Assembly (NCBI GenBank): GCA_009760855.2 | Contig: WPIO01000064.1 | Coordinates: 124,001-188,000 of the forward strand | Reading direction: 5' to 3' | Length of the DNA stretch: 64,000 bases | From: Cristatella mucedo | Lineage: Eukaryota; Bryozoa; Phylactolaemata; Cristatellidae | Shown here: one piece after another, positions 1 through 64,000 of the stretch | How the letters are laid out: the number at the start of each line of letters is the position of its first letter | Numbering within the stretch: the stretch's first letter is position 1 | The notes under the pieces: model-generated | What the model was told of the DNA's origin: nothing | The model's input: only the letters and a program-made list of their open reading frames with translations | The model's database searches: none | Position numbers and translations under genes: made by a program

Positions 1-307
1 ACATGAGTGACAGATCGCTTACAACAAAACTTGTGGAATCATACTACAGAATACCGTCAGAAGCCGGTTGTTTTCAGCGTGTCACTTTGAGAAACAAGCA
101 TAATTTCAAGTATACGAATGAAAAAGAAGTTGTTCTTGTTGCAGTGTATAATAAAACCGCTGACTTTAGCTGTGCGATCCCGAATAGGGCAGCAAAAGTT
201 CAACCTTTGGAGGAAGCTGCTTTCTGTAGGCAAGGCAGTCTCACACATGATCTCATATCCAACAAATCATTCGGGCTACCGCAATGCCTAATTAACGAAA
301 GCATGAC

Positions 308-626
308 ATTCTAATGCCGTGATGCCTATCGCCGACCTTGGAAAGCACCTTACGCAACGACAACTACTCTCCTGCAGCCGACTATGGCACACGTTTTTCA
401 GCGGTCCTGAGCTGTGACTTCTATGCTACTCACTACCTCAACTGCTCTCCTGACTCTGCTATGCTTCGCACTTTCTCTTTGTTGCGTGAGACGAAGTCTG
501 TTTGCTACCGAATGCGTACCGAAAGCCGCTTAGGCTGTGAGTGCGCTATACAAAACTCTCCTGCGTAACACCCATCTGGTCTTTATGACTTTGTGGAGAT
601 ACAGACGGAGATACACCTTGAGGGTC
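308..626 (+). mobile_element. LINE-B 3' end
   Basis: It matches the last ~300 bases of LINE-B: TTACGCAACGACAACTACTC, the CTCACTACCTCAACTGCTCT segment, an amino-acid remnant ending ECAIQNSPA, and a tail reading GTGGAGATACAGACGGAGAT. The pentamer tail is absent. Confidence 0.8.
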
Positions 627-1053
627 ATAGCTTCTAGCTTTATTTTAACCAAAAAACGTTGGTCACACAGCAGCAAGTCATCGCAGGATATTAGATGATT
701 CAGGTGCTCTATTGACGGTCGGACATATAATTTTACGCCAGGTTTATATAACGGCTCAATGCTAACTCAGCTTTGCAGTCTTGGTGACAAGCAGTCGGGA
801 TCAGTGAGCATTGCTTCTCTTATTAAAAAACGACCAACAATTCAGGAGCTGCATATAACATTCGTACAGGTACATTGGATTACTCCATGAGATAGATTTC
901 TACCTCAGCAAGTTGTCTTTATTTGATGCTCGAGACAGTATGTCTTGTATGTGATTAGAAACTCAAATATAAACCACAACATGCTCGTGGCGCATTCGTT
1001 GTGGATGAATATGACGAAATCTAGCTCGATTGTCACTAGAAATGACTCTTGAG

Positions 1054-1122
1054 GCATGGGACTCCTTTCCAAAACGAGAGTTCAAGGCCACGGAGAACTC
1101 AGCCCTTGACGCCTCTTTCTCT
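1054..1122 (+). CDS. Candidate upstream cadherin exon (weak)
   Basis: After an AG at 1052-1053 a 23-codon open stretch reads with FPKREFKATENSALDASFS at its end and stops at a GTAATG donor. The ENSA... pattern resembles the start of an EC repeat and matches the ENSAPGS motif of exon 9. Phase would be 0-0, as in several confirmed exons. The acceptor has a poor pyrimidine tract and no neighbour exon confirms it, so it may be a relic or chance. Confidence 0.28.
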
Positions 1123-1875
1123 GTAATGCCAATCGAGATTTAGTACCAGACAGCGGTTTGCTGTCATAGCACTCTAGTTTCTGGGTTCAACAAACTTGGA
1201 TCCGATATATTGTATATCCCAAATTCGTCCTGTTGGCGTCGCATGCATAATTTATTTTTGCCGTGGGTAAGGACGAGCTGTTACCTCAGATAATATAACA
1301 TCCCGGCTGAATTCACTGAAGGCATTTTTTTAAGGAACACCTTAGACCTACAGCAAGCTACCCGTCAAAATCTCTCTCATTAAAGCCTTTAATGATGCCA
1401 TTCGAGGTCTGAGTGATGCCAGTGATGAGGCAGGATATACTTGATGCAACATTGCTACCTTTTGTGTGATTGTCATTGAAGCAGCAATATTGCCGAAGCC
1501 TAAAAAATACTTGAATTGACGTAAGTTGATCATGTAGCCTGAAAAACAGTTAAAGCACTGTTGGCTGGCTGGTGTAGGAAATGTTGTGGCAGTAGCATGA
1601 ACCCAATGTACGTTTACTTTGTCAGCTTCCTTTGCTGATGTCCAAATTTTTAAAAGCTTTGTGGCTACCAATCTTTAGCCCTGCTATCGCCTTCTGATTA
1701 AAAATCTGTCGGAGATCGCTGCCCTCACTAGGCAAAGCGTCTTAACCAGTTTAGGGCTTCATAAGTGAGAGCACGCTTTTTAACGCTTTTTTTACGTACG
1801 GATGGATAAGTTTACCGAGGCTTCTGCAAGGCAAGCCAACAGGTGTACTTCTCTGTATGGCAATGGGCGAGCCAG

Positions 1876-2011
1876 TTAGATCAACACATAGTCCGATGGC
1901 TTTGGGACAGCAATAAGTCCAGAGCACTATGCAGTGCTTTCAACGATGGTGGAATTTTCTCCCGCCGCAGGCAATCTCATTTAGTATTTGCTTTACTTTA
2001 TCCCTACGCAG
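1876..2011 (+). CDS. Candidate upstream cadherin exon (weak)
   Basis: An open stretch of 45 codons plus one base runs from an AG at 1874-1875 to a strong donor, G|GTAAGC. The segment LCSAFNDGGIFS...HLVFAL resembles the 'L.aC.sAtDsD...vtYeL' part of the A exons. Its phase (0-1) fits exon 1 at 8921, which begins with two bases completing a codon. The acceptor is weak, and the joined EC repeat would be longer than the usual ~105 residues. Transcript evidence would settle it. Confidence 0.3.
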
Positions 2012-2474
2012 GTAAGCGATCTACCTGAGGAAGTATATGCATAGTTTTGAAAAGCATGACTGGATCACCGTGTCGTACACACACTCTCGATGAGCCTCAG
2101 AGGGTGAAAGAATAGCGGAAATCTGTTTCTGACTCTAGCCGTCACATCGCAGATGGTAAAGAAAGAAATAAGAGGGCTATACCGGCAGGTCTGCAGAGCA
2201 CCGAAGATGGTGGCTGACATTTAGTTTGTGGCTGAAAAAGCCTTATGTCAGAGGGCCTCATCTCCCACGCAAATGGCTATGAGTTGTTTGTAACACATAT
2301 AAAAAAGCTTGCAAGCAAAGTCTTCATAAAAAAGAAAATTCACACCATGCCAGCCGTCTAGCATAAATAATGCCTTTTAGACATTCAGTGTGACTTAAAT
2401 GCGTACAGAACAATCAATGGTTTTAGTAGTGTACTAATTCAAGAATTTTTCCATTGGTCAGGACCGGGTAGTTT

Positions 2475-2734
<260 letters not shown>

Positions 2735-3711
2735 AATGAGTGACTTGTCCACGGCAAAAAGCTGGGCAGACTTGTAGTGAGGAGGCCTTCACTGCTTTTG
2801 GTGGCAACCGCTTACTCGCGGGTACTTTAGCTTCTACTGGAGCGTTGACCTGGGAGGGCAGCAACATCTGACAGATACGATAAATGGGGAGCCAAGTGTT
2901 TGTGACTGTTTGCGCGTGAAGAAGAAGCGCCACCCACAAGGCCCTTCAGTATAAATGGTGGCACCTCCAGCTGGTAGCGTGGGGATCTCAGTACCAAAAA
3001 GAACTCCGCATGAAAGTCTCTTTGGGTGTCTTTTAGAACGTGTACATCGAAGACTGTCGCACGCGTTCTCAATCGGTGTCAACCTGGAGCTATTACTTTA
3101 TCGGCAATCGTAATTTCAAATAGGCTAAAGGAGTAATCATAATCAGACAGGTCCAAAGGGACGATGTTGCAGGACAGCTTCGCGCGCCCAGCTTAAAGCT
3201 TTGTACGTGGGAGCAAATTTTCTACAGACTAAAAAGTTGACCGAGGCTTCCATTTTGCAAGCTTTTAGCGGATTATCAGGGTTTTCAAAAATGAAGAATA
3301 AAAAATATGTTTTCTAGAGGGTCCAGGGGGCCTATATTGGTGGGGTGAATTCTAAGCGCTGATTCAAGGTGTTTATCCAGAGTTTGTCATTCATTATTTT
3401 TGAAATGAGGCTGCAGAGGTCAGCCACGCATGTAGCCTTTGAGGAGGAGCTACAAGCACCAACAAATTTCTTGGTGACGTTCATAGGGAGAAGATCCCGG
3501 GAGAAGCTATTTCGATGTTGAAATCCAGACCCTAACAAGAGGAGGTTTAAAAATATTTTCAAAATAGATTGAAAGGGCTTTCTGGGTGACGCTCCTTCCA
3601 CGGCGATTAGCAGGACCTGCTTCCGGAGGAGGCTGCAGTTTCGTGTAACAAGGCAATACATGTATGTCTAAAGAGGCTTACAGCGGGTCACCTAATACGA
3701 TTAGGAACAGT

Positions 3712-4632
3712 GGCTTGCTAGATACTTAACTCTCCCACTGGTTCGGTCTCGGCTAGACTACTGCAATTCTGGCTAGGCTGGACTATCGAACTATCGAAAC
3801 AAGCCATTACGCCTATGGAGCTCGTGACGAACATGGCTGCCGTGCAATTCCAAGAGAAGTTCAGCCGTGTGTCTCCATTGCTGATGGAGCTGCGCTGGCT
3901 CCCGGTTGATCATCGCATACAAAGCAAAATTCTTAAACTGACCCACAAGGCCCGCCACAGCTTGATTTCTTCATACCTAACTGAACTGCTTTGCCAGTTT
4001 TAGCCTGCTCTTGCCCTCAGGTCCTGGTGATGAATCATGCTCAGCTGGTGATGAGCTTAGCTGCTAGATTTGTTAGATATTCCCAGAGGTTTTTACCTGG
4101 CGTCTCCTTTGCCGAAGGAGCTTCGCTGGCTTCCGATCGATCAACGGAAACAAAGTAAATTTCTTTCGCTGATCCACAAGGCCCGCCACGGCTTGGCTCC
4201 GTCATACCTAGCAGAACTGCAGCAGCACCAATCTCAGCCTCCGCCTGCCCTCAGGTCCTCTGTGGAAAATTGATTAGCAGTTACAGTTCTCAGCTTAAAG
4301 ACCGTGGGTGATAAAAGCATTAGCTCTGCAGGTCCCAGACTGCGGAACTTGGTTGCACAGTACTTACGCAACGATATCTATATTCTCCTGCTGGCCACTA
4401 TAGCACATCCTTCCAGCTATCCTGAGCTGCTACTTCCATGCTACTTGTTTCCGCGGTTGCCCTCCTGACTCAGCTTTGCTTCTCACGTTCTCTTTGTAGC
4501 GTTGTTTCCATTCTTTAGGCGAAGTCTTTGGCTATCGTATGCTCGACGAAACCTGCCAAGGCTTCGAGTACGCTAACGATAACTCTCCAAAGTAACTCCC
4601 ACTTAGTCATGAAGGTTTTCTGGAGGCACACA
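3712..4632 (+). mobile_element. LINE-B 3' region with an internal duplication
   Basis: Two overlapping stretches of the same LINE-B coding segment lie in tandem. At ~3812-4024 the remnant reads LRWLPVDHRIQSKILKLTHK, and at ~4080-4270 LRWLPIDQRKQSKFLSLIHK. The second stretch continues to the LINE-B 3' part near 4632. Both are decayed. Confidence 0.72.
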
Positions 4633-5749
4633 TTAATTTAAGAGGTCTGGCGGACGGTGCAGCTGCAAAGCTGTAAGTTCGCGGTCTATCTCCAGGCCTA
4701 TCTTACCGGAATTCCCGCGCTGGCGCTCCGCTAGAGACTCGCGTTCAAGGCCCAAGTTACTGGTCAGTCTATTGAGGAGAGGCCTGCTGATTGCCAGAAC
4801 ATCCGCCTTGCTAACACAGCTCCCCAGGCTGTGAAACAGCGAAGACCCTGTACTGGTACTAATAAATAGCAAGTACCCGCAGAACTTAGCATTTAGCAAC
4901 GTCTCTCCTGGCGCATCTATCCCAGAACCGGAGCGGGGAACACTAACCAGTGATTATTCAGACTCTAGATACCACAAAGCCTGGCAGCCTCTACTCTACT
5001 GCTGCCAGGCTTCCGAGAAGAGGCGCTATCAGGCTTAGAGTGAGATTTCAGTATCTGATAACACAGTGCGGCGCTTTCACCACAGCCTACAAGTCTTTCT
5101 TCGGAGAAAGGCTGCCACCTTTACTTTGGTCTCAAAAAGGTTGTTAGAGCAGCGTGCCTTTTCCCCAGCCACGGTATGTTTTCAGAAGGCGCAGTAGTCT
5201 TCTTAAAGGTGGAAATCGCGTTTAAAGTTGCTAAGCTGAGATAATGATTTTTAGGTACGACTGAAGAAGATTGCTTTGCAGTGTACAGCTTGAGGCCCTC
5301 CACGTTGTAGGGTTTAGTTACCTTTTGTTCAGACGCACGAGTCAGGGGAGACCACGCCCCCGTGGCCTTCGAGAGGCTTCGAAGCCACTCCCAGAATAAA
5401 GAATGACAGCGATTTTAGCATAGCTTTGCGTAGATCTTAGCAGAGGTGCAGCGAGATCTTTCGGCATCCGGGGACAAAGCTAACAATTGCACCATTTCCC
5501 CTTGTCAAAATTGCTGCAAAATAGCTCGGCCGCAGAAGAAATACAAAACACCCTAGAAAGCATATCAAGTCGAGAAAGTTTTATTAATTGTCGCACAGGT
5601 ACAAGTTGGCTATCACAGCTTTAACTTAGGTGTATATTTCTGGTCATGAACGTGGCAAACTGGTCAATAGCAGTTTGAAAAGCCGATATTTTCCAATGTT
5701 TTTTCTCTGCTTAGCAAGGCCAAATTACATAGCCGATCTTGCGCCACTG

Positions 5750-5892
5750 ATAACAATAATAATAATAATAATAATAATTCACTTGATAAAGCGCCCTCAG
5801 AGAACTTAATCTCTCTCTAGGCGCTTTACATTTGCTGTAAAGTGAAATGCAATTGAATGGTAAGTAAAATCATGCTTGAAAAACAAACGAAA
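5750..5892 (-). mobile_element. LINE-A 3' end
   Basis: On the - strand this reads as the last ~140 bases of LINE-A: a region ending CATTCAATTGCATTTCAC, the hairpin AAAGCGCC...GGCGCTTT and an (ATT)9-like tail, seen on the + strand as (AAT)n at 5754-5778. Confidence 0.8.
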
Positions 5893-6748
5893 TGAATATT
5901 GATGCACTCAGATAAGACAGGATTGTCCTCAGCTTGCTCAAGGAACGTTCAAAACTGGAAACTGATAAAGCTATGACGAGAAGAACTTGCAACACGACTC
6001 TGAAATTAGTAAACATATCTTTTTCATAACTGACGATGAAATACATAAGCTCTAGAGGTGTCTTTAGTGCCGAGTCGTGACGTTTACGGCAACGATATAA
6101 ATACAGCACTTGATATTCTGCGCTTAGCGCTAGCGACAATACCATATTAGTAATATCACAACGATAGCCTCTATTTTACGGCTGACACACGCATGTGACT
6201 TCCAGCTATCTCTCGCAAACAGACTTAAAGCAGCTCACACTCAGCGCTAGACTCACCGACTGACAGACAGATTTTCCAGGAGAGCGACTGCGGTCAGGCA
6301 CAGGCCTTATGCAGTAACCAGGTCATAAGTCACAAAATAAACGCTATCATAGATATTTATGCAAAATGATGCTCGCAAGCCTCGGCTTATCGAGGCTATT
6401 TCGTAAGTGTTCCAGTGAAGCGGCAAATCTCTCAGTTCTTAATCAAGGCTCAGCTGTCAAGCTCATAGCTCATAATCGCTGGGCGTTACACTAGCAACAC
6501 TGCATGGACCGGATGGGTTCTGGCGTGCGCGACAGGCTGCTGGGGTGCCGAGTTAAGCCTAGCTCGCGTGGTCCAATAGCGTGTCAGTGCTCAGCCACGG
6601 CACGCTGGCTCGCCTTTTGACTCAGCGTAGCAGGCCGGGCTCGCCCTTGACGCGACGAAGCCCGCCTGTGGCGGGCAGGATGAGGCGAGCGGACGGAAAT
6701 GCGGGCAGTGGGAATGCGGACGGAGGGTTGAGCGGCCTCTTGGTGCGC

Positions 6749-6751
<3 letters not shown>

Positions 6752-6794
<43 letters not shown>
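6752..6794. repeat. (GA)n microsatellite in a GC-rich stretch
   Basis: A 43-base GA run lies inside a CpG-containing, GC-rich segment (about 6520-6890). No gene could be supported around it. Confidence 0.95.
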
Positions 6795-6795
<1 letters not shown>

Positions 6796-7082
6796 AAGCC
6801 GAATAAGCGGCGGTTGAAGCCACCTCGGCGTTTCCGCATCGTCGCACGTGTATGCCGCCAGAGCGGCAAGCTGCAGCTTGGTCTAAGCCTGCAAGCACAC
6901 TTAACTAGATCAGCCAGCATTAGTCGAGTCCACGGAAACAAGAATTTGCGCTTGACATCAATATTGGTATTCTCAAATGCTACAGTTAAAAAATATATTC
7001 ACAATCCATTTCGCTCTTAGTGCCCGTCTGGCCTAGGCATCCAGAACATCTGACCCCGCCCCCTCGCTACCCCTTTTGTTCT

Positions 7083-7140
7083 TAGCGTAGTGGTAGGTAC
7101 TCGATTGGTGACCCAGGTCACTGGTTCGAGAATTGCAGTA
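7083..7140 (+). other. tRNA-like segment, possible SINE head
   Basis: TAGCGTAGTGGTAGGTACTC resembles an A box region and CTGGTTCGAGAATTGC a B box, 30 bases apart as in a tRNA. Clear acceptor-stem pairing is not visible, so it is more likely a decayed tRNA-derived repeat than a working tRNA. Confidence 0.35.
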
Positions 7141-8920
7141 GGCAATTCTCTATTGCCTGCTGCTAAAGGAATACGAGCCGCAAATGCTCTTCTGCCGCTA
7201 TGTAAACTAGGCTGTTGGAGAAGCCAGCTTTTGCATTGCTTACACACAAGAGTTTTCTCGGGGGAATTCAAAGAAAAGGCTTTGACCTCGTCACACGACA
7301 CTAAAGTTCAAGGCTTAGCCTCTAACAAAAAATCACGGCTGCGCCCATTATTTGGGCCAAAACTACAGGACGTCGTCTCCAGTGTATACCAAGACATAAT
7401 AATTTGTTAGTGCCCACCGAGAGCTCAATCTCTTTCTATGCACTTTAAATTTGCTGCAAAGGGACATCTAAGGGTGATGGCAGGTTGATCAGCACCGGAG
7501 CTTCGCCCCCCTTCTGGCCAGTGTCAGATCTCCGAATCTTCGTCACAAGGCTCGCTTTATCGTATACCGCCGCCTCCGATATGTTTGGTCAACGGTCCAA
7601 AATCCACTGTTGCCTTGCAGAGGAAGAAATAAGCCCTAAGCTGGCTACTTCGTTTTGATATGCGAAGCTGGAAAATATTGAAGCTCCGTCATTAATGCGT
7701 GCACACACACACAGAGTAGATAACACCACAGATATGACGAAGCCCAATGATACACAGCTCTGCCGAACCGCTACCTCAGTTCACACAAGCGGATTAAGTA
7801 CAGTCCTCAATAGAAATAACCATGGAAAACCGAGTAGGAAAACACTGTCAATGACCGCTTTCTGAACGTTCTATTGAACGGTCGAGCTGACTTTATCAGT
7901 GATCTGGCATCTGGGTTCAGAGACTGTCTATTCAACTTTCGATGGCAACGCAGCATCTTCACCTCTCTCGTGAGCTGCACTATGATACCACTTTGGTGTT
8001 AGCCATAAATCGACCCAAGCGCCCAGCTTCAGATCGTTCAGAGAGCTAATTGGCGCCACCGAACGTGACTGGATCACCCTGTATAAACCACGTATTTCTG
8101 CGTACACAAAGGCGAATATCAAAGAAACCTTGATGCATTTGTTGTGTGACGGTGGCTCCGGCGGCAGCTGTTCTAGCGGGAGTCTCTCAGAGACACAGCG
8201 GGCGCACGTTCGTGGTTAACGAGACTCTCTTTATAACTCCCAACGGGCACATATATGGAAGCCCAATCAATCGCAGCAACGACGCGAAATATAATCTGCA
8301 TTAGTGACCCGTCGCTGCGCTACTTCAATGGCTTAGCTATTCGTCACAGGTGAGGCGTGTGCATTAGTGTCGGGCGCTTCGCTAACTGCAGCAGCGGAAG
8401 CCGCAGCCGCAAACAACACACTGATGCTAGCCGCACTAATCATCGAGGAAATAGAAAGGTTGGTTTGACAAGGCAATCGCAAGGAAAAACTTGGTTTCTT
8501 CGGTCCTCAGTCTATACCCTCCCAACTCAAGAGTAGCAAAGTCCCTACCCAACCGGCGGCAAGTGCAAGGAAAAGCCGTAACGACATCGTTGCTCAGTCG
8601 CTCAAAGCTACAGCTTATACTAAAATGAGCATGCTTGGCGGGAAATTTATTGGTATTCTAATCAGGATATTAAATTCAATAAAAAATTGCTAGCTAAGCT
8701 ATGTGTAACAGCTTCTTGGCGGCGTGAGTGAGTTGTCGGTAGGTCTAAAGCGGCAAACGAGCGGTTTACTGTCAATTAAGTTTCCTATGCTGGCCCGGAT
8801 TTGGTAAAACGGAAGCAACTGGCTCGCATCCTGCCTACGAAACGCCTTCCCACAAGGCTAAGTCTGCTACAGGGGCATCTCTAAGAATTGCCCGTGCCAC
8901 CTATTGTACTGCATTTTCAG

Positions 8921-9057
8921 GTTTCGAAATCGGTTTTCAAAGCGTGGTCCAAGCTAACAAAATATCTGGATTGTGCCCAGAAGATTTCTTTTCAGTCACG
9001 GCCAGTAAAAAAGTCATCGTGCAACAGGAGTTTGATATCGACGAATTAATACCACAG
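8921..9057 (+). CDS. Cadherin exon 1 (second half of an EC repeat)
   Basis: The exon follows a good acceptor (GCATTTTCAG) and ends at CAG|GTTAGT, phase 1-0, 137 bases. It encodes ISGLCPEDFFSVTASKKV, then a DIDEL segment where LDRE-type motifs sit in EC repeats. It reads straight into exon 2 and then the DENDDDPIF motif of exon 3, which is the expected order for the C-terminal half of one EC repeat. The first codon is completed from an upstream exon that is not confirmed. The 5' end of the gene therefore lies upstream. Confidence 0.72.
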
Positions 9058-9151
9058 GTTAGTCATCGCTCAGAGCACACTGCACCACTGCATTACGTGA
9101 TTCCTCACGACTGTGAGTGCATTTTAGCAAGCCAAAATTCAAAATTCAAGA

Positions 9152-9327
<176 letters not shown>

Positions 9328-10832
9328 TCAGTTTGTAAGCCAAAGTCGCTGTTTCATTGTTAATCACTGTCGGTATCGTTCATTGTGATATTATGGCTTA
9401 CTTAGATTACTATGCATGAAACCCGAATGACGGAGTAATTTATTTGGTAGATTAATACTCGCAATGCACCCTAGCACGTTTACAGATTTTTCTGACTTGA
9501 CTCAGACAGCGACCTTGAGCTACAAAGACCGAGGCATCTATAAAGGCACTTCGAAAAACCAATCAGAGACTAGCGAAGCAATCTAAACGTAAAGAATTTA
9601 CAGCGTAGGACGAGTGAAATGCAGAGCTCGTATAAATAGAGTTCTCGTGTCAAAAGCCGACTACCGCAGAAAAATGAGTAAAGAATAAAAGAAATTCAAG
9701 GGAGCAGCTCAACCAGAACCGTCGATGCTTCCTTTAAGAAGCGATGGTGGAAAGATTTTCCTTTATTCTTACCAGACGGTCCTATTAGGGACCCTTAAGC
9801 TTCATTGGCTGCTGACTTCGCGATAGATATTTAGAAAAGCTTACACAATCTAATGGTAGCTGAGTCAGCAACAGAGCCATTTTCAGCCACCTAATTACAT
9901 TCCGTGCTTAAATTAGAAAATAACGATTCCGCGGCGGAACAGTGGAAGAGACACTGCTCGTTTGGATCAAACTGTGCTCACAAAAATCTCCAAGAAAGAA
10001 GAGAAATTAAAAGAAGGAAGAGAGATAGGAAACTGACAGAAGGAAGTGTATTGGAAAGATTGAGGCAGAAGGACAAGCGCTGCTGGCTATGAGTACGTTC
10101 GCAGAAGGACGTAGACACGAGCGATCATATATAGGCAGTGACTACAGTAAGTCTAATATTAAATTAGCTAAAAGTCTGCGAGGAAAGGTTTCAGCAGCTT
10201 GTCTGTGGCTATCGCTAGCTATGCATAGCATGTCAACAGACTCGCAGCTTCTTAATTTACGCATACAGGATGGTTTTTGAATAGTTACAGTAATAATACA
10301 AAAATGGTTGATATCACCACGAATCGTGTTCTAGGCACATGTACATGCTGGACAAAAGTCATGTCAACTGTACAGTTCTCACACCATGCACCTATTCAGT
10401 ACGCTTCAGAGCAAAAAGGACAACGTAAACAGATTGGGCCAATGCTAAGAGAAAAGTTGGGTTTTAGCTTTTTTTCTAATTGCCTTTGATCTCATAATGA
10501 GATTTGCGCATCCTTTCGTTGCGTGATCAGAATGGCAATCAACGTCATGTGGCGAGCCTAGAGCATAGCTAATGAAGAGCAATATTTAGTTATACTATTT
10601 TCCATATATTTTTCATATCGGAAATTCTATGTAAAAGGCAGCATGTTCACGATTCACGTCGGTCGACGATCCAGACCGTCCGAAATTATATGGAAGCAGG
10701 AATGGCACCTGCTCATAGCGTATCCATTGAGGTGACACTTATGTAGGGTACTTTTGATGGTAAAAATAGTTCTACATTGCAAAGTAAAACCTATTGATTG
10801 TGTCATGGCTTTTACTCAAATTTTCATTGCAG

Positions 10833-10904
10833 AGTTCCTCAAATTCAGACATCCAATGTAGATTTAATTTTGTTTGCACAAGCAGCGAAGGCAAAGCGAG
10901 TAAT
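10833..10904 (+). CDS. Cadherin exon 2 (small exon inside an EC repeat)
   Basis: A 72-base, phase 0-0 exon lies between TTTTCATTGCAG and AAT|GTAAGT, both strong. It encodes 24 residues, including RFNFVCTSSEGKASN, matching the 'y.f.v...s.eG.as' strands that precede the terminal V.V.V..DxNDN strand of an EC repeat. The next exon is only 87 bases downstream and continues the strand. The short length makes it easy to miss, but its frame, borders and context all agree. Confidence 0.72.
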
Positions 10905-10991
10905 GTAAGTTGCAGCACTCCACGTTTTTGCTATCCAAAAATTTGCTTTTTCGGGAGATGTTTACAATGCTTCCGACTCTATCGCACTCAG

Positions 10992-11078
10992 GTGGAGGTT
11001 TTAATTGTCGTGGAGGATGAAAACGATGACGACCCAATTTTCACCAGTGCAGCACGTTCCTCAACTTCTATCAATGAG
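10992..11078 (+). CDS. Cadherin exon 3 (canonical calcium linker)
   Basis: An 87-base phase 0-0 exon runs from CACTCAG to GAG|GTAAGG. It encodes VEVLIVVEDENDDDPIF, the terminal strand of one EC repeat plus its calcium linker (DENDDDPIF in place of the DxNDNxPxF consensus), then the first strand of the next repeat ending SINE. The Glu at the end occupies the position of the conserved early EC glutamate. It is followed by a 6.8-kb intron containing a LINE-A element. Confidence 0.88.
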
Positions 11079-11404
11079 GTAAGGTGCTGTGTGACGTTCA
11101 AAAGTTAAATACAAAAGATGGCTGATGCCATATCTTTGGTAGCACGCTCGGTCCATGTAATTGAAGCTGGCAAGCCAAGGTTCGTGTTATGTGAATACGA
11201 AAAAAGAGCGACAGAGAAAATAAAAGATAAAACAATATTGCGATCTGGAAATAGCTGGCTGAAGGAGCACGGGATGTTATAATAGAAACTATAAAAATTC
11301 TAGATACATTAAGGTATATGACACAATCGAGCGACACAAAAGATTTCGTGAACAAGATCGGACTCGTCCTGAAATTTTATATCCAAATCAAAGAAGACAA
11401 CAAG

Positions 11405-13238
11405 TCCTTTGGATCCTATTCCCAATATCCTACTCTTACGTTGCATTGATCTGCTCCTGCCATGCATAACTAACATCATTAATATGTCATTAGCCTCAGG
11501 TCATGTCCCAGCATCTTTCAAAAAAGCTGTAGTCAGGCCACTTCTCAAGAAAGCAACACTAGACCGAGAGAACTTGAGAGCAACTACTACCCAGTCTCCC
11601 TTCTACCATTCCTATCAAAGAGACTGGAACGGGTCGTGGCGGACCAGCTGAACTCACATATTGAAACTTCAAACCTTGCTAGTAAGTTCCAGTCTGGCTT
11701 TAGAGCTAATCGCTCCACAGAGTCAGCATTGCTTAGGGTGTACAAAGACCTACTTAGGAATGCAGACATAGGTTAATTGTCTCTGCTTGTTTTGCTCGAT
11801 CTTTCGGCAGGTTTTGATACTATCGATCACAAAGTTCTTCTAGAGCGCCTCTCATCTCGCCTGGCCATCACTGGCACTGCTCTGCAGTGGTTCAGGTCCT
11901 ATCTCAGTGGGAGACTCCAGAGTATTGACGTGAATGGACAAAGATCATCTGAAGTACCTCTGAAATATGGAGTACCTCAGGGCTCAGTGCTAGGTCTGGT
12001 TCTTTTCACGGTTTATACTCTGCCTCTTGCTTATGTGATTGCCAAGCACAATCTAGGCTTTCACTTTTATGCGGATGACACTCAGTTACACCTTTGCTTT
12101 GATCCCTCTCAGCCTTCGGGCACCTCAAATTCTCTCAACTCACTTACAGCACGTATTGATGACATCCGCACATGGATGGCAACAAATTTTCTAAAATTAA
12201 AATATGATAAAACTAACTTACCAGTTATGGGCAAACCAAGTGTGATTTAGAAATAGGAAAGGCTGACACTCAAAATTGACTGTGCTAGCATATCTCCCGT
12301 TGAATCTGCTCGAAGTCTAGGTTTCATGTTTCAAAGTGACCTCTCGTTAGACGACCACATCAGCTCCACAGTCAAGTCTGCCTACTTTCAGCTACATAAC
12401 ATTGCTAAAATTCGGGCTTGCTTAGATAAGGATACCACGTCTAAGTTGGTCCATGCATTTGTGACGTCCCGTCTTGACTTCTGTAACTCACTGCTTGCTG
12501 GTCTACTGGCATGTGTAAATGTAAAGCGCCTAGAGAGAGATTAAGTTCTCTGAGGGCGCTTTATCAAGTGAATTATTATTATTATTATGTGCAATCAGGC
12601 GATTACAGCTGGTGCGAAACTCTGCAGCTAGGCTTGTCTGTCGTGAAAGTCACAGTTGCCACATCACACCGATTCTCGCCGACCTGCACTGGCTGCCAGT
12701 CAAGCAACGGATTGAATTCAAGGTTTTGTCGTTCACTTTCAGGTCACTTCATTCTTTGGCTCCAGCCTATGTCTCAGATCTATTCCCCCAACAGGCCTAG
12801 CATCGTACCACCCGCTTTTCAGAATCCAACAGTTTACCAATACCTTGTACAAACCTCAACTCCTTTGGAGACCGTGCATTTCGTTCGCATGCTACCAAAG
12901 CCTGGAACTTATTCCCGACTTGCATCAGAACATCCCCAGAATTGACCACATTTAAAAAGAACTTAAAAACACCCATTTAGGACAGCGTTTAGTGGGTCCC
13001 TGTGAGTTTTTCTTCCTGTGCTTATGCGTGCTGACACTGTGCATGCTGCCACTAGCCACACTTTCTTGCTGACCTTGTGCATTTCACCCCTAACCATGTT
13101 ATTCATGTTGTTTATCAAGCATGATATTACTCACCATTCAATCGAGTTTCCATTTGTAGCAAAGGTGAAGCGCCTAGAAAGAGACTGAGTTCTCTGAGGG
13201 CGCTTTATAAAGTGCATTATTATTATTATGACATTACT
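11405..13238 (+). mobile_element. LINE-A, 5'-truncated L2/CR1-like retrotransposon
   Basis: Translated fragments show a non-LTR reverse transcriptase: LDPIPNILLLRC... then LLDLSAGFDTIDHKVLLERL, YGVPQGSVLGL, and FYADDTQLHL with the catalytic YADD intact. The DLSA.FDTIDH motif is typical of the L2/CR1/Rex1 group. The ORF is broken: frame changes near 11580, a stop near 11775 and further breaks after 12250. The endonuclease region is missing. The 3' end is a GCGCC hairpin followed by (ATT)n. A second, tail-only copy is inserted at about 12519-12588. It lies in the intron between exons 3 and 4. Confidence 0.9.
12519..12588 (+). mobile_element. Tail-only LINE-A insertion nested in LINE-A
   Basis: About 70 bases consisting of the LINE-A hairpin (AAAGCGCC at 12523 pairing with GGCGCTTT at 12555) and (ATT)n interrupt the host LINE-A between ...GCATGTGTAA and GTGCAATCAGG. 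The copy at 27450-28345 lacks this insert at the same point. The flanks ATGTGTAA and ATGTGCAA look like a short target-site duplication. Confidence 0.8.
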
Positions 13239-13709
13239 TAATTATCTATTGCCATTAATTCGACAGATTGTGCTATCGTATTAAGTATTAGATCAATACA
13301 TGCAATCGCTACAGCGGCCGATATGAACACCTTGGAATTCTCGTTCTAGTTCTTGGTCACTTAGCAAATAAAATGCACTTTGCCTCACCGAAGCCTTTGT
13401 TTACCTCAAAAGTACTCTCCAGTTTAGCTACACAAATCTCTGTGTTAACAAAAATGGTCGAAATGCGAGCGGCTCCAGGTGACATTTAGCAAAGTCATGC
13501 TAAAGGCGAGAAGCACTAGAGGCAATATTTAATGGCAGTTGTCCCAATCAAGTTTTCTTTTTTGTAATTTTTATTATTGAGTCATACATGAACATGCATG
13601 CCCTGAACTGGTCTACTAAACTGGATATACAGCGTTCTTAAGTTTAATTTGCTGAATCGATTTTCCTATAAGTCTTCCGCTTTATCAGCATGCTCAGTGG
13701 TTCAGCGAT

Positions 13710-13812
<103 letters not shown>

Positions 13813-16800
13813 TAATATTTTGCTCGCTTCCCAGGTTGACTTAGAGACAATTTAAGATTCTTCAGCATCCAGACAAAAATATTGGCTCTCATTACTTGCA
13901 AAACTAATTTTGAGATCGCCTCGACTTTTCTTACGAATGTTATTGTTAATTTATCAACAAAATTCGCTCCTGGGGCTAAGGCGGTATTTCTCAGAGGTGC
14001 ACTGAAGGCGCCTAAGGTGCGCACCCTTATACAGCTATCGGTAAGAACTAAGCTGTTATAATCTGATTAAATTAAGTAAGTTACAGGCCCTGAGCTGTGG
14101 AGGTGGGAGAGCATTTGATCGAGAGTATGAGCTGTGCTTTGAGTGTTGTATATGCACAGTCTTGACAGGGAAACAATTCGCTAATGTAATAACGTCGGTA
14201 CAATGGAGTCTGTTAGCTGGTCAAAATTATTGCAAAAGTGAACTCATACGAGAAAAGAGAAGTTTATGGAACACAGCTTTTAAATCATAAATCTAAAATA
14301 TCAGAAAAAAGAAAGTAAGGAATTGCAACTTCCTGGTGGACAATATACTACTACACACGAAATCTAAAATTGCCAGGATCAGCTGCAAAAGTACTGAAGG
14401 ACTGCTTCAAAGAATTAGTCTATCAAGTTTTATCAAGGTGTCTAGGTGCTCCTGAAGAGAAATATACGCAGACGAGCCGAGTGGACTTCTCGAATTTTAA
14501 TAATGATGATGACACTACCTGTAGTGGTGGATAATAGCGTAGCCACCACGACGTTAGCATGGGGTTAAAGGTCAACTTATGAGCGTTGTGTGGTCTGAGT
14601 ATATGCAGGCCGGTACCGCTCCTTCCTTAAACAGCTGTCGGGAGCATCACCGGTGGTGCATAGCTGTGGTCCGCCTGTGGTGTGGTTTGGACAGGCCGGT
14701 ACCCACAGTCAGATGGTGGACTCACCATCGGGGTCGGTCAAAACACAGCCGTGGGCGAGGAGGGGGATTCAGTGGGGAGAGAGGGGCGAGTGAAGTCGTG
14801 CTCCCTCTGCTCTGTAGTAGAATAAACTGTTGGTGTTGGTTCTGTGCTGGCGTTCTTCGTGCAAGGCGTTCTTCGTGCAAGGCGCATCGAAGCACACGTT
14901 GTGCAACGTCGGATTTCATATTTTGAATCTGCCGGAAAAGTCTCTGCAGTCTGTTTAAGAACTTTTTACTGCAACTCTTCCAGATTTGTAGTTGTTCACT
15001 TAAAACTGCTAGTTAAACATTTGCAACATTTTGGAAGACGCAAGCTCTATGTCAGAGGGGTGCCCACTGATTTGCATGGTGGATCGACCATTCCATTTCG
15101 GCTGAACGAAGTTACCAGCTACCGCCATGGAAAATCCTCGTACCAAATGTGTTTAGCAGAGCCCTCAATCGGGCACCCGTACCCATAACCACGCCCATAC
15201 ACCTGGGCCCTGGGTGGGCGCGGGTGGCTTCTGTGGTCTTTAGGGCGGGCGTTGGTATGGGTAGTGGCCTGCCTTATACAAATTACACTTAAGCGTGCCG
15301 TTCATGCCGAGTCAGAAGCCGAGTATTTTCACGGAGTTTTGACCGAGTTTTGGTCGGGTCCGCCAGATTCGGGCGTCACATCGCAATCAGGACGACGAGA
15401 TTTGAAAGTTCAAATCGAAATTGCCGAACACCTCCGAATCACGATGAACGTCAATGTCACCACGATCGGGCATGAGGTTCAAAAAAGGTGATCTGGGAAT
15501 GGGTATGGATATGGGTGGTGCGGCGACCGAACGTCTGGGCAATGGGTGGGTAGTAATGGTGCGAACCCGCTCAAATGACTGTCGAAAGCTTTGGTGTGTA
15601 GGTAGGTACCGTGCGACGACATATAAATATACTGTAATAAAGGTAGCAGACAATATAGTAAATTTAATTCGCTTGTATTTATTTTATTTTATATTATTTT
15701 ATATTATATTTTATATTTGTAATTCTCTTTTGTGTATAGATCTCCGATCTGTGTACCGGACAGACCCTGGGGCGAAAATGTGGCACCCATTGAACGACCC
15801 TGTCTGGTTCCGGTGCGGCTACGTGGTTGCGTGTAATTCAGTTAAACTGTAGAGAATAGTGACAAGCGACTCATTGTCACATCAGTGCACATCATTGCAG
15901 ACACATGGGTCCACGTCGGCACGTAACGAGGGTTTGCAGCAGTCGTATTACTCTAGTAGTGCATACGCCACCAAGCGTTAAGCTCCCTGAGTAGTATTGC
16001 ACAGGGTCCAGCAGCAGAACAACAGCCCATCATCTTTTCAGTTTGCACAGTAGCAAACTCGAAGCAGATAAAAACAAGTCACCAGCTCTAAAATGGCTGT
16101 AACCGGCACAGGAAGAAAGATCACTTGGTATCTCACACCGTCAATCAAGCTAAACTACTCGGCTGCTGCTGGCTGGCAGCAGCAGCAGCCACGTGAACTC
16201 ACACTTAACATTATAACCATCGGTTTCTAAAGGCGTTTTTAAGGGTTTTCTCATTTCGGCATACGGTGCTTCAACTATGACCAGAAACTATGCTTCTTCG
16301 GCCCTCCTTTTGCATCGGTATGTTCTAGATTAACAGCAATATATTTACTCCTACTTTCGCCAAGAGCAAACTCAAGTTACGGTTTCACAGCAGTCTTAAG
16401 TAGGCATTATTCTCACGAGAAATTTAAAAAATCGTGGCACTTAATTTACGTATTTACTCAATCACTGGACACCGACCTACCTCTGCCTTCAAGGTATCCA
16501 CACTACCTAGACAATTGCGTCTAAACGGAACTACATGTTGCTCAGCTGTGGCTATGCTTAGAGCACTCTCTTGAATGGGAGGCAACTCCAAATTCCGCAT
16601 TGAATTCCGCGCACTACAGTAGTTCATCAACATGACTGATCCTTTTTGCCTCTGTGTCGTAATTCGCATAATCTCATCGCGTGATTCCTTTTGCACATTC
16701 AAAAATTTGGCGTTGAAATAAACTACTTCGGCATTTAAGCAAATAAAACTGCGTCTAAAACACGTCTGAATCTAGTCAATAAAGAAAGCCACATTTCTCA

Positions 16801-17840
16801 CGAAATGCACACCAATGTAGTCACAAGCAAATGAAGCTAGCACATGACGACTACTAGCGGTCTACCGAGATTATCCGATGCTTCCGATGCCAGATGTCAC
16901 AATTCACCAGTAGCAGCTTCCGAGATACGTCCATAGATTACAAAACAGTACTCGTAACGATGTGAGACCTTGTCGATGTGCGAAAAATTGCGGAGAAACC
17001 TTTGCCATTGAATCTTGTCAGCAGATTTGCTGGTGCAGCATTAATACACTTAGGTGCACCGAAGGTAGCGGCTTTGCTCGTAGAAGCAGGCGGATAACCA
17101 GGGAGCAGGGCGAGGCGGTAGACTCACAGGGGGGGGGGGGATGTTTTTCATTGGGAGAAACTGAGAAGCCACATTGGCCTTTAAGTCAAGCGAACGAAAA
17201 AAAATATCCGGGCGTCGCGTACGAATGCACTCATGGAGTGCATGGAGTCCATGCCATTAATGAACCGTTGCGGGAAGCACTGCCCGTAGACAAGTTTGAT
17301 CCACAGACACAGCTATCGAGGCGCATGTTAGTAGCTAAGGCAGCGGTTTAGGCATCGTGTGGCGAGGTAATGTAGCTGTCCAGCCGTTCGAGACAATCCA
17401 GCAATCGGGGTGTCTGAGCCCATGCAGCGGCTAAGGCGTGACAGATATCTGTGCCCAACCAGCGGTTGAGGTGTGCCATCCAATAAAGCAGTTGCGGCGC
17501 ACGTTCGAGCTAGAGTGTCTGGGGCCGAACTTGGATTATGTCCTGGGTAAGGGCATCAATGCCAGCATTCCGATCGGCATCGACAGGAATAAGGATACCT
17601 TTAGTTCCGTTCCAAAAGCGTAATAAGCACCACAATTTCTATAGGCACTATATGGATGGACTGGTGACCAATTAAATTGCTTTCCTGTCGCTTCTAAAGT
17701 AGTTTGACCCAATTTTGTGATACAGTCAATTGTAGTAAGGACGGCAGTAGCAGCAGTTGTGCAGCGAGGTCAAATTTGAAGTTGATATTATTTGTCGTGT
17801 AGTAGATATACTGCTCGTGTTCTTTAAATTCTCTTTTTAG
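13813..17840. other. Unassigned part of the intron between exons 3 and 4
   Basis: No element or exon could be assigned. About 14560-15560 is unusually GC-rich, with short motifs such as GGTATGGGT and its near-complement ACCCATA recurring, which may mark an unclassified repeat. A run of twelve G occurs at 17129-17140. Confidence 0.5.
14850..14884. repeat. Short tandem repeat, 16-bp unit, two copies
   Basis: GGCGTTCTTCGTGCAA occurs twice head to tail (14849-14864 and 14865-14880) in a GC-rich part of the intron between exons 3 and 4. No element could be assigned. Confidence 0.85.
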
Positions 17841-17948
17841 CTCACTTCCGTGGGTCAGGATGTGTTCAACTTCGCAACAATGGTGCGAGACCGGGACTCG
17901 AACGACAAGCCTAATGATGAACGTCTGAAGCTAGAGATTCAAAGCTCG
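17841..17948 (+). CDS. Cadherin exon 4 (DxD motif of an EC repeat)
   Basis: A 108-base phase 0-0 exon runs from TCTTTTTAG to TCG|GTATAA. Its 36 residues begin LTSVGQDVFNFATMVRDRDS, continuing exon 3 (…SINE|LTSVGQDV) as in 'E..pvGt.v..v.a.D.D'. RDRDS supplies the DxD calcium ligands, so the linker in exon 3 looks complete on both sides. Confidence 0.88.
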
Positions 17949-18127
17949 GTATAATGAGGCTGCCGAGCGCACTTGCTGCTCACGTCTACCTAAAATATGG
18001 AACTGATTCAAAACGTTAAGAGCCATTATGAAATGGTTTTCCGAATTATATATTCAAGCGCACGAGTTAAACGTAAATTGAGACCCACATTAGGTATTAC
18101 AATTGTTACACCTCACTGTATCTATGC

Positions 18128-18204
18128 AAGCACACACGCAATTATGCACGCACGCACATGCACACTCACACACACACACACACTCAAACTCACACACTCA
18201 CACA

Positions 18205-18273
<69 letters not shown>

Positions 18274-18281
18274 ACATATAC
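18128..18281. repeat. Compound (CA)n(TA)n microsatellite
   Basis: CA repeats with ACTC interruptions to about 18241, then TA repeats to about 18281. It lies wholly in the 420-base intron between exons 4 and 5, ending 88 bases before the exon 5 acceptor. Confidence 0.97.
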
Positions 18282-18368
18282 AAGCCTTTGCGTACATATT
18301 TCACTTACTTTAAGTGCAGGTCTGCAAAGGCATTGAAGCTTTGTAATAATGAAAGACATGCATTTCAG

Positions 18369-18482
18369 ACGCCTGACGATGACACCTTTACAACAAACGG
18401 ACAACTGGGGCTCAAGCTAAAGAAAGCCCTAGACTACGAAGATACGGGAAGACAGACTTACACTCTCATACTGGCTCTAGTG
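18369..18482 (+). CDS. Cadherin exon 5 (DYE motif of an EC repeat)
   Basis: A 114-base phase 0-0 exon runs from CATTTCAG to GTG|GTAAGC. It encodes 38 residues with NGQLGLKLKKALDYE and then TYTLILALV, the classic 'G.l.l...lDyE....y.L.v' block. DYE is the XEX calcium motif. A (CA)n/(TA)n tract ends about 90 bases upstream in the preceding 420-base intron. Confidence 0.93.
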
Positions 18483-18552
18483 GTAAGCCTATTGTGGATA
18501 GTTGTCTGAATATTCCCAAAAGAATATAAATGCTTTTTATTAAGTTTTTATA

Positions 18553-18695
18553 GCTGGTTTGGCCCAGTGGTTAAGGTGCTCGCCCGACCAAGGTCTGGCC
18601 AAGGTCGCAGGCTCGAGCCCCGTGGCACATGTGAAGCGCCTGAATAGAGACTAGGTTCTCTTAGGGTGCTATACAAATGAATTATATTTTAATTT
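18553..18695 (+). mobile_element. SINE1 (tRNA-like head, LINE-A-type hairpin tail)
   Basis: The head has an A-box-like TGGCCCAGTGGTTAAGG and a B-box-like GGCTCGAGCCCC, as expected for an RNA polymerase III promoter. The tail reads GAAGCGCCTGAATAGAGACT ... GGTTCTCTTAGGGTGCTATA and ends AT-rich. AGCGCC can pair with GGTGCT, allowing one G-U pair, with AGAGA/TCTCT inside, matching the LINE-A hairpin. Likely a SINE mobilised by LINE-A or a relative. Confidence 0.82.
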
Positions 18696-21600
18696 GCTTG
18701 TCTCAGGTATTACTCAATCGGAAAAGTAAAATGCACCTTATTAATTTGAGTGATCGTGCCTTTCATTTAGGCGACCATCGAAACGCGAAGTACTCATACA
18801 TTCTATTACTAGAACTACCATTTAGAGTGTATTAGCAAAGTCAATTTATTTCTTCGCTGTAATTGCGGCTCTCCACGCTGCCATTGCTGGATTGTGACGT
18901 GAACACGAATTCGGCGTATTGGAAAATATGGTTTTTGCAAATAACTAGTCATGAAAGAAAATATTTTTTCTCAAATGAAAGATTAAGAGAAATTAAGGAA
19001 AACAGAATAGTAGAGTATGAAACGAAAAAAGAGCTGAAGGTATAAATACCCAAGAAGCGTATTAACGATTAGTCGTAGGTACGTCAGTAATACGAACCAA
19101 TAGTCGTAGGTATGTCAAAGAAAACAGAATTTATGTTGAATAAAATTTCCGTGGCTGCTCTTTACTATAAAAGTTTACTATTAAAGGACAACAGTTTTTT
19201 GGTTTTAATTTTTCTAAGTGAATTGGCCGCCTGTCATTAGTGCTTGCATGTACATCTGGAAAGCGTGCAGCGAAAGATCATTGCTTTCCTACGCGACGCA
19301 TCGAGAGATGGTCTGAGGGCTGTAATTAGAAAAGTAATAGTGCGATTAATTGAATAGCTCTTGTGAGCGGATCCGTTTGTCGTTCTAAAGCACTATGAAA
19401 TGCCCTCCTGACTACCAACGCCGCTCCACGCCATCACCGTGCACGTCAAAGTTGAGAATTACGTCCTTTCCAACTTTGAAGTCCTATCTTGTACAGTGAG
19501 GTACAGGCCACTGCCTGGACCATTTTTCTGAAGCGACTTAGCCAGGACTGACGAGGGCAAACTTCTGAATAGTATTAAAGTCACTTTGATTTTTTTTTAT
19601 AAATTTTCGGGTTTCTATTAAAGTTTACACTGAGTTCAGTAACTAGAAATGGCAATATTTATATTTTTCTAGTGCTGTAAGAGAACTTGGTCTCGATTCA
19701 GGTGCTTTGCATATGTCACGGGGCTCGAGAACACGATTTCGGCCAGTTCTTGGTCGGGGGGGGGCGAGCACCTTAACTACTGGGCCAAATCAGCGCGGCA
19801 TGGGCGTATGTCAGCTTTGCAATATGCTCAGCTTTTAAAGGTAAGCGAACTCTCACAGTGGAGCTTGGTCCAGCCATGTATGTCAATTAAATCTAGATAT
19901 GGCAAACGGTTAGATACTTTGATGCCGAATGAAGCATCGACGGCTGAAAGTTTAAGGCAAGGGTTTTCTTGGTTGCTCAATGAAGGAAGACCTTTCCTTG
20001 ATACGGAAAGGTACCCTCCCTCAAAGGCTCGCGCGGCAGAAGTTCCAAATCATTAAGGCGTCCTCTTCTCAGAATCTTTTTTAGCCACCGCAGACGGTGG
20101 TCAATGGCGGGGACCTAGAACAGAAGAGGAGCTCAAGCAAAGGCAATTCAGAGGGCATAATTTTGTAGCGAACTATGGCAAGGTGCTAAAAATTGACAGA
20201 GTGCACATTTTGTGGCCTCCGTACTGCGCCAAATGCTACATTGGCAAGCAGATCATCTGGTTATATATATAGTGTCAATCGAGCGCAGAAGAATTCAAAA
20301 TCAGCTGCCAGCAAGAATTGAATACGCACTTAATGATCAAGAGTCCATTAGGTTAGCGACTGGAAGGATTTCAGACGGTTGTCTAAAGATAGGAGACCTC
20401 CGGTGATAATAAATTTGTGGAAGCGCCTCGCCGGCTTCAAACGATCTTAAAAGTGAAATAACAAAACCTGTTTTAAAATGCTGTACTGTAATATTTTTCA
20501 AGTGATTCATACGAGAAAACAAGTGATGACGACTCATAAGTAATGCTCAACTTTTTGCTTGCGTTACGGAAGAACTGTTCTCTAATTGAGGATTAATTTG
20601 TTTGAAGAATAGTAGAATAGCTGTACCCTGTATCAAAGTTCCTTCAAAATTATCAAGGGCCCTTTATCCCATGATCCGATGCAATTCAATTCTGATCTCT
20701 TGTGCTTTAAGCAATGATGGACATTTGAGTCTTCGTTTTATCAAAGGATGATGGATCTATCCCGCCGTAGCTTCTATAACCATTTCTAAAGGACTGTGTA
20801 GAATTTTGAAGATTATCGTTTCAACATGCAGCCTTTTCTAAATACGTATTTATTGTCACTCGTGTTCTCGTGAGGGTGCCGAAACCACGCATAGTGTTAA
20901 AAACACTCTCGCTGTAGCGGCTTCTTCACAAACGAGTCCTTAGGCGAAAAGTGTAAAGGGGTCGCTCGTAAAGCCTGCTCGTAAGTCCTGACCGATTCGT
21001 GACGGCCGCCGCCGTCGAAGCTTGCGACTCGAAGCGCGGCTAGTCGCGAGTCCCACATGCTGCATGGAGACGCACACGTGGTCTGACAGTGCTCCCAGCG
21101 CTCCGGCGATGAAAAGCCCTAGTGGCCTAAAATAAACGTCTTTCGTGTAGAGCAGTCTATTTGATAGCCGCAGAGAGCTTTAAATATCCAGTACCAGCCG
21201 TCGGATTCAACTCACTTCGAAGCCCAGTGCATAACTGACTGACCATAGCGTTATTCGGACTTTTGATGTCAACTAACCGTAGATTATGACATATACTGCT
21301 TCAATTCATTGCATTGCAGAAGCCGCTAATATTAGATAGGCAGTAATTATGTGACTAATGTCGCATGTCAGTGTTTCATCGTGTTAAAATTAACCATTTT
21401 AAAATCTTTGCCTTTAAGCATGGAATACAATTCTTCTCTCTCAAGGCGCTGTACATCTTTTATTATTTTTATTGCTATAGTCCTTAACTAGCAATTTACA
21501 TTAGTCAAGGCTTCCATAATGCGGCACAGTGAGGCCATAATTTAAGGTAATACGTCTGCATAAGCTGTATATCTATGAACACTGGTTTCTCCTATGGGTA

Positions 21601-22769
21601 CGGTGCGCCTAACAGTAGGTCTAATAGGATAGAAACAACCCAAACCCTCAAAATGTGGCATAATTGCAGAACATAAATCCTAAATCCTTAGTCACTACCC
21701 GTAAAATATCTCAAAACGCGTTTTTGAAATAGATAAGTATGCTTTGAAATTCCATTACGTACGTAGACAAAATCAAGTCACTTTCCATTCTTCTCTATAG
21801 ACACTGTAGCCAGTAGCCGCAGCAAATTAAATCTTTAATCGTCAATTCTAATTTTCAAACTGGATAATATAGTTCTTTGAAGCTCTGAGTACTTTCGGAA
21901 GTACTATTTAGTTAAGAAATTTTTCACGGAAGTAAGTTGACTGAAACGCGCTGAGTTCGTTCATGCTGCTGATTACCGCTAAAAAGTTGAATGCTCACAT
22001 CGACGCTTTTTAGCGGCCTTTTGAATTAAAAGTAATGGCCCTAGAAGATGATACAAGTTCAAAAGACTACGGATTTAAAGTGCTGTTGCACAAGTGGGGG
22101 ATAAAGGTTAGCTTTAAAGAGAACGGACTGGCTGAGATGATAACGACTCTTAATGTGAAGAACGGGCTCTTCGCAGGGGGATGGGCTCGCTATGAAAAAG
22201 AAAACGGGCTCGCAGTGAAGGAGAGAGCTGACGCGTTGGAATGCTGACTCGCACCTGGGATTGGAGGAGGCGCGAGTGTGGCGTGAGCACGGCTATGCCG
22301 AGCGTGCTGTGCGTCTTAGCTACCCGGCATCGTCCAGTCCTGAAGCGCTAGGCAAAATAATATGTTTGAATTTTTGCATTAACTGACAATACCTAGATCT
22401 CCACGTTGCGCACTGGGTGTATAGGTATGAAGTTTCGTTGGCATCGGTCGCGCGAAATTCTTAGGACTTATGAGGGCGGCGACAGTGGGCCTGGTGTGTG
22501 CGGCATGCTCCACTTAATCTTTACTCGTAAGGTGAGCGATATTTGACAAAAGTTGAAGTAAATAAATTCCAAACAATTTTATTAATTGGATGACCTAATA
22601 TAAAATTCTCATTCAAGTTTTCTTACCGGGAGTTTTCTCACCTTGCTTCCGGTGCATCGAGAGAGGCAGAAACTGCCAAGAAAATAAAGCGGCGGATGTA
22701 ATAGCGACAAATAGATTGGCTCCAAACCCTTCTCGTAAGCAGCTACACCAGCCGAGGCTCAAACTAAGT
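18696..22769. other. Unassigned part of the intron between exons 5 and 6
   Basis: Apart from the SINE1 copy at 19670-19798, I see no gene or known repeat. A short GC-rich stretch lies at about 20930-21120. A reading frame at 20272-20406 has a chance-like cadherin motif and is listed among the rejected items. Confidence 0.5.
19670..19798 (-). mobile_element. SINE1 copy
   Basis: Reverse tail GTAAGAGAACTTGGTCTCGA, reverse B-box region GGGGCTCGAGAACAC and reverse A box CCTTAACTACTGGGCCAAAT. A run of G (TCGGGGGGGGG) lies inside it. Confidence 0.78.
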
Positions 22770-22960
22770 AGGACGATAATTATAATAATAGTAATATTAA
22801 TGTACATTGTATACCGCCCTCGGAGAACTGAATGTCTTTCTAGGTACTTTACAGATGCTGTGTGGAAAGCATTACCAAATGATTAGTAGTAACATCCACA
22901 AGCAGCAAGCATAGTGTAAGCAGGCACACGCACATGAAGACTATGATGGCGATATTATAG
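22770..22960 (-). mobile_element. LINE-A 3' fragment
   Basis: A degraded minus-strand copy: AT-rich tail, then ACCGCCCTCGGAGAACTGAA and CTAGGTACTTTACAG of the hairpin region, and further LINE-A 3' UTR. It sits back to back with a plus-strand fragment at 22985-23075. Confidence 0.6.
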
Positions 22961-22984
22961 CCAATGGATTATAATGATGCTGAT

Positions 22985-23075
22985 TGGAGAATTGCGTACT
23001 CAGCAGTTGCAAAGCGCCTAGAAAGAGATCTAGTTCTCTGAGGGCGCTTTGTCAACTGTATTATTATTAATACTC
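22985..23075 (+). mobile_element. LINE-A 3' tail
   Basis: It contains AAAGCGCCTAGAAAGAGATC and GAGGGCGCTTTGTCAA followed by ATTATTATT. The hairpin is well preserved. Confidence 0.75.
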
Positions 23076-23263
23076 TTATTACCTGCTGGAAGCGACTGTC
23101 GCCAACTCATCAGGCCGCAGGTCAGAGACGGTCGCAAGTGCTAAAAACTCACGAGCGTGCGCGAAGCAGCTTTATCGCAGCATCTGAGCGAGCATTAGCT
23201 TTGTTTAGCATTGCCATGGTCATCTAGATTCGCCGACGCGCACGTTACGGTGCAATGTTTTAG

Positions 23264-23377
23264 GACCAGCGATCGAAGCTAGGACCAAATTTTACATTCA
23301 CTGTGAACGTCAATGACGGCGACGACCAACCACCCGTTTTTACAAAAACCAACTACGAGCTGAAGCTGAACCTACTG
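23264..23377 (+). CDS. Cadherin exon 6 (end of one EC repeat, start of next)
   Basis: A 114-base phase 0-0 exon runs from GCAATGTTTTAG to CTG|GTATGT. It encodes FTFTVNVNDGDDQPPVF followed by TKTNYELKLNLL. DGDDQPPVF is a variant of the DxNDNxPxF linker (Asn replaced by Asp/Gln), still acidic enough to bind calcium. It completes the repeat begun in exon 3, which therefore spans exons 3 to 6. Confidence 0.92.
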
Positions 23378-24997
23378 GTATGTTTGTCGTCAGACAACGT
23401 TGCGACTATCGAGTTGCACCGCAAGTAGTGACTTGCTGCCATCAAACTAACTTCCCACTTAGTCTCATTTCAGGGCCGACATCGAGCTAATGCGAGTTTG
23501 CTTCGGGCTCAAGCTTAATGAATGTGAGCCCTCAAATTTTGAGGGCAAATTTTGCCGTAACAAATGAAGACTATGGAGTGTAGCATTATCTAAATAATGG
23601 GTGCACGAGCAGAATGAGTGTAAAAGATTAGATGCGCAGAAAAGACAATTTACATGAACGTGATAATGAGAGTCTTTCTGAGCGGTAGTATCTTGCTTGC
23701 TAAGACCGGCATCGTGCAGCCAAACGGTTTTTCTCCGTGAGCTTTTTTTTTTAATCAACGAGCTACCGATGGTTCCCTTTCACACAAGCACAATTACTTC
23801 TGTATGCCTTTCGTTTCTGGAGGATTGTGTTCTTGCATTGTAAGCCTGAGTTTGACATGCGCCTGACATACTGAGCTTCGCCGCGCCAGAAGTAGCACAG
23901 GACGCCAAAATCGTCTAAATCGTCTTCACAGATGGCGGACCGAGCATTCTCCTCGAAGCCAGCTAAAACTGTACTGAGCTCGTATCAAGTAAACGCGTTG
24001 ACGTGAAATGGCGGGCCCGGAATCGCTGCAGCGAAATGATGCGGCGGAGTTTTCAAAGGGACAGCTGCGCCCTCTTCTAGAAAGGCTCACGCGACTACTG
24101 CTCGGTTCAATACAAAATCTCGCTCGACTGTCCACCGTTTTCTCGGCTCGCACATCGAGCTCGATGCAGTAATCAGCCCTCTCTCGCGCTGTCCTTTGAA
24201 ATAAGTGTTTTTTAATCAAGTAAAAAAAGTGTCGCCTGAAACAACTTGAGAGCCGCGTTCAAATTATTAACTGAAGATGGTACGGCTCGGACGTTGCGGA
24301 CCGATCCTTTTCGGTCAAGGACGATTCAGTGGCAGGCGGCAGCTAGTTCGCTGCTCGTAGCGATTACGTCCGCTCGTCAAACTCTATGCCTGGCTAGGTG
24401 CCCCGTGCATTAAAATGGTACGGTTGTGCTGTGCGAGGTGGTCATCGATAGCTTTCTAGCTGCTCCGATGTTTGAATACGTACAGCGTTGGTAGGTTCAT
24501 CAATATTAATGAATGATCGGAGTGTGCATCCGGGCATCCGAGGGTATTCCAGATTGATTGAGTAGATATATATCATATACATTAATAATTAAAAAGGATA
24601 AAAAATGACATCGTTTGCAAAGTTGTCATGAACACGGTGCGGTGGTATTTCCTTCGAATACAATATGCAGACAATAGTCAATTTGAAAACGCAAAGCGAC
24701 CAGCAGGCTTCCGCCGCAGGATTGAAAGCATCATGACGTCTTTTGCCTTTGCAAGATCGTGTAGCCTTGAGCCAAGCAGTGCTCTAAGCGACTGAACTCT
24801 CCACGCTACTCTTCTTGCTGGCGCGTTCAGTGCAAGGCTCTAGAGACGCCTCGGCTTTTATTTTTACATATGCGTGCTCAAGCTGAATATCGCAGTATGC
24901 GAATGAATGTGCTCGCTTCGAATTGCATCAACTGCGAGTGAATTAAGAATTCTCTCAGAGCCTAATATTCACAGAATCAATCAGGAAGATTCCAGGG

Positions 24998-25000
<3 letters not shown>

Positions 25001-25077
<77 letters not shown>
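25001..25077. repeat. (GA)n microsatellite
   Basis: A pure 77-base GA run in the intron between exons 6 and 7. Confidence 0.98.
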
Positions 25078-25079
<2 letters not shown>

Positions 25080-25264
25080 GAAGTCGGGTAGGTAAAAAGT
25101 CGCTACATGCTGACGGAATCTGGAAGGAAAAAGAAATCTGCCGACAGAAGTGAACATCTGCGAAAAATTATTGGCCGGTTTTTCACAGTTAATTACACTG
25201 AGATTAGCCAATAATTCCCCATGCATCAGTATCAAAAACTGTCACGAGGCGTAAGAACACATAC

Positions 25265-25370
25265 TACTACTACTAATAATAATAATTCACTTGATAAAGC
25301 GCCCTCAGAGAACTTAATCTCTCTCTAGGCGCTTTAAATTTGCTGTAAAGTGAAATGCAATACTAGGTAA
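25265..25370 (-). mobile_element. LINE-A 3' tail
   Basis: (AAT)n followed by TTCACTTGATAAAGCGCC and CTCTCTCTAGGCGCTTT is the reverse complement of the LINE-A end. It lies ~190 bases after a (GA)n tract. Confidence 0.8.
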
Positions 25371-27104
25371 ATATGATACAGTAGTGGCTCACTGGATCTA
25401 CGTAGTTCACCACTAATCTATAACATATTATATGGCTGAAATATAACTACACTCCATTCAGCTATTTGCACTAGACTAAGGTAAATTTTCAACATGAAAT
25501 TGCTAGGGTGGATGTAAAGTGGTCTTGAATCAATTCTTTTAGATTTACGGCTTTTACTTAAGGAAAAAAGACGGCCTCAAGCCCCATTTTTAGCATCTGA
25601 AATAATCTGACACTGATCTAGTTAGCACAGTGAAGAGCAGGTGATTCAAAAACCTCACTCATGTAATGACAGAAGAATTTTCAGGAGCTATCATCTAGCT
25701 TGCAACTGGAAATAACGGGAATTGCCTGATGCACGACTTGAACTTCCAACTCAACGTAGGTTTTGAAGGGCGGCACCTTACCGTAGTGCTTCGACCCAAG
25801 AGTATTAGTTGCTACATGAGCCCTGAAGATCTAGTACCAGACACGATATCAAATTGAAGTGCAAGTCAGTCAGTAAGTAAAAAATGTGAGAAACTAGAAG
25901 ACTTTCTGACGACTATCTCGTCAGTGGTGAACAGCACGTGGATTCGTATGCATGAATAAAGACAATGTAATTTAACTTTAAATGCAACGTAGCTGTCTTT
26001 TCAATAACGTTTACACGTTTACTGGGACCCAGCCTCGTCAATGGACCTACACTACAAAATGAAACTCCAGGTAGCCCTTGCTAGCCATAGAATCCACAGC
26101 CCAAATCTATTACAGGGGCTAACCACCGAAAAGGCGGATTGGTTCTCGTGTAAGCACGTCCATCACAAAGTCCAAGAATGAGAACTTGACCATTTTAGGA
26201 AACATGGCTCGTAGAAGTAACTTTTACCAGGCCCATGGAATTGTTCAAATAATTCTTCGCAGATGCGATGCCATTCAGTGCGAAATAAATTAAGTAAGCC
26301 TGGTACGTTGAGGATGGGGGATGGAGATTAGCTCAGCAAAATATTACTGAAATTTTCATCATTTCACTGCTCGCTCTGTTAGCTACGCACGCTATCACAT
26401 CGTTGCATTTTCAGCATACCGAAAATCCGAAGGGAGCTTGGCGCATCTAGGAGCCGCAGATACCACCGCGGATGCGTGCCTTTTCCACGCTGAGTTTCGA
26501 TATGGCGGGATTAAAGTGTCGACTAAAAATCTCTAAGTAAAGGGAGGCACACTATAGTGCCGTGCATCGTATAGCCAATGCGCCGAATAATGTTGTTGCT
26601 TAAGCTAGGTTGGCTGTGACTGCTGGGATGAGGCGGCAGCTGCCATAATAATCAAAGCATGGTGACTTATTGCCATGCTTGGTAAGAAAGCTGCCAACTG
26701 TAGCATTGCTTTTCGAAATGTGTTGGCAATCGGCCAAAGTTGTAAGCTCAAGGTAGAGCACGTAAAGAAAAACCTTGCTCCAGAATAACACAACTTTTCC
26801 GACAATGCTAATTCCGTATTTCCTTCAAAAATGGTGGTAAACGCTTTTCGAGAAACTTCATTGCGCGTTTACCAGAGCTGGCAGTAATGCAAAAGCTAAA
26901 AGCGATTCCCTACACATTAATTGGATAGTATGTTTAAGTTGTTATCATTGTGAGAAATCAAAGAATAATTTTATCACTATCATTTGTAGTGTGCATTGTT
27001 TCGATTTTTAGACGCTTTTTGGTAGATTTATTATACATTTGGCATTAATAGTCGATGAAGTGCTGAGCTCAGCTCAAAGATAAATGAATGTAAGTGCAGC
27101 ACTG

Positions 27105-27258
27105 GTTTGGCCCTGTGGCTATGGTCCTTAATTTTGAAAACTAAGGTCAAGGTGAATGTATTTGACGACAGGAGGTAGTGGGCTAAAGGCCCATGGCAGA
27201 TATGAAGTGAATAAATGGAGCTTTAAGTTCTCTTAGGGCACTGTAAACATGAATTATA
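27105..27258 (+). mobile_element. SINE1-like copy, degraded
   Basis: It has TTTGGCCCTGTGGCTATGGT in place of the A box and a tail GAAGTGAATAAATGGAGCTT ... TTCTCTTAGGGCACTGTAAA. The B box is lost. Confidence 0.6.
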
Positions 27259-27449
27259 ATTAAGAATACAAAGTTACATGATGCTGTTGATGATACGTAA
27301 TGCTATAATATTTGAACTTATGATTGAAATAAAGTGCACTACTGGAGCTTAAGTGACTAAACAAAAGCTGGAGAATATATACGCCGAACGACCAATATTC
27401 TCTGCCGGCGAGATCGCGAAATCTTTTTAATGTTTTGCTTCTTTGGAAA

Positions 27450-28345
27450 GTTTAGCACTAAAAATCGGCTCTGCCAGAATATCTCATGTTCAATCTGCAC
27501 GAAATAAAGGTGTCGTGTTCCAAAGTGGCCTTTCACTAGACGACCGTATCAGCTGCACAGTCAAATCTGCCTACTTTGAGATATAAAAATGGCTGAAATT
27601 CGTGCTTATTTCGGCAGGGTGCCACATATAGATTGGTAAATGCATTTGTGACATCTCGTCTTAACATCTGAGACTCAGTGATTTCTGGCCTACCGGCCTG
27701 TGCAATCAGGCGCTTACAACTGGTACAAAACTCTGCAGCAAGGCTTGTCTGTCGTGTGTGTCGCAGTTGCCACACGCCACTTCCCGCCGCCGACATGCAC
27801 TACCTACCAGTCAAGTAACGCAGAGACTTCAAGGTTTTGTCACTCACTTTTAGGTCCCTTCATTGTTTAGCTCCAGCCTATTTATCAGATGTACTCTCTC
27901 ACCAGGCTAAGCGTCGTACCACCCGCTTTTCGGAATCTAATCGTTTGCCTATGCCTCGTACAACCACCCAATCCTTTGGAGACCGTGCCTTTAGTTCGTA
28001 TGCTCCCGAAGCCTGGAGCTCACTGCCAACTTGCGTCATGACATCTCCTGACTTGACCACATTTTAAAAAGAAACTAATATAAATGCATCAATTTATCAC
28101 AGCATTTAGGGGTCCCTGTGATTAGACCTTTATATGCTTGAGCACGCTGACACTATTCATGCTGTCACAAACAATACTTGCATAATGACCCTGTTCATGT
28201 CCCTCTTTACCATGCCATTCTTTTTGTTTATTAAGCGTGCTACCACTACCATTAAATCGTGATTTGCTTAAAGAAAATGCATAGTGCCTATAAGGAGATT
28301 GATTTCCGTGAGGGCGCTTCATCAAATGTATTAATATTATTATTC
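27450..28345 (+). mobile_element. LINE-A, 5'-truncated copy
   Basis: It matches the 3' half of the copy at 11405, from the segment after the reverse transcriptase (CTAGACGACC...) through LNCLAPAYLSDV-like coding remnants and a FGDRAFSSYAPEAWSSLP stretch to a 3' tail with GAGGGCGCTTCATCAAATG and ATT repeats. Coding capacity is lost by stops and frame changes. It sits just upstream of cadherin exon 7. Confidence 0.8.
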
Positions 28346-28488
28346 TCTCAGAAGCCTTTGTCGAGCTTCGTAAGCGCAGCTCAGCAATACGTCGTCTATA
28401 TAAATGTTTTATCAGTCATCCCTGACTTGGCGTCATTTTTGGGCTAAAAATTGCTGATAATTTATATTAATCCGTCTCTATTTAATAG

Positions 28489-28597
28489 GATGCAAATGCA
28501 AGCCAATGCTACTCCAGTGAGCCTAAGGTCAAAGCAACCGACGGTGATGCGGGAATCAACGCAGATATCACGTATACTCTCGGCAATTCAGACAGCG
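28489..28597 (+). CDS. Cadherin exon 7 (DxD motif)
   Basis: A 109-base exon, phase 0-1, runs from TCTATTTAATAG to G|GTAAGG. It encodes KVKATDGDAGINADITYTLG, a textbook 'v.AtDgDaG.Na.ityt' block with DxD ligands. It begins with two cysteine-containing turns (SQCYSSE). It lies just after a LINE-A copy ending near 28345. Confidence 0.92.
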
Positions 28598-29040
28598 GTA
28601 AGGGTTACTAGATTGTGACTACTGGTTTATTTTATCCTCACCTCAAAAAGACACAGGAATTACAAACTAGAGCATGTTACCTTTGGTTCTCGAACCAACA
28701 CGTTGCATCTTCAAAAATTATGTCCAAAAACGTCAAATTTCTCCAATTTGCTTTTCGCACGGTCCTTATCGTTTAGTCTATGAACATTCAAAGAATCACA
28801 TTTAAGCCAAATATATCTTAACCAAGTGGCATATTCTTGGAATTTCTTCCAATCGATGCAAGTTATGTAACAGAAAAAGCACTGCAAAATGACACTAAAA
28901 AGGCAATAATTGCATGATTTCTTGTAGTAGGCGGCCGCGCCTTTATTAAGGAGGACGGATTGAGTATTGAATATGGTTATTAAGTACTATAAACAGCATA
29001 GCAATTTTGAGCTCTTTTGAAAGGTTTTCATTTTTTGAAG

Positions 29041-29138
29041 GCACACCTTTCGATATGAACTGTCCTCAGCCCGGCAGTGTTCGCGTGACTCGAAAGATCA
29101 CCACTGCGGATGGGCCAATTTTCGACTTGGATATCAAG
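29041..29138 (+). CDS. Cadherin exon 8
   Basis: A 98-base exon, phase 1-0. The acceptor TTTCATTTTTTGAAG has a strong pyrimidine tract; I chose it over the AG 15 bases upstream because only it keeps the frame after exon 7. It encodes TPFDMNCPQPGSVRVTRKI and GPIFDLDIK, the 'fdi....G.v......f.L.i' strands. The XEX motif of the calcium site is missing (TADGPIF instead of LDRE). The donor AAG|GTTCGC is weak. Confidence 0.8.
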
Positions 29139-29182
29139 GTTCGCAACTGTTTTGGAGTGTCTGCCCTGAAGTGCTATGAATA

Positions 29183-29805
29183 CATGTGGCTATTGTGAAG
29201 TAGTGATAGACAGTTATTAGATTTTAAATCTTCGGGTGCCCTTATCTAAAAAAGCTAACGAATTGGGAAAATAGAAGTTAAAGAACAACCCACATTAAGC
29301 ATGCCAGAATGTAATCTAAGCTTTAGCAGCACGAGTCTATACTAAGCTATGTTACTGTCTTACTTTGTACGCGCAGAGAAACTATGCAAACACATTCGGT
29401 CACTTTTTATTTAACTTAGCGTGGTTCAGTTGTTATCCTTATGATATAGTCCATTAATATTTGTTATACATTTTCCATACAGCTTTTCAAATTTAGAAAA
29501 AGTTCTTACCAGTAGCTTAGCTTTGCAAAGGCTTAGCAAATTCAAATTATAGTGAGGGGTAATGGTTATCAGTATCACGTACTTTTTCTACTGTCTTGTT
29601 CAAAGAGCAGCCTTATAGTTTGACTGGCATGTGGCTATTGAGCAGCGGAGGTAGGTAATTATTAGATTTCAAAGCCTCGGATGCTGTCACCAAAAAAGGC
29701 TTTAAAATTGACCAAACTCTGCGTGAACAATCACATTCAACGTGGCATAGTGTAACCGTAAGCTTTCGTAGCACGAGTCTATATTAACTGCCTTATCGTT
29801 CTCAT
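29183..29805. repeat. Diverged direct repeat pair in the intron after exon 8
   Basis: Segments near 29183-29360 and 29628-29805 share ATGTGGCTATTG, TTATTAGATTT, GCCT/ATCTTCGG, TAAGCTTT and AGCACGAGTCTATA in the same order. The offset is about 445 bases. This suggests an old tandem duplication or two copies of an unclassified repeat. Confidence 0.65.
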
Positions 29806-29984
29806 TACCAATGAAGCAATAGACTTGGGCTCCGAGAAATGGTACTAAGGCAGCTACCCACAGCATAATTTACAAGTCACCTAATGCTAATAGTAATAAT
29901 GAAAATGTTGGCAGAGTGCTACAGGTGAACTTCGCTGGTGCTTGCAAACGTTAACAGAGCAAGTCAGTCGATTAGTGATTGCAA

Positions 29985-30185
29985 GTACAACTTAGGCAAG
30001 AATTATGACATAAACGACGCGTGTCTTACGGACGAAGCTCATGCTGTGACAAAAGGCTACGTTTTTAGCTTCATTTTAAATATCCTCAAGTCATGGGATG
30101 TCGTGTCGTCGGTCGTTCGCGAGTTCCCGGCTTTGGCAGCACACGAAATGAAGGTCAGGTCTTCAAAGGTTTTGAGTGTTTGATA
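29985..30185 (-). mobile_element. LINE-A internal fragment
   Basis: On the - strand it matches the segment near the end of the LINE-A coding region (CAAAGCC.GGAACTCGC, GACGACACGACATCCCATGA, then a K-rich stretch). The 3' hairpin is missing. A (GA)n tract follows at 30221. Confidence 0.65.
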
Positions 30186-30220
30186 GAGGCCTAGATGAAC
30201 GAGTTGAGTCAGAATAGACA

Positions 30221-30230
30221 GGGAGAGAGT

Positions 30231-30277
<47 letters not shown>

Positions 30278-30278
30278 T

Positions 30279-30314
<36 letters not shown>

Positions 30315-30350
30315 GAGAAGGAGAGTGAGAGAGAGTGAGATAGAGAGAGT
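30221..30350. repeat. (GA)n microsatellite
   Basis: An interrupted GA run (GTGAGTGAGAG, GAGGGAGAG, GTTAGAG) ending 136 bases before exon 9. Confidence 0.97.
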
Positions 30351-30486
30351 GGTATAATGCTAATCCTCGTTAGAAAGTACTTCCGAGAGGTAGATAGGTG
30401 AAGATGGTGAGAGGACGCAAACATGAGTGACATGACATCAAGGTCTAAGAGCTACACAAAAATCTGCTGGCTTGTCATTATTTCAG

Positions 30487-30654
30487 GCATCGCAGACCGA
30501 CGTGGCGGATCGTGTCGCCTATTCACACCTGCGAGTTACAGTGCAGCGTCCTCCAGCGATGAGCGAAGGTCGATTCAGCTCACAAATCGCGGAGAACTCG
30601 GCGCCTGGCTCGGTGGCATTGGTCGTCAGCACTTTGAGTATCCCCGGGCTTCCG
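30487..30654 (+). CDS. Cadherin exon 9 (degenerate, calcium-free linker)
   Basis: A 168-base phase 0-0 exon runs from CATTATTTCAG to CCG|GTAAGA. It encodes YSHLRVTVQRPPAMSEGRF and then IAENSAPGSVALVVSTL. The terminal strand is present, but the DxNDNxPxF calcium motif is replaced by QRPPAMSEGRF. The following block reads STLSIPGLP where DxDxG would be. This is the first of the calcium-free linkers in the window. Confidence 0.87.
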
Positions 30655-30901
30655 GTAAGAGGACCTCCGAGCCTTTCTCCAGCCGTACAAGTGTGATTCA
30701 AGAGTTGAGTTGTTGCAGTGATCAAAAAATTAACGTTAGGGACAATTTGTACAGTCAAAGACGGAGATAGTACATTACAGTGAATATAAAAACGCAGCCT
30801 ATCAAGAAGCTGGCGCTCCGGCATACATTTTCAAACTCATTTGGAGCAGTGCACGTGTGCAGAGCAGCAGTGCGACGCTCAACATCTGCTCCGCTTTTCA
30901 G

Positions 30902-31175
30902 ACGCCGAATACTGAATTTGAACTTAACGACACGTCATCATTCGAAATAGTGAAAGTTGGAACGAATTCAGCAAAGTTAGTTACTAAGGAGAACGTCCTG
31001 CTGGACTACGAAAGCAACATTACGCGGCGTCTCGTGCTGGCTGTGAGAGCCGGAGCAGACGGCATGCACAGCGCCTGGTCCTCTATAGAGATATTGCTCA
31101 CAGACGGCAATGATAATGCACCCCAATTTACAAACGATGGACCGTACACGCTTGCGATTTCCGAAGGAGAAAAAG
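30902..31175 (+). CDS. Cadherin exon 10 (DYE and DGNDNAPQF)
   Basis: The largest traced exon: 274 bases, phase 0-1, from CCGCTTTTCAG to G|GTTAGT. It holds LVTKENVLLDYESN (XEX motif), LVLAVRAGADG, SSIEILLTDGNDNAPQF (near-perfect calcium linker) and YTLAISEGEK, the first strand of the next repeat. The calcium linker at its end looks canonical. It is separated from exon 11 by only 99 bases. Confidence 0.94.
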
Positions 31176-31274
31176 GTTAGTTAACAGCACTTTGTGAGTA
31201 AAGATTTTCAGCTAACTGCTTTGGCTGAGCAATTGTGTGGCCACATTCAAGGATGTTCTCAAAATTCACTGCAG

Positions 31275-31402
31275 ATAACGACAAGTGGAAGCTCGTCATC
31301 GAAGCTAGTGACAGAGACTCGAGCGACAACGGAAAGATTCAATTCAGCTTTGACGGGTCTTGTACATTTTTCGAACTCGTTCAGCCAATAGTGAACGATC
31401 AG
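31275..31402 (+). CDS. Cadherin exon 11 (DxD motif)
   Basis: A 128-base exon, phase 1-0, from TTCACTGCAG to CAG|GTATTG. It encodes WKLVIEASDRDSSDNGKIQF, with the DRDSSDN calcium block, then FELVQPIVNDQ. It continues exon 10 and supplies the second half of that calcium site. The following intron (8589 bases) is the longest in the window. Confidence 0.9.
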
Positions 31403-31794
31403 GTATTGTTATTCAACGTGTAGGTGTGCTGCTGGATTCTCCAGCAAGGGCAGTCTGTCGCTGCGTCGTCGAAAAAATATTGGCAGGTATCTATTTGTTA
31501 CCACTCAATCGACGTTCAGAGCTGTGATTCTCAAGCATCAGCCGTAGAGCAAAAACATTAATTAATCGTAAATCAAAGAATCAGCTGACTCAAAAGCCTC
31601 CTATTTTTTTAGAGAAACGAGAATTTTAGGGGCTGTAACAGCACTTGCCGATGCTGAAAATGAACCGTCTGCTGCTATACTCAAACCTTGACCTGAGTCA
31701 TGGAATTGCTAATACTTTCCGCTGGGGCAAGGCCCAACTGTTCTTCAACTTTCAGTCCCGATCGTGCGAATCGTATGTAAATTCATAATTAATT

Positions 31795-31895
31795 TATATG
31801 GCACAATTAGAGAACTAAATATCAATCCAGGCATTTTCCACATGTCGCAGGGCTCGTGCTCACGACTTCAATCGTTAAAGGCGAACTTCTTTTTT
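31795..31895 (-). mobile_element. SINE1-like fragment, degraded
   Basis: The + strand has TTAGAGAACTAAATATCAAT, then CACATGTCGCAGGGCTCGTG and CTCACGACTTCAATCG, a decayed reverse copy of SINE1. Confidence 0.45.
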
Positions 31896-32179
31896 CTGGG
31901 TCACAACCAAGAAATTTGGAGGCTATCATTGCTTTTTGACGGCGGATTCGGTTATTTTGAGATTAAACAATTTAGCAAATTTAATTGCGCATATTACGAG
32001 CCATAAAGAGAGTATAAGGGCTTTCATAATAAATAATTTAACTTGGAAATACAGACAAGCATGGAAATTGCTGGCCTCTGCTGCAACTGATTAGTTGCAA
32101 GGTTGCACTCTAGTTAACTTGAAAATTACTGTTGCTACTTTACGCAACTGATCTGCAATTAAATAATTGCTTGCTGATT

Positions 32180-32335
32180 CAGCAGCCTTTTTTATAGCGG
32201 AATTAGTGACTTACTGGCTACCACCGCCGCTTGCAGTGGCACTAAAGGATCGCCCATAGCAGGATTCGAACCCACGGCCTCGGTCTCGAATTCACGAAGA
32301 GCAACCGCTTTACCTAGTGGGCAATCAAAGCCTTG
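32180..32335 (-). mobile_element. SINE2 copy
   Basis: The + strand has CACCGCCGCTTGCAGTGGCA, GCAGGATTCGAACCCAC and CTTTACCTAGTGGGCAATCA. Confidence 0.78.
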
Positions 32336-32436
32336 AGTAAATTAAAATTACGGCTTCCTAAAGTGAATTATTAGCCGTAGGAAGCTCCTTGAACGCTGAA
32401 GAGCAGCTGGTGAGGCTCGGAATGCTAAAAATATAC

Positions 32437-32596
32437 TAGCTGATTTACCAGCCTCTTTTGTGTTGTGATACAAGAGACTTTACGGCTATCACCACCGCAT
32501 GCAATGGCAATAAAGGACTGCCCATTACAGAATTCGAACCCATGACTTCGGGATCAAGGTCGTCATATACAACCATCTTACCTAGTGTAACATTAC
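32437..32596 (-). mobile_element. SINE2 copy
   Basis: The + strand has CACCACCGCATGCAATGGCA, ACAGAATTCGAACCCATGAC and CTTACCTAGTGTAACAT. It is the second of two neighbouring copies in the same orientation, about 100 bases apart. Confidence 0.75.
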
Positions 32597-33391
32597 GGTG
32601 TGAATAAGGATACGTTTGATTTACCCTCTGCTTATACGTACACCGGAGTGGGATTTTTTAAATTTCATCATTTGTTCTTTCTTTTACATATCCGGGTATG
32701 CATTTAGGATTGATACTTTTGTTGCTCGTATGACCTAGTAACTCCTTCCACGACGAAGACTATCTTGGAAAATAAGAGCATGCGCCGTCTTAAGATATTC
32801 TTAGTAGCTGGTATTGAGTTTTCCAGCCCAGCGCACTCTCTTTATTACTTACCGAGCGCTGCAGAACGGTGGGCGAAGTTTTATCAGCCACTGTCATGAA
32901 GCTGCAGGCCAAAGTCGACAGCTCATTGGACGACAGAGATGCTACGAATGTGGCCGGCCGGTGGGAATTAATTAGACTGGATAGCGAGGGTGACCTTTAC
33001 GGCCCGTCTACATCCCAAGCAGAGTGCGCTCGCATAATTTAATTTCAAGTTATGCTGGAGGCTTAAACAGCACATGCTTTATGAAGCAGTAGGGTTATGT
33101 GAAGATGAGTCTCGCAATGAAGCGTTTCGTCCAAGCTTGAGAAGAAAAACGCGAAACCTATCGTAGACTTGCGCGCTGGTCTTTGATTCAGGCGAGCTCA
33201 ATCTGCTAACGAGCTCGCGCCCCCAAACATCGAGACCTAATGCCGGCTAGACACGATGAAATCGCAATTGCGAAACGACTGTGCCAGTCATTCTTTTGTT
33301 GAAACGGTGAAATCCGGGTAGTTCGTCGTGCTAAAGCAGTCTCTGGAGAAACTCTTCGCAGCACTTGAGCAGCAGCGAGCGGCTCTTGGTA

Positions 33392-33560
33392 GTGGCACAC
33401 TAGGTGAGGAGGTTGCTATTCACAATCTCGATTTCGAGATCGTGGGTTCGATTCCTGCGATGGGCGATCCTTTATCGCCGCTGCAAGCGGTGGTGATAGC
33501 CGTAAAGGCTCTTCTGTCGCTATAAAAAAAGAGGCTGTTAGACCAGCTAGTATTTTTGTA
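33392..33560 (+). mobile_element. SINE2 (tRNA-like)
   Basis: The head has an A-box-like TGGCACACTAGGTGAGGAGG and a perfect B box GGGTTCGATTCCTGC. The body reads GCCGCTGCAAGCGGTGGTGA (a small hairpin), then AGCCGTAAAGGCTCTTCTGT and GCTATAAAAAAAGAGGCTG. The body and tail differ from SINE1. Confidence 0.8.
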
Positions 33561-33895
33561 ATACCATACTAGTCTAGTCACTCTCAGCTGCATTGATCGA
33601 TACACACAAAATAAAAATATTTTTCATTGATCGATACACGCATTGCAAAAGGAAGCCGGTGCTGCGCACAATAACGAATGCGAAACTATATATATGCAGA
33701 CCTATTTGCATAGATTCGATGGAAGAAATAGCGATACGTAATGCCAAAGGCTCAGGAGGAGGAGGAGGAGGCGTAAACTGCTTCTTGCCAAGCGGCCTGG
33801 CCAACTGCCGATAACGCTTCGGTGTGCGTCTTCACGAAGTTAGCAAATAGCTACGAAATGGCATTTCCGGCGGCGCCGACCTACTTACCTTAATT

Positions 33896-33992
33896 AAACG
33901 TTAATAACAGTTAATAATAACCGCTAATAATAACCGTTAATAATTACCGTTAAAAATAACCGCTAATAAATAATAACCGTTAGTAACCGTTT
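33896..33992. repeat. Imperfect minisatellite, about 13-bp unit
   Basis: Units such as GTTAATAATAACC, GCTAATAATAACC and GTTAATAATTACC recur about seven times with small length changes. It lies in the intron between exons 11 and 12. Confidence 0.8.
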
Positions 33993-34499
33993 GTAAGGGA
34001 TTGTGAGCTCGTGGCATCATTTGGAACGAGATACACTCACGCGAATAGAGAATTTTACTGAACTTTTTCGCAAGCGCACAATGTCGCTGCGCGTCGAGTT
34101 CAGTTTCATCCTCACACTCCTCGCAATCTCTTACTGAGACGAGCACTCTTATGGGAGAACTATATCCCCATCGTTAGGCCGCCTGCGTCGCTGCTGTCGC
34201 CATTAGTCGATACCTTCCGGCAGGCCTTCTTCGGCAGGTCAGTGAGAACCTTCCTGCATCCTGCGTTCGCCCTATCAACAGCTCGGCTATCAAACCTATG
34301 ACCCGTAAGTTTTAAGCGCTGAATAGTACTTTTTGCGGTAGTTGCCCACCCTCGTGGCCCAGCACGTTGTGAAACGTCGACCGGCTGCCGTTACTATGGT
34401 CAAATTCAAATTCAAAGGGCCCGCATCCGCCAGCCGGATACACGCCAACGTGAATGCAAGCCACTTCATCCCCGTCGCCCAGATGTTGGACGGCCTCTT

Positions 34500-37153
34500 A
34501 TATTCCACCTACTAAATGTCCGCTCGCTATAATCCAAGTGGTTAATTGTCTGCGATCAGGTGGTCCAGGAGAAGCTAGATGCATTTCTGCTTACCGAAAC
34601 TTGGATGACGCCTAGTTCCAGTAGCTGTATTTCTGAGACCACTCCACCCGGGTTCTCACTCTATCAGTCCATGCGTTCTGACGAGGTTGGTGGTGGGGTT
34701 GCAATTGTTGTTCGCGAATCGTTTGGCTATAAGATGTGCAGTTTTTCGAATGGGCCATCGTTTGAATTGTTGCAATCAGGCCTTCACCAAAGACAATGCC
34801 TCTCACTTTTGTGATATACCGGCCTCCTTCTGGCTGAGTAATCTTGTTTATAGAGGAGTTTTCAGAGGTCCTCTCTAAACTATTTGTTTGTGACAGACCA
34901 TTACTGATTGTAGGAGACTTCAATATTCATGTTGACAACCTAGCAACAGCCAGGTCCGCTCATTTCTTGAATGTCTGGAGAATTTTGGTTTGACCCAACA
35001 CGTTAATCATAGCACCTACTTCGGTGGCCACATTCTAGATCTCGTCCTCCCCACTGACTTTTTGGTGTGCCCACTGACCCTCTGAGATCATTGTTCTGTC
35101 TCGCTTACTGTTCCTGCTACCTCGTACGTACAGGGCAATGTCAAATTTGCCAAACGACGTAACTTACAAAGCATTGACATGGACAAGTTTTTGAAATCTG
35201 TTTATGATGAAGGCTTTCTTGATTTGCATTCAGACTCGACCGGCAGCCTCGATACCCTCACTGATGCGATGAACATGACACTCAGGAGTGCTCTTGCTCT
35301 CCAGGGCTTCTTTTTTCATTAGAAAACTGAATTCCTGCCAGTCGGACACTAAACAGATTTATAAGACAGTAAACCATTTACTGGCCAATGCTGAAAGGTC
35401 TGACTCCACAGATATTAAGGACTCAGTCGAAAAGTTTACAGTTTTCTATACTGAAAAAATTGTGCGCATTCATGCCTCCATTAAGACTCCTCCGACTAAA
35501 GCAATCGCGGTTCCCCAACCTGTGACATTCCTTAAAAGGTTCTCCGAGGTTTTTGCATGCGATATGGCTACCTTAATAAGGTCTAGCAAAAAGAGCTCGT
35601 CTCCTGAAGACTCTATGCCTTCATAACCGTGGTCTTCACTAGCAGACCAACTTAGCCATGCCATAACTAAGATTTGTATTGCTTCTCTGGGAAAAGGGGT
35701 CATCCCCAAGTACTTCAAATAAGCAATCGTTAGACCCATACTTAAAAAGCCTGGATTAGACACAGATGTCCTTGTAAACTATCGCCCAGTTTCCCTTCTT
35801 CCTTTCTTGTCAAAGATTCTTGAAAAAACTGTTGCTAAGCAGCTGGTTGAACATATTGAAAATAATGGAATGCCAGATTCATTTCAATCAGGGTTCAAGA
35901 GGTAGCACTCCACTGAAACTGCTCTCCTCTGTGTTAACAATGACATTCTAGGTGGAAACGACGACGGGAATGTCACTGCCCTAGCCCTGCTAGATCTGTC
36001 AGCTGCCTTCGACACCATTGATCACGAAGTTTTGCTTGAACGATTGAGAACAACGATCGGTCTGGCAGACGAAGCACTGGCGTGGTTTAAATTGCACTAG
36101 TCTGATCGTGTTCAATACGTGTCGTGTGGGGGTCAGGTCTCACACACGAGACGGGTCACCTGTGGAGTCCCTCAAGGGTCCAAACTCGGTCCCTTGCTGT
36201 TCTTCATTTTTAAACAACCTCTGGGAAAAGTGATTAAGGCCCATGGAATAGGATACAACTTTTATGCTGACGGTACTCAGTTGATTAAAAGGCTTTGCTC
36301 TTCCAATAGGTGATGCTATTGTGCGACCATCACCACGTGCTCGAAATTTAGGTGTCGTTTTTGAAGCTGCCTTAATATCAAAAGTTTCATTCAGAAGTCT
36401 GCCTCTACAGCTAGCCATCACATCCGATCCCTATCCAAGATTAGTAGCTGTCTCCCACAGTGGCTTGTAAAAACTAGCTCTTTAGTTCTGTCTCGGCTTG
36501 ATTATTGTAATTACCTTTTGGCTGGGCTGCCAAAGAAAGCTATTAGGCCACTGCAGTGGACTATGAATATGGCTGCAAGGCTAGTCTTCAAGGCCCAGCG
36601 GTTTGAGCACGTGTCTCTTTTGCTAAGAGATCTAAAATGATTGCCGTTGGAACAACGGATACAGAGCAAAGTTCTTGAGCTGAACCGCTAGGCCCACCAC
36701 GGCTTGGCTCCTACGTACCTAGCTGAAATGCTGCATCAGTTTCAGCCTGTTCGCGCCCTCAGGTCCTGTGTGGACAATAAATTAGCTGTTCCATTCCTCT
36801 ACTTAAAGACCGTTGGCGACAGAAGCTATGGCTCTGCAGCTCCTAGACTGTGGAACTCGCTTTCACAATTCTTACGCAACGACAGCTACTCTCCTACTGC
36901 CGGCTGTGGCTCATCCTTGTCAGTGGTCCTGAGCTGCTACTTCCATGTTACTCACTACCTCAACTGCTCTCCCAACTCTGCTATGCTTCCCACTTTCTCT
37001 TTGTTGTGTGAGACGAAGTCTGTAGGCTACCGAATGCGTAATGAAAGCCGCTTAGGCTGTGAGTTCGGTATACACAACTCTCCTGCGTAACACATAGTCT
37101 TCATGACTTCGTGGAGTTACAGACGGAGATAAATTACATTACATTACATTACT
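34500..37153 (+). mobile_element. LINE-B, longest copy (endonuclease and reverse transcriptase remnants)
   Basis: Near 34506 the element reads LLNVRSL, then at 34584 LDAFLLTETWM, which match the start of an APE-type endonuclease. The reverse transcriptase region (~35730-36290) shows [53 protein letters not shown] and FYADGTQL. The catalytic YADD is YADG here, and frame changes and stops break the ORF, so the copy is dead. A deletion follows the YADG motif. The 3' part ends AGTTACAGACGGAGATAAAT then (ACATT)n to 37153. It may start further upstream, near 34150. Confidence 0.88.
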
Positions 37154-37254
37154 GGGGAGCGAACCAAATAAACGGAGTGCCCGAACGACCAGATACACGA
37201 CAGCCACGTCGGTTCAGGCGAGCAGCAACTTTCGCAAAAGAGCTGATAGTAGTA

Positions 37255-37360
37255 ACGATAATAAGGGCAATTGATAAAGCGCCCTCATAGAACTCAATCT
37301 CCTTCTTGGCGCTTTACACTTGCTGCAAACGAAACACGGTCGAACGTTTATCGGCGCCCC
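37255..37360 (-). mobile_element. LINE-A 3' tail
   Basis: Reverse complement of the hairpin end: GATAAAGCGCCCTCATAGAA and CTTGGCGCTTTACACTTGC. It lies about 100 bases after the LINE-B (ACATT)n tail. Confidence 0.72.
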
Positions 37361-37589
37361 GATCGTCACTTCGTTGTACTCTAATGTAACTTAGTTCAGA
37401 ACACCAAAGGCCTAAGCAGGGATCACTCGCTCGTACACCCAAACACGTAAGCGCAAAATGCTAGCCACGGGTGCTGTGCGACCGTATTTGGTGCAGTCTA
37501 TCGAATTATCCTGGTGCTGGCTCAGTCGTCCCGCGGCCGTCCTTCACTGGCCCGAGCGGCCCAGCCAGCCCACCTGTTAAAAAATAAGC

Positions 37590-37757
37590 GAGCCGCGATG
37601 GCACACTCGGTAAGGTGGTTGATTTTCATGACCTCACTGTCGAGGTTGTGGCTTAAAATCCTGCGCTGGGCGATCCTTTAATGCCGCTGCAAGCTGTGGT
37701 GATAGCCGTAAAGGTTCTTCTATCGCTATACAAAAGAGGCTGTTATATCAGATAGAC
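37590..37757 (+). mobile_element. SINE2 copy
   Basis: It has GATGGCACACTCGGTAAGGT as A box, a decayed B box (GTGGCTTAAAATCCTGC), and the body GCCGCTGCAAGCTGTGGTGA and AGCCGTAAAGGTTCTTCTAT. Confidence 0.8.
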
Positions 37758-38334
37758 GAGAGTCCGGCAACTGTCGGACGGGTGGCGGTGGTGGCGATGA
37801 CGACTTTTAGAAAGCACCCAACCTACTCTTAAAATGCTATCCGGGACAACGGGTGTGCCAGGTCAGCCGACATAAATCAGCCGCTTCTTCGGTAAGCAGG
37901 CCGATGCTGCAGGCTAAAATACCACAGCTGGCTATTGAGCCAATCGGCACTTGGGTTTCCCATCTCAGAGCGTTGCTTCCGTGGAACCTCGCGGTGGAAG
38001 ATTGAGGAGAAAGGTTTTTTCCAGCCTTTCCTGAGCGCCCTAAAATTAGGCCAGGCTGGTGCTGTGCTGCAAATACATATGCACGTGCATGTACATACTG
38101 ATATATTTGTAACCGCGTATTCTTTTATTGGCGTGTCTGTTCTTGAAGCCAAAACGGCGTCGCGTTCGTCGTAACCGAAGCCGAAGGAAGGCATTTACGC
38201 TGAGAGATTTATCCTAGCAGCATTGCGTTTCAGCCTGCAACCTCTAAATGACATTCAGCATACAATCGCCGTTTCCAACTTTTCACCTTCTTTGCCTCTC
38301 GGTCGTTTTCTCGGTGTTAGAGTGGTCGTAGAAA

Positions 38335-38495
38335 TAAGAGGTCTTGGTATTAGCGCCCTAAAATAACTTAATATCAATCCAGAAGTTTTAAAAACTGATG
38401 CAAGGGAGTCGATTCCCAAGGCTTAGTGACACGCGCGATGTCGAACATCAAAGGCTAAAAGTATAATGCTTTAGCCACCGTGCTAAAGTAAGCTG
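38335..38495 (-). mobile_element. SINE1-like fragment, strongly degraded
   Basis: The + strand has AGCGCCCTAAAATAACTTAA, a B-box-like GTCGATTCCCAAGGC and TTAGCCACCGTGC. The order fits a reverse SINE1 copy, but divergence is high. Confidence 0.35.
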
Positions 38496-38884
38496 TAAGG
38501 CACTCGCGCGGCCACCGATTCGTAAGACCCGAGGCCCGTGCTGCGTGCATTGGATAATGCCCAGTGACGCAAGCTTAGCATCACGCGAACGAAAACGCAA
38601 GTTCACGGAGCGAAGGGAAGCCGAATGGAGATGAGGCGTCTTGCGCGAAGATTTAAATTATGTAAGGTTTGCTTGTTTGGAAATTTAAGTTATGCAGCCA
38701 GTGACCCGTAACTGGTAGCGAGCTCCAGATCTTAAACGCTTACCAGCCGACGGTTCGACCGCCGAAACATTTCAATTTCGTGAGATGAACGGCAATACAA
38801 CCAGATGCTGAGCGATGGGCGATGCGAGAGCACACCGGGCGAACGAGGAAGTGAAAGCTCGGACTAGATGGCAGAGACTAGTGC

Positions 38885-39165
38885 TAGAGCGCAGAGAGCG
38901 AGAGAGGAAAAAGACGCAAGAGCCAACCCCAGGGAAGCCGCCATTAAGGGCTTTCTGAACGACCGACTGCAATTGAAGTCTTCACTTTGACCTCTCTCGC
39001 TGAGGTAGTTCCTAACGCAGCTCAGCGCTGCAGTAGCGACATCGGAGCGCGTCGAGAGGCTCTGTAAACAGAACCTGGCGGTCCACGGCGTCGTACGCTG
39101 TGGATAGGTACAGCAGTACCAGCAAAGGGGCCTTATCGTGATCAGCGCTGGCAGCGAGGACACGA
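38885..39165 (-). mobile_element. LINE-C, decayed reverse transcriptase fragment
   Basis: The - strand reads LLVLLYLSTAYDAVDRQVL, then in another frame VRNYLSERGQ, and then GGFPGVGSCVFF where GVPQGS..GP..F is expected. These match the core of an L2/CR1-like reverse transcriptase, but the sequence differs from LINE-A and LINE-B and several frame changes are present. It appears to be an older, separate family. Confidence 0.6.
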
Positions 39166-39419
39166 AGTCCTAATCCCGTCTAACTTACTGAAAAGCATCT
39201 GGAGAAACGCACTTCTGCGTTTCCTCAGCACTTATTTTTTCTCCATCTTATAAGAACTTTATCCATCGGTCACCGCTCGGCACTGACGGTGGCGGCTGCT
39301 CTACTGGGAGCCTAACGTACACCACGTGACCAGGGCCTCAGTGAGGGCTTAAAGCGAAAGGAGTAAGTGGTGCGACTACGAACGCAGTGAATTGCAGGCA
39401 TATCTCCGCAGCGATAATA

Positions 39420-39952
39420 CTAGTAATAATAAAACACTTGATAAAGTGCCCTCAATGAACTCAATCTCTTCCTGGGCGCTTAACATTTGCTGCAAAGAGA
39501 AATGAGATTGAACGGTGAGTAATATCTTGCTTGATAATAAAAATAATAATAATAATCCTTGCTGATTAAACATTCTCTTTTTTGTATAGCGACAGAAGAG
39601 CATTTGCTGCAATCGCTACCGCTTGCAGTGGCGATACAGGATCGCCCACCGCAGGAATCGAACCCACGACCTCGGGACCGAGGTCGTGAAAGCCATCGCC
39701 TTACCTAGTGTGCCATCATGGCTATAAAACAACATGAATAACATGGTTAGGGATGACATACACACGGTCAGCATGCAAGTGCGGTTAGTTGCAGCATGCA
39801 AAGTGTCAGCACGCATAAGCACATACAGGACGAATCGCAGGGACCACTAAATGCTGTCCTAAATAGGTGCGTTTTTAAGTTCAATTTAAAGGTGGTCAAG
39901 TGAGGGGATGCTGTGAGTGTGATGCAGGTTGGGAGTGAGTTCCAGCGATGCC
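39420..39952 (-). mobile_element. LINE-A 3' end, interrupted by SINE2
   Basis: On the - strand the LINE-A 3' UTR runs from about 39952 to 39727, is broken by a SINE2 copy, then resumes at about 39537 (TTATCAAGCAAGATATTACT) to the hairpin and (ATT) tail near 39420. It begins about 40 bases upstream of the acceptor of cadherin exon 12, so a retrotransposon end forms most of the sequence before that splice site. Confidence 0.8.
39545..39727 (-). mobile_element. SINE2 copy nested in LINE-A
   Basis: The + strand shows TGTATAGCGACAGAAGAGCA, ACCGCTTGCAGTGGCGATAC, the reverse B box GCAGGAATCGAACCC and the reverse A box CTTACCTAGTGTGCCATCAT. LINE-A sequence flanks it on both sides and joins up once the SINE is removed. 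Confidence 0.82.
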
Positions 39953-39991
39953 CTTCAAAGTAGGCATACAGAAGTTCCTTGTTTATTTCAG

Positions 39992-40138
39992 GGAAAAACT
40001 AGCGTGACCGTGAACGTGAACAAAACGCTCAGAGGGGACGATACATCAGCTCCACGTGCCAGTAACGGCCAAGCATTTTACTCTTGCGACATCATTGCTA
40101 AGGATTCGGGCACTCCGACTCTGTCTTCCAGAGCGAAG
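39992..40138 (+). CDS. Cadherin exon 12
   Basis: A 147-base phase 0-0 exon from TGTTTATTTCAG to AAG|GTAAGA. It encodes SVTVNVNKTLRGDD, then CDIIAKDSGTPTLSSRAK. The 'AkDsGtP.lss.a' turn is typical of EC repeats just before the last strand, which follows in exon 13. A LINE-A copy on the - strand ends about 40 bases before the acceptor. Confidence 0.9.
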
Positions 40139-42368
40139 GTAAGACAATCCTGGACTACTGTCGTTAATTAAAGTATGCTAGTAATAAAGGCGTGAAAAAT
40201 GAATGGCTATTTCATGCTGTACATTTTTTTTGAAGTGCTCGGATAGCTTTGAAGGCTTGGTGGTTCAAATTTTGTCAAAGATTTTACAAGGCTTTAATTG
40301 CAATATTTCATAAACAGGATTGCATGTGAAAGAAGCTAGTCGCTTCCAACTAAGATTTGGGGTAAGATCTTCAAAGGGTTCCTAAGGGTTAATTGCTTCA
40401 TTGCTACTTGTTTTTACTGTTTAATTTTACGCGCATACTTAATACTTACTGGTACTACTCTTTCGTTTAAGCATAAGGTGGCTACTCAGACTCGAGTTAG
40501 TTCATAAGGTTTAAAGGTAAATGTCAGCCAATAAACCAGCCTAAATTGTGTTGTGGCAGATGAGTCTTGTCGGCTATTATCCCACTTACAGCGGGCACTA
40601 AAGCATTGTACGAGTACCTTTTCCTTGGGCTAAAAACCAAAGACGAAGACAAATGAGATGACGGCGTAAATTAACAGTAAATGGCTATGCTTATTGTAAA
40701 CTAGTGCTATTCGCAGGCAAATGATTATTTGCCCGTGGAAAGTGCTAGTTGAGAATAATTAACGGACTCTGTAGATATACGAGAACAGCTATAACCATAA
40801 CGTTTTCTCTCTTTAATAGCTGCCTTTGAACAACTCTAGCATAGGAGGAGTTAATTCATAGTCGGCGGTGAGCGCTGGAGAAACTTGCCAGCTACAGCTA
40901 AATAACGCCAGACAATTAAGATCTCAAGGCTGATAAGAAATAAAATACTCACGCGAGTGAATCAAGGCTTCAAAATTGCACGCTAGTAACGACATAAACT
41001 ACGTTGAAAATGCACAATATAGCTTGATGTTATAATTAACGTTCGCAGTTTGTCTAGACGTGCGATTCTAGCCATAACGTCGTGGAAGGCTTTGCTAAAA
41101 AAAAACCATGGCATTTAAGCCTTGCTGATAGGGCGTAGCGTTCGTCGGAGGGCAATACAAACTATAGTGAAGCTGGATAGGATGCGATATCCGCTGTTAA
41201 CAAGATCGTCCGGCCGCAGCTTTAAAGTTTTAATTGTTATAATTGTTGCTGTAGTGATTTTGGATGCTGACATCAGCTGTCCACAAAATATAAGCTCACA
41301 ATGCACAGCTGGAGTCTATAACTGTTCTTAAGCATCGAAGAATATCAGAAGCCATATACACGTGTACGTATGGGTGTGTTAACTAATTCATGGTGAATGT
41401 TGAAGGAGACGAAGTTGAGACATATGCTGAACATACATTAACTGCAACGTAAGCACGACGGGCTAAGCAGACTAAGCATCCATGGTCACAAGCGAGCCCG
41501 TATACTCGCTTCGCTGAGTCATAGTAGTAATATGACACTGTAGGTAGATTTACACATTCAATGAATTCTCGTGAATGTGCATCCGCTCAAGATCCGCTCA
41601 TCGTTATCAACTTCATATTGGTGCTCTTAATTGTCGTCTTCAAAATCCGCAGAGCCCCTCGTCTTTTTGTGAGCAGGGTTCTTGCTCGGTAATTGAAAGG
41701 GAAGAGGTCTATGATGATTTAACGGTCCAGCAACACGTCTGTTCGCTATCCTAACAGGTGCATGTAAAGCAACATTGCCGGCCGAAGAAGGAGCCTATAT
41801 AACTTTGCTTGCGTCCATTATAGCTCTGCACCGTCCACAATGTTTTGGGCATTAGAGCCGTACTACCCAGGTCATCCCTCGACAATGTCCGTCTCAGAAG
41901 GAGACGAGGAAGAAGACGGATTATTGAAACATGCCTGCACCGGATCTTTAGCTCGGCTCTAAAGTGACGTTCACGGAAGACAGAGCTACTCCATCTTGAC
42001 GCATGACTGAAGTGCGCCATCTTGCCGCTGGAGGGAAGGATGGACTTTCTCGTTTTAATTAATAGAGATTGAGTATGCAATGCTGTCGAAGCATAGGACA
42101 GTGAATAATTATATAGCCCAGCTACAACTTATCTAAATAACGTCAATGCCGTTACGAAATACTGTTAAACTCGAGTGAAGTGTAAGGGTGAAATATATAT
42201 TTGGAGAAGCATTCAGAGGGGGCGCATCGCGAAATGAACAGGGCGGAGCGAGCCAAAGCGACATCTAGGACAATTCAAGAAGATACACAAGAGTGGCGCC
42301 TTCGGAGGTCCATCAGCTTTCGGAGCTGTGTTGCTAGCTTGCTGACTGTAGTGTGGCGTATTTTTCAG
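40139..42368. other. Intron between exons 12 and 13, no recognised content
   Basis: About 2.2 kb at the border between the irregular and the modular halves of the gene. No LINE, SINE or exon candidate was recognised. Confidence 0.55.
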
Positions 42369-42612
42369 ATAATCGCTTACGTTGCCGACGTAAATGACCA
42401 CGCACCTGTCTTCGCTGCAACGGGTAATGAAGGGGCGGCGAGCGTCGTCCTGGGATCGCCTATAAGAACGCTCGTTGCTTGCGTCTCTGCGACCGACTCC
42501 GATCAACCCGACACAAGCAACTCCCGCGTCACGTACGAGCTGTCAAAAAGCGACGACTTTGCAATCGACGGTACGACTGGACAAATTACAACGAGGAGGC
42601 TCATTGAAGGAG
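42369..42612 (+). CDS. Cadherin exon 13, module 1 A exon
   Basis: A 244-base exon, phase 0-1, from GTATTTTTCAG to G|GTACGG. It opens with IIAYVADVNDHAPVF (calcium linker), then SPIRTLVACVSATDSD (conserved Cys and DxD), VTYELSKSDDFAID and TGQITTRRLIEG. The XEX motif expected after 'TGqi' is absent, as in the other A exons. This is the first exon of the modular part of the gene and the most diverged A exon. Confidence 0.93.
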
Positions 42613-42814
42613 GTACGGCTGTAGCGTCGACAGTAGCCTGAACTGGGGATACAAAATTGAATTCTATCTATGCTCTCTTTCCATTTCTTTCTTTCGTCTC
42701 GGGATTCAGGTGACACAGCAGGATCAGTTTTCTCGGTTGCTTGCAGCAACTTGATCCTATCACTGAGCACAAAAGGATAGACGAAAAGTTGTGCTCATTT
42801 CACAAGGGCTTTGT

Positions 42815-42905
42815 TTATTTCTATTTCTATTTATTGTATTATTTCTATTACTTATATCTATATTTCTATTTCTATAATTATTATTTATTCATTTATTTTT
42901 TTCCG
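42815..42905. repeat. T-rich low-complexity stretch
   Basis: Repeats of TTTCTATT and TTATTTATT with little else; intronic, between exons 13 and 14. Confidence 0.85.
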
Positions 42906-44109
42906 TGGTGATATAAATGCCCACGAGTTTATAAACCTATAATTGCACCTTTGATTAAAAAAAGTAGAATTACTGAAGAATTAGTAATCAACCAATCTGC
43001 TTTTTGTTTTTAGTGTGAGCATGGCTTTTATCTGTATCACTTCTTACGAAATTTAACTGGGTAGTTTACTTACAGAGCATCCTAGCCTCAAATGTTGGTC
43101 TCTTAGCATGCGGATTACACGAAGCTCACGTGACAGGCTCAAGCAGTTTCCACTAATTCACTGTTCTTGCTCACATAGATAGTTTGGCTAAGGAATCAAC
43201 TAGAAGGGTAATGTTCCGCATTTGAAGTAGCCAGCCGTGCGTCATGGTCACTGGACGAGCCGCTTCTTGTTAAATTGACGACCTCGAGCAAGATATTTGA
43301 GAAGATTAGGAATCCGGCATTATGGTGAATAACTGACACATGTGAGGTCTCTAGGTTTTCACCGATACGTAGAGCACGTATTTTGTGGAACCGACGGCTT
43401 GTATTTAAATGCTGGTCTTTAAAGAAATAGCCTTTATCAGCGCAAAATACATACTTCCACAGATTTATTTTAAATGCAAAAGTTAACGAAATTCATTAGG
43501 TTTATTTTTGGAATTTCGAAGTAACTCTCTCGAGTTGAGCTTGAGTTCATTAATCCAGCTCTTTTTTGGTGAAAATTAGTTACGGAAAGGCGTCAGTTAG
43601 AATTTGAAAAAAACTAGAAGCGAATATAATGTTATGAGTATATGTCAAAGCTAAGCAGCTTAAAGACACACGAAAGTCACGTGAAAGTCGTCCGGGCGTT
43701 GGAGGTCGTGCTTTACACGCCGCTCAGTACAATTGCCCAATCTCATCTATCTTGATTTTTTTGTTTTGTTACGGGTATCTTTCCCGGGACCATTTAGAAC
43801 TGTCAATATAATGCATTTGAGCCATCTGCTGTAAAGCGGTGGATGATTTGAAGAAAGTGGTGACAGAAATAAAGATTTATTTTGTTACAATGAGCACCAC
43901 GCAATACAAGAAAGAGTTGGTTGGTATGAAAGCCACAAATAGTTGAGAAAGCAAATAATCCTGAGTCGGCATGCGATGAAATAATTTTTCGGTGCACGTT
44001 GTTTCCATGTCCCCACTGACAGGGCAGCAGCAATGGTAATGGCTGCGGCAGCAGTAAGTTCAGCTTTAGCTGCCAAGGCGGCACTAGAAAAAATCTTCAA
44101 TACTTTTAG

Positions 44110-44271
44110 GACCAAGATCAATTACCGTGTCTGTCACTGCTAAAGATGCAGGCTTGCCACAACTTCAGAGCACTACAAATATTTCTATCAATGTGATGAT
44201 AGCGTCTGGAACTAATTTTCAGTTTGGCAGCCCAATGTATTTGGCTAATTTTACGGAAAGCAATAATACAG
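44110..44271 (+). CDS. Cadherin exon 14, module 1 B exon
   Basis: A 162-base exon, phase 1-1, from ACTTTTAG to G|GTAAGA. It encodes SITVSVTAKDAGLPQ, then NISINVMIASGTNFQF and a first strand ending in FTESNNTG. The terminal strand ends in ASGTNFQF where a calcium-binding repeat would have DxNDNxPxF. Two N-glycosylation sequons are visible (NIS and, near the end, NFT). Length and phase match modules 2 and 3 exactly. Confidence 0.9.
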
Positions 44272-44502
44272 GTAAGATATAATGCTATCGCGGTAAGAAC
44301 CAACTTGTGCCAACCACAATAAATGTCAAGTTTTAAATAACCCAGTGAAGAGCGATGCTGCCTTAAGAATGCCGTTCCTTATAATGCCTGATTCAATTTC
44401 TAGCTCTCCTTGGAATTCCTCTCAATACAGCGTAGCTTACAAACCTAATTTTGCTTTCTAATGCAAGATCGCTTGCCATACGAACCTTTCGATTTGCCAC
44501 AG

Positions 44503-44726
44503 GCGCACTGGTGCTAGTAGTTGAGGCCACTATGGACGGCGCACAATCTGCTACGACGCGGTACACGATCGACAGCGTCGCCCAGCAAGCAGTGCCGTTT
44601 TCTGTGGACGAGTGGAGCGGCAAAATCCACGTTGCCTCGATTATTGACCGAGAGCAAAAGGCATCTTGGAGCTTTACAGTTAAAGCAATCGATAGCAAAG
44701 CTTTCAATAGAACTGCCTACACTGTT
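44503..44726 (+). CDS. Cadherin exon 15, module 1 C exon
   Basis: A 224-base exon, phase 1-0, from GATTTGCCACAG to GTT|GTAAGT. It encodes LVLVVEATMDGAQSATTRY, then AVPFSVDEWSGKIHV, IIDREQKASWSFTVKAID and RTAYTV. DRE is the XEX motif feeding the next canonical linker in exon 16. The DxDxGxN block is replaced by TMDGAQS. It is nine bases longer than the C exons of modules 2-4. Confidence 0.92.
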
Positions 44727-45475
44727 GTAAGTATTAACGCGCGAAACGACGCTGGAAAGACTAGCAACAACTAAGCCACAAAGTTGAGTGAAAATTTAAA
44801 TATATTATGCCAAGGATGCGTTTTTAGGATGGTCAGTAATTGATATGACTTTTGTGTATTCAAGATGGCCATTGAAGATACGAACACATGAATTAGCTAA
44901 TACAGTATCTACTGACAATGCCCCCTTTCTATTTCTCTCTCACTCTCTCTCTTTTGTTCATTGTGAGCATAACCTCAAGAAATCTATTCCTTGATCCTCA
45001 CCATATCCATCCCTGCTAGTACTTTGCTTAGACTTATTCAAAAGTTTTTTTTATTCCCATTTTATCAAGTCGACATTTCCTAGTCGGCGTGTTTTAATTT
45101 GTATATCGCTACATTATAATTTGTGTCTGACAAATGCACTTCAAAATTGCTTAGTTTTCTCAAGCCTGCTTGCAGTAGAGGAAAAAAGTTAGAGTTAATT
45201 GCAGCTAAGATGAAATAGCGAAAAATGTCAGTGACTCTTTGCAGTTACCACGAGAATGCGATGCAACACAAATAACTTTTGTTCAAACCCTGAGCGAAAG
45301 ATTTTTTTACGTATCCAGCATTGTCACCCGAATCTTACCGAATCTAGAATTGCCATTCTGAACCTTACTTGAATCGTGAAAAGATCATGTAAAGTGAAAC
45401 ATGATCTTTGGGAAAATATTCAGAGACTTAGTTAGAATTGACTAGTTGCCCTGAGCCAACGCTTTTGTGACTCAG

Positions 45476-45713
45476 GTTACTGTGAACATCAAGGATGTCA
45501 ACGACAACACACCGATCTTCAAGGAATCAGCAGAAGCTAAGATACTGGAAGGTAGCCCAGAGGGAACCCTCATTGCCTGTGTGTATGCCGCAGACAATGA
45601 CGAGCCCGGTCAGGCCAATTCCGAAGTGGAGTACACAATATCAGGTAGTGACGCCAATCTGTTTCTCGTTGAAAAGAATACAGGAAGAGTCACCTTGGCA
45701 CAACGGATAGGAG
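45476..45713 (+). CDS. Cadherin exon 16, module 2 A exon
   Basis: A 238-base exon, phase 0-1, from TGTGACTCAG to G|GTAAAC. It encodes VTVNIKDVNDNTPIF (consensus calcium linker), EGSPEGTLIACVYAADND (Cys plus DxD), VEYTISGSDANLFLVE and TGRVTLAQRIG. It is clearly closest to the A exon of module 3 (EGS.EGTL.AC.YA.D.DEPGQ). No XEX motif follows the TGRVTL strand. Confidence 0.95.
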
Positions 45714-47194
45714 GTAAACTTATGCTATTGTGCGATCGCAATAATTTTGCAGGAGATTTATTTAAATGCAGCTGTAGCATGAACTAAGATGTATGTTGGA
45801 TTTTTATCATGCGTTTTTTTAATTAAGATACGAAATGTTTCGGAAATATCAGTTAACATGTGCACGGGGTCGCAGCTGTGCTTGCAGAGCAGCTACAGGG
45901 CAGCAGTCTTCAAAACGTGGAAATATCAGGAAAAATAAATGCCTGGCACTTTAAATTTACTTCTATTGCTCAAGTCAATGAAAGCAGTAATTTTAGGTAC
46001 ATTTATTATACATTTATATATACCAGGAGAGCAATATTTTCTTCGACTAAATATTGTTTACTGCCATTGACTACCTGATGGCGAACAATTCGATAACTTT
46101 AAATGAACAATTTTACACTAGACTTTAATACATGTCATTCCGATTTCTAATCTAAAAGAAACTTTTTAAAGATTGGATTACAATTTATTTTGGTGTTTCT
46201 ACTGCATTATGTTTCCTGTAGCAAATATAACCCCAATTCTCTCGTGCTAGCTGAAATCGACACAAATGCGAGGTGAAATAGGGATAGCTCTTTTACACTT
46301 TCTTATCGAGTCTGATCTGGCCCAAGATATATGCCCAAGATATACACACCGCCAAGACCACTTTCTATTGGAAAAGTCTTCTTGCACAGTGGTGGGTAAT
46401 TTTTAGACCAAGATTCTATAAGTATGTATGCAATATTGAAGCGCTTTGGTGATTATATGAAATAGGAAAATATAGAAAGTTTAGTAAAAATTCAATACAG
46501 TGCAACACAAGTAGAAAATTACCTTTTGCACAAAGGATTACTTGAGATATGCCTATAAGAATTTACAAAACTGCATCTTGAAATAATGTCACGATTTTTG
46601 AAGTAGTCGTTAAAAATCTCAAAACTTCTTATGGTAATAAATAGAAAAATAATAGATATTTCTGAAGCGACAGACCATTTATAAATATTATTGAACAGAT
46701 GCGCAATACGTTGCTATTTATGGGAAATTTTCAAAAGCAATGGCTCTAGATCTTATGCAATATCAACATTAAGAAGGTGTTAACAAAAAGTGATGTAATC
46801 TCAACCTCAATTACTATCAAACTATTTAATTCAAAGAATTCAATGCAGGTCACTGTGGTCAAGAAAGCTAGCAATCATACTAGAGAAAAAGCCAAAAATG
46901 GCACAGTTGACATTAGTGAGACATTTAAATGCACAATTTCTTCGGCAGCTACGCTTTAAGTAAAATTGGGAACAATGAGAACTTAGCACAATGACAGAGA
47001 CAAAGTGTCACGAATTATCAATGTGGTTGCAGCAGCTTCGTGGACCTGATTGATAACATATTTAATAGGCTATAAGGAAACCATTATTACTTAGCATTCA
47101 TTGAATCAGAGAAAGGGCGAAAGATCTGAGTGGAAGGAGAAGTTGCAACAACGAGAAAAAGAAAAATGTAAGTGACGTATTAAAATAGCCGGCC

Positions 47195-47350
47195 AATGTC
47201 ACCCCTAACCATGTTATTCAAATTGTCTATCAAGCATGGTATTACTCACCATTCAATCGTGTTTCTCTTTGCAGCAAATGTAAAGTGCCTAGAAAGAGAG
47301 AGATTGATTTCTCTGAGGGGGCTTTATCAAGTGTATTATCATTATTTTTA
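47195..47350 (+). mobile_element. LINE-A 3' tail
   Basis: It contains the LINE-A 3' UTR (CACCCCTAACCATGTTATTC) and the hairpin region AAAGTGCCTAGAAAGAGAGA ... GAGGGGGCTTTATCAAG with ATT-rich end. It lies in the intron between exons 16 and 17. Confidence 0.8.
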
Positions 47351-47941
47351 TACAGCCAGAATTTGGGCATAGATTGGTGCAGAGGCACAGACAAAGACTG
47401 CAGCAGAACAAGTTGGGTAATATCACAATATATCTGTTAGTCTTTATATGAGCTCCTTATAAATCTAGAGATTTAACTATGAAACTTTTGTAGAGTAATT
47501 ATAATTCAGCTATAGGCTTCTTCTGATATTAGGAAATAAGTCTTAGTGAGTGACAATGTCTAGTGAAGAACTTCCATCCGCAAGGATCTCTCAAATTTTC
47601 AAAGAGGTTAGTAATACTATGCTGCTGACTATATTTATCTAACACAAGAGCTAAAAACAAAAAGGAGGTATAACTTTATAGGATTTAATCTAAAAAGGAG
47701 AGGGTATTTTAGCTAATAGTTCTGATTGCAAATGTGTGAAAAAACCCTTAGAAATGGACGTGCAATTAGTGTCCTTATTTGGTGTTTTAAATGCTAATGC
47801 GGCTAATGTTTTTAAATTTCAAGTCTATTAATGCTCTTTAGAAGTTTTCAAATTACTTTGCATAATTAAAACGCGTTTTTATAATCTAGGGCCCAAAGCC
47901 TGTCATGGTGCTTACATAGGAAGAGTTTCGTAAAGGAAGCC

Positions 47942-48135
47942 ATTCGAGCCACCGTGTTAGCTTTTCCCCAATAATCTTAGCTGCTGTTTTAGAACGTCGA
48001 AGGGTTACCGTTGTCATCGCAGCGTCAGACTTGGAAAGGAGGCGTAATTCGAGCCACCGTGTTAGCTTTTACATAATAATCTTAGCCAATGTTTTAGAAC
48101 GTCGAAGGCTTACAGCTACTATCACAGCCTCAGAC
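47942..48135 (+). repeat. 105-bp tandem duplication covering the exon 17 acceptor
   Basis: The stretch starting ATTCGAGCCACCGTGTTAGC at 47942 recurs at 48047. Each copy carries a branch/pyrimidine region, an AG (47991-47992 and 48096-48097) and the start of the exon. Copy 1 encodes RRRVTVVIAASD and copy 2 RRRLTATITASD. The offset of 105 bases is a multiple of three and the reading frame is open across both copies, so use of the upstream acceptor would add 35 residues in frame. Copy 1 has no donor of its own. Confidence 0.88.
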
Positions 48136-48259
48136 CGAGGATCACCTGGACTCAGCGCAACCACTGACCTTGTCGTCGAAGTAGTTGAAACATTTGCAAC
48201 AGTTTTTGCCTTTGAAGAGTTGAACTACAAAGCAGCGATCCTCGAAGGTCCAGCTTCAG
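48098..48259 (+). CDS. Cadherin exon 17, module 2 B exon
   Basis: A 162-base exon, phase 1-1, from CAATGTTTTAG to G|GTGCGT. It encodes RRRLTATITASDRGSPG, then LVVEVVETFATVFAF and YKAAILEGPASG. The linker ETFATVFAF has no calcium ligands. The acceptor and first part of the exon are tandemly duplicated 105 bases upstream (see the feature at 47942), so this exon has two possible starts in the same frame. Confidence 0.92.
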
Positions 48260-48531
48260 GTGCGTTTTGAATATCGCCTTTTGGGGGCCTATGTCTTTCT
48301 AAAACATCTTTTAGTCTTGTCTCTGCCCATTTTTCCAGAAAAATACGTTTCAAAATCGCCCAATTACAAGAGAGAGCATTCGCATCGTTTAATGCCGTGG
48401 GTGGGCATGAATAGCGAGTGCTATAAGTATGTAAGAGCTTCAGAGAGATCAATAGAACTGCCTTTTAGAGGATTGAGTGCGTGATAAAATGGCAGTGGTG
48501 GTCTCTGTCAGAGTCATTCTCATTTCTACAG

Positions 48532-48746
48532 GTCGCAACGTAACGCGCGTGACTGCAAATGTAAATGGCAGCTCGTCATCGACTACCAAGTACTCATTAC
48601 CCGACCAAGCAGTACCATTCGCAATCGATCCTACAACAGGCCAGGTGACGCTCATTGGCGACGTTGACCGAGAGAAGAACAGCTCGTGGATCTTCCAAGT
48701 AGCCGCAGAAGACAGCAGTGTTCGTGCACAAACGGCATATGCATTG
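48532..48746 (+). CDS. Cadherin exon 18, module 2 C exon
   Basis: A 215-base exon, phase 1-0, from CATTTCTACAG to TTG|GTGAGT. It encodes VTRVTANVNGSSSSTTKY, AVPFAIDPTTGQVTLIG, DVDREKNSSWIFQVAAED and TAYAL. The DRE motif is intact. VNGSSSST replaces the DxDxGxN calcium block and contains an N-glycosylation sequon (NGS); a second sequon (NSS) follows DRE. Confidence 0.94.
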
Positions 48747-51700
48747 GTGAGTATGTCTTCGCATTTTCTGCAGACAGTCACAGCTGCCGAATGCGCACCA
48801 CATTGAAGCGTTTCGTTTCACAGGTAAGTTGTCCTGAAAGCTGGATGAAAGCAAGGAAAATTAGTCAAAAATTTCCATCTTGCACTGTGGATGTTATGAA
48901 GAAGATATTACAATGACAATGCCAAAATAGATATATTAAAATCGGAATTTTACAGTGGGAATGTTACCGCGGGTGATAAGCCCCTGATTAATATATCCTG
49001 CAGGGTTTCGAACCACGTTCTGCTTGATCGGCGCTATGATATATATATGTGTGATGATAGTATGGATGCACTGAAGAACATGGTCAATCGCTGACAGAAG
49101 CATGTTTGAATGCGTGTCAGGGATTCAAATATATCGATACTGTCAATTTGGCTCAAAAATTAGTTATATCAATGACATCAGCTACATATTTATTTACGTT
49201 GCATTAAACCAAAAAGTTGTATCTGGATTTTTGAACGTTTATTCTCTATTTATTTGTAAGGTAAATACTTTGTATAGAATGTTAGTATTTTATCCCAAAG
49301 CTTACGGTTAGTAGCTGTAGCCTGCGATCCGCGAGCTTTATTCTATCTGCTATATGGGAAAGGAGTATATTTCTCTTTTGCGAAGGGGAAACTCATCCGG
49401 GCAATTTTTTTTCTAAAAGCGTGTTCTAAGGTTCCAATGCGAAGGAAGATTGGCTGGGGTACCTGACCTTAAGAAGAAGGCGGACAGCACCACTGTCAAG
49501 CGTCTGAAGGCACAGTAGCCTATCTGAGACGAGTTCTTTTTACCATTCCCACATCAAGAGTGGACGTATCCCCTTAAAACACACTTAATAATTATTCATA
49601 TTATTGCATTAAAAATAGGCACAAGCACACAAGCAAAGAAGCAACGCTAGCTATTATTTACATGTACCGACTGCAGTAAGCTCGACCTTCTGACGCGACC
49701 GTATGGCCTCTAGGTCACGTTGTAATAATAATAATACAATTACTATAGCGCCCTCAGGTAACTCAGTTTTCTCTCTAGCCACTTTATATCTATTACAAAG
49801 GAAGCATGGTTAGTGGCCGAGTGTCCAAGCATGGTCACCAAGAAAAATCAATAGAATTGTTACTATGCACTGCAGAACTAAGCAAAACCACTAAACATTT
49901 GCAAGGTACTTGGGAAATTCCTTAGCCAACATAAAAAGAAATACAACCACTTGGTTTTATAAAAATGATGAATAAATGAGGAAATCATGACCAAGGACAT
50001 TTATTTCAGTAAATTCGTAGCAAAAATTATCCCCAATTGAAACCGAAAATGTGATTGGTAATTAATTTAAAAGCAGAATTATACTTCTACTACAAATCCT
50101 ACGTTGATCGGAAAAGTCTAGGCCAAGAAAATAAATTTAGAAGGTACCAGATAGGACTGTTGGGCAACTCATCGAGAACCCGACGGAGGATCTCAAGGCA
50201 TGTCACTGAGTATGACTCAGCCTGATAAATTCCGAAGATAAAAAAAAATTAAAGCACCTTACGAGGAAACTTTGCTCCAAATTCTAGGTTTGGTCAGATC
50301 ACTATTAGCTTACCCTTTATACTTGCAAGAAATGAGTGCAAACAGATTGGCTAGTTAAATAGTCAGCATCCCAGCCAAGCTGGCCAATACAACAAGGTCA
50401 AATGTGCATCAGAGACGGCTTAAGTGCTCTGAAAGCGTAACCCACGGCAGCATGTTTGAAGTTTAAAGTTGATTGAATCGCTATTATCCGAGCTTTGCAA
50501 TCTGCAAAACAATGGCCGGCAGTTTACTAAAGCTGTACCTTCGGAGCAAGCAGGCCATCAAGACCAGCGCTCAGCAAAGCGTGCAATGCAAAATGAAATT
50601 GTCGCATTCAGATTTCCTTACCTTAAGAACTTAATGAACCTTACAAAAAATCTCGGGATTCGCCTAATCCCACTGCGAACAAACCGGTATTTGGCAATAC
50701 GATATTGGTCTTCGGAAGGTAGTGGTGAAACTGCCGTGTGTCGGACTCAACAAACCCATGTAATAGTAACCAGCATTGCAAGCTTAAATAAACCACCTTC
50801 AATTTCCTTAAATACAACTGAACTAGCTTTCTTCGACTGATTTACAATGACTGAAGTTCTAGTTCAATGCAGTACTAATACCAGAATATTTGATCCGCCC
50901 CGCTGTTTAATTTCATGTCTGTTAACTATCACTCTATGGCGAGTGTGGACCTTGGGGGCGCGTCACATTTAAAATATTCAAAGCAGATTTATGGTTTCAC
51001 GTGCTTTTCGGTATCAGATTAGCATTGCACAGTCTCTATTGATGAAGTTCAGCGAAGAAAACCCTACTAATATTAGTGGGATATCGATCGATGCCTATGT
51101 GAGCGAGGTCAAATGACTACTTCCGGTGTGAGAAGGCTTTAGAAATTATTTTTAACCATTGCCCTGGTTGTATGTAAAGTGTTAAAATTGATTGAATTAC
51201 ATTTATAACGCATTTTTCTTTTGAAAGGCAAACGTCATGCAAAATCGACTTTCTTTCGACATGACCGATCTTTCGACTGCTATGCCTCAATTTACTGTTG
51301 AGCTTTGATACTAATGCAAAACCTTAAAGTTGTGACATTTATATCTGAGAAAGGTGAAGGGCGTGTTAAGAGAAAATCTGCATCATCGTAAGGGAAGGAA
51401 CAGATTCACTTCAAGGCTTTCGTTGCTGAATGCCAAAGAGTATCACTATCTACTATATATGAACCTCTCAACTGAGGCTTACTGGGTAACCAGCTTAAAG
51501 TCTGTCTAGACCTATCATGCAGCATCACTGTTTCTTTAACAGGACGAGGAGAAGGGGGTTGTAAAAGAAATGGATAACGTTAAATACTATGTCTGTTTCA
51601 AAGTGAATGCGAGTTATTTCAATGCATTAGCTCTTGCTCATTTCGATTGAGAAAAATCTGCTGGAAACAGAAAATGCGATGCTTTGGCAAAGCTTGAAGA

Positions 51701-51891
51701 TTTATGTAGCCCAACTACTCATGATCGTGCTGAGAAAATTCTAATTGGACAGAAGGCTGATGAAATAATATTCTTTGACCTCCTGAAGCAGAATAACGTC
51801 ATGTTTAGGTTTTGCTTTTATTACGGTCATCGTGTGCAGATGCATGCTGACATTGTCTGCAGCAGGCGTTTTGATCTGTTTTAAATTGTAG
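48747..51891. other. Intron between exons 18 and 19, little recognised
   Basis: Only a LINE-A tail (49722-49818) was recognised. A 123-codon open frame at 50469-50840 has no recognisable domain and no splice context. Confidence 0.5.
49722..49818 (-). mobile_element. LINE-A 3' tail, degraded
   Basis: (AAT)n then ATAGCGCCCTCAGGTAACTC and CTCTAGCCACTTTATA, a minus-strand hairpin end with several changes. Confidence 0.65.
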
Positions 51892-52147
51892 GTAACTGTA
51901 AGCATCACTGACATTAATGACAATACACCAGTATTCAGGGGGTTAAAGGAAGACCAGGGTGAGTTTGAAGCAAAACTACTCGAAGGTTCCAGTGAAGGAA
52001 CGCTCGTTGCCTGTTTGTATGCAACCGACGTTGACGAGCCAGGTCAGATCAACTCTGAGGTTGAATACAGAATATCGGGAAATGGCAGCGACATGTTTTT
52101 GGTTGACCAAGTGACAGGAGAGGTCAAATTGAGAAACAGCATAACAA
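51892..52147 (+). CDS. Cadherin exon 19, module 3 A exon
   Basis: A 256-base exon, phase 0-1, from TTTTAAATTGTAG to A|GTAAGC. It encodes VTVSITDINDNTPVF (calcium linker), EGSSEGTLVACLYATDVD (Cys plus DxD), VEYRISGNGSDMFLVD and TGEVKLRNSIT. A slightly longer loop after the linker (KEDQGEFEA) explains the extra bases relative to module 2. Confidence 0.95.
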
Positions 52148-52587
52148 GTAAGCAAAAACTGCGCTTAAGATATCTTAAGATATGTGAAGATTTTCTTGAA
52201 ATGTGTACAATAAAAACTGCATTTTCGTCTGATAGCCAAATAGCTATCTGTCCACACTGCAATTTAGTGGGTACTTGTCTTCACATATATACCAAATAAA
52301 GCGGTTTACTTATACAACAGTGTCACTGCTGATTCTCAAATTTGCAAGTTTTCTAAAGTATTCATCACTGGTAGGAAGTTGAAATATATCCGTATATGTC
52401 AATAGAAGTAATAACTAAGCTATTGCATAAGCATTGTCCATGGCTTCTATACACTTCTGCTCCAATAGCAATTACGAGAAAATGTAGGTCAGTATAATAG
52501 CCTAGAAATTAAGCCCACAAAAATTATCTGTCATCGTCGTCAACCTAAAGATATGGAAACATCTTCACTGCACTGATTTCGATTGAT

Positions 52588-52722
52588 GTAATGTAATTTA
52601 ATGTATCTCCATCTGTAACTACACAAAGCCATAAAACTATGTGGGTGTTACGCAAGAGAGTTTTGTATAGCCAACTAACAGCTTAAGTGGCTTTCGGTAC
52701 GCATTTGGTAGCCGACAGACTT
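52588..52722 (-). mobile_element. LINE-B 3' tail
   Basis: ATGTAATGTAATTTAATGTA then CTCCATCTGTAACTACACAA is the reverse complement of the LINE-B end with its pentamer tail; it continues to GGTAGCCGACAGACTT. Confidence 0.75.
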
Positions 52723-52894
52723 AATAAACTCAGGTTTGCTGTGAGTATAGAGATTATCTTTTAGGACAAAAAGCTGTCCATTTGCTAGGCACCAAGCATT
52801 AAAAACGGTACTAAGACGCTACGATCTGACCTCAAGAGATCGTGCCTGAACCTAGTTCGATAGATTTAATTCTGTTGAGCAGCGAAATACTGAG

Positions 52895-53060
52895 CCGTGA
52901 GAGTCAGGAAATAAGTCACTTGCTCTCCATGACCGAGGTCGTGGGTTCCAATCCTGCAGTGGACGATCCTTCATCGCCAACTGCAAGCGGTGGTGAAAGT
53001 TGTTAAGGCTTCTCTGCCACTGGATGAACGAGCCTGTTTAATCAGCTAATATGTTTTGCT
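52895..53060 (+). mobile_element. SINE2 copy
   Basis: It keeps the B box (GGGTTCCAATCCTGC) and the body CAACTGCAAGCGGTGGTGAA and GAACGAGCCTGTTTAATCAG. The A box is decayed. Confidence 0.7.
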
Positions 53061-53685
53061 TTGATCTAGAGCTCATTAAATCTTGTGTCAGAAGTAATTG
53101 CATGCTAACATGAGATAAATTAATCAGAAGAAGAGTAAGACGAAAACAAAACATACTGATATCCATTTCAGTATTAACTCAAGATATTAACTAAAGAAGA
53201 CAAGCTTATAGCAAAACTGAAATACTAGATCCCAATTTATTGAACACGATGCTAGCTTGTGATAGCAGAGGATAATGGAAGTCTAGCCAGAAATACCGCC
53301 CACAAGTAACCCAAAAAGATGATTATTCCCCAAATAGAGAGGGAAGTATGTGTGGTATCGGGAGCTGACTCGTAGATGTTGTTACAAGTTCTTTAGCCGA
53401 CATGTTGTCACTAAGAATTCTACAATAATACGCTGATATTTATAAAAGCTATTGATATTTGGACTTAGTGCAGATAAGAGGAAAATAGAGTATTTACCAC
53501 TTGAGTGTGCACTTGCAATGAAAAGATTGATCTCGAGTTAGATTTCAACATCATAGGGCTCATCACGCCTATGTAAAAGTGGTGCTTTTAATTAAAGGTA
53601 CAATAACTGTTAAATTGCTTTCTCCTTTAATTTTTTGATGATTCTGAACGAGCTTTATAATTTATATGTCTTTATATAATTACAG

Positions 53686-53847
53686 AGCCTCAGAAGGTAA
53701 ATGTTACCGTTACTGCTTCTGATCGTGGAGTACCTCCAAAAGATACGAAAGTTCATCTTATTGTTGATGTGGTCGAAGCGACTGCTCCTACCTTGAAATT
53801 TGAACAGCAATTGTACGAGTCGGTGGTTTCCGAGAATGCAGAAATCG
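53686..53847 (+). CDS. Cadherin exon 20, module 3 B exon
   Basis: A 162-base exon, phase 1-1, from TATAATTACAG to G|GTACGT. It encodes QKVNVTVTASDRGVPP, VHLIVDVVEATAPTLKF and YESVVSENAEIG. The linker reads EATAPTLKF in place of a DxNDNxPxF motif. An N-glycosylation sequon (NVT) lies in the strand before ASDRG. Confidence 0.93.
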
Positions 53848-54347
53848 GTACGTTTTTATTACTGTTGATCTTCAAATTTCTCTAGCTAGGAGTAAAATTG
53901 ATTTATTTAAGAGCAATTATTAATTAAAAATGTTTGTCGATTTATCTGGAATTGAATCAACCTCCTATCGAAGAATTGAAGGTCAGGAACCACAAACTCA
54001 GTCTTTGTGGCAGCATAGGCAACAAGAAAAATTAGCCGTTTTTAGACTGCCATACCCAGGCCATAATTCAAAGTAATTGGCCGCAAATCTTTATAGCATG
54101 CAAAATTAATTCCTCACAAAATAAAGAGAATTCGTGATTGAAATTGAATTTCGAACTAAAAAAGGCGAGTTGACTAAATTAAAACCGAGTGCTTTATTTT
54201 ATCTTAATTGTGCTGAATTACACTAGCTTCCAATATATTTAGATGTCTAACTCAAAACAGGTGCTGGGATGCATTTCTTCGTGCCCATGCGACTAAAAAC
54301 TGACTGAAGGCTGAGCATGAAAATTACGTAATTATTTGCTTTCATAG

Positions 54348-54562
54348 GACTCAAAGTGGTACAAGTGAGAGCAACAGTGAACGAGACCGCCTCTTCAACG
54401 ACGAGGTACTCGTTACAAGACGTCACGGTGCCATTCAGAGTCGACTCTGAGACCGGCCAATTCACTGTCGAGGGTAAAATCGATCGGGAGAACCGGACTT
54501 CGTGGTCATTCCAAGTTAAGGCAGTGGACAGTGAATTTCGTGGGATAGTCGCCTATGCACTG
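54348..54562 (+). CDS. Cadherin exon 21, module 3 C exon
   Basis: A 215-base exon, phase 1-0, from TGCTTTCATAG to CTG|GTAAGA. It encodes VVQVRATVNETASSTTRY, VPFRVDSETGQFTVEG, KIDRENRTSWSFQVKAVD and VAYAL. DRE is intact; the DxD block is replaced by VNETASST, which contains the sequon NET. A second sequon (NRT) follows DRE. The next intron is 5705 bases and packed with repeats. Confidence 0.95.
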
Positions 54563-54704
54563 GTAAGATTTTCCGAGCTAAGGAAAGGCCTTTCGCAATA
54601 TCTAGATTAGTAAATTTCGCTATTCAAGTAGTCGCTTAATCGTGCATACCGGCATGATTGTGGCAGCTGAAATATAATGGTGGAAGAGCTGCTTTGAAAG
54701 GTTC

Positions 54705-55456
54705 TAAATTAATATGTAATCTATCTGCGTCTGTAACTTCACATAGCAACAGACACTATGTGAGAGATAAGCTTGAGAGTTTTGTATAGCCCACTCACAG
54801 CCTAAGCGGCTTTCGGCAATTTTTTGTTCGGCAATTTTTTGTTCGGCAATGCTGTCGATGATTTTTCCAAAGCAGCTTTCAGTACGCATTCGGTAGCCAA
54901 GAGACTTCGTTTCACGCAATAAGCAGAATGTGGGAAGCAGAGCAGAGTCAGGAGAGCAGTCGAGGTAGTGAGTAGCATAGAGGTTGCAGCTCAGGATATC
55001 TGAAATAAATGTGCCATTGTCTGCAGCAGCAGAGGAGTAGTCGGTGAGTAATAGTCTTGGAATAGAGTAATGCAATCTGGGACCTGCAGAGCTAAAGCTT
55101 CTTTCGCCAACGGTATTTAAGCTGAGGACATTAGCAGCTAATTTATTGTCCATACAGGACCTACGGGCACACAGAGGCTGAAACTGGTGCTGCAGTTCGG
55201 CTAAGTAAGTATGAAAGAGCCAAGCTGCGGCGGGCCTTCTGGGTCAGCGTAAGAACTTAGCTCTGTATCCGTTGATCAACTCGCAGCCATACTAGCTCTT
55301 TTAGTAAAGAAGACACACGGTCAAACCTCTGGGATAAGCAAACTAACATTGCAGCAGCCATATTCATAGCCATCTGCAGTGGCCTAGTTGCTGTTTTAGG
55401 TAGCCCAGCGAGTGCCATTTGGAAATTTGACTCAATTTCAGTTCGTTCTTCCATAC
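54705..55456 (-). mobile_element. LINE-B 3' region
   Basis: The - strand reads LINE-B coding remnant (MDNKLAANVLSLNTVGERSF ... FCLLRETKSLGYRMR) and the 3' end with CTGTAACTTCACATAGCAAC on the + strand. A 15-base unit (TTCGGCAATTTTTTG) is repeated about 2.5 times at 54822-54850, giving IAEQKIAEQKIAE in translation. It lies directly after cadherin exon 21. Confidence 0.78.
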
Positions 55457-55604
55457 TGCTTGTCCTGTAATATTTATCGTAAATTTTGAGAAATCATTCT
55501 CTCAGATGCAAGTGGAGCGATTTAAAATATTTATTTCCAGGAAAGTTATTAACTTATTCTATTAATAATTAAAAATTTGAACAGCATTTTCTTGCAGCTC
55601 GTTG

Positions 55605-55815
55605 TAAAGCTCGTGGATAGGGATTTATTTCCTTAGGGCACTGTGCAAAATACCTAGTATCACTATTGTCGTGCTGGTTTGGCCCAGTGGTTAAGGTACT
55701 CGCCCTGACCAAGGTCTGGCCGAGATCGCGGGCTAGTGCCCTGTGGCATACGCGAAGCACCTGAATAGAGGTGAAGTTCTCGCAGGATGCTATACAAATA
55801 AGTTATCTATTTATT
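55605..55815 (+). mobile_element. SINE1 copy preceded by a separate tail fragment
   Basis: From 55672 the A box TGGCCCAGTGGTTAAGG, a changed B box (GGGCTAGTGCCC), and the tail GAAGCACCTGAATAGAGG ... GATGCTATACAAATAAG are present. Upstream (55605-55655) a second tail-like fragment (AAAGCTCGTGGATAGGGA ... TTAGGGCACTG) suggests two insertions side by side. Confidence 0.78.
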
Positions 55816-56507
55816 TATATTTACTCTCATTATTATTTTTATTATTTTTGCTAGCCTATAGTAGTGAAAGATTCCGGGAAAATATGTAGTCAAAATTCAC
55901 TTTGGGAGGCGAGCCTGAGAATCCAACGACGTAGCCGGTGAGCCAGCCTTACTAATGGGTAATAGTGCAGTTCTTTCTTGACATAAAAAATATTAGAATT
56001 GCAAAATTAGTGTTCAAAATAGTTTAAAGTTTGCTTTGCATTGAAAATAATACAATAATGATGGTGTTATATATACACGTTTGAAATATTAAATCAATTA
56101 GTTTATTATTGTAATTCTTTTGTTTCGATTAAACTATGCACCGTTCAATTTTAGCTAGGACAGTGCAAGCTGTAGGTACGACGAAAGTTAACAGAACTAT
56201 TTTCCCTACTCTTTTTGAAGGGACTCATTATAACTTCGCTATTTTTGTAATGCAAATCTCACAAACGGAAAAGCGTAAATGTGACGACAATGACTTAAAT
56301 TACTGGACACACTTATTTACTTAATCAGTTCAACATTATTGGGACAGATTACCAAGAGTAACGCAAGATCAGGAAACAGCTTACTAGAACCTTGAAATAA
56401 GCTGAAAAGAAATTATACCGTCTGAAGTGTTTGGGTGCTTAAACACGACGAAGCTCGTGTGCTCTCGTAGTGTGAATTACGAAATGGTTATTAGCTGCTT
56501 GCTCAAT

Positions 56508-57261
56508 GTCGGCTTAAAATGTCAGCTTAAAATGTCAGCTTAAAATGTCAGCTTAAAATGTCAGCTTAAAATGTCAGCTTAAAATGTCAGCTTAAAATGT
56601 CAGCTTAAAATGTCAGCTTAAAATGTCAGCTTAAAATGTCAGCTTAAAATGTCAGCTTAAAATGTCAGCTTAAAATGTCAGCTTAAAATGTCAGCTTAAA
56701 ATGTCAGCTTAAAATGTCAGCTTAAAATGTCAGCTTAAAATGTCAGCTTAAAATGGCAGCTTAAAATGGCAGCTTAAAATGGCAGCTTAAAATGGCAGCT
56801 TAAAATGGCAGCTTAAAATGTCAGCTTAAAATGTCAGCTTAAAATGGCAGCTTAAAATGGCAGCTTAAAATGTCAGCTTAAAATGTCAGCTTAAAATGTC
56901 AGCTTAAAATGTCAGCTTAAAATGTCAGCTTAAAATGTCAGCTTAAAATGTCAGCTTAAAATGGCAGCTTAAAATGGCAGCTTAAAATGGCAGCTTAAAA
57001 TGGCAGCTTAAAATGGCAGCTTAAAATGGCAGCTTAAAATGGCAGCTTAAAATGGCAGCTTAAAATGGCAGCTTAAAATGGCAGCTTAAAATGGCAGCTT
57101 AAAATGGCAGCTTAAAATGGCAGCTTAAAATGGCAGCTTAAAATGGCAGCTTAAAATGGCAGCTTAAAATGGCAGCTTAAAATGGCAGCTTAAAATGGCA
57201 GCTTAAAATGGCAGCTTAAAATGGCAGCTTAAAATGGCAGCTTAAAATGTCAGCTTAAAAT
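56508..57261. repeat. Minisatellite, 58 units of 13 bp
   Basis: Exactly 58 units of GTCAGCTTAAAAT or its variant GGCAGCTTAAAAT (T or G at the second base). Order: one unit with GTCGGCTT, 18 T-type, 5 G, 2 T, 2 G, 7 T, 22 G, 1 T. There are no length variants among the units. It abuts a LINE-A end at 57257-57262 and lies in the intron between exons 21 and 22. Confidence 0.97.
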
Positions 57262-57655
57262 GGTTATGGGTGAAATGCACAAAGTCAGCAAGCAAATATT
57301 TTTAGTGGCAGTATGCACAGTGCTGAGACACGTAAGCTCACAAAGGATGAATTGCATGGACCAGCTAAATGCTGTGATCAATAGATGCGTTTTTAGCTTC
57401 GTTTTTGGAAATGTCAAGTCTGAGGATGTAGAAAAGCCAGTTGGAAGTGAGTTCCAAGCTCTGGGAACATACGAACTAAAGGCACTGTCTCTAAAGGATT
57501 TGAGGTTCATACCACTTTTCGCCAACCTGCACTGGCTTCCAGTCAAGCAACGGATCGACTTCAAGGTTTTGTCGCTTACTTTGAGGGCCCTCCATTCTTT
57601 AATTCCAGCCTACCTATCAGATCTACTACCCCACCAGGCCAAGCATCGTACCAAA
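57257..57655. mobile_element. LINE-A copy with an internal inversion
   Basis: Bases ~57257-57511 match LINE-A on the - strand (coding remnant FRDSAFSSYVPRAWNSLP), while ~57512-57655 match the immediately upstream part of the element on the + strand (FANLHWLPVKQRIDFKVLSL). For an element inserted on the - strand this is exactly 3' part followed by inverted 5' part. The 3' hairpin is missing; the 13-bp minisatellite abuts that end. Confidence 0.7.
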
Positions 57656-58266
57656 GCAAGTAGGCCACTGCAGCCGACTACGAATATGACTGCAAGGCTA
57701 GTCTTCAAGTCCTAGAGGTTTGAGAAGGCGTCTCCTTTGCTAAAAGAGCTAGGATGGATGCCGGTTGAGCAACGGATACAGAGCAAAGTTCTTACGCTGA
57801 CCAGCAAGGTCCGCCACGGCTTGGCTCCTTCGTACCTAGCTGAACTACTGTCTCAGTTTAAGCTTGTTCGAGCCCTCAGGTCCTGTGTGGATAATAAATT
57901 AGCTGTTCCATTCCTCCGCTTAAAGACCGTTGGCGACAGACACTTTAGCTCTGCAGGTCCCAGACTGTGGAACTCGCTTCCACAATTCCTATGCAATGAC
58001 AGCTACTCTCCTGCTTCCGACAATGACTCATCCTTTTCAGCGGTCATACGCTGCTACTGCCAAGCTACTCACTACCTTAACTGCTCTTCTGACTCTGCTA
58101 TGCTTACCATTTTCTCTTTATTGCTTGAGACGAAGTCTGTTGGCGTCCGAATGAGTACCAAAAGCCGCTTAGGCTGTGTGGGCTGTAATAACGACTCTGC
58201 GTAAAACACACATATTATTTGTGGATTTGTGGAGTTACAGACGGAGCTACATTACATTACATTACC
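57656..58266 (+). mobile_element. LINE-B 3' region
   Basis: It starts at AAGTAGGCCACTGCAGCCGA directly after LINE-A sequence, encodes LLKELGWMPVEQRIQSKVLT and FLRLKTVGDRHFSSAGPRLW in remnants, and ends GGAGTTACAGACGGAGCTAC then (ATTAC)n. It is the best preserved C-terminal part of LINE-B in the window. Confidence 0.82.
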
Positions 58267-58267
58267 G

Positions 58268-58644
58268 CTCAATTTTAGGAAACTTACTGTTTACCTACAC
58301 CTCGTACAAACCTCAAATCCTTTGGAGACCCTGCATTTGTTCGTGCTCTCCCAAAGCCTGGAACTCACGCCTGACTTGCGTCACGACATCCCCTGACTTG
58401 ATCACATTTAAAAATAAATTAAAAACGCAACGCATTTATTTATGACAGCATTTAGTGGGTCCCGTGATCCGTCATTTATGTGCTTATGCATGCTGACCCT
58501 GTGCATGTCACCCATAACCATGTTATGCATGTTGTTTATCAAGCATGATACCACTCAGCATTCGATCGTGTTTACTTTGCAGCAAACGTAAAGCGTCTAG
58601 AAAGAGATTGAGTTATCCGAGGGCGCTTTATCAAGTTTATTATA
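58268..58644 (+). mobile_element. LINE-A 3' end
   Basis: It starts around GTTTACCTACACCTCGT, covers the CCTTTGGAGACCCTGCATTT segment and the 3' UTR (GTCACCCATAACCATGTTAT), and ends with AAAGCGTCTAGAAAGAGATT ... GAGGGCGCTTTATCAAG and a short ATT tail. It follows directly on the LINE-B tail at ~58266. Confidence 0.8.
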
Positions 58645-58766
58645 CGAGGTGTAGGTAAACGATTTATTTCAGAAAAGCGGGTGGTACAATGATTAGCCCG
58701 GTAGGAGAGTAGATCTGACAGGTAGGCTGGAGCCAAAGAGTGGAGGGACCTTAAAGTGAGCGACAG
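58645..58766 (-). mobile_element. LINE-A internal fragment, inverted
   Basis: On the - strand it reads as LINE-A coding remnant (CACTCTTTGGCTCCAGCCTA, then ACCACCCGCTTTTCTG) ending ATCGTTTACCTACACCTCG. Its first 17 bases are the reverse complement of 58290-58306, so the preceding LINE-A piece is flanked by a 17-bp inverted repeat. Confidence 0.65.
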
Positions 58767-58785
58767 AAATTAAATAAATTATAAT

Positions 58786-58917
58786 TCATTGGTATAGCAC
58801 CCTAAGAGAACTTAATCTCTATTCAGGCGCCTAACATATGCCACCGGGCTCGAGCCTACGACCTCGGCCAGACTTTAATCAGGGCGATCACCTTAACCAC
58901 TGGGAAAAACCAGTGAT
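58786..58917 (-). mobile_element. SINE1 copy
   Basis: The + strand shows ATAGCACCCTAAGAGAACTT, CTATTCAGGCGCC, the reverse B box GGGCTCGAGCCTAC and the reverse A box CCTTAACCACTGGGAAAAAC. Confidence 0.8.
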
Positions 58918-58984
58918 CCTAGCTATACTTAAAAAAAGGCACTTAGCGATTTCTTGATGAAAAAAATAAAAGCTTAGGTGATTT

Positions 58985-59045
58985 AACTGCTTCGTTTATA
59001 TAGCAGCAGAAGAGCCTTTGTGGCTATTAACACCACTCGCGGTAT
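58985..59045 (-). mobile_element. SINE2 fragment
   Basis: Only the reverse body end remains: TATAGCAGCAGAAGAGCCTT and GCTATTAACACCACTCGCGG. Confidence 0.5.
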
Positions 59046-59504
59046 GCGGAGTGAGCCGTATGAATAGACTGGCACTTGTTCCCTTTCAGCTGAACGGCTG
59101 GCGGAAACCTGGATAAACTATCTATGAAAAGGCGCCATTCTGCAGGTGATTCCAAAGTCCTAAACTAGAGGGTCCACATTGTTGCAAGAGCACAGCCCTA
59201 CCTCGCTGACATAAGAAATTAGAAAAAGTTAGCCACGCTTTCTCTGACCTCTTTAACACTTTCATCCAACCAGTTCCTTAGCTTGAACGTAGATATAGGA
59301 AACTCTCCACTCGACCATGTAAGACGCAGGTTTCTGACAAAATCGTAGAGGTCTTAATGGTGGAAATAATGACGTTTTCTCTGCAGCCGCATCTGTGAAA
59401 TCCGAATCGGACCTGCAATATATTGCCGCTGTCTCACTTGCGGGTATCTCGTGAATATGGCTGATACATTTCAGGTAGGGTATTGACGTGATTAATTTAA
59501 CGTA

Positions 59505-59795
59505 AATATAATCTATCTCCGTCTGTAAATCCACACAGCCACAAAGACTATGTGGGTGCTACGCAGGAGAGTTTTGTATAGCGCACTCACTGCCTAAGCG
59601 GCTTTCGCTGCGCATTCGGTGGCCAACAGACTTCGTCTCACGCAACAAAAAAAAGTTGGAAGCATAGCAGAGTCAGGAGAGCAGTTGAGGCAATGAGTGG
59701 CATTGAAGTAGCAGCTCAGGACCGCTGAAAAGGATCTGCCATAGCCGGCAGTAGGAAAGTAGTTGTCGTTGCGGAAGTATCTCATCACTTTTGCA
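59505..59795 (-). mobile_element. LINE-B 3' end
   Basis: The + strand shows ATCTATCTCCGTCTGTAAAT, CACAAAGACTATGTGGGTGC and GAGGCAATGAGTGGCATTGA, the reverse complement of the LINE-B 3' region. Confidence 0.78.
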
Positions 59796-60267
59796 ATTCG
59801 AATTCAGCAACGTTTCATCTAAGCTGATGCTCTGCATGTGGTGTTGTGTTTAAAATGACGATCTTATCAATATTCGACAGGCTTCTCCTCAGCACCAACT
59901 GGGAGGCATAACATAGTCTTACGTTGGGATACTTACCTTTCTTCCAGAAACACATTCACGCTGTTACCACTTGCTTGACGGGAGCGAAATTAAGGTTGTA
60001 AATAGTTAAACAATTTCATAAAGATAGCTATAGCAAGCTTTATAAATGGCCTTTTGCGTTAAATAGAGTTACTCAAAATAATCAAAACCCGCAGCCGTAA
60101 TTAAAAAGTACTCGTTGAGGTCAAGTGGTGCTATCTTTCTTTATTGATGAATATTAGAGCTGGAACTCTCGTAAAGAAAAGCAGGATAGAATTGTGAGAT
60201 GCACAGTTGGACATACGCATTTGACCTGCATATTTCGCCTGAAGTGTATGCTGAAACAAACTTCCAG

Positions 60268-60520
60268 GTCACGGTAGAAGTTGAAGACGCCAATGACAAC
60301 GCTCCCGCGATCAAAGGATTAAGAAATCGTGATGGTCAACTTGAAGCAACTGTGTTTGAGAACGCAGCAGTGGACACACTCGTGACTTGTATCTACGCAA
60401 CCGACGAAGATGAGCCCGGCACGAATAATAGCTTAGTGACCTACTCTATCTCATCAAACAGTGGACTACGCATCAATGCGGAAACAGGAGAAGTGAGACT
60501 GGCTTCACCGATTGCACACG
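60268..60520 (+). CDS. Cadherin exon 22, module 4 A exon
   Basis: A 253-base exon, phase 0-1, from CAAACTTCCAG to G|GTAAGC. It encodes VTVEVEDANDNAPAI (calcium linker, with Ile for the usual Phe), VDTLVTCIYATDEDEPG (Cys plus DxD), VTYSISSNSGLRIN and TGEVRLASPIA. Like the other A exons it lacks an XEX motif after TGEV. Confidence 0.94.
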
Positions 60521-60889
60521 GTAAGCAGTCTCTGAGTGGTTTCCTGGTGCTGGCTGAAAGACTCGCGAAGTGCAAACAGCTTGACGAGCCCTGTTTGTTC
60601 CTGATCGAATGAGTCTTGCAACTCCGTCTGCATGTCTCTTACACCTGGTCTAGCGGCTCGGACACCGGTAGGAAATGTACGATGCGAGAAGCCGTTAAAG
60701 ACCATATCGCTTGATCTTTACATAGCAGCAGCTGCTGGGATAAATTTTCCTCACTGGCGAATTAAGGCTCTGCAAAGCGGACGGATGATTTCTGGGCACT
60801 TGACGGTCGTCTGACGTTTCGCGAACGTTAGAATTGTATTAAAATCTTTCCGTGCATTTATTATTAAGTGAAACCAACGTATTTTACAG

Positions 60890-61054
60890 AGACAACAAAC
60901 ATATCCGCAGAAGTGACTGCCGTCGATCGTGGAATTCCGCCTCAACGGTCAAACGTCAGTAGCCTTTTGGTGAAAGTAATTCAAACTGTTGACGTCGGCA
61001 TAGAGTTCGTCAAGGCAAATTACTTGTCAACGGTTCCTGAACATTCAAAAGTTG
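60890..61054 (+). CDS. Cadherin exon 23, module 4 B exon
   Basis: A 165-base exon, phase 1-1, from CGTATTTTACAG to G|GTGAGT. It encodes TTNISAEVTAVDRGIPP, SSLLVKVIQTVDVGIEF and YLSTVPEHSKVG. The linker QTVDVGIEF lacks the NDN calcium ligands. It is three bases longer than the other B exons but has the same phases. Confidence 0.92.
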
Positions 61055-61526
61055 GTGAGTAAGGTTCATCGCTCTTACTTCAAGCTGGATAAAATTCTTT
61101 ACAATGTTAGATCCCAGGAGGATAGGCAAGAAATAATATCAGGAACAGCCGCACCAAGACACCTAGTCGCTAGCTACTTCGATAATCAACCGTTAATGGT
61201 TATTATTTTGAGAATCGAGCATTACGAGCATGTGCCCGTCCCTACTCTTTGGAATCACATTTAGGTGACGTAATATGACAGTTTACGTTCGCACCGAGGT
61301 AAAAGTAACGAGGGTGGCTAGAATTGTTTATCGACTGCAAGTGATTTTCACGGATTACGCATTACTTCACTAACTTATTCATATCCTTTTGTAATTTGAT
61401 TGAGGCTCACTCATTTTACTGTTCCGCTAATATATCGGTGTTTATCTCACCCAAATGACCGGCTGGAACGCGATTGAGACCATTACAGTGCATCCTAATT
61501 AACCATTCACTACTTATCCGCTTTAG

Positions 61527-61741
61527 GGACACAGATCGTCACTGTGGCTGCCAAAGTGAACGGTAGCACGTCTGCAACAACGAGATATTTCTTGCCGAGT
61601 TTAGAAGCGCCATTTAGCGTGAACGAAACATCGGGACTCGTGACAGTCCGAGGAGACCTTGATAGAGAAACTAAAGCGTCGTGGACTTTTCATGTAGGCG
61701 CATCGGACGATTCCGGAACAAGCACTGCCGCTTACACTTTG
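61527..61741 (+). CDS. Cadherin exon 24, module 4 C exon (last exon seen)
   Basis: A 215-base exon, phase 1-0, from TATCCGCTTTAG to TTG|GTAAGT. It encodes IVTVAAKVNGSTSATTRY, APFSVNETSGLVTVRG, DLDRETKASWTFHVGASD and AAYTL. DRE is intact; VNGSTSAT replaces the calcium DxD block and holds an NGS sequon. By the module pattern an A exon should follow, but none is visible before 64000, so the gene continues out of the window. Confidence 0.94.
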
Positions 61742-64000
61742 GTAAGTCTCTTGGACTGATTGTAACGTAGCTGTTGGTGGGTTTGCAGATCTGCAAGTGA
61801 GAGCGCTTCGTTCGGGGAGAATTTCCATAAAATATGTCAACGAAGCCTCAAACTTTAAGAAAAGCCGTTTTCAGCATTTTGCATCAAGAGCTTAATGTGT
61901 CAGAAAGACGACATGCTGAGACCAAAATATTAAGTCACTTACGGCCGTTAAGACTTCGTCAACGACTATATTAGAAATACATCTTTATATTCTTTAAAAC
62001 TTGGAATTGACCACGAAAGGCAAATATCGTTACTATCATTTACAGACGCAAATGCACAGGCCTACAAAAAAAATTGATCCATGTCGCTGACCAAGCCAGT
62101 TTTAGTACAAACTGATTAGTGTGTAGTTAAGTTTAAATTGCATTACCAGGGAAATAACGGATGTCTGTTTGCAGCCGATTATATGCTGGGTATGCAAATA
62201 TTAAGTTCGCGACGTTTTTAACGCATTGATGTAGGATAACCGGTCGTTGTGCTAACTGTTGTTCAGCGCTTGCCACTGCAGCGAAGTGTTTGGCAATCGT
62301 AGTGCCTGAACATTTAAGAGCCGGCGCTTGATGGAAAGTGGCTATTTCTTGGAAGGGTATACAGAATATGCTCACATAATCTGCGCCGGTTCGGCTTAAA
62401 TGTCAATATCTGCAAGTATAGATACATTACCCTGTAGTGTCTTTACTAGTACTTTCACCTCCTCGACACTACGCCCCGATTCAGAGAAAAAGAGCGATTT
62501 TTTGGTCGTTCAAAATTGCAGAATTCACTCACTTTTCTACCTGAAAACATGTGTACCACGTGAAAACGACAGAATACCAGCGAGAAAAGTAACTCGAAAT
62601 ACGTCAGCTTCATGCTATTGAATACATTTGTAAAGGAAATATAAACGTTAGGCATAGATAAAAGATCCCTGTAGAAATAGATAATTTTGGTACAGGATTC
62701 TAATATATGTTGAGATTTCGGCAAGATATTAAACTTTTCGAAATCGTGCTCACGGGTCTTAGTTGAATAGCTGGTATAAGCCTCAATTCGAAATTTCTTC
62801 AGGAGAAAAGCGCATTAGGTTTCACTCTAGCGAACGTCAGTGAACTATAGCAGCAGCCTTGGATTTCCATCATCCTTTCTTCTCAAGGTCCACCAAAGGA
62901 AAAATGATAATTCTCTGTACCCTCTTTTAAACTGTTGCTGTGAAGAAACGGTTTTTTTTGTTTGCTTGTGACCTGCGTCACTTGACATTTCACGCACTGA
63001 ACCCTATCTGTTCTCGTGCAGCCAATGATGTTGCACTTTCGGTAAAAATCATTCGACTCCATTTGAACTACCGAGTGCACGAAATTGTCCACTTACGTAT
63101 AACGGCTATCCAGTTACTCGATTACATAATGAAATTTGTTTGTCTAGCAGAATTCTGCAGCCTAACGACCATGCTGAGTGTGAAAATTGTGTTACCCCCA
63201 GATCACTTGGTTCAGTCACGCCTACGATTGAATATGTATGTATCTATGCATCTTGTGTCATATATACGACGCGGCGAACGAATTATCTCGAGTCTTTACA
63301 AAGTTTAGCCGGCACGTCTATGCTTGGCATCGTAGGCCTGCTTGTCGTCTGCTGCAGAAGTTCAAAATCCTATCATTGTTACGTAACGTGTATCTATTGA
63401 TGATTATATTATTTTTTGCATCTAAAAAATTATATTAAAGCGAGACTTGCCAGCTATTTTAAACTGCAGCTTTATGGGACAGAGTTTTAGCACGTTTCTG
63501 GAGCTGAAAGCTAGGATGCTGTACTCCCAGCAAAGCTTACCTCCTTCCGCCCCTTGTCAGAATAGTTAGACCGCCGGACTGCTCCACTCATCCTTCACGA
63601 TAGTTGGTATTCTAGTGTTGAAATATAATTTCTTTTTACCAAGCCACAATCGAAGGTTTTCTCGCTTTGGGAACTTAAATATGCCGTATTGTTAGAGCCG
63701 ACGACCACTTACAAAGGACGCATTCACCTTGACGCTGGTCCAGGAGAGACCTAGCCAGCCACTGTGCTTTGGATGATTTTCATTCGCAATATGTTTAATT
63801 CGCAATCAATAGGGCATAGATTTTTCTCTAACTTTAAATTAACCTTAGCTAGTGTAATGTCAGATTCTTAGGCGCGGTTAATTTGAGCCGTGCTTGAATT
63901 AGTTTTACTTGCAACCGGCTATGACATGCCAACGAAGAAATCATGCAGCGTGTACTCACGGAACTAATCTCAGGTCAAATCTCGTGAAAACGAACTACCT
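61742..64000. other. Downstream of the last exon seen
   Basis: Presumed intron of the cadherin gene. I searched all three + frames for the expected A-exon motif (V.V...DxNDN.P.F) after an AG and found none. Several open frames between 62400 and 63440 carry no motif I recognise. Confidence 0.5.

Follow-up and report, generated by a model that had tools for sequence, protein, structure and literature searches.

Calcium-type and degenerate linkers alternate along a cadherin ectodomain built of duplicated two-repeat modules

Introduction

Calcium-free linkers between EC repeats were reportedly described in Drosophila N-cadherin and DE-cadherin by Jin et al. in 2012. The Fat and Dachsous proteins are said, in work by Tsukasaki et al. 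from 2014, to include some calcium-free linkers within very long EC arrays; we know of no regular two-repeat period in either.

Such linkers occur in multiple long cadherins, where their function is unknown (PMC5120219). In DN-cadherin and PCDH15 they are bent or flexible (PMC8325961, PMC5120219), and the calcium-free EC9-10 linker of PCDH15, with its own structure, bends by about 90 degrees (PMC5120219). A partly degenerate linker, that of mouse PCDH24 EC2-3, is reported to be straight and to bind two calcium ions (PMC8691648).

Here, we analyze 64,000 nucleotides of contig WPIO01000064.1 (positions 124,001 to 188,000; the window) from the bryozoan Cristatella mucedo. A sequence-only reading had proposed that a cadherin ectodomain in this stretch strictly alternates calcium-bound with calcium-free linkers.

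Results

Twelve exons, A1 to C4, lie between 42369 and 61741; these and the upstream exons given below are on the forward strand. All 12 have AG/GT borders, the exon phases run 0-1-1 four times over, and the spliced product is open for 837 aa. Pfam profile PF00028 matches this product in eight stretches, i.e., eight EC repeats (E 1.3e-86), and also matches the first repeat, Ea1, alone (E 3.4e-11). Each module is a three-exon unit (A, B, and C) carrying two ECs, Ea and Eb. Its outer borders are in phase 0, so units can be added with the frame unbroken. Translation, splice borders, and Pfam bore out all 12 exons and the motifs first quoted for them.

Module 1 opens with exon A1 (42369..42612; AG/GT, phase 0 in and 1 out, Pfam match), which encodes the calcium-type linker DVNDHAPVF and then the first part of Ea1 (DSD). 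Exon B1 (44110..44271) holds the end of Ea1, the degenerate linker MIASGTNFQF, and the start of Eb1, the remainder of which, with MDG replacing DxD and with IIDRE, is in exon C1 (44503..44726). The same layout recurs in module 2: linker DVNDNTPIF and Ea2 (DND) in exon A2 (45476..45713), degenerate linker VETFATVFAF in exon B2 (48098..48259), and Eb2, with VNGS as a sequon at the former DxD and DVDRE, in exon C2 (48532..48746). Module 3 comprises exon A3 (51892..52147; linker DINDNTPVF, Ea3 with DVD), exon B3 (53686..53847; degenerate linker VEATAPTLKF), and exon C3 (54348..54562; Eb3, VNET as a sequon at the former DxD, KIDRE). Exon A4 (60268..60520) brings linker DANDNAPAI and Ea4 (DED) and belongs to the first copy of a recent tandem array; exon B4 (60890..61054) has the partly degenerate linker IQTVDVGIEF, in which D103 is kept and the A4/B4 junction creates E69, and exon C4 (61527..61741) has Eb4, VNGS as a sequon at the former DxD, and DLDRE. 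The A-exon linkers keep their ligands as first read (DVNDH, DVNDN, DINDN, and DANDN, then DSD, DND, DVD, and DED). The DRE motif credited to the C exons of modules 1-3 is present there and, additionally, in module 4.

Ligands were tabulated for each linker in the order XEX, D67, E69 / D100, N102, D103, N104 / D134, D136, N143, XDX, and the inner (Ea-Eb) linkers were scored on 10 strict ligand positions. The between-module linkers, eight of eight, carry the full set: E,D,E / D,N,D,N (H once) / D,D,N,D. The motifs XEX, DRE, DXNDN, DXD, and XDX are complete in all eight and in none of the nine inner linkers, which form five distinct rows and keep 2 to 4 of the 10 strict positions. The module 1 row reads L,E,G / I,S,G,T / -,D,S,D; the acids left in it are E at position D67 and D at position D136, the latter depending on the placement of a one-residue gap. 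Modules 2 and 3 retain an acid, E, at D100, and module 4 retains E69 and D103. The inner linkers of modules 4-8 keep the most (4/10): E11, E69, D103, and D195 are present, D67, D100, N102, N104, and D134 are gone, and D136 has become Asn. Those of modules 1-3 and 9 keep fewer, and modules 1, 2, 3, 4, and 9 differ from one another in this linker sequence. Within the window, three of four inner linkers still have the base Glu (XEX), and all four still have the XDX-top Asp. The first reading held that this linker had lost all ligand groups. Most are indeed gone, but acids stand at some of the expected positions, and the per-linker tabulation that it proposed as a check yields full between-module linkers and inner linkers that are incomplete without being empty.

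We rejected the idea that a missed exon had caused the inner linkers to be miscalled, as far as DXNDN and DxD are concerned (two of the three lost motifs), because both positions fall within single contiguous exons. The LDRE position is at the A/B splice junction, and a micro-exon there is formally possible.

Past the window, the host genome carries five further modules (5-9). With nine modules in total, four of them in the window, 17 successive linkers alternate, the modules beyond the window being read from the host genome; the alternation, maintained while the unit was duplicated in tandem, is thus supported and extends beyond the four modules in which it was noticed. Modules 4-8 form a recent tandem array with a unit of ~4.6 kb and copies that are 99.2-99.5% identical by self-BLAST. 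Delimited by self-BLAST and exon copies, the whole array spans C603:183799-204096; its in-window part is 59799..64000, and modules 5-8 lie beyond. All of its coding exons and splice borders are intact. No two copies are the same: the ten pairs show 2 to 20 substitutions outside the exons plus gaps, pairs involving the shorter last copy being compared over 1325 positions only. The copies are too young and differ too little for any selection signal to be read from them.

Module 9 together with two further repeats, EC x and EC y, gives four PF00028 stretches. Downstream, we recognized one hydrophobic transmembrane (TM) exon with a good donor, and a candidate tail exon, ending in QTEL, joins it in phase. 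Pfam gave no Cadherin_C match up to E 0.5 in either the candidate TM ORF or the candidate tail ORF, and an intervening exon is possible.

Upstream of module 1, exons E2-E8 (18369-40138) were added to the gene model, which overall has 24 ECs (the first and last partial) over 39 exons. A probable exon E1 (10992..11078; EDENDDDPIF) was not joined, at least one exon apparently being missing between E1 and E2. Exon E2 (18369..18482; LDYED, the end of EC a) is inferred from consistent phase and a weak profile score, and exon E3 (23264..23377) carries a calcium-like linker, DGDDQPPVF. EC b is formed by exon E4 (28489..28597; ATDGDAGIN) and by exon E4b (29041..29138; ITTA at the DRE position), the latter phase-consistent and picked by eye among very weak candidates. 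Exon E5 (30487..30654) encodes a further degenerate linker, VQRPPAMSEGRF, and part of EC c, which has no DxD; exon E6 (30902..31175) holds the end of EC c (LDYES) and the calcium linker DGNDNAPQF. EC d sequence is in exon E7 (31275..31402; DRD) and ends in exon E8 (39992..40138), which joins A1 in phase 0. PF00028 scores for EC b (E 9.5e-5) and EC d (E 0.0048) are both below the Pfam cut-off, and EC c has no PF00028 match. A profile search of contig C603 found no match before 152489, at a threshold that also missed E1 to E3, and did not locate the N-terminus. Strict alternation therefore holds within the modules but not gene-wide: upstream, one more degenerate linker is followed by two consecutive calcium-type linkers before module 1, and downstream, beyond the window, another degenerate linker comes next after the inner one of module 9.

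The modules are related to one another. Identity to module 2 is 38% for module 1, 52% for module 3, and 42% for module 4, yet D100, N102, D103, D134, and D136, together with DRE and the base Glu of Eb, do not vary across modules 1-4. Ea repeats are 30-51% identical among themselves and Eb repeats 40-49%, versus 19-29% between Ea and Eb. In a tree whose bootstrap had not settled, the Ea repeats cluster (support 99/97), a grouping of the Eb repeats is weakly supported (84/7), and ECb, ECc, and ECd sit on long branches. The Ea repeats thus appear to be one lineage, and the Eb repeats probably are as well. Tree and identities show duplication, so the four-fold pattern does not represent four independent events; by sequence, there are only five independent module lineages. 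Given this duplication, we claim no chance probability for the pattern.

At the emptied DxD site, modules 2-9, but not module 1, have Asn at the D136 position as part of an N-X-S/T sequon. The sequons are NGS, NET, NGS, and NGT, covering four of five lineages. In 2475 aa, 49 sequons are observed versus 28 expected from composition, with near-identical modules each counted. Because Ser and Thr abound in the loop, sequons can readily arise at the former DxD.

Ligand loss as such is not special in this genome, in which degenerate linkers are common. Our control consisted of 15 regions hand-chosen for long ORFs among host-genome cadherin matches; 16 ORFs had matches, two of them with one EC only and hence no linker. 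In the 14 others, 53 of 70 linkers fail the strict DXNDN pattern, a figure that overstates calcium-free linkers because the pattern also rejects near-canonical ones (DGDDQ here; xxNDNxP without the first Asp). Among viral contigs, 96 stretches matched a pattern and none was confirmed as a relative. In the prokaryote genome set, 28 loci, all bacterial records, matched at no more than 38% identity save one 32-residue match at 50%, and none is a useful relative.

Discussion

On balance, we lean toward one gene encoding a giant single-pass non-classical cadherin, in which calcium-stiffened EC pairs are joined by hinges and which has been lengthened two repeats at once. Nine two-EC modules in tandem would make up its central ectodomain, each contributed by a three-exon unit; all modules would then be expressed and spliced into one mRNA. 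Between-module linkers, with their full ligand set, are expected to be rigid, and inner linkers, having lost most ligands, to be bent or flexible. We infer a difference in stiffness between the two linker types, with folding or elasticity as its use. The ectodomain would then consist of stiff two-repeat segments linked by hinges, able to fold or extend, its length recently altered by unit duplication (modules 4-8). The jointed rod with two-repeat rigid segments that was first suggested is a fair mechanical inference, given that the calcium-free linkers of DN-cadherin and PCDH15 are described as bent or flexible.

The periodicity could have no function of its own. There is a lesser but real chance that the inner calcium site disappeared from one ancestral EC pair before that pair was duplicated, ligand absence being passively inheritable. 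The single Ea lineage and the probable single Eb lineage (Eb support only 84/7) fit such a history, as do the five of nine modules that are near-identical recent copies and the abundance of linkers without DXNDN in other cadherins of this genome. Against it, alternate linkers have stayed fully canonical and inner ones unreverted across lineages 38-52% identical to module 2, and N136 in a sequon is common to four of five lineages. A graded rather than on/off pattern, with inner linkers weakly binding one calcium at least in modules 4-8, is conceivable to about the same degree. Modules 4-8 keep enough acids for a weak site, E11, E69, D103, and D195, which we take to be the core of site 1 in classical cadherins. 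The PCDH24 EC2-3 linker, with two calcium ions despite partial degeneracy, lends this some weight (PMC8691648); the loss of D67, D100, N102, N104, and D134, Asn at D136, and the fewer ligands kept in modules 1-3 and 9 weigh on the other side.

More doubtful is a fixed zig-zag or superhelix in place of a flexible chain, with each inner linker held rigidly at an angle by hydrophobic contacts or by a glycan on the former DxD Asn. The sequons of modules 2-9 and the ~90 degrees bend of PCDH15 EC9-10 (PMC5120219) would suit this arrangement, yet inner sequences vary among modules 1, 2, 3, 4, and 9, unlike a specific interface, and sequons arise easily in a Ser/Thr-rich loop (49 vs 28 expected). The phase-symmetric units, with their phase-0 borders, could also serve as alternative cassettes, most isoforms containing only some modules, which we regard as unlikely given that no exon or splice border in modules 4-8 is disrupted. 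Least probable, in our estimate, is an assembly artefact that expanded one or two true copies into modules 5-8: near-identity of 99.2-99.5% would be expected of one, but all ten copy pairs differ, and modules 1-4 in the window are independent of array copy number.

Returning to the hinged chain of calcium-stiffened pairs, we speculate, tentatively, that the protein is an accordion cadherin, a giant molecule for adhesion or tethering. Its two-repeat units would have been amplified recently, and perhaps still variably; in each unit one linker would be locked by calcium, and the other, a hinge, would bear an N-glycan at its emptied calcium site. The protein's length and folded size might be tuned by copy number in whole steps of a stiff segment plus a hinge. 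A coding two-EC unit recently amplified in tandem could make ectodomain length a variable trait. Alternating linker types over many modules, five of them near-identical, offer a ready-made test: the same domains with countable hinges. The purpose of calcium-free linkers in long cadherins is named as an open question in PMC5120219. Such linkers were already known; a literature search covering titles, the openings of abstracts, and text passages turned up no paper that we recognized as describing a regular every-second-linker pattern.

Among known families, classical cadherins have a catenin-binding tail, and the Pfam search found no such domain in the candidate tail here. Clustered and delta protocadherins have 6-7 ECs, mostly within one large exon, a layout unlike the 24 ECs over 39 exons found here. 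CDH23/PCDH15-like cadherins have a single TM and a C-terminal PDZ ligand, with which the QTEL ending of the candidate tail may be compared. Fat, Dachsous, and CELSR have very long arrays of EC repeats, with EGF and laminin-G domains as well in Fat and CELSR and seven TM helices in CELSR; the EC array here is long, and one TM exon was recognized. The best sequence match is the CELSR1 ectodomain (PDB 8vy2), of the same EC repeat family by sequence, with linkers that are mostly canonical in the alignments listed.

PCDH24 EC2-3 resembles our inner linkers in that several ligands are gone from one linker, and its straightness with two bound calcium ions warns that partial loss need not produce a hinge (PMC8691648). 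PCDH15, likewise a long non-classical cadherin, has one linker, EC9-10, without DXNDN, DRE/DYE, and DXD (PMC5120219); there XEX and XDX are replaced too, whereas here the base Glu and top Asp are mostly kept and the linker type repeats. Drosophila N-cadherin and DE-cadherin also possess individual EC-EC linkers without calcium ligands, with a bend predicted or shown (PMC8325961, PMC5120219, PMC5473995). In the cited passages, those are named as single calcium-free linkers within a long array, whereas in C. mucedo it is every second linker of a duplicated unit.

Modular Exons and Calcium-Linker Chemistry

All 12 exons proposed by the sequence-only reading are present on the + strand at window positions 42369-61741, with AG acceptors and GT donors throughout. 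They form four modules, each a three-exon unit (A, B, and C) encoding two cadherin (EC) repeats, Ea and then Eb. A recurring phase pattern marks every module: A enters in phase 0, B and C both in phase 1, and the next A in phase 0 again. The joined product is open (837 aa), and Pfam PF00028 identifies eight cadherin stretches in it (E 1.3e-86). Scored singly, with Eb4 shortened, all eight ECs reach 37.3 to 49.1 bits, above the curated threshold of 28.8 bits. Sequence matches among solved structures are ordinary cadherins, with CELSR1 on top and protocadherins, CDH23, and others below it. Exon B2 shows a partial tandem duplication of its 5' border, splice acceptor included (47942-48135; 89 bp, 84% identical), which leaves an extra acceptor-like copy immediately upstream. 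The C3-A4 intron carries a 13-bp-period minisatellite (about 56350-57260). Outside the gene's exons, open frames of one recurring kind, presumably resembling LINE reverse-transcriptase fragments, lie at 36365-37090, 54704-55243, and 57233-58204.

We take residue numbers and site assignments to be those of classical cadherins. The gene's ECs were mapped onto a local cadherin profile and scored for five motifs, XEX-base, DRE/DYE, DXNDN, DXD, and XDX-top, as used for PCDH15 in PMC5120219. All eight between-module linkers (Eb to the next Ea) are complete: E, D, E / D, N, D, N / D, D, N, D, with H replacing the final N of DNDN in the last, Eb8-Ea9. For the inner linkers (Ea-Eb), in the order XEX, D67, E69 / D100, N102, D103, N104 / D134, D136, N143, XDX, the mapping gives L,E,G / I,S,G,T / -,D,S,D in module 1; E,G,R / E,F,A,T / -,N,S,D in module 2; E,T,P / E,T,A,P / -,N,S,D in module 3; E,A,E / Q,V,D,V / -,N,S,D in modules 4-8; and D,D,V / E, then unaligned / -,N,S,D in module 9. 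Strictly counted over ten side-chain positions, these linkers retain 2, 2, 2, 4, and 2 ligands, respectively, the last letters of module 9 being hand-placed with the final Phe as anchor. Inner and complete linkers are thus clearly separated in ligand content, but the proposal that all ligand groups had been lost was too strong. Because modules 4-8 keep four positions, versus two elsewhere, they could retain part of one calcium site.

From module 2 through module 9, an Asn takes the place of the second DxD Asp and opens an N-glycosylation sequon (NGS, NET, NGS in modules 4-8, and NGT); module 1 retains Asp. A predicted glycan at the emptied site is suggested by sequons in four of five lineages, using both Ser and Thr. 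Against this stand the Ser/Thr-rich loop, common ancestry, which accounts for much, and the frequency of sequons along the whole chain (49 seen versus ~28 expected from composition).

Extent and Origin of the Alternation

Eight additional exons at 18369-40138 (E2-E8, with E4b picked out by eye) read in frame into A1 and lengthen the stop-free product to 1221 aa. EC a is represented by its end only, and ECs b, c, and d come after it. Pfam scores b (E 9.5e-5) and d (E 0.0048) weakly, both below cut-off, and does not match c. Linker a-b is calcium-like (DGDDQPPVF); b-c is degenerate (VQRPPAMSEGRF), with neither DRE nor DxD; c-d is a calcium linker (DGNDNAPQF); and d-Ea1 is calcium-type (DVNDHAPVF), with an ambiguous DRE position. 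Since c-d and d-Ea1 are both calcium-type, the strict alternation claimed from sequence alone begins only at module 1. From there it holds through module 9: all 17 linkers alternate, with degenerate ones at both ends.

The later modules emerged from a search of the genome (572 Mb, 688 contigs), in which the window corresponds to C603:124001-188000. Modules 5, 6, 7, and 8, downstream of the window, repeat module 4 in tandem across contig positions C603:183799-204096, with successive shifts of 4583, 4595, 4584, and 4578 bp and 99.2-99.5% identity. This array of coding three-exon modules, in units of ~4.6 kb, starts at window position 59799. Exon borders are intact in 15 of 15 exons of modules 4-8, and the only protein changes are His to Arg (modules 5-8) and Ala to Val (module 8). 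The array is recent and in-gene, and its copy number may vary. Next come module 9, which is older, and ECs x and y. From E2 to its last exon, X4, the chain comprises 39 exons and 2475 aa, open and in phase. Past module 9 alternation stops: Eb9 lacks DRE (KGG), Eb9-x is degenerate, and x-y is canonical. A candidate transmembrane exon ends at C603:228964. A phase-compatible candidate cytoplasmic tail exon 12 kb away (C603:241324-241756) has glutamine runs, and its frame closes in a C-terminal QTEL, which we take to resemble a class I PDZ ligand. Pfam did not match Cadherin_C in either exon, and the tail may include additional exons.

Within modules 1-4, identity is 30-51% for Ea-Ea and 40-49% for Eb-Eb, exceeding the 19-29% for Ea-Eb, and a tree places Ea in a single group (99/97) and Eb in another, weakly supported one (84/7). 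The probable history is thus repeated duplication of a two-EC unit that carried one linker of each kind, calcium and degenerate, in several ancient events and again in recent times. Of 35 genomic matches to module 3, 19 lie at its own locus; the remaining 16 are on other cadherin-bearing contigs (25-42% identity).

Calcium-motif loss is itself common in this genome. Fifteen regions of other cadherin genes, hand-picked for long ORFs, gave 16 ORFs with EC matches, 14 with at least one scored linker. Of 70 linkers, 17 pass the strict DXNDN pattern and 53 fail, and in none of the 14 ORFs does alternation span more than three linkers. Therefore, the unusual feature is regular alternation, not loss. 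Two giant cadherin exons, L052 (C332:2620001-2630000; 1776 codons) and L055 (C550:5164001-5173000; 1697 codons), have 15 and 14 scored linkers, none passing. In 13 of these 29, R-N is followed three or four residues on by P-x-F or another residue in place of F (e.g., VKRNYYAPSF). Both look like largely calcium-free cadherins with their own linker sequence.

Mechanical Interpretation and Known Cadherins

We lean modestly toward a mechanical reading. Specifically, the gene would encode a single-pass giant cadherin whose center strings together two-EC segments (each Eb with the Ea after it), stiffened by calcium and connected by hinges at the linkers within modules. Such a long ectodomain could fold into a narrow gap or extend under load. 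The periodicity might instead be a by-product of duplication rather than selected, a possibility we consider less likely. The separate module lineages number only five (1, 2, 3, 4-8, and 9). Within the array, differences are similar inside and outside exons (0-6 of 633 versus 0.15-0.68%), which leaves it uninformative about selection. The mechanical and by-product readings are not mutually exclusive.

There is precedent for calcium-free linkers, for long cadherins, and for EC duplication. In the open-license literature searched, we recognized no description of a regular every-second-linker pattern or of newly arisen tandem copies of a two-EC unit. That ligand loss would cause bending in this protein is argued by analogy: PMC8325961, PMC5120219, and PMC5473995 support such a link in DN-cadherin, DE-cadherin, and PCDH15. 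The PCDH24 EC2-3 linker counts against equating ligand loss with bending; as described in PMC8691648, it is partly degenerate yet straight, with two calcium ions.
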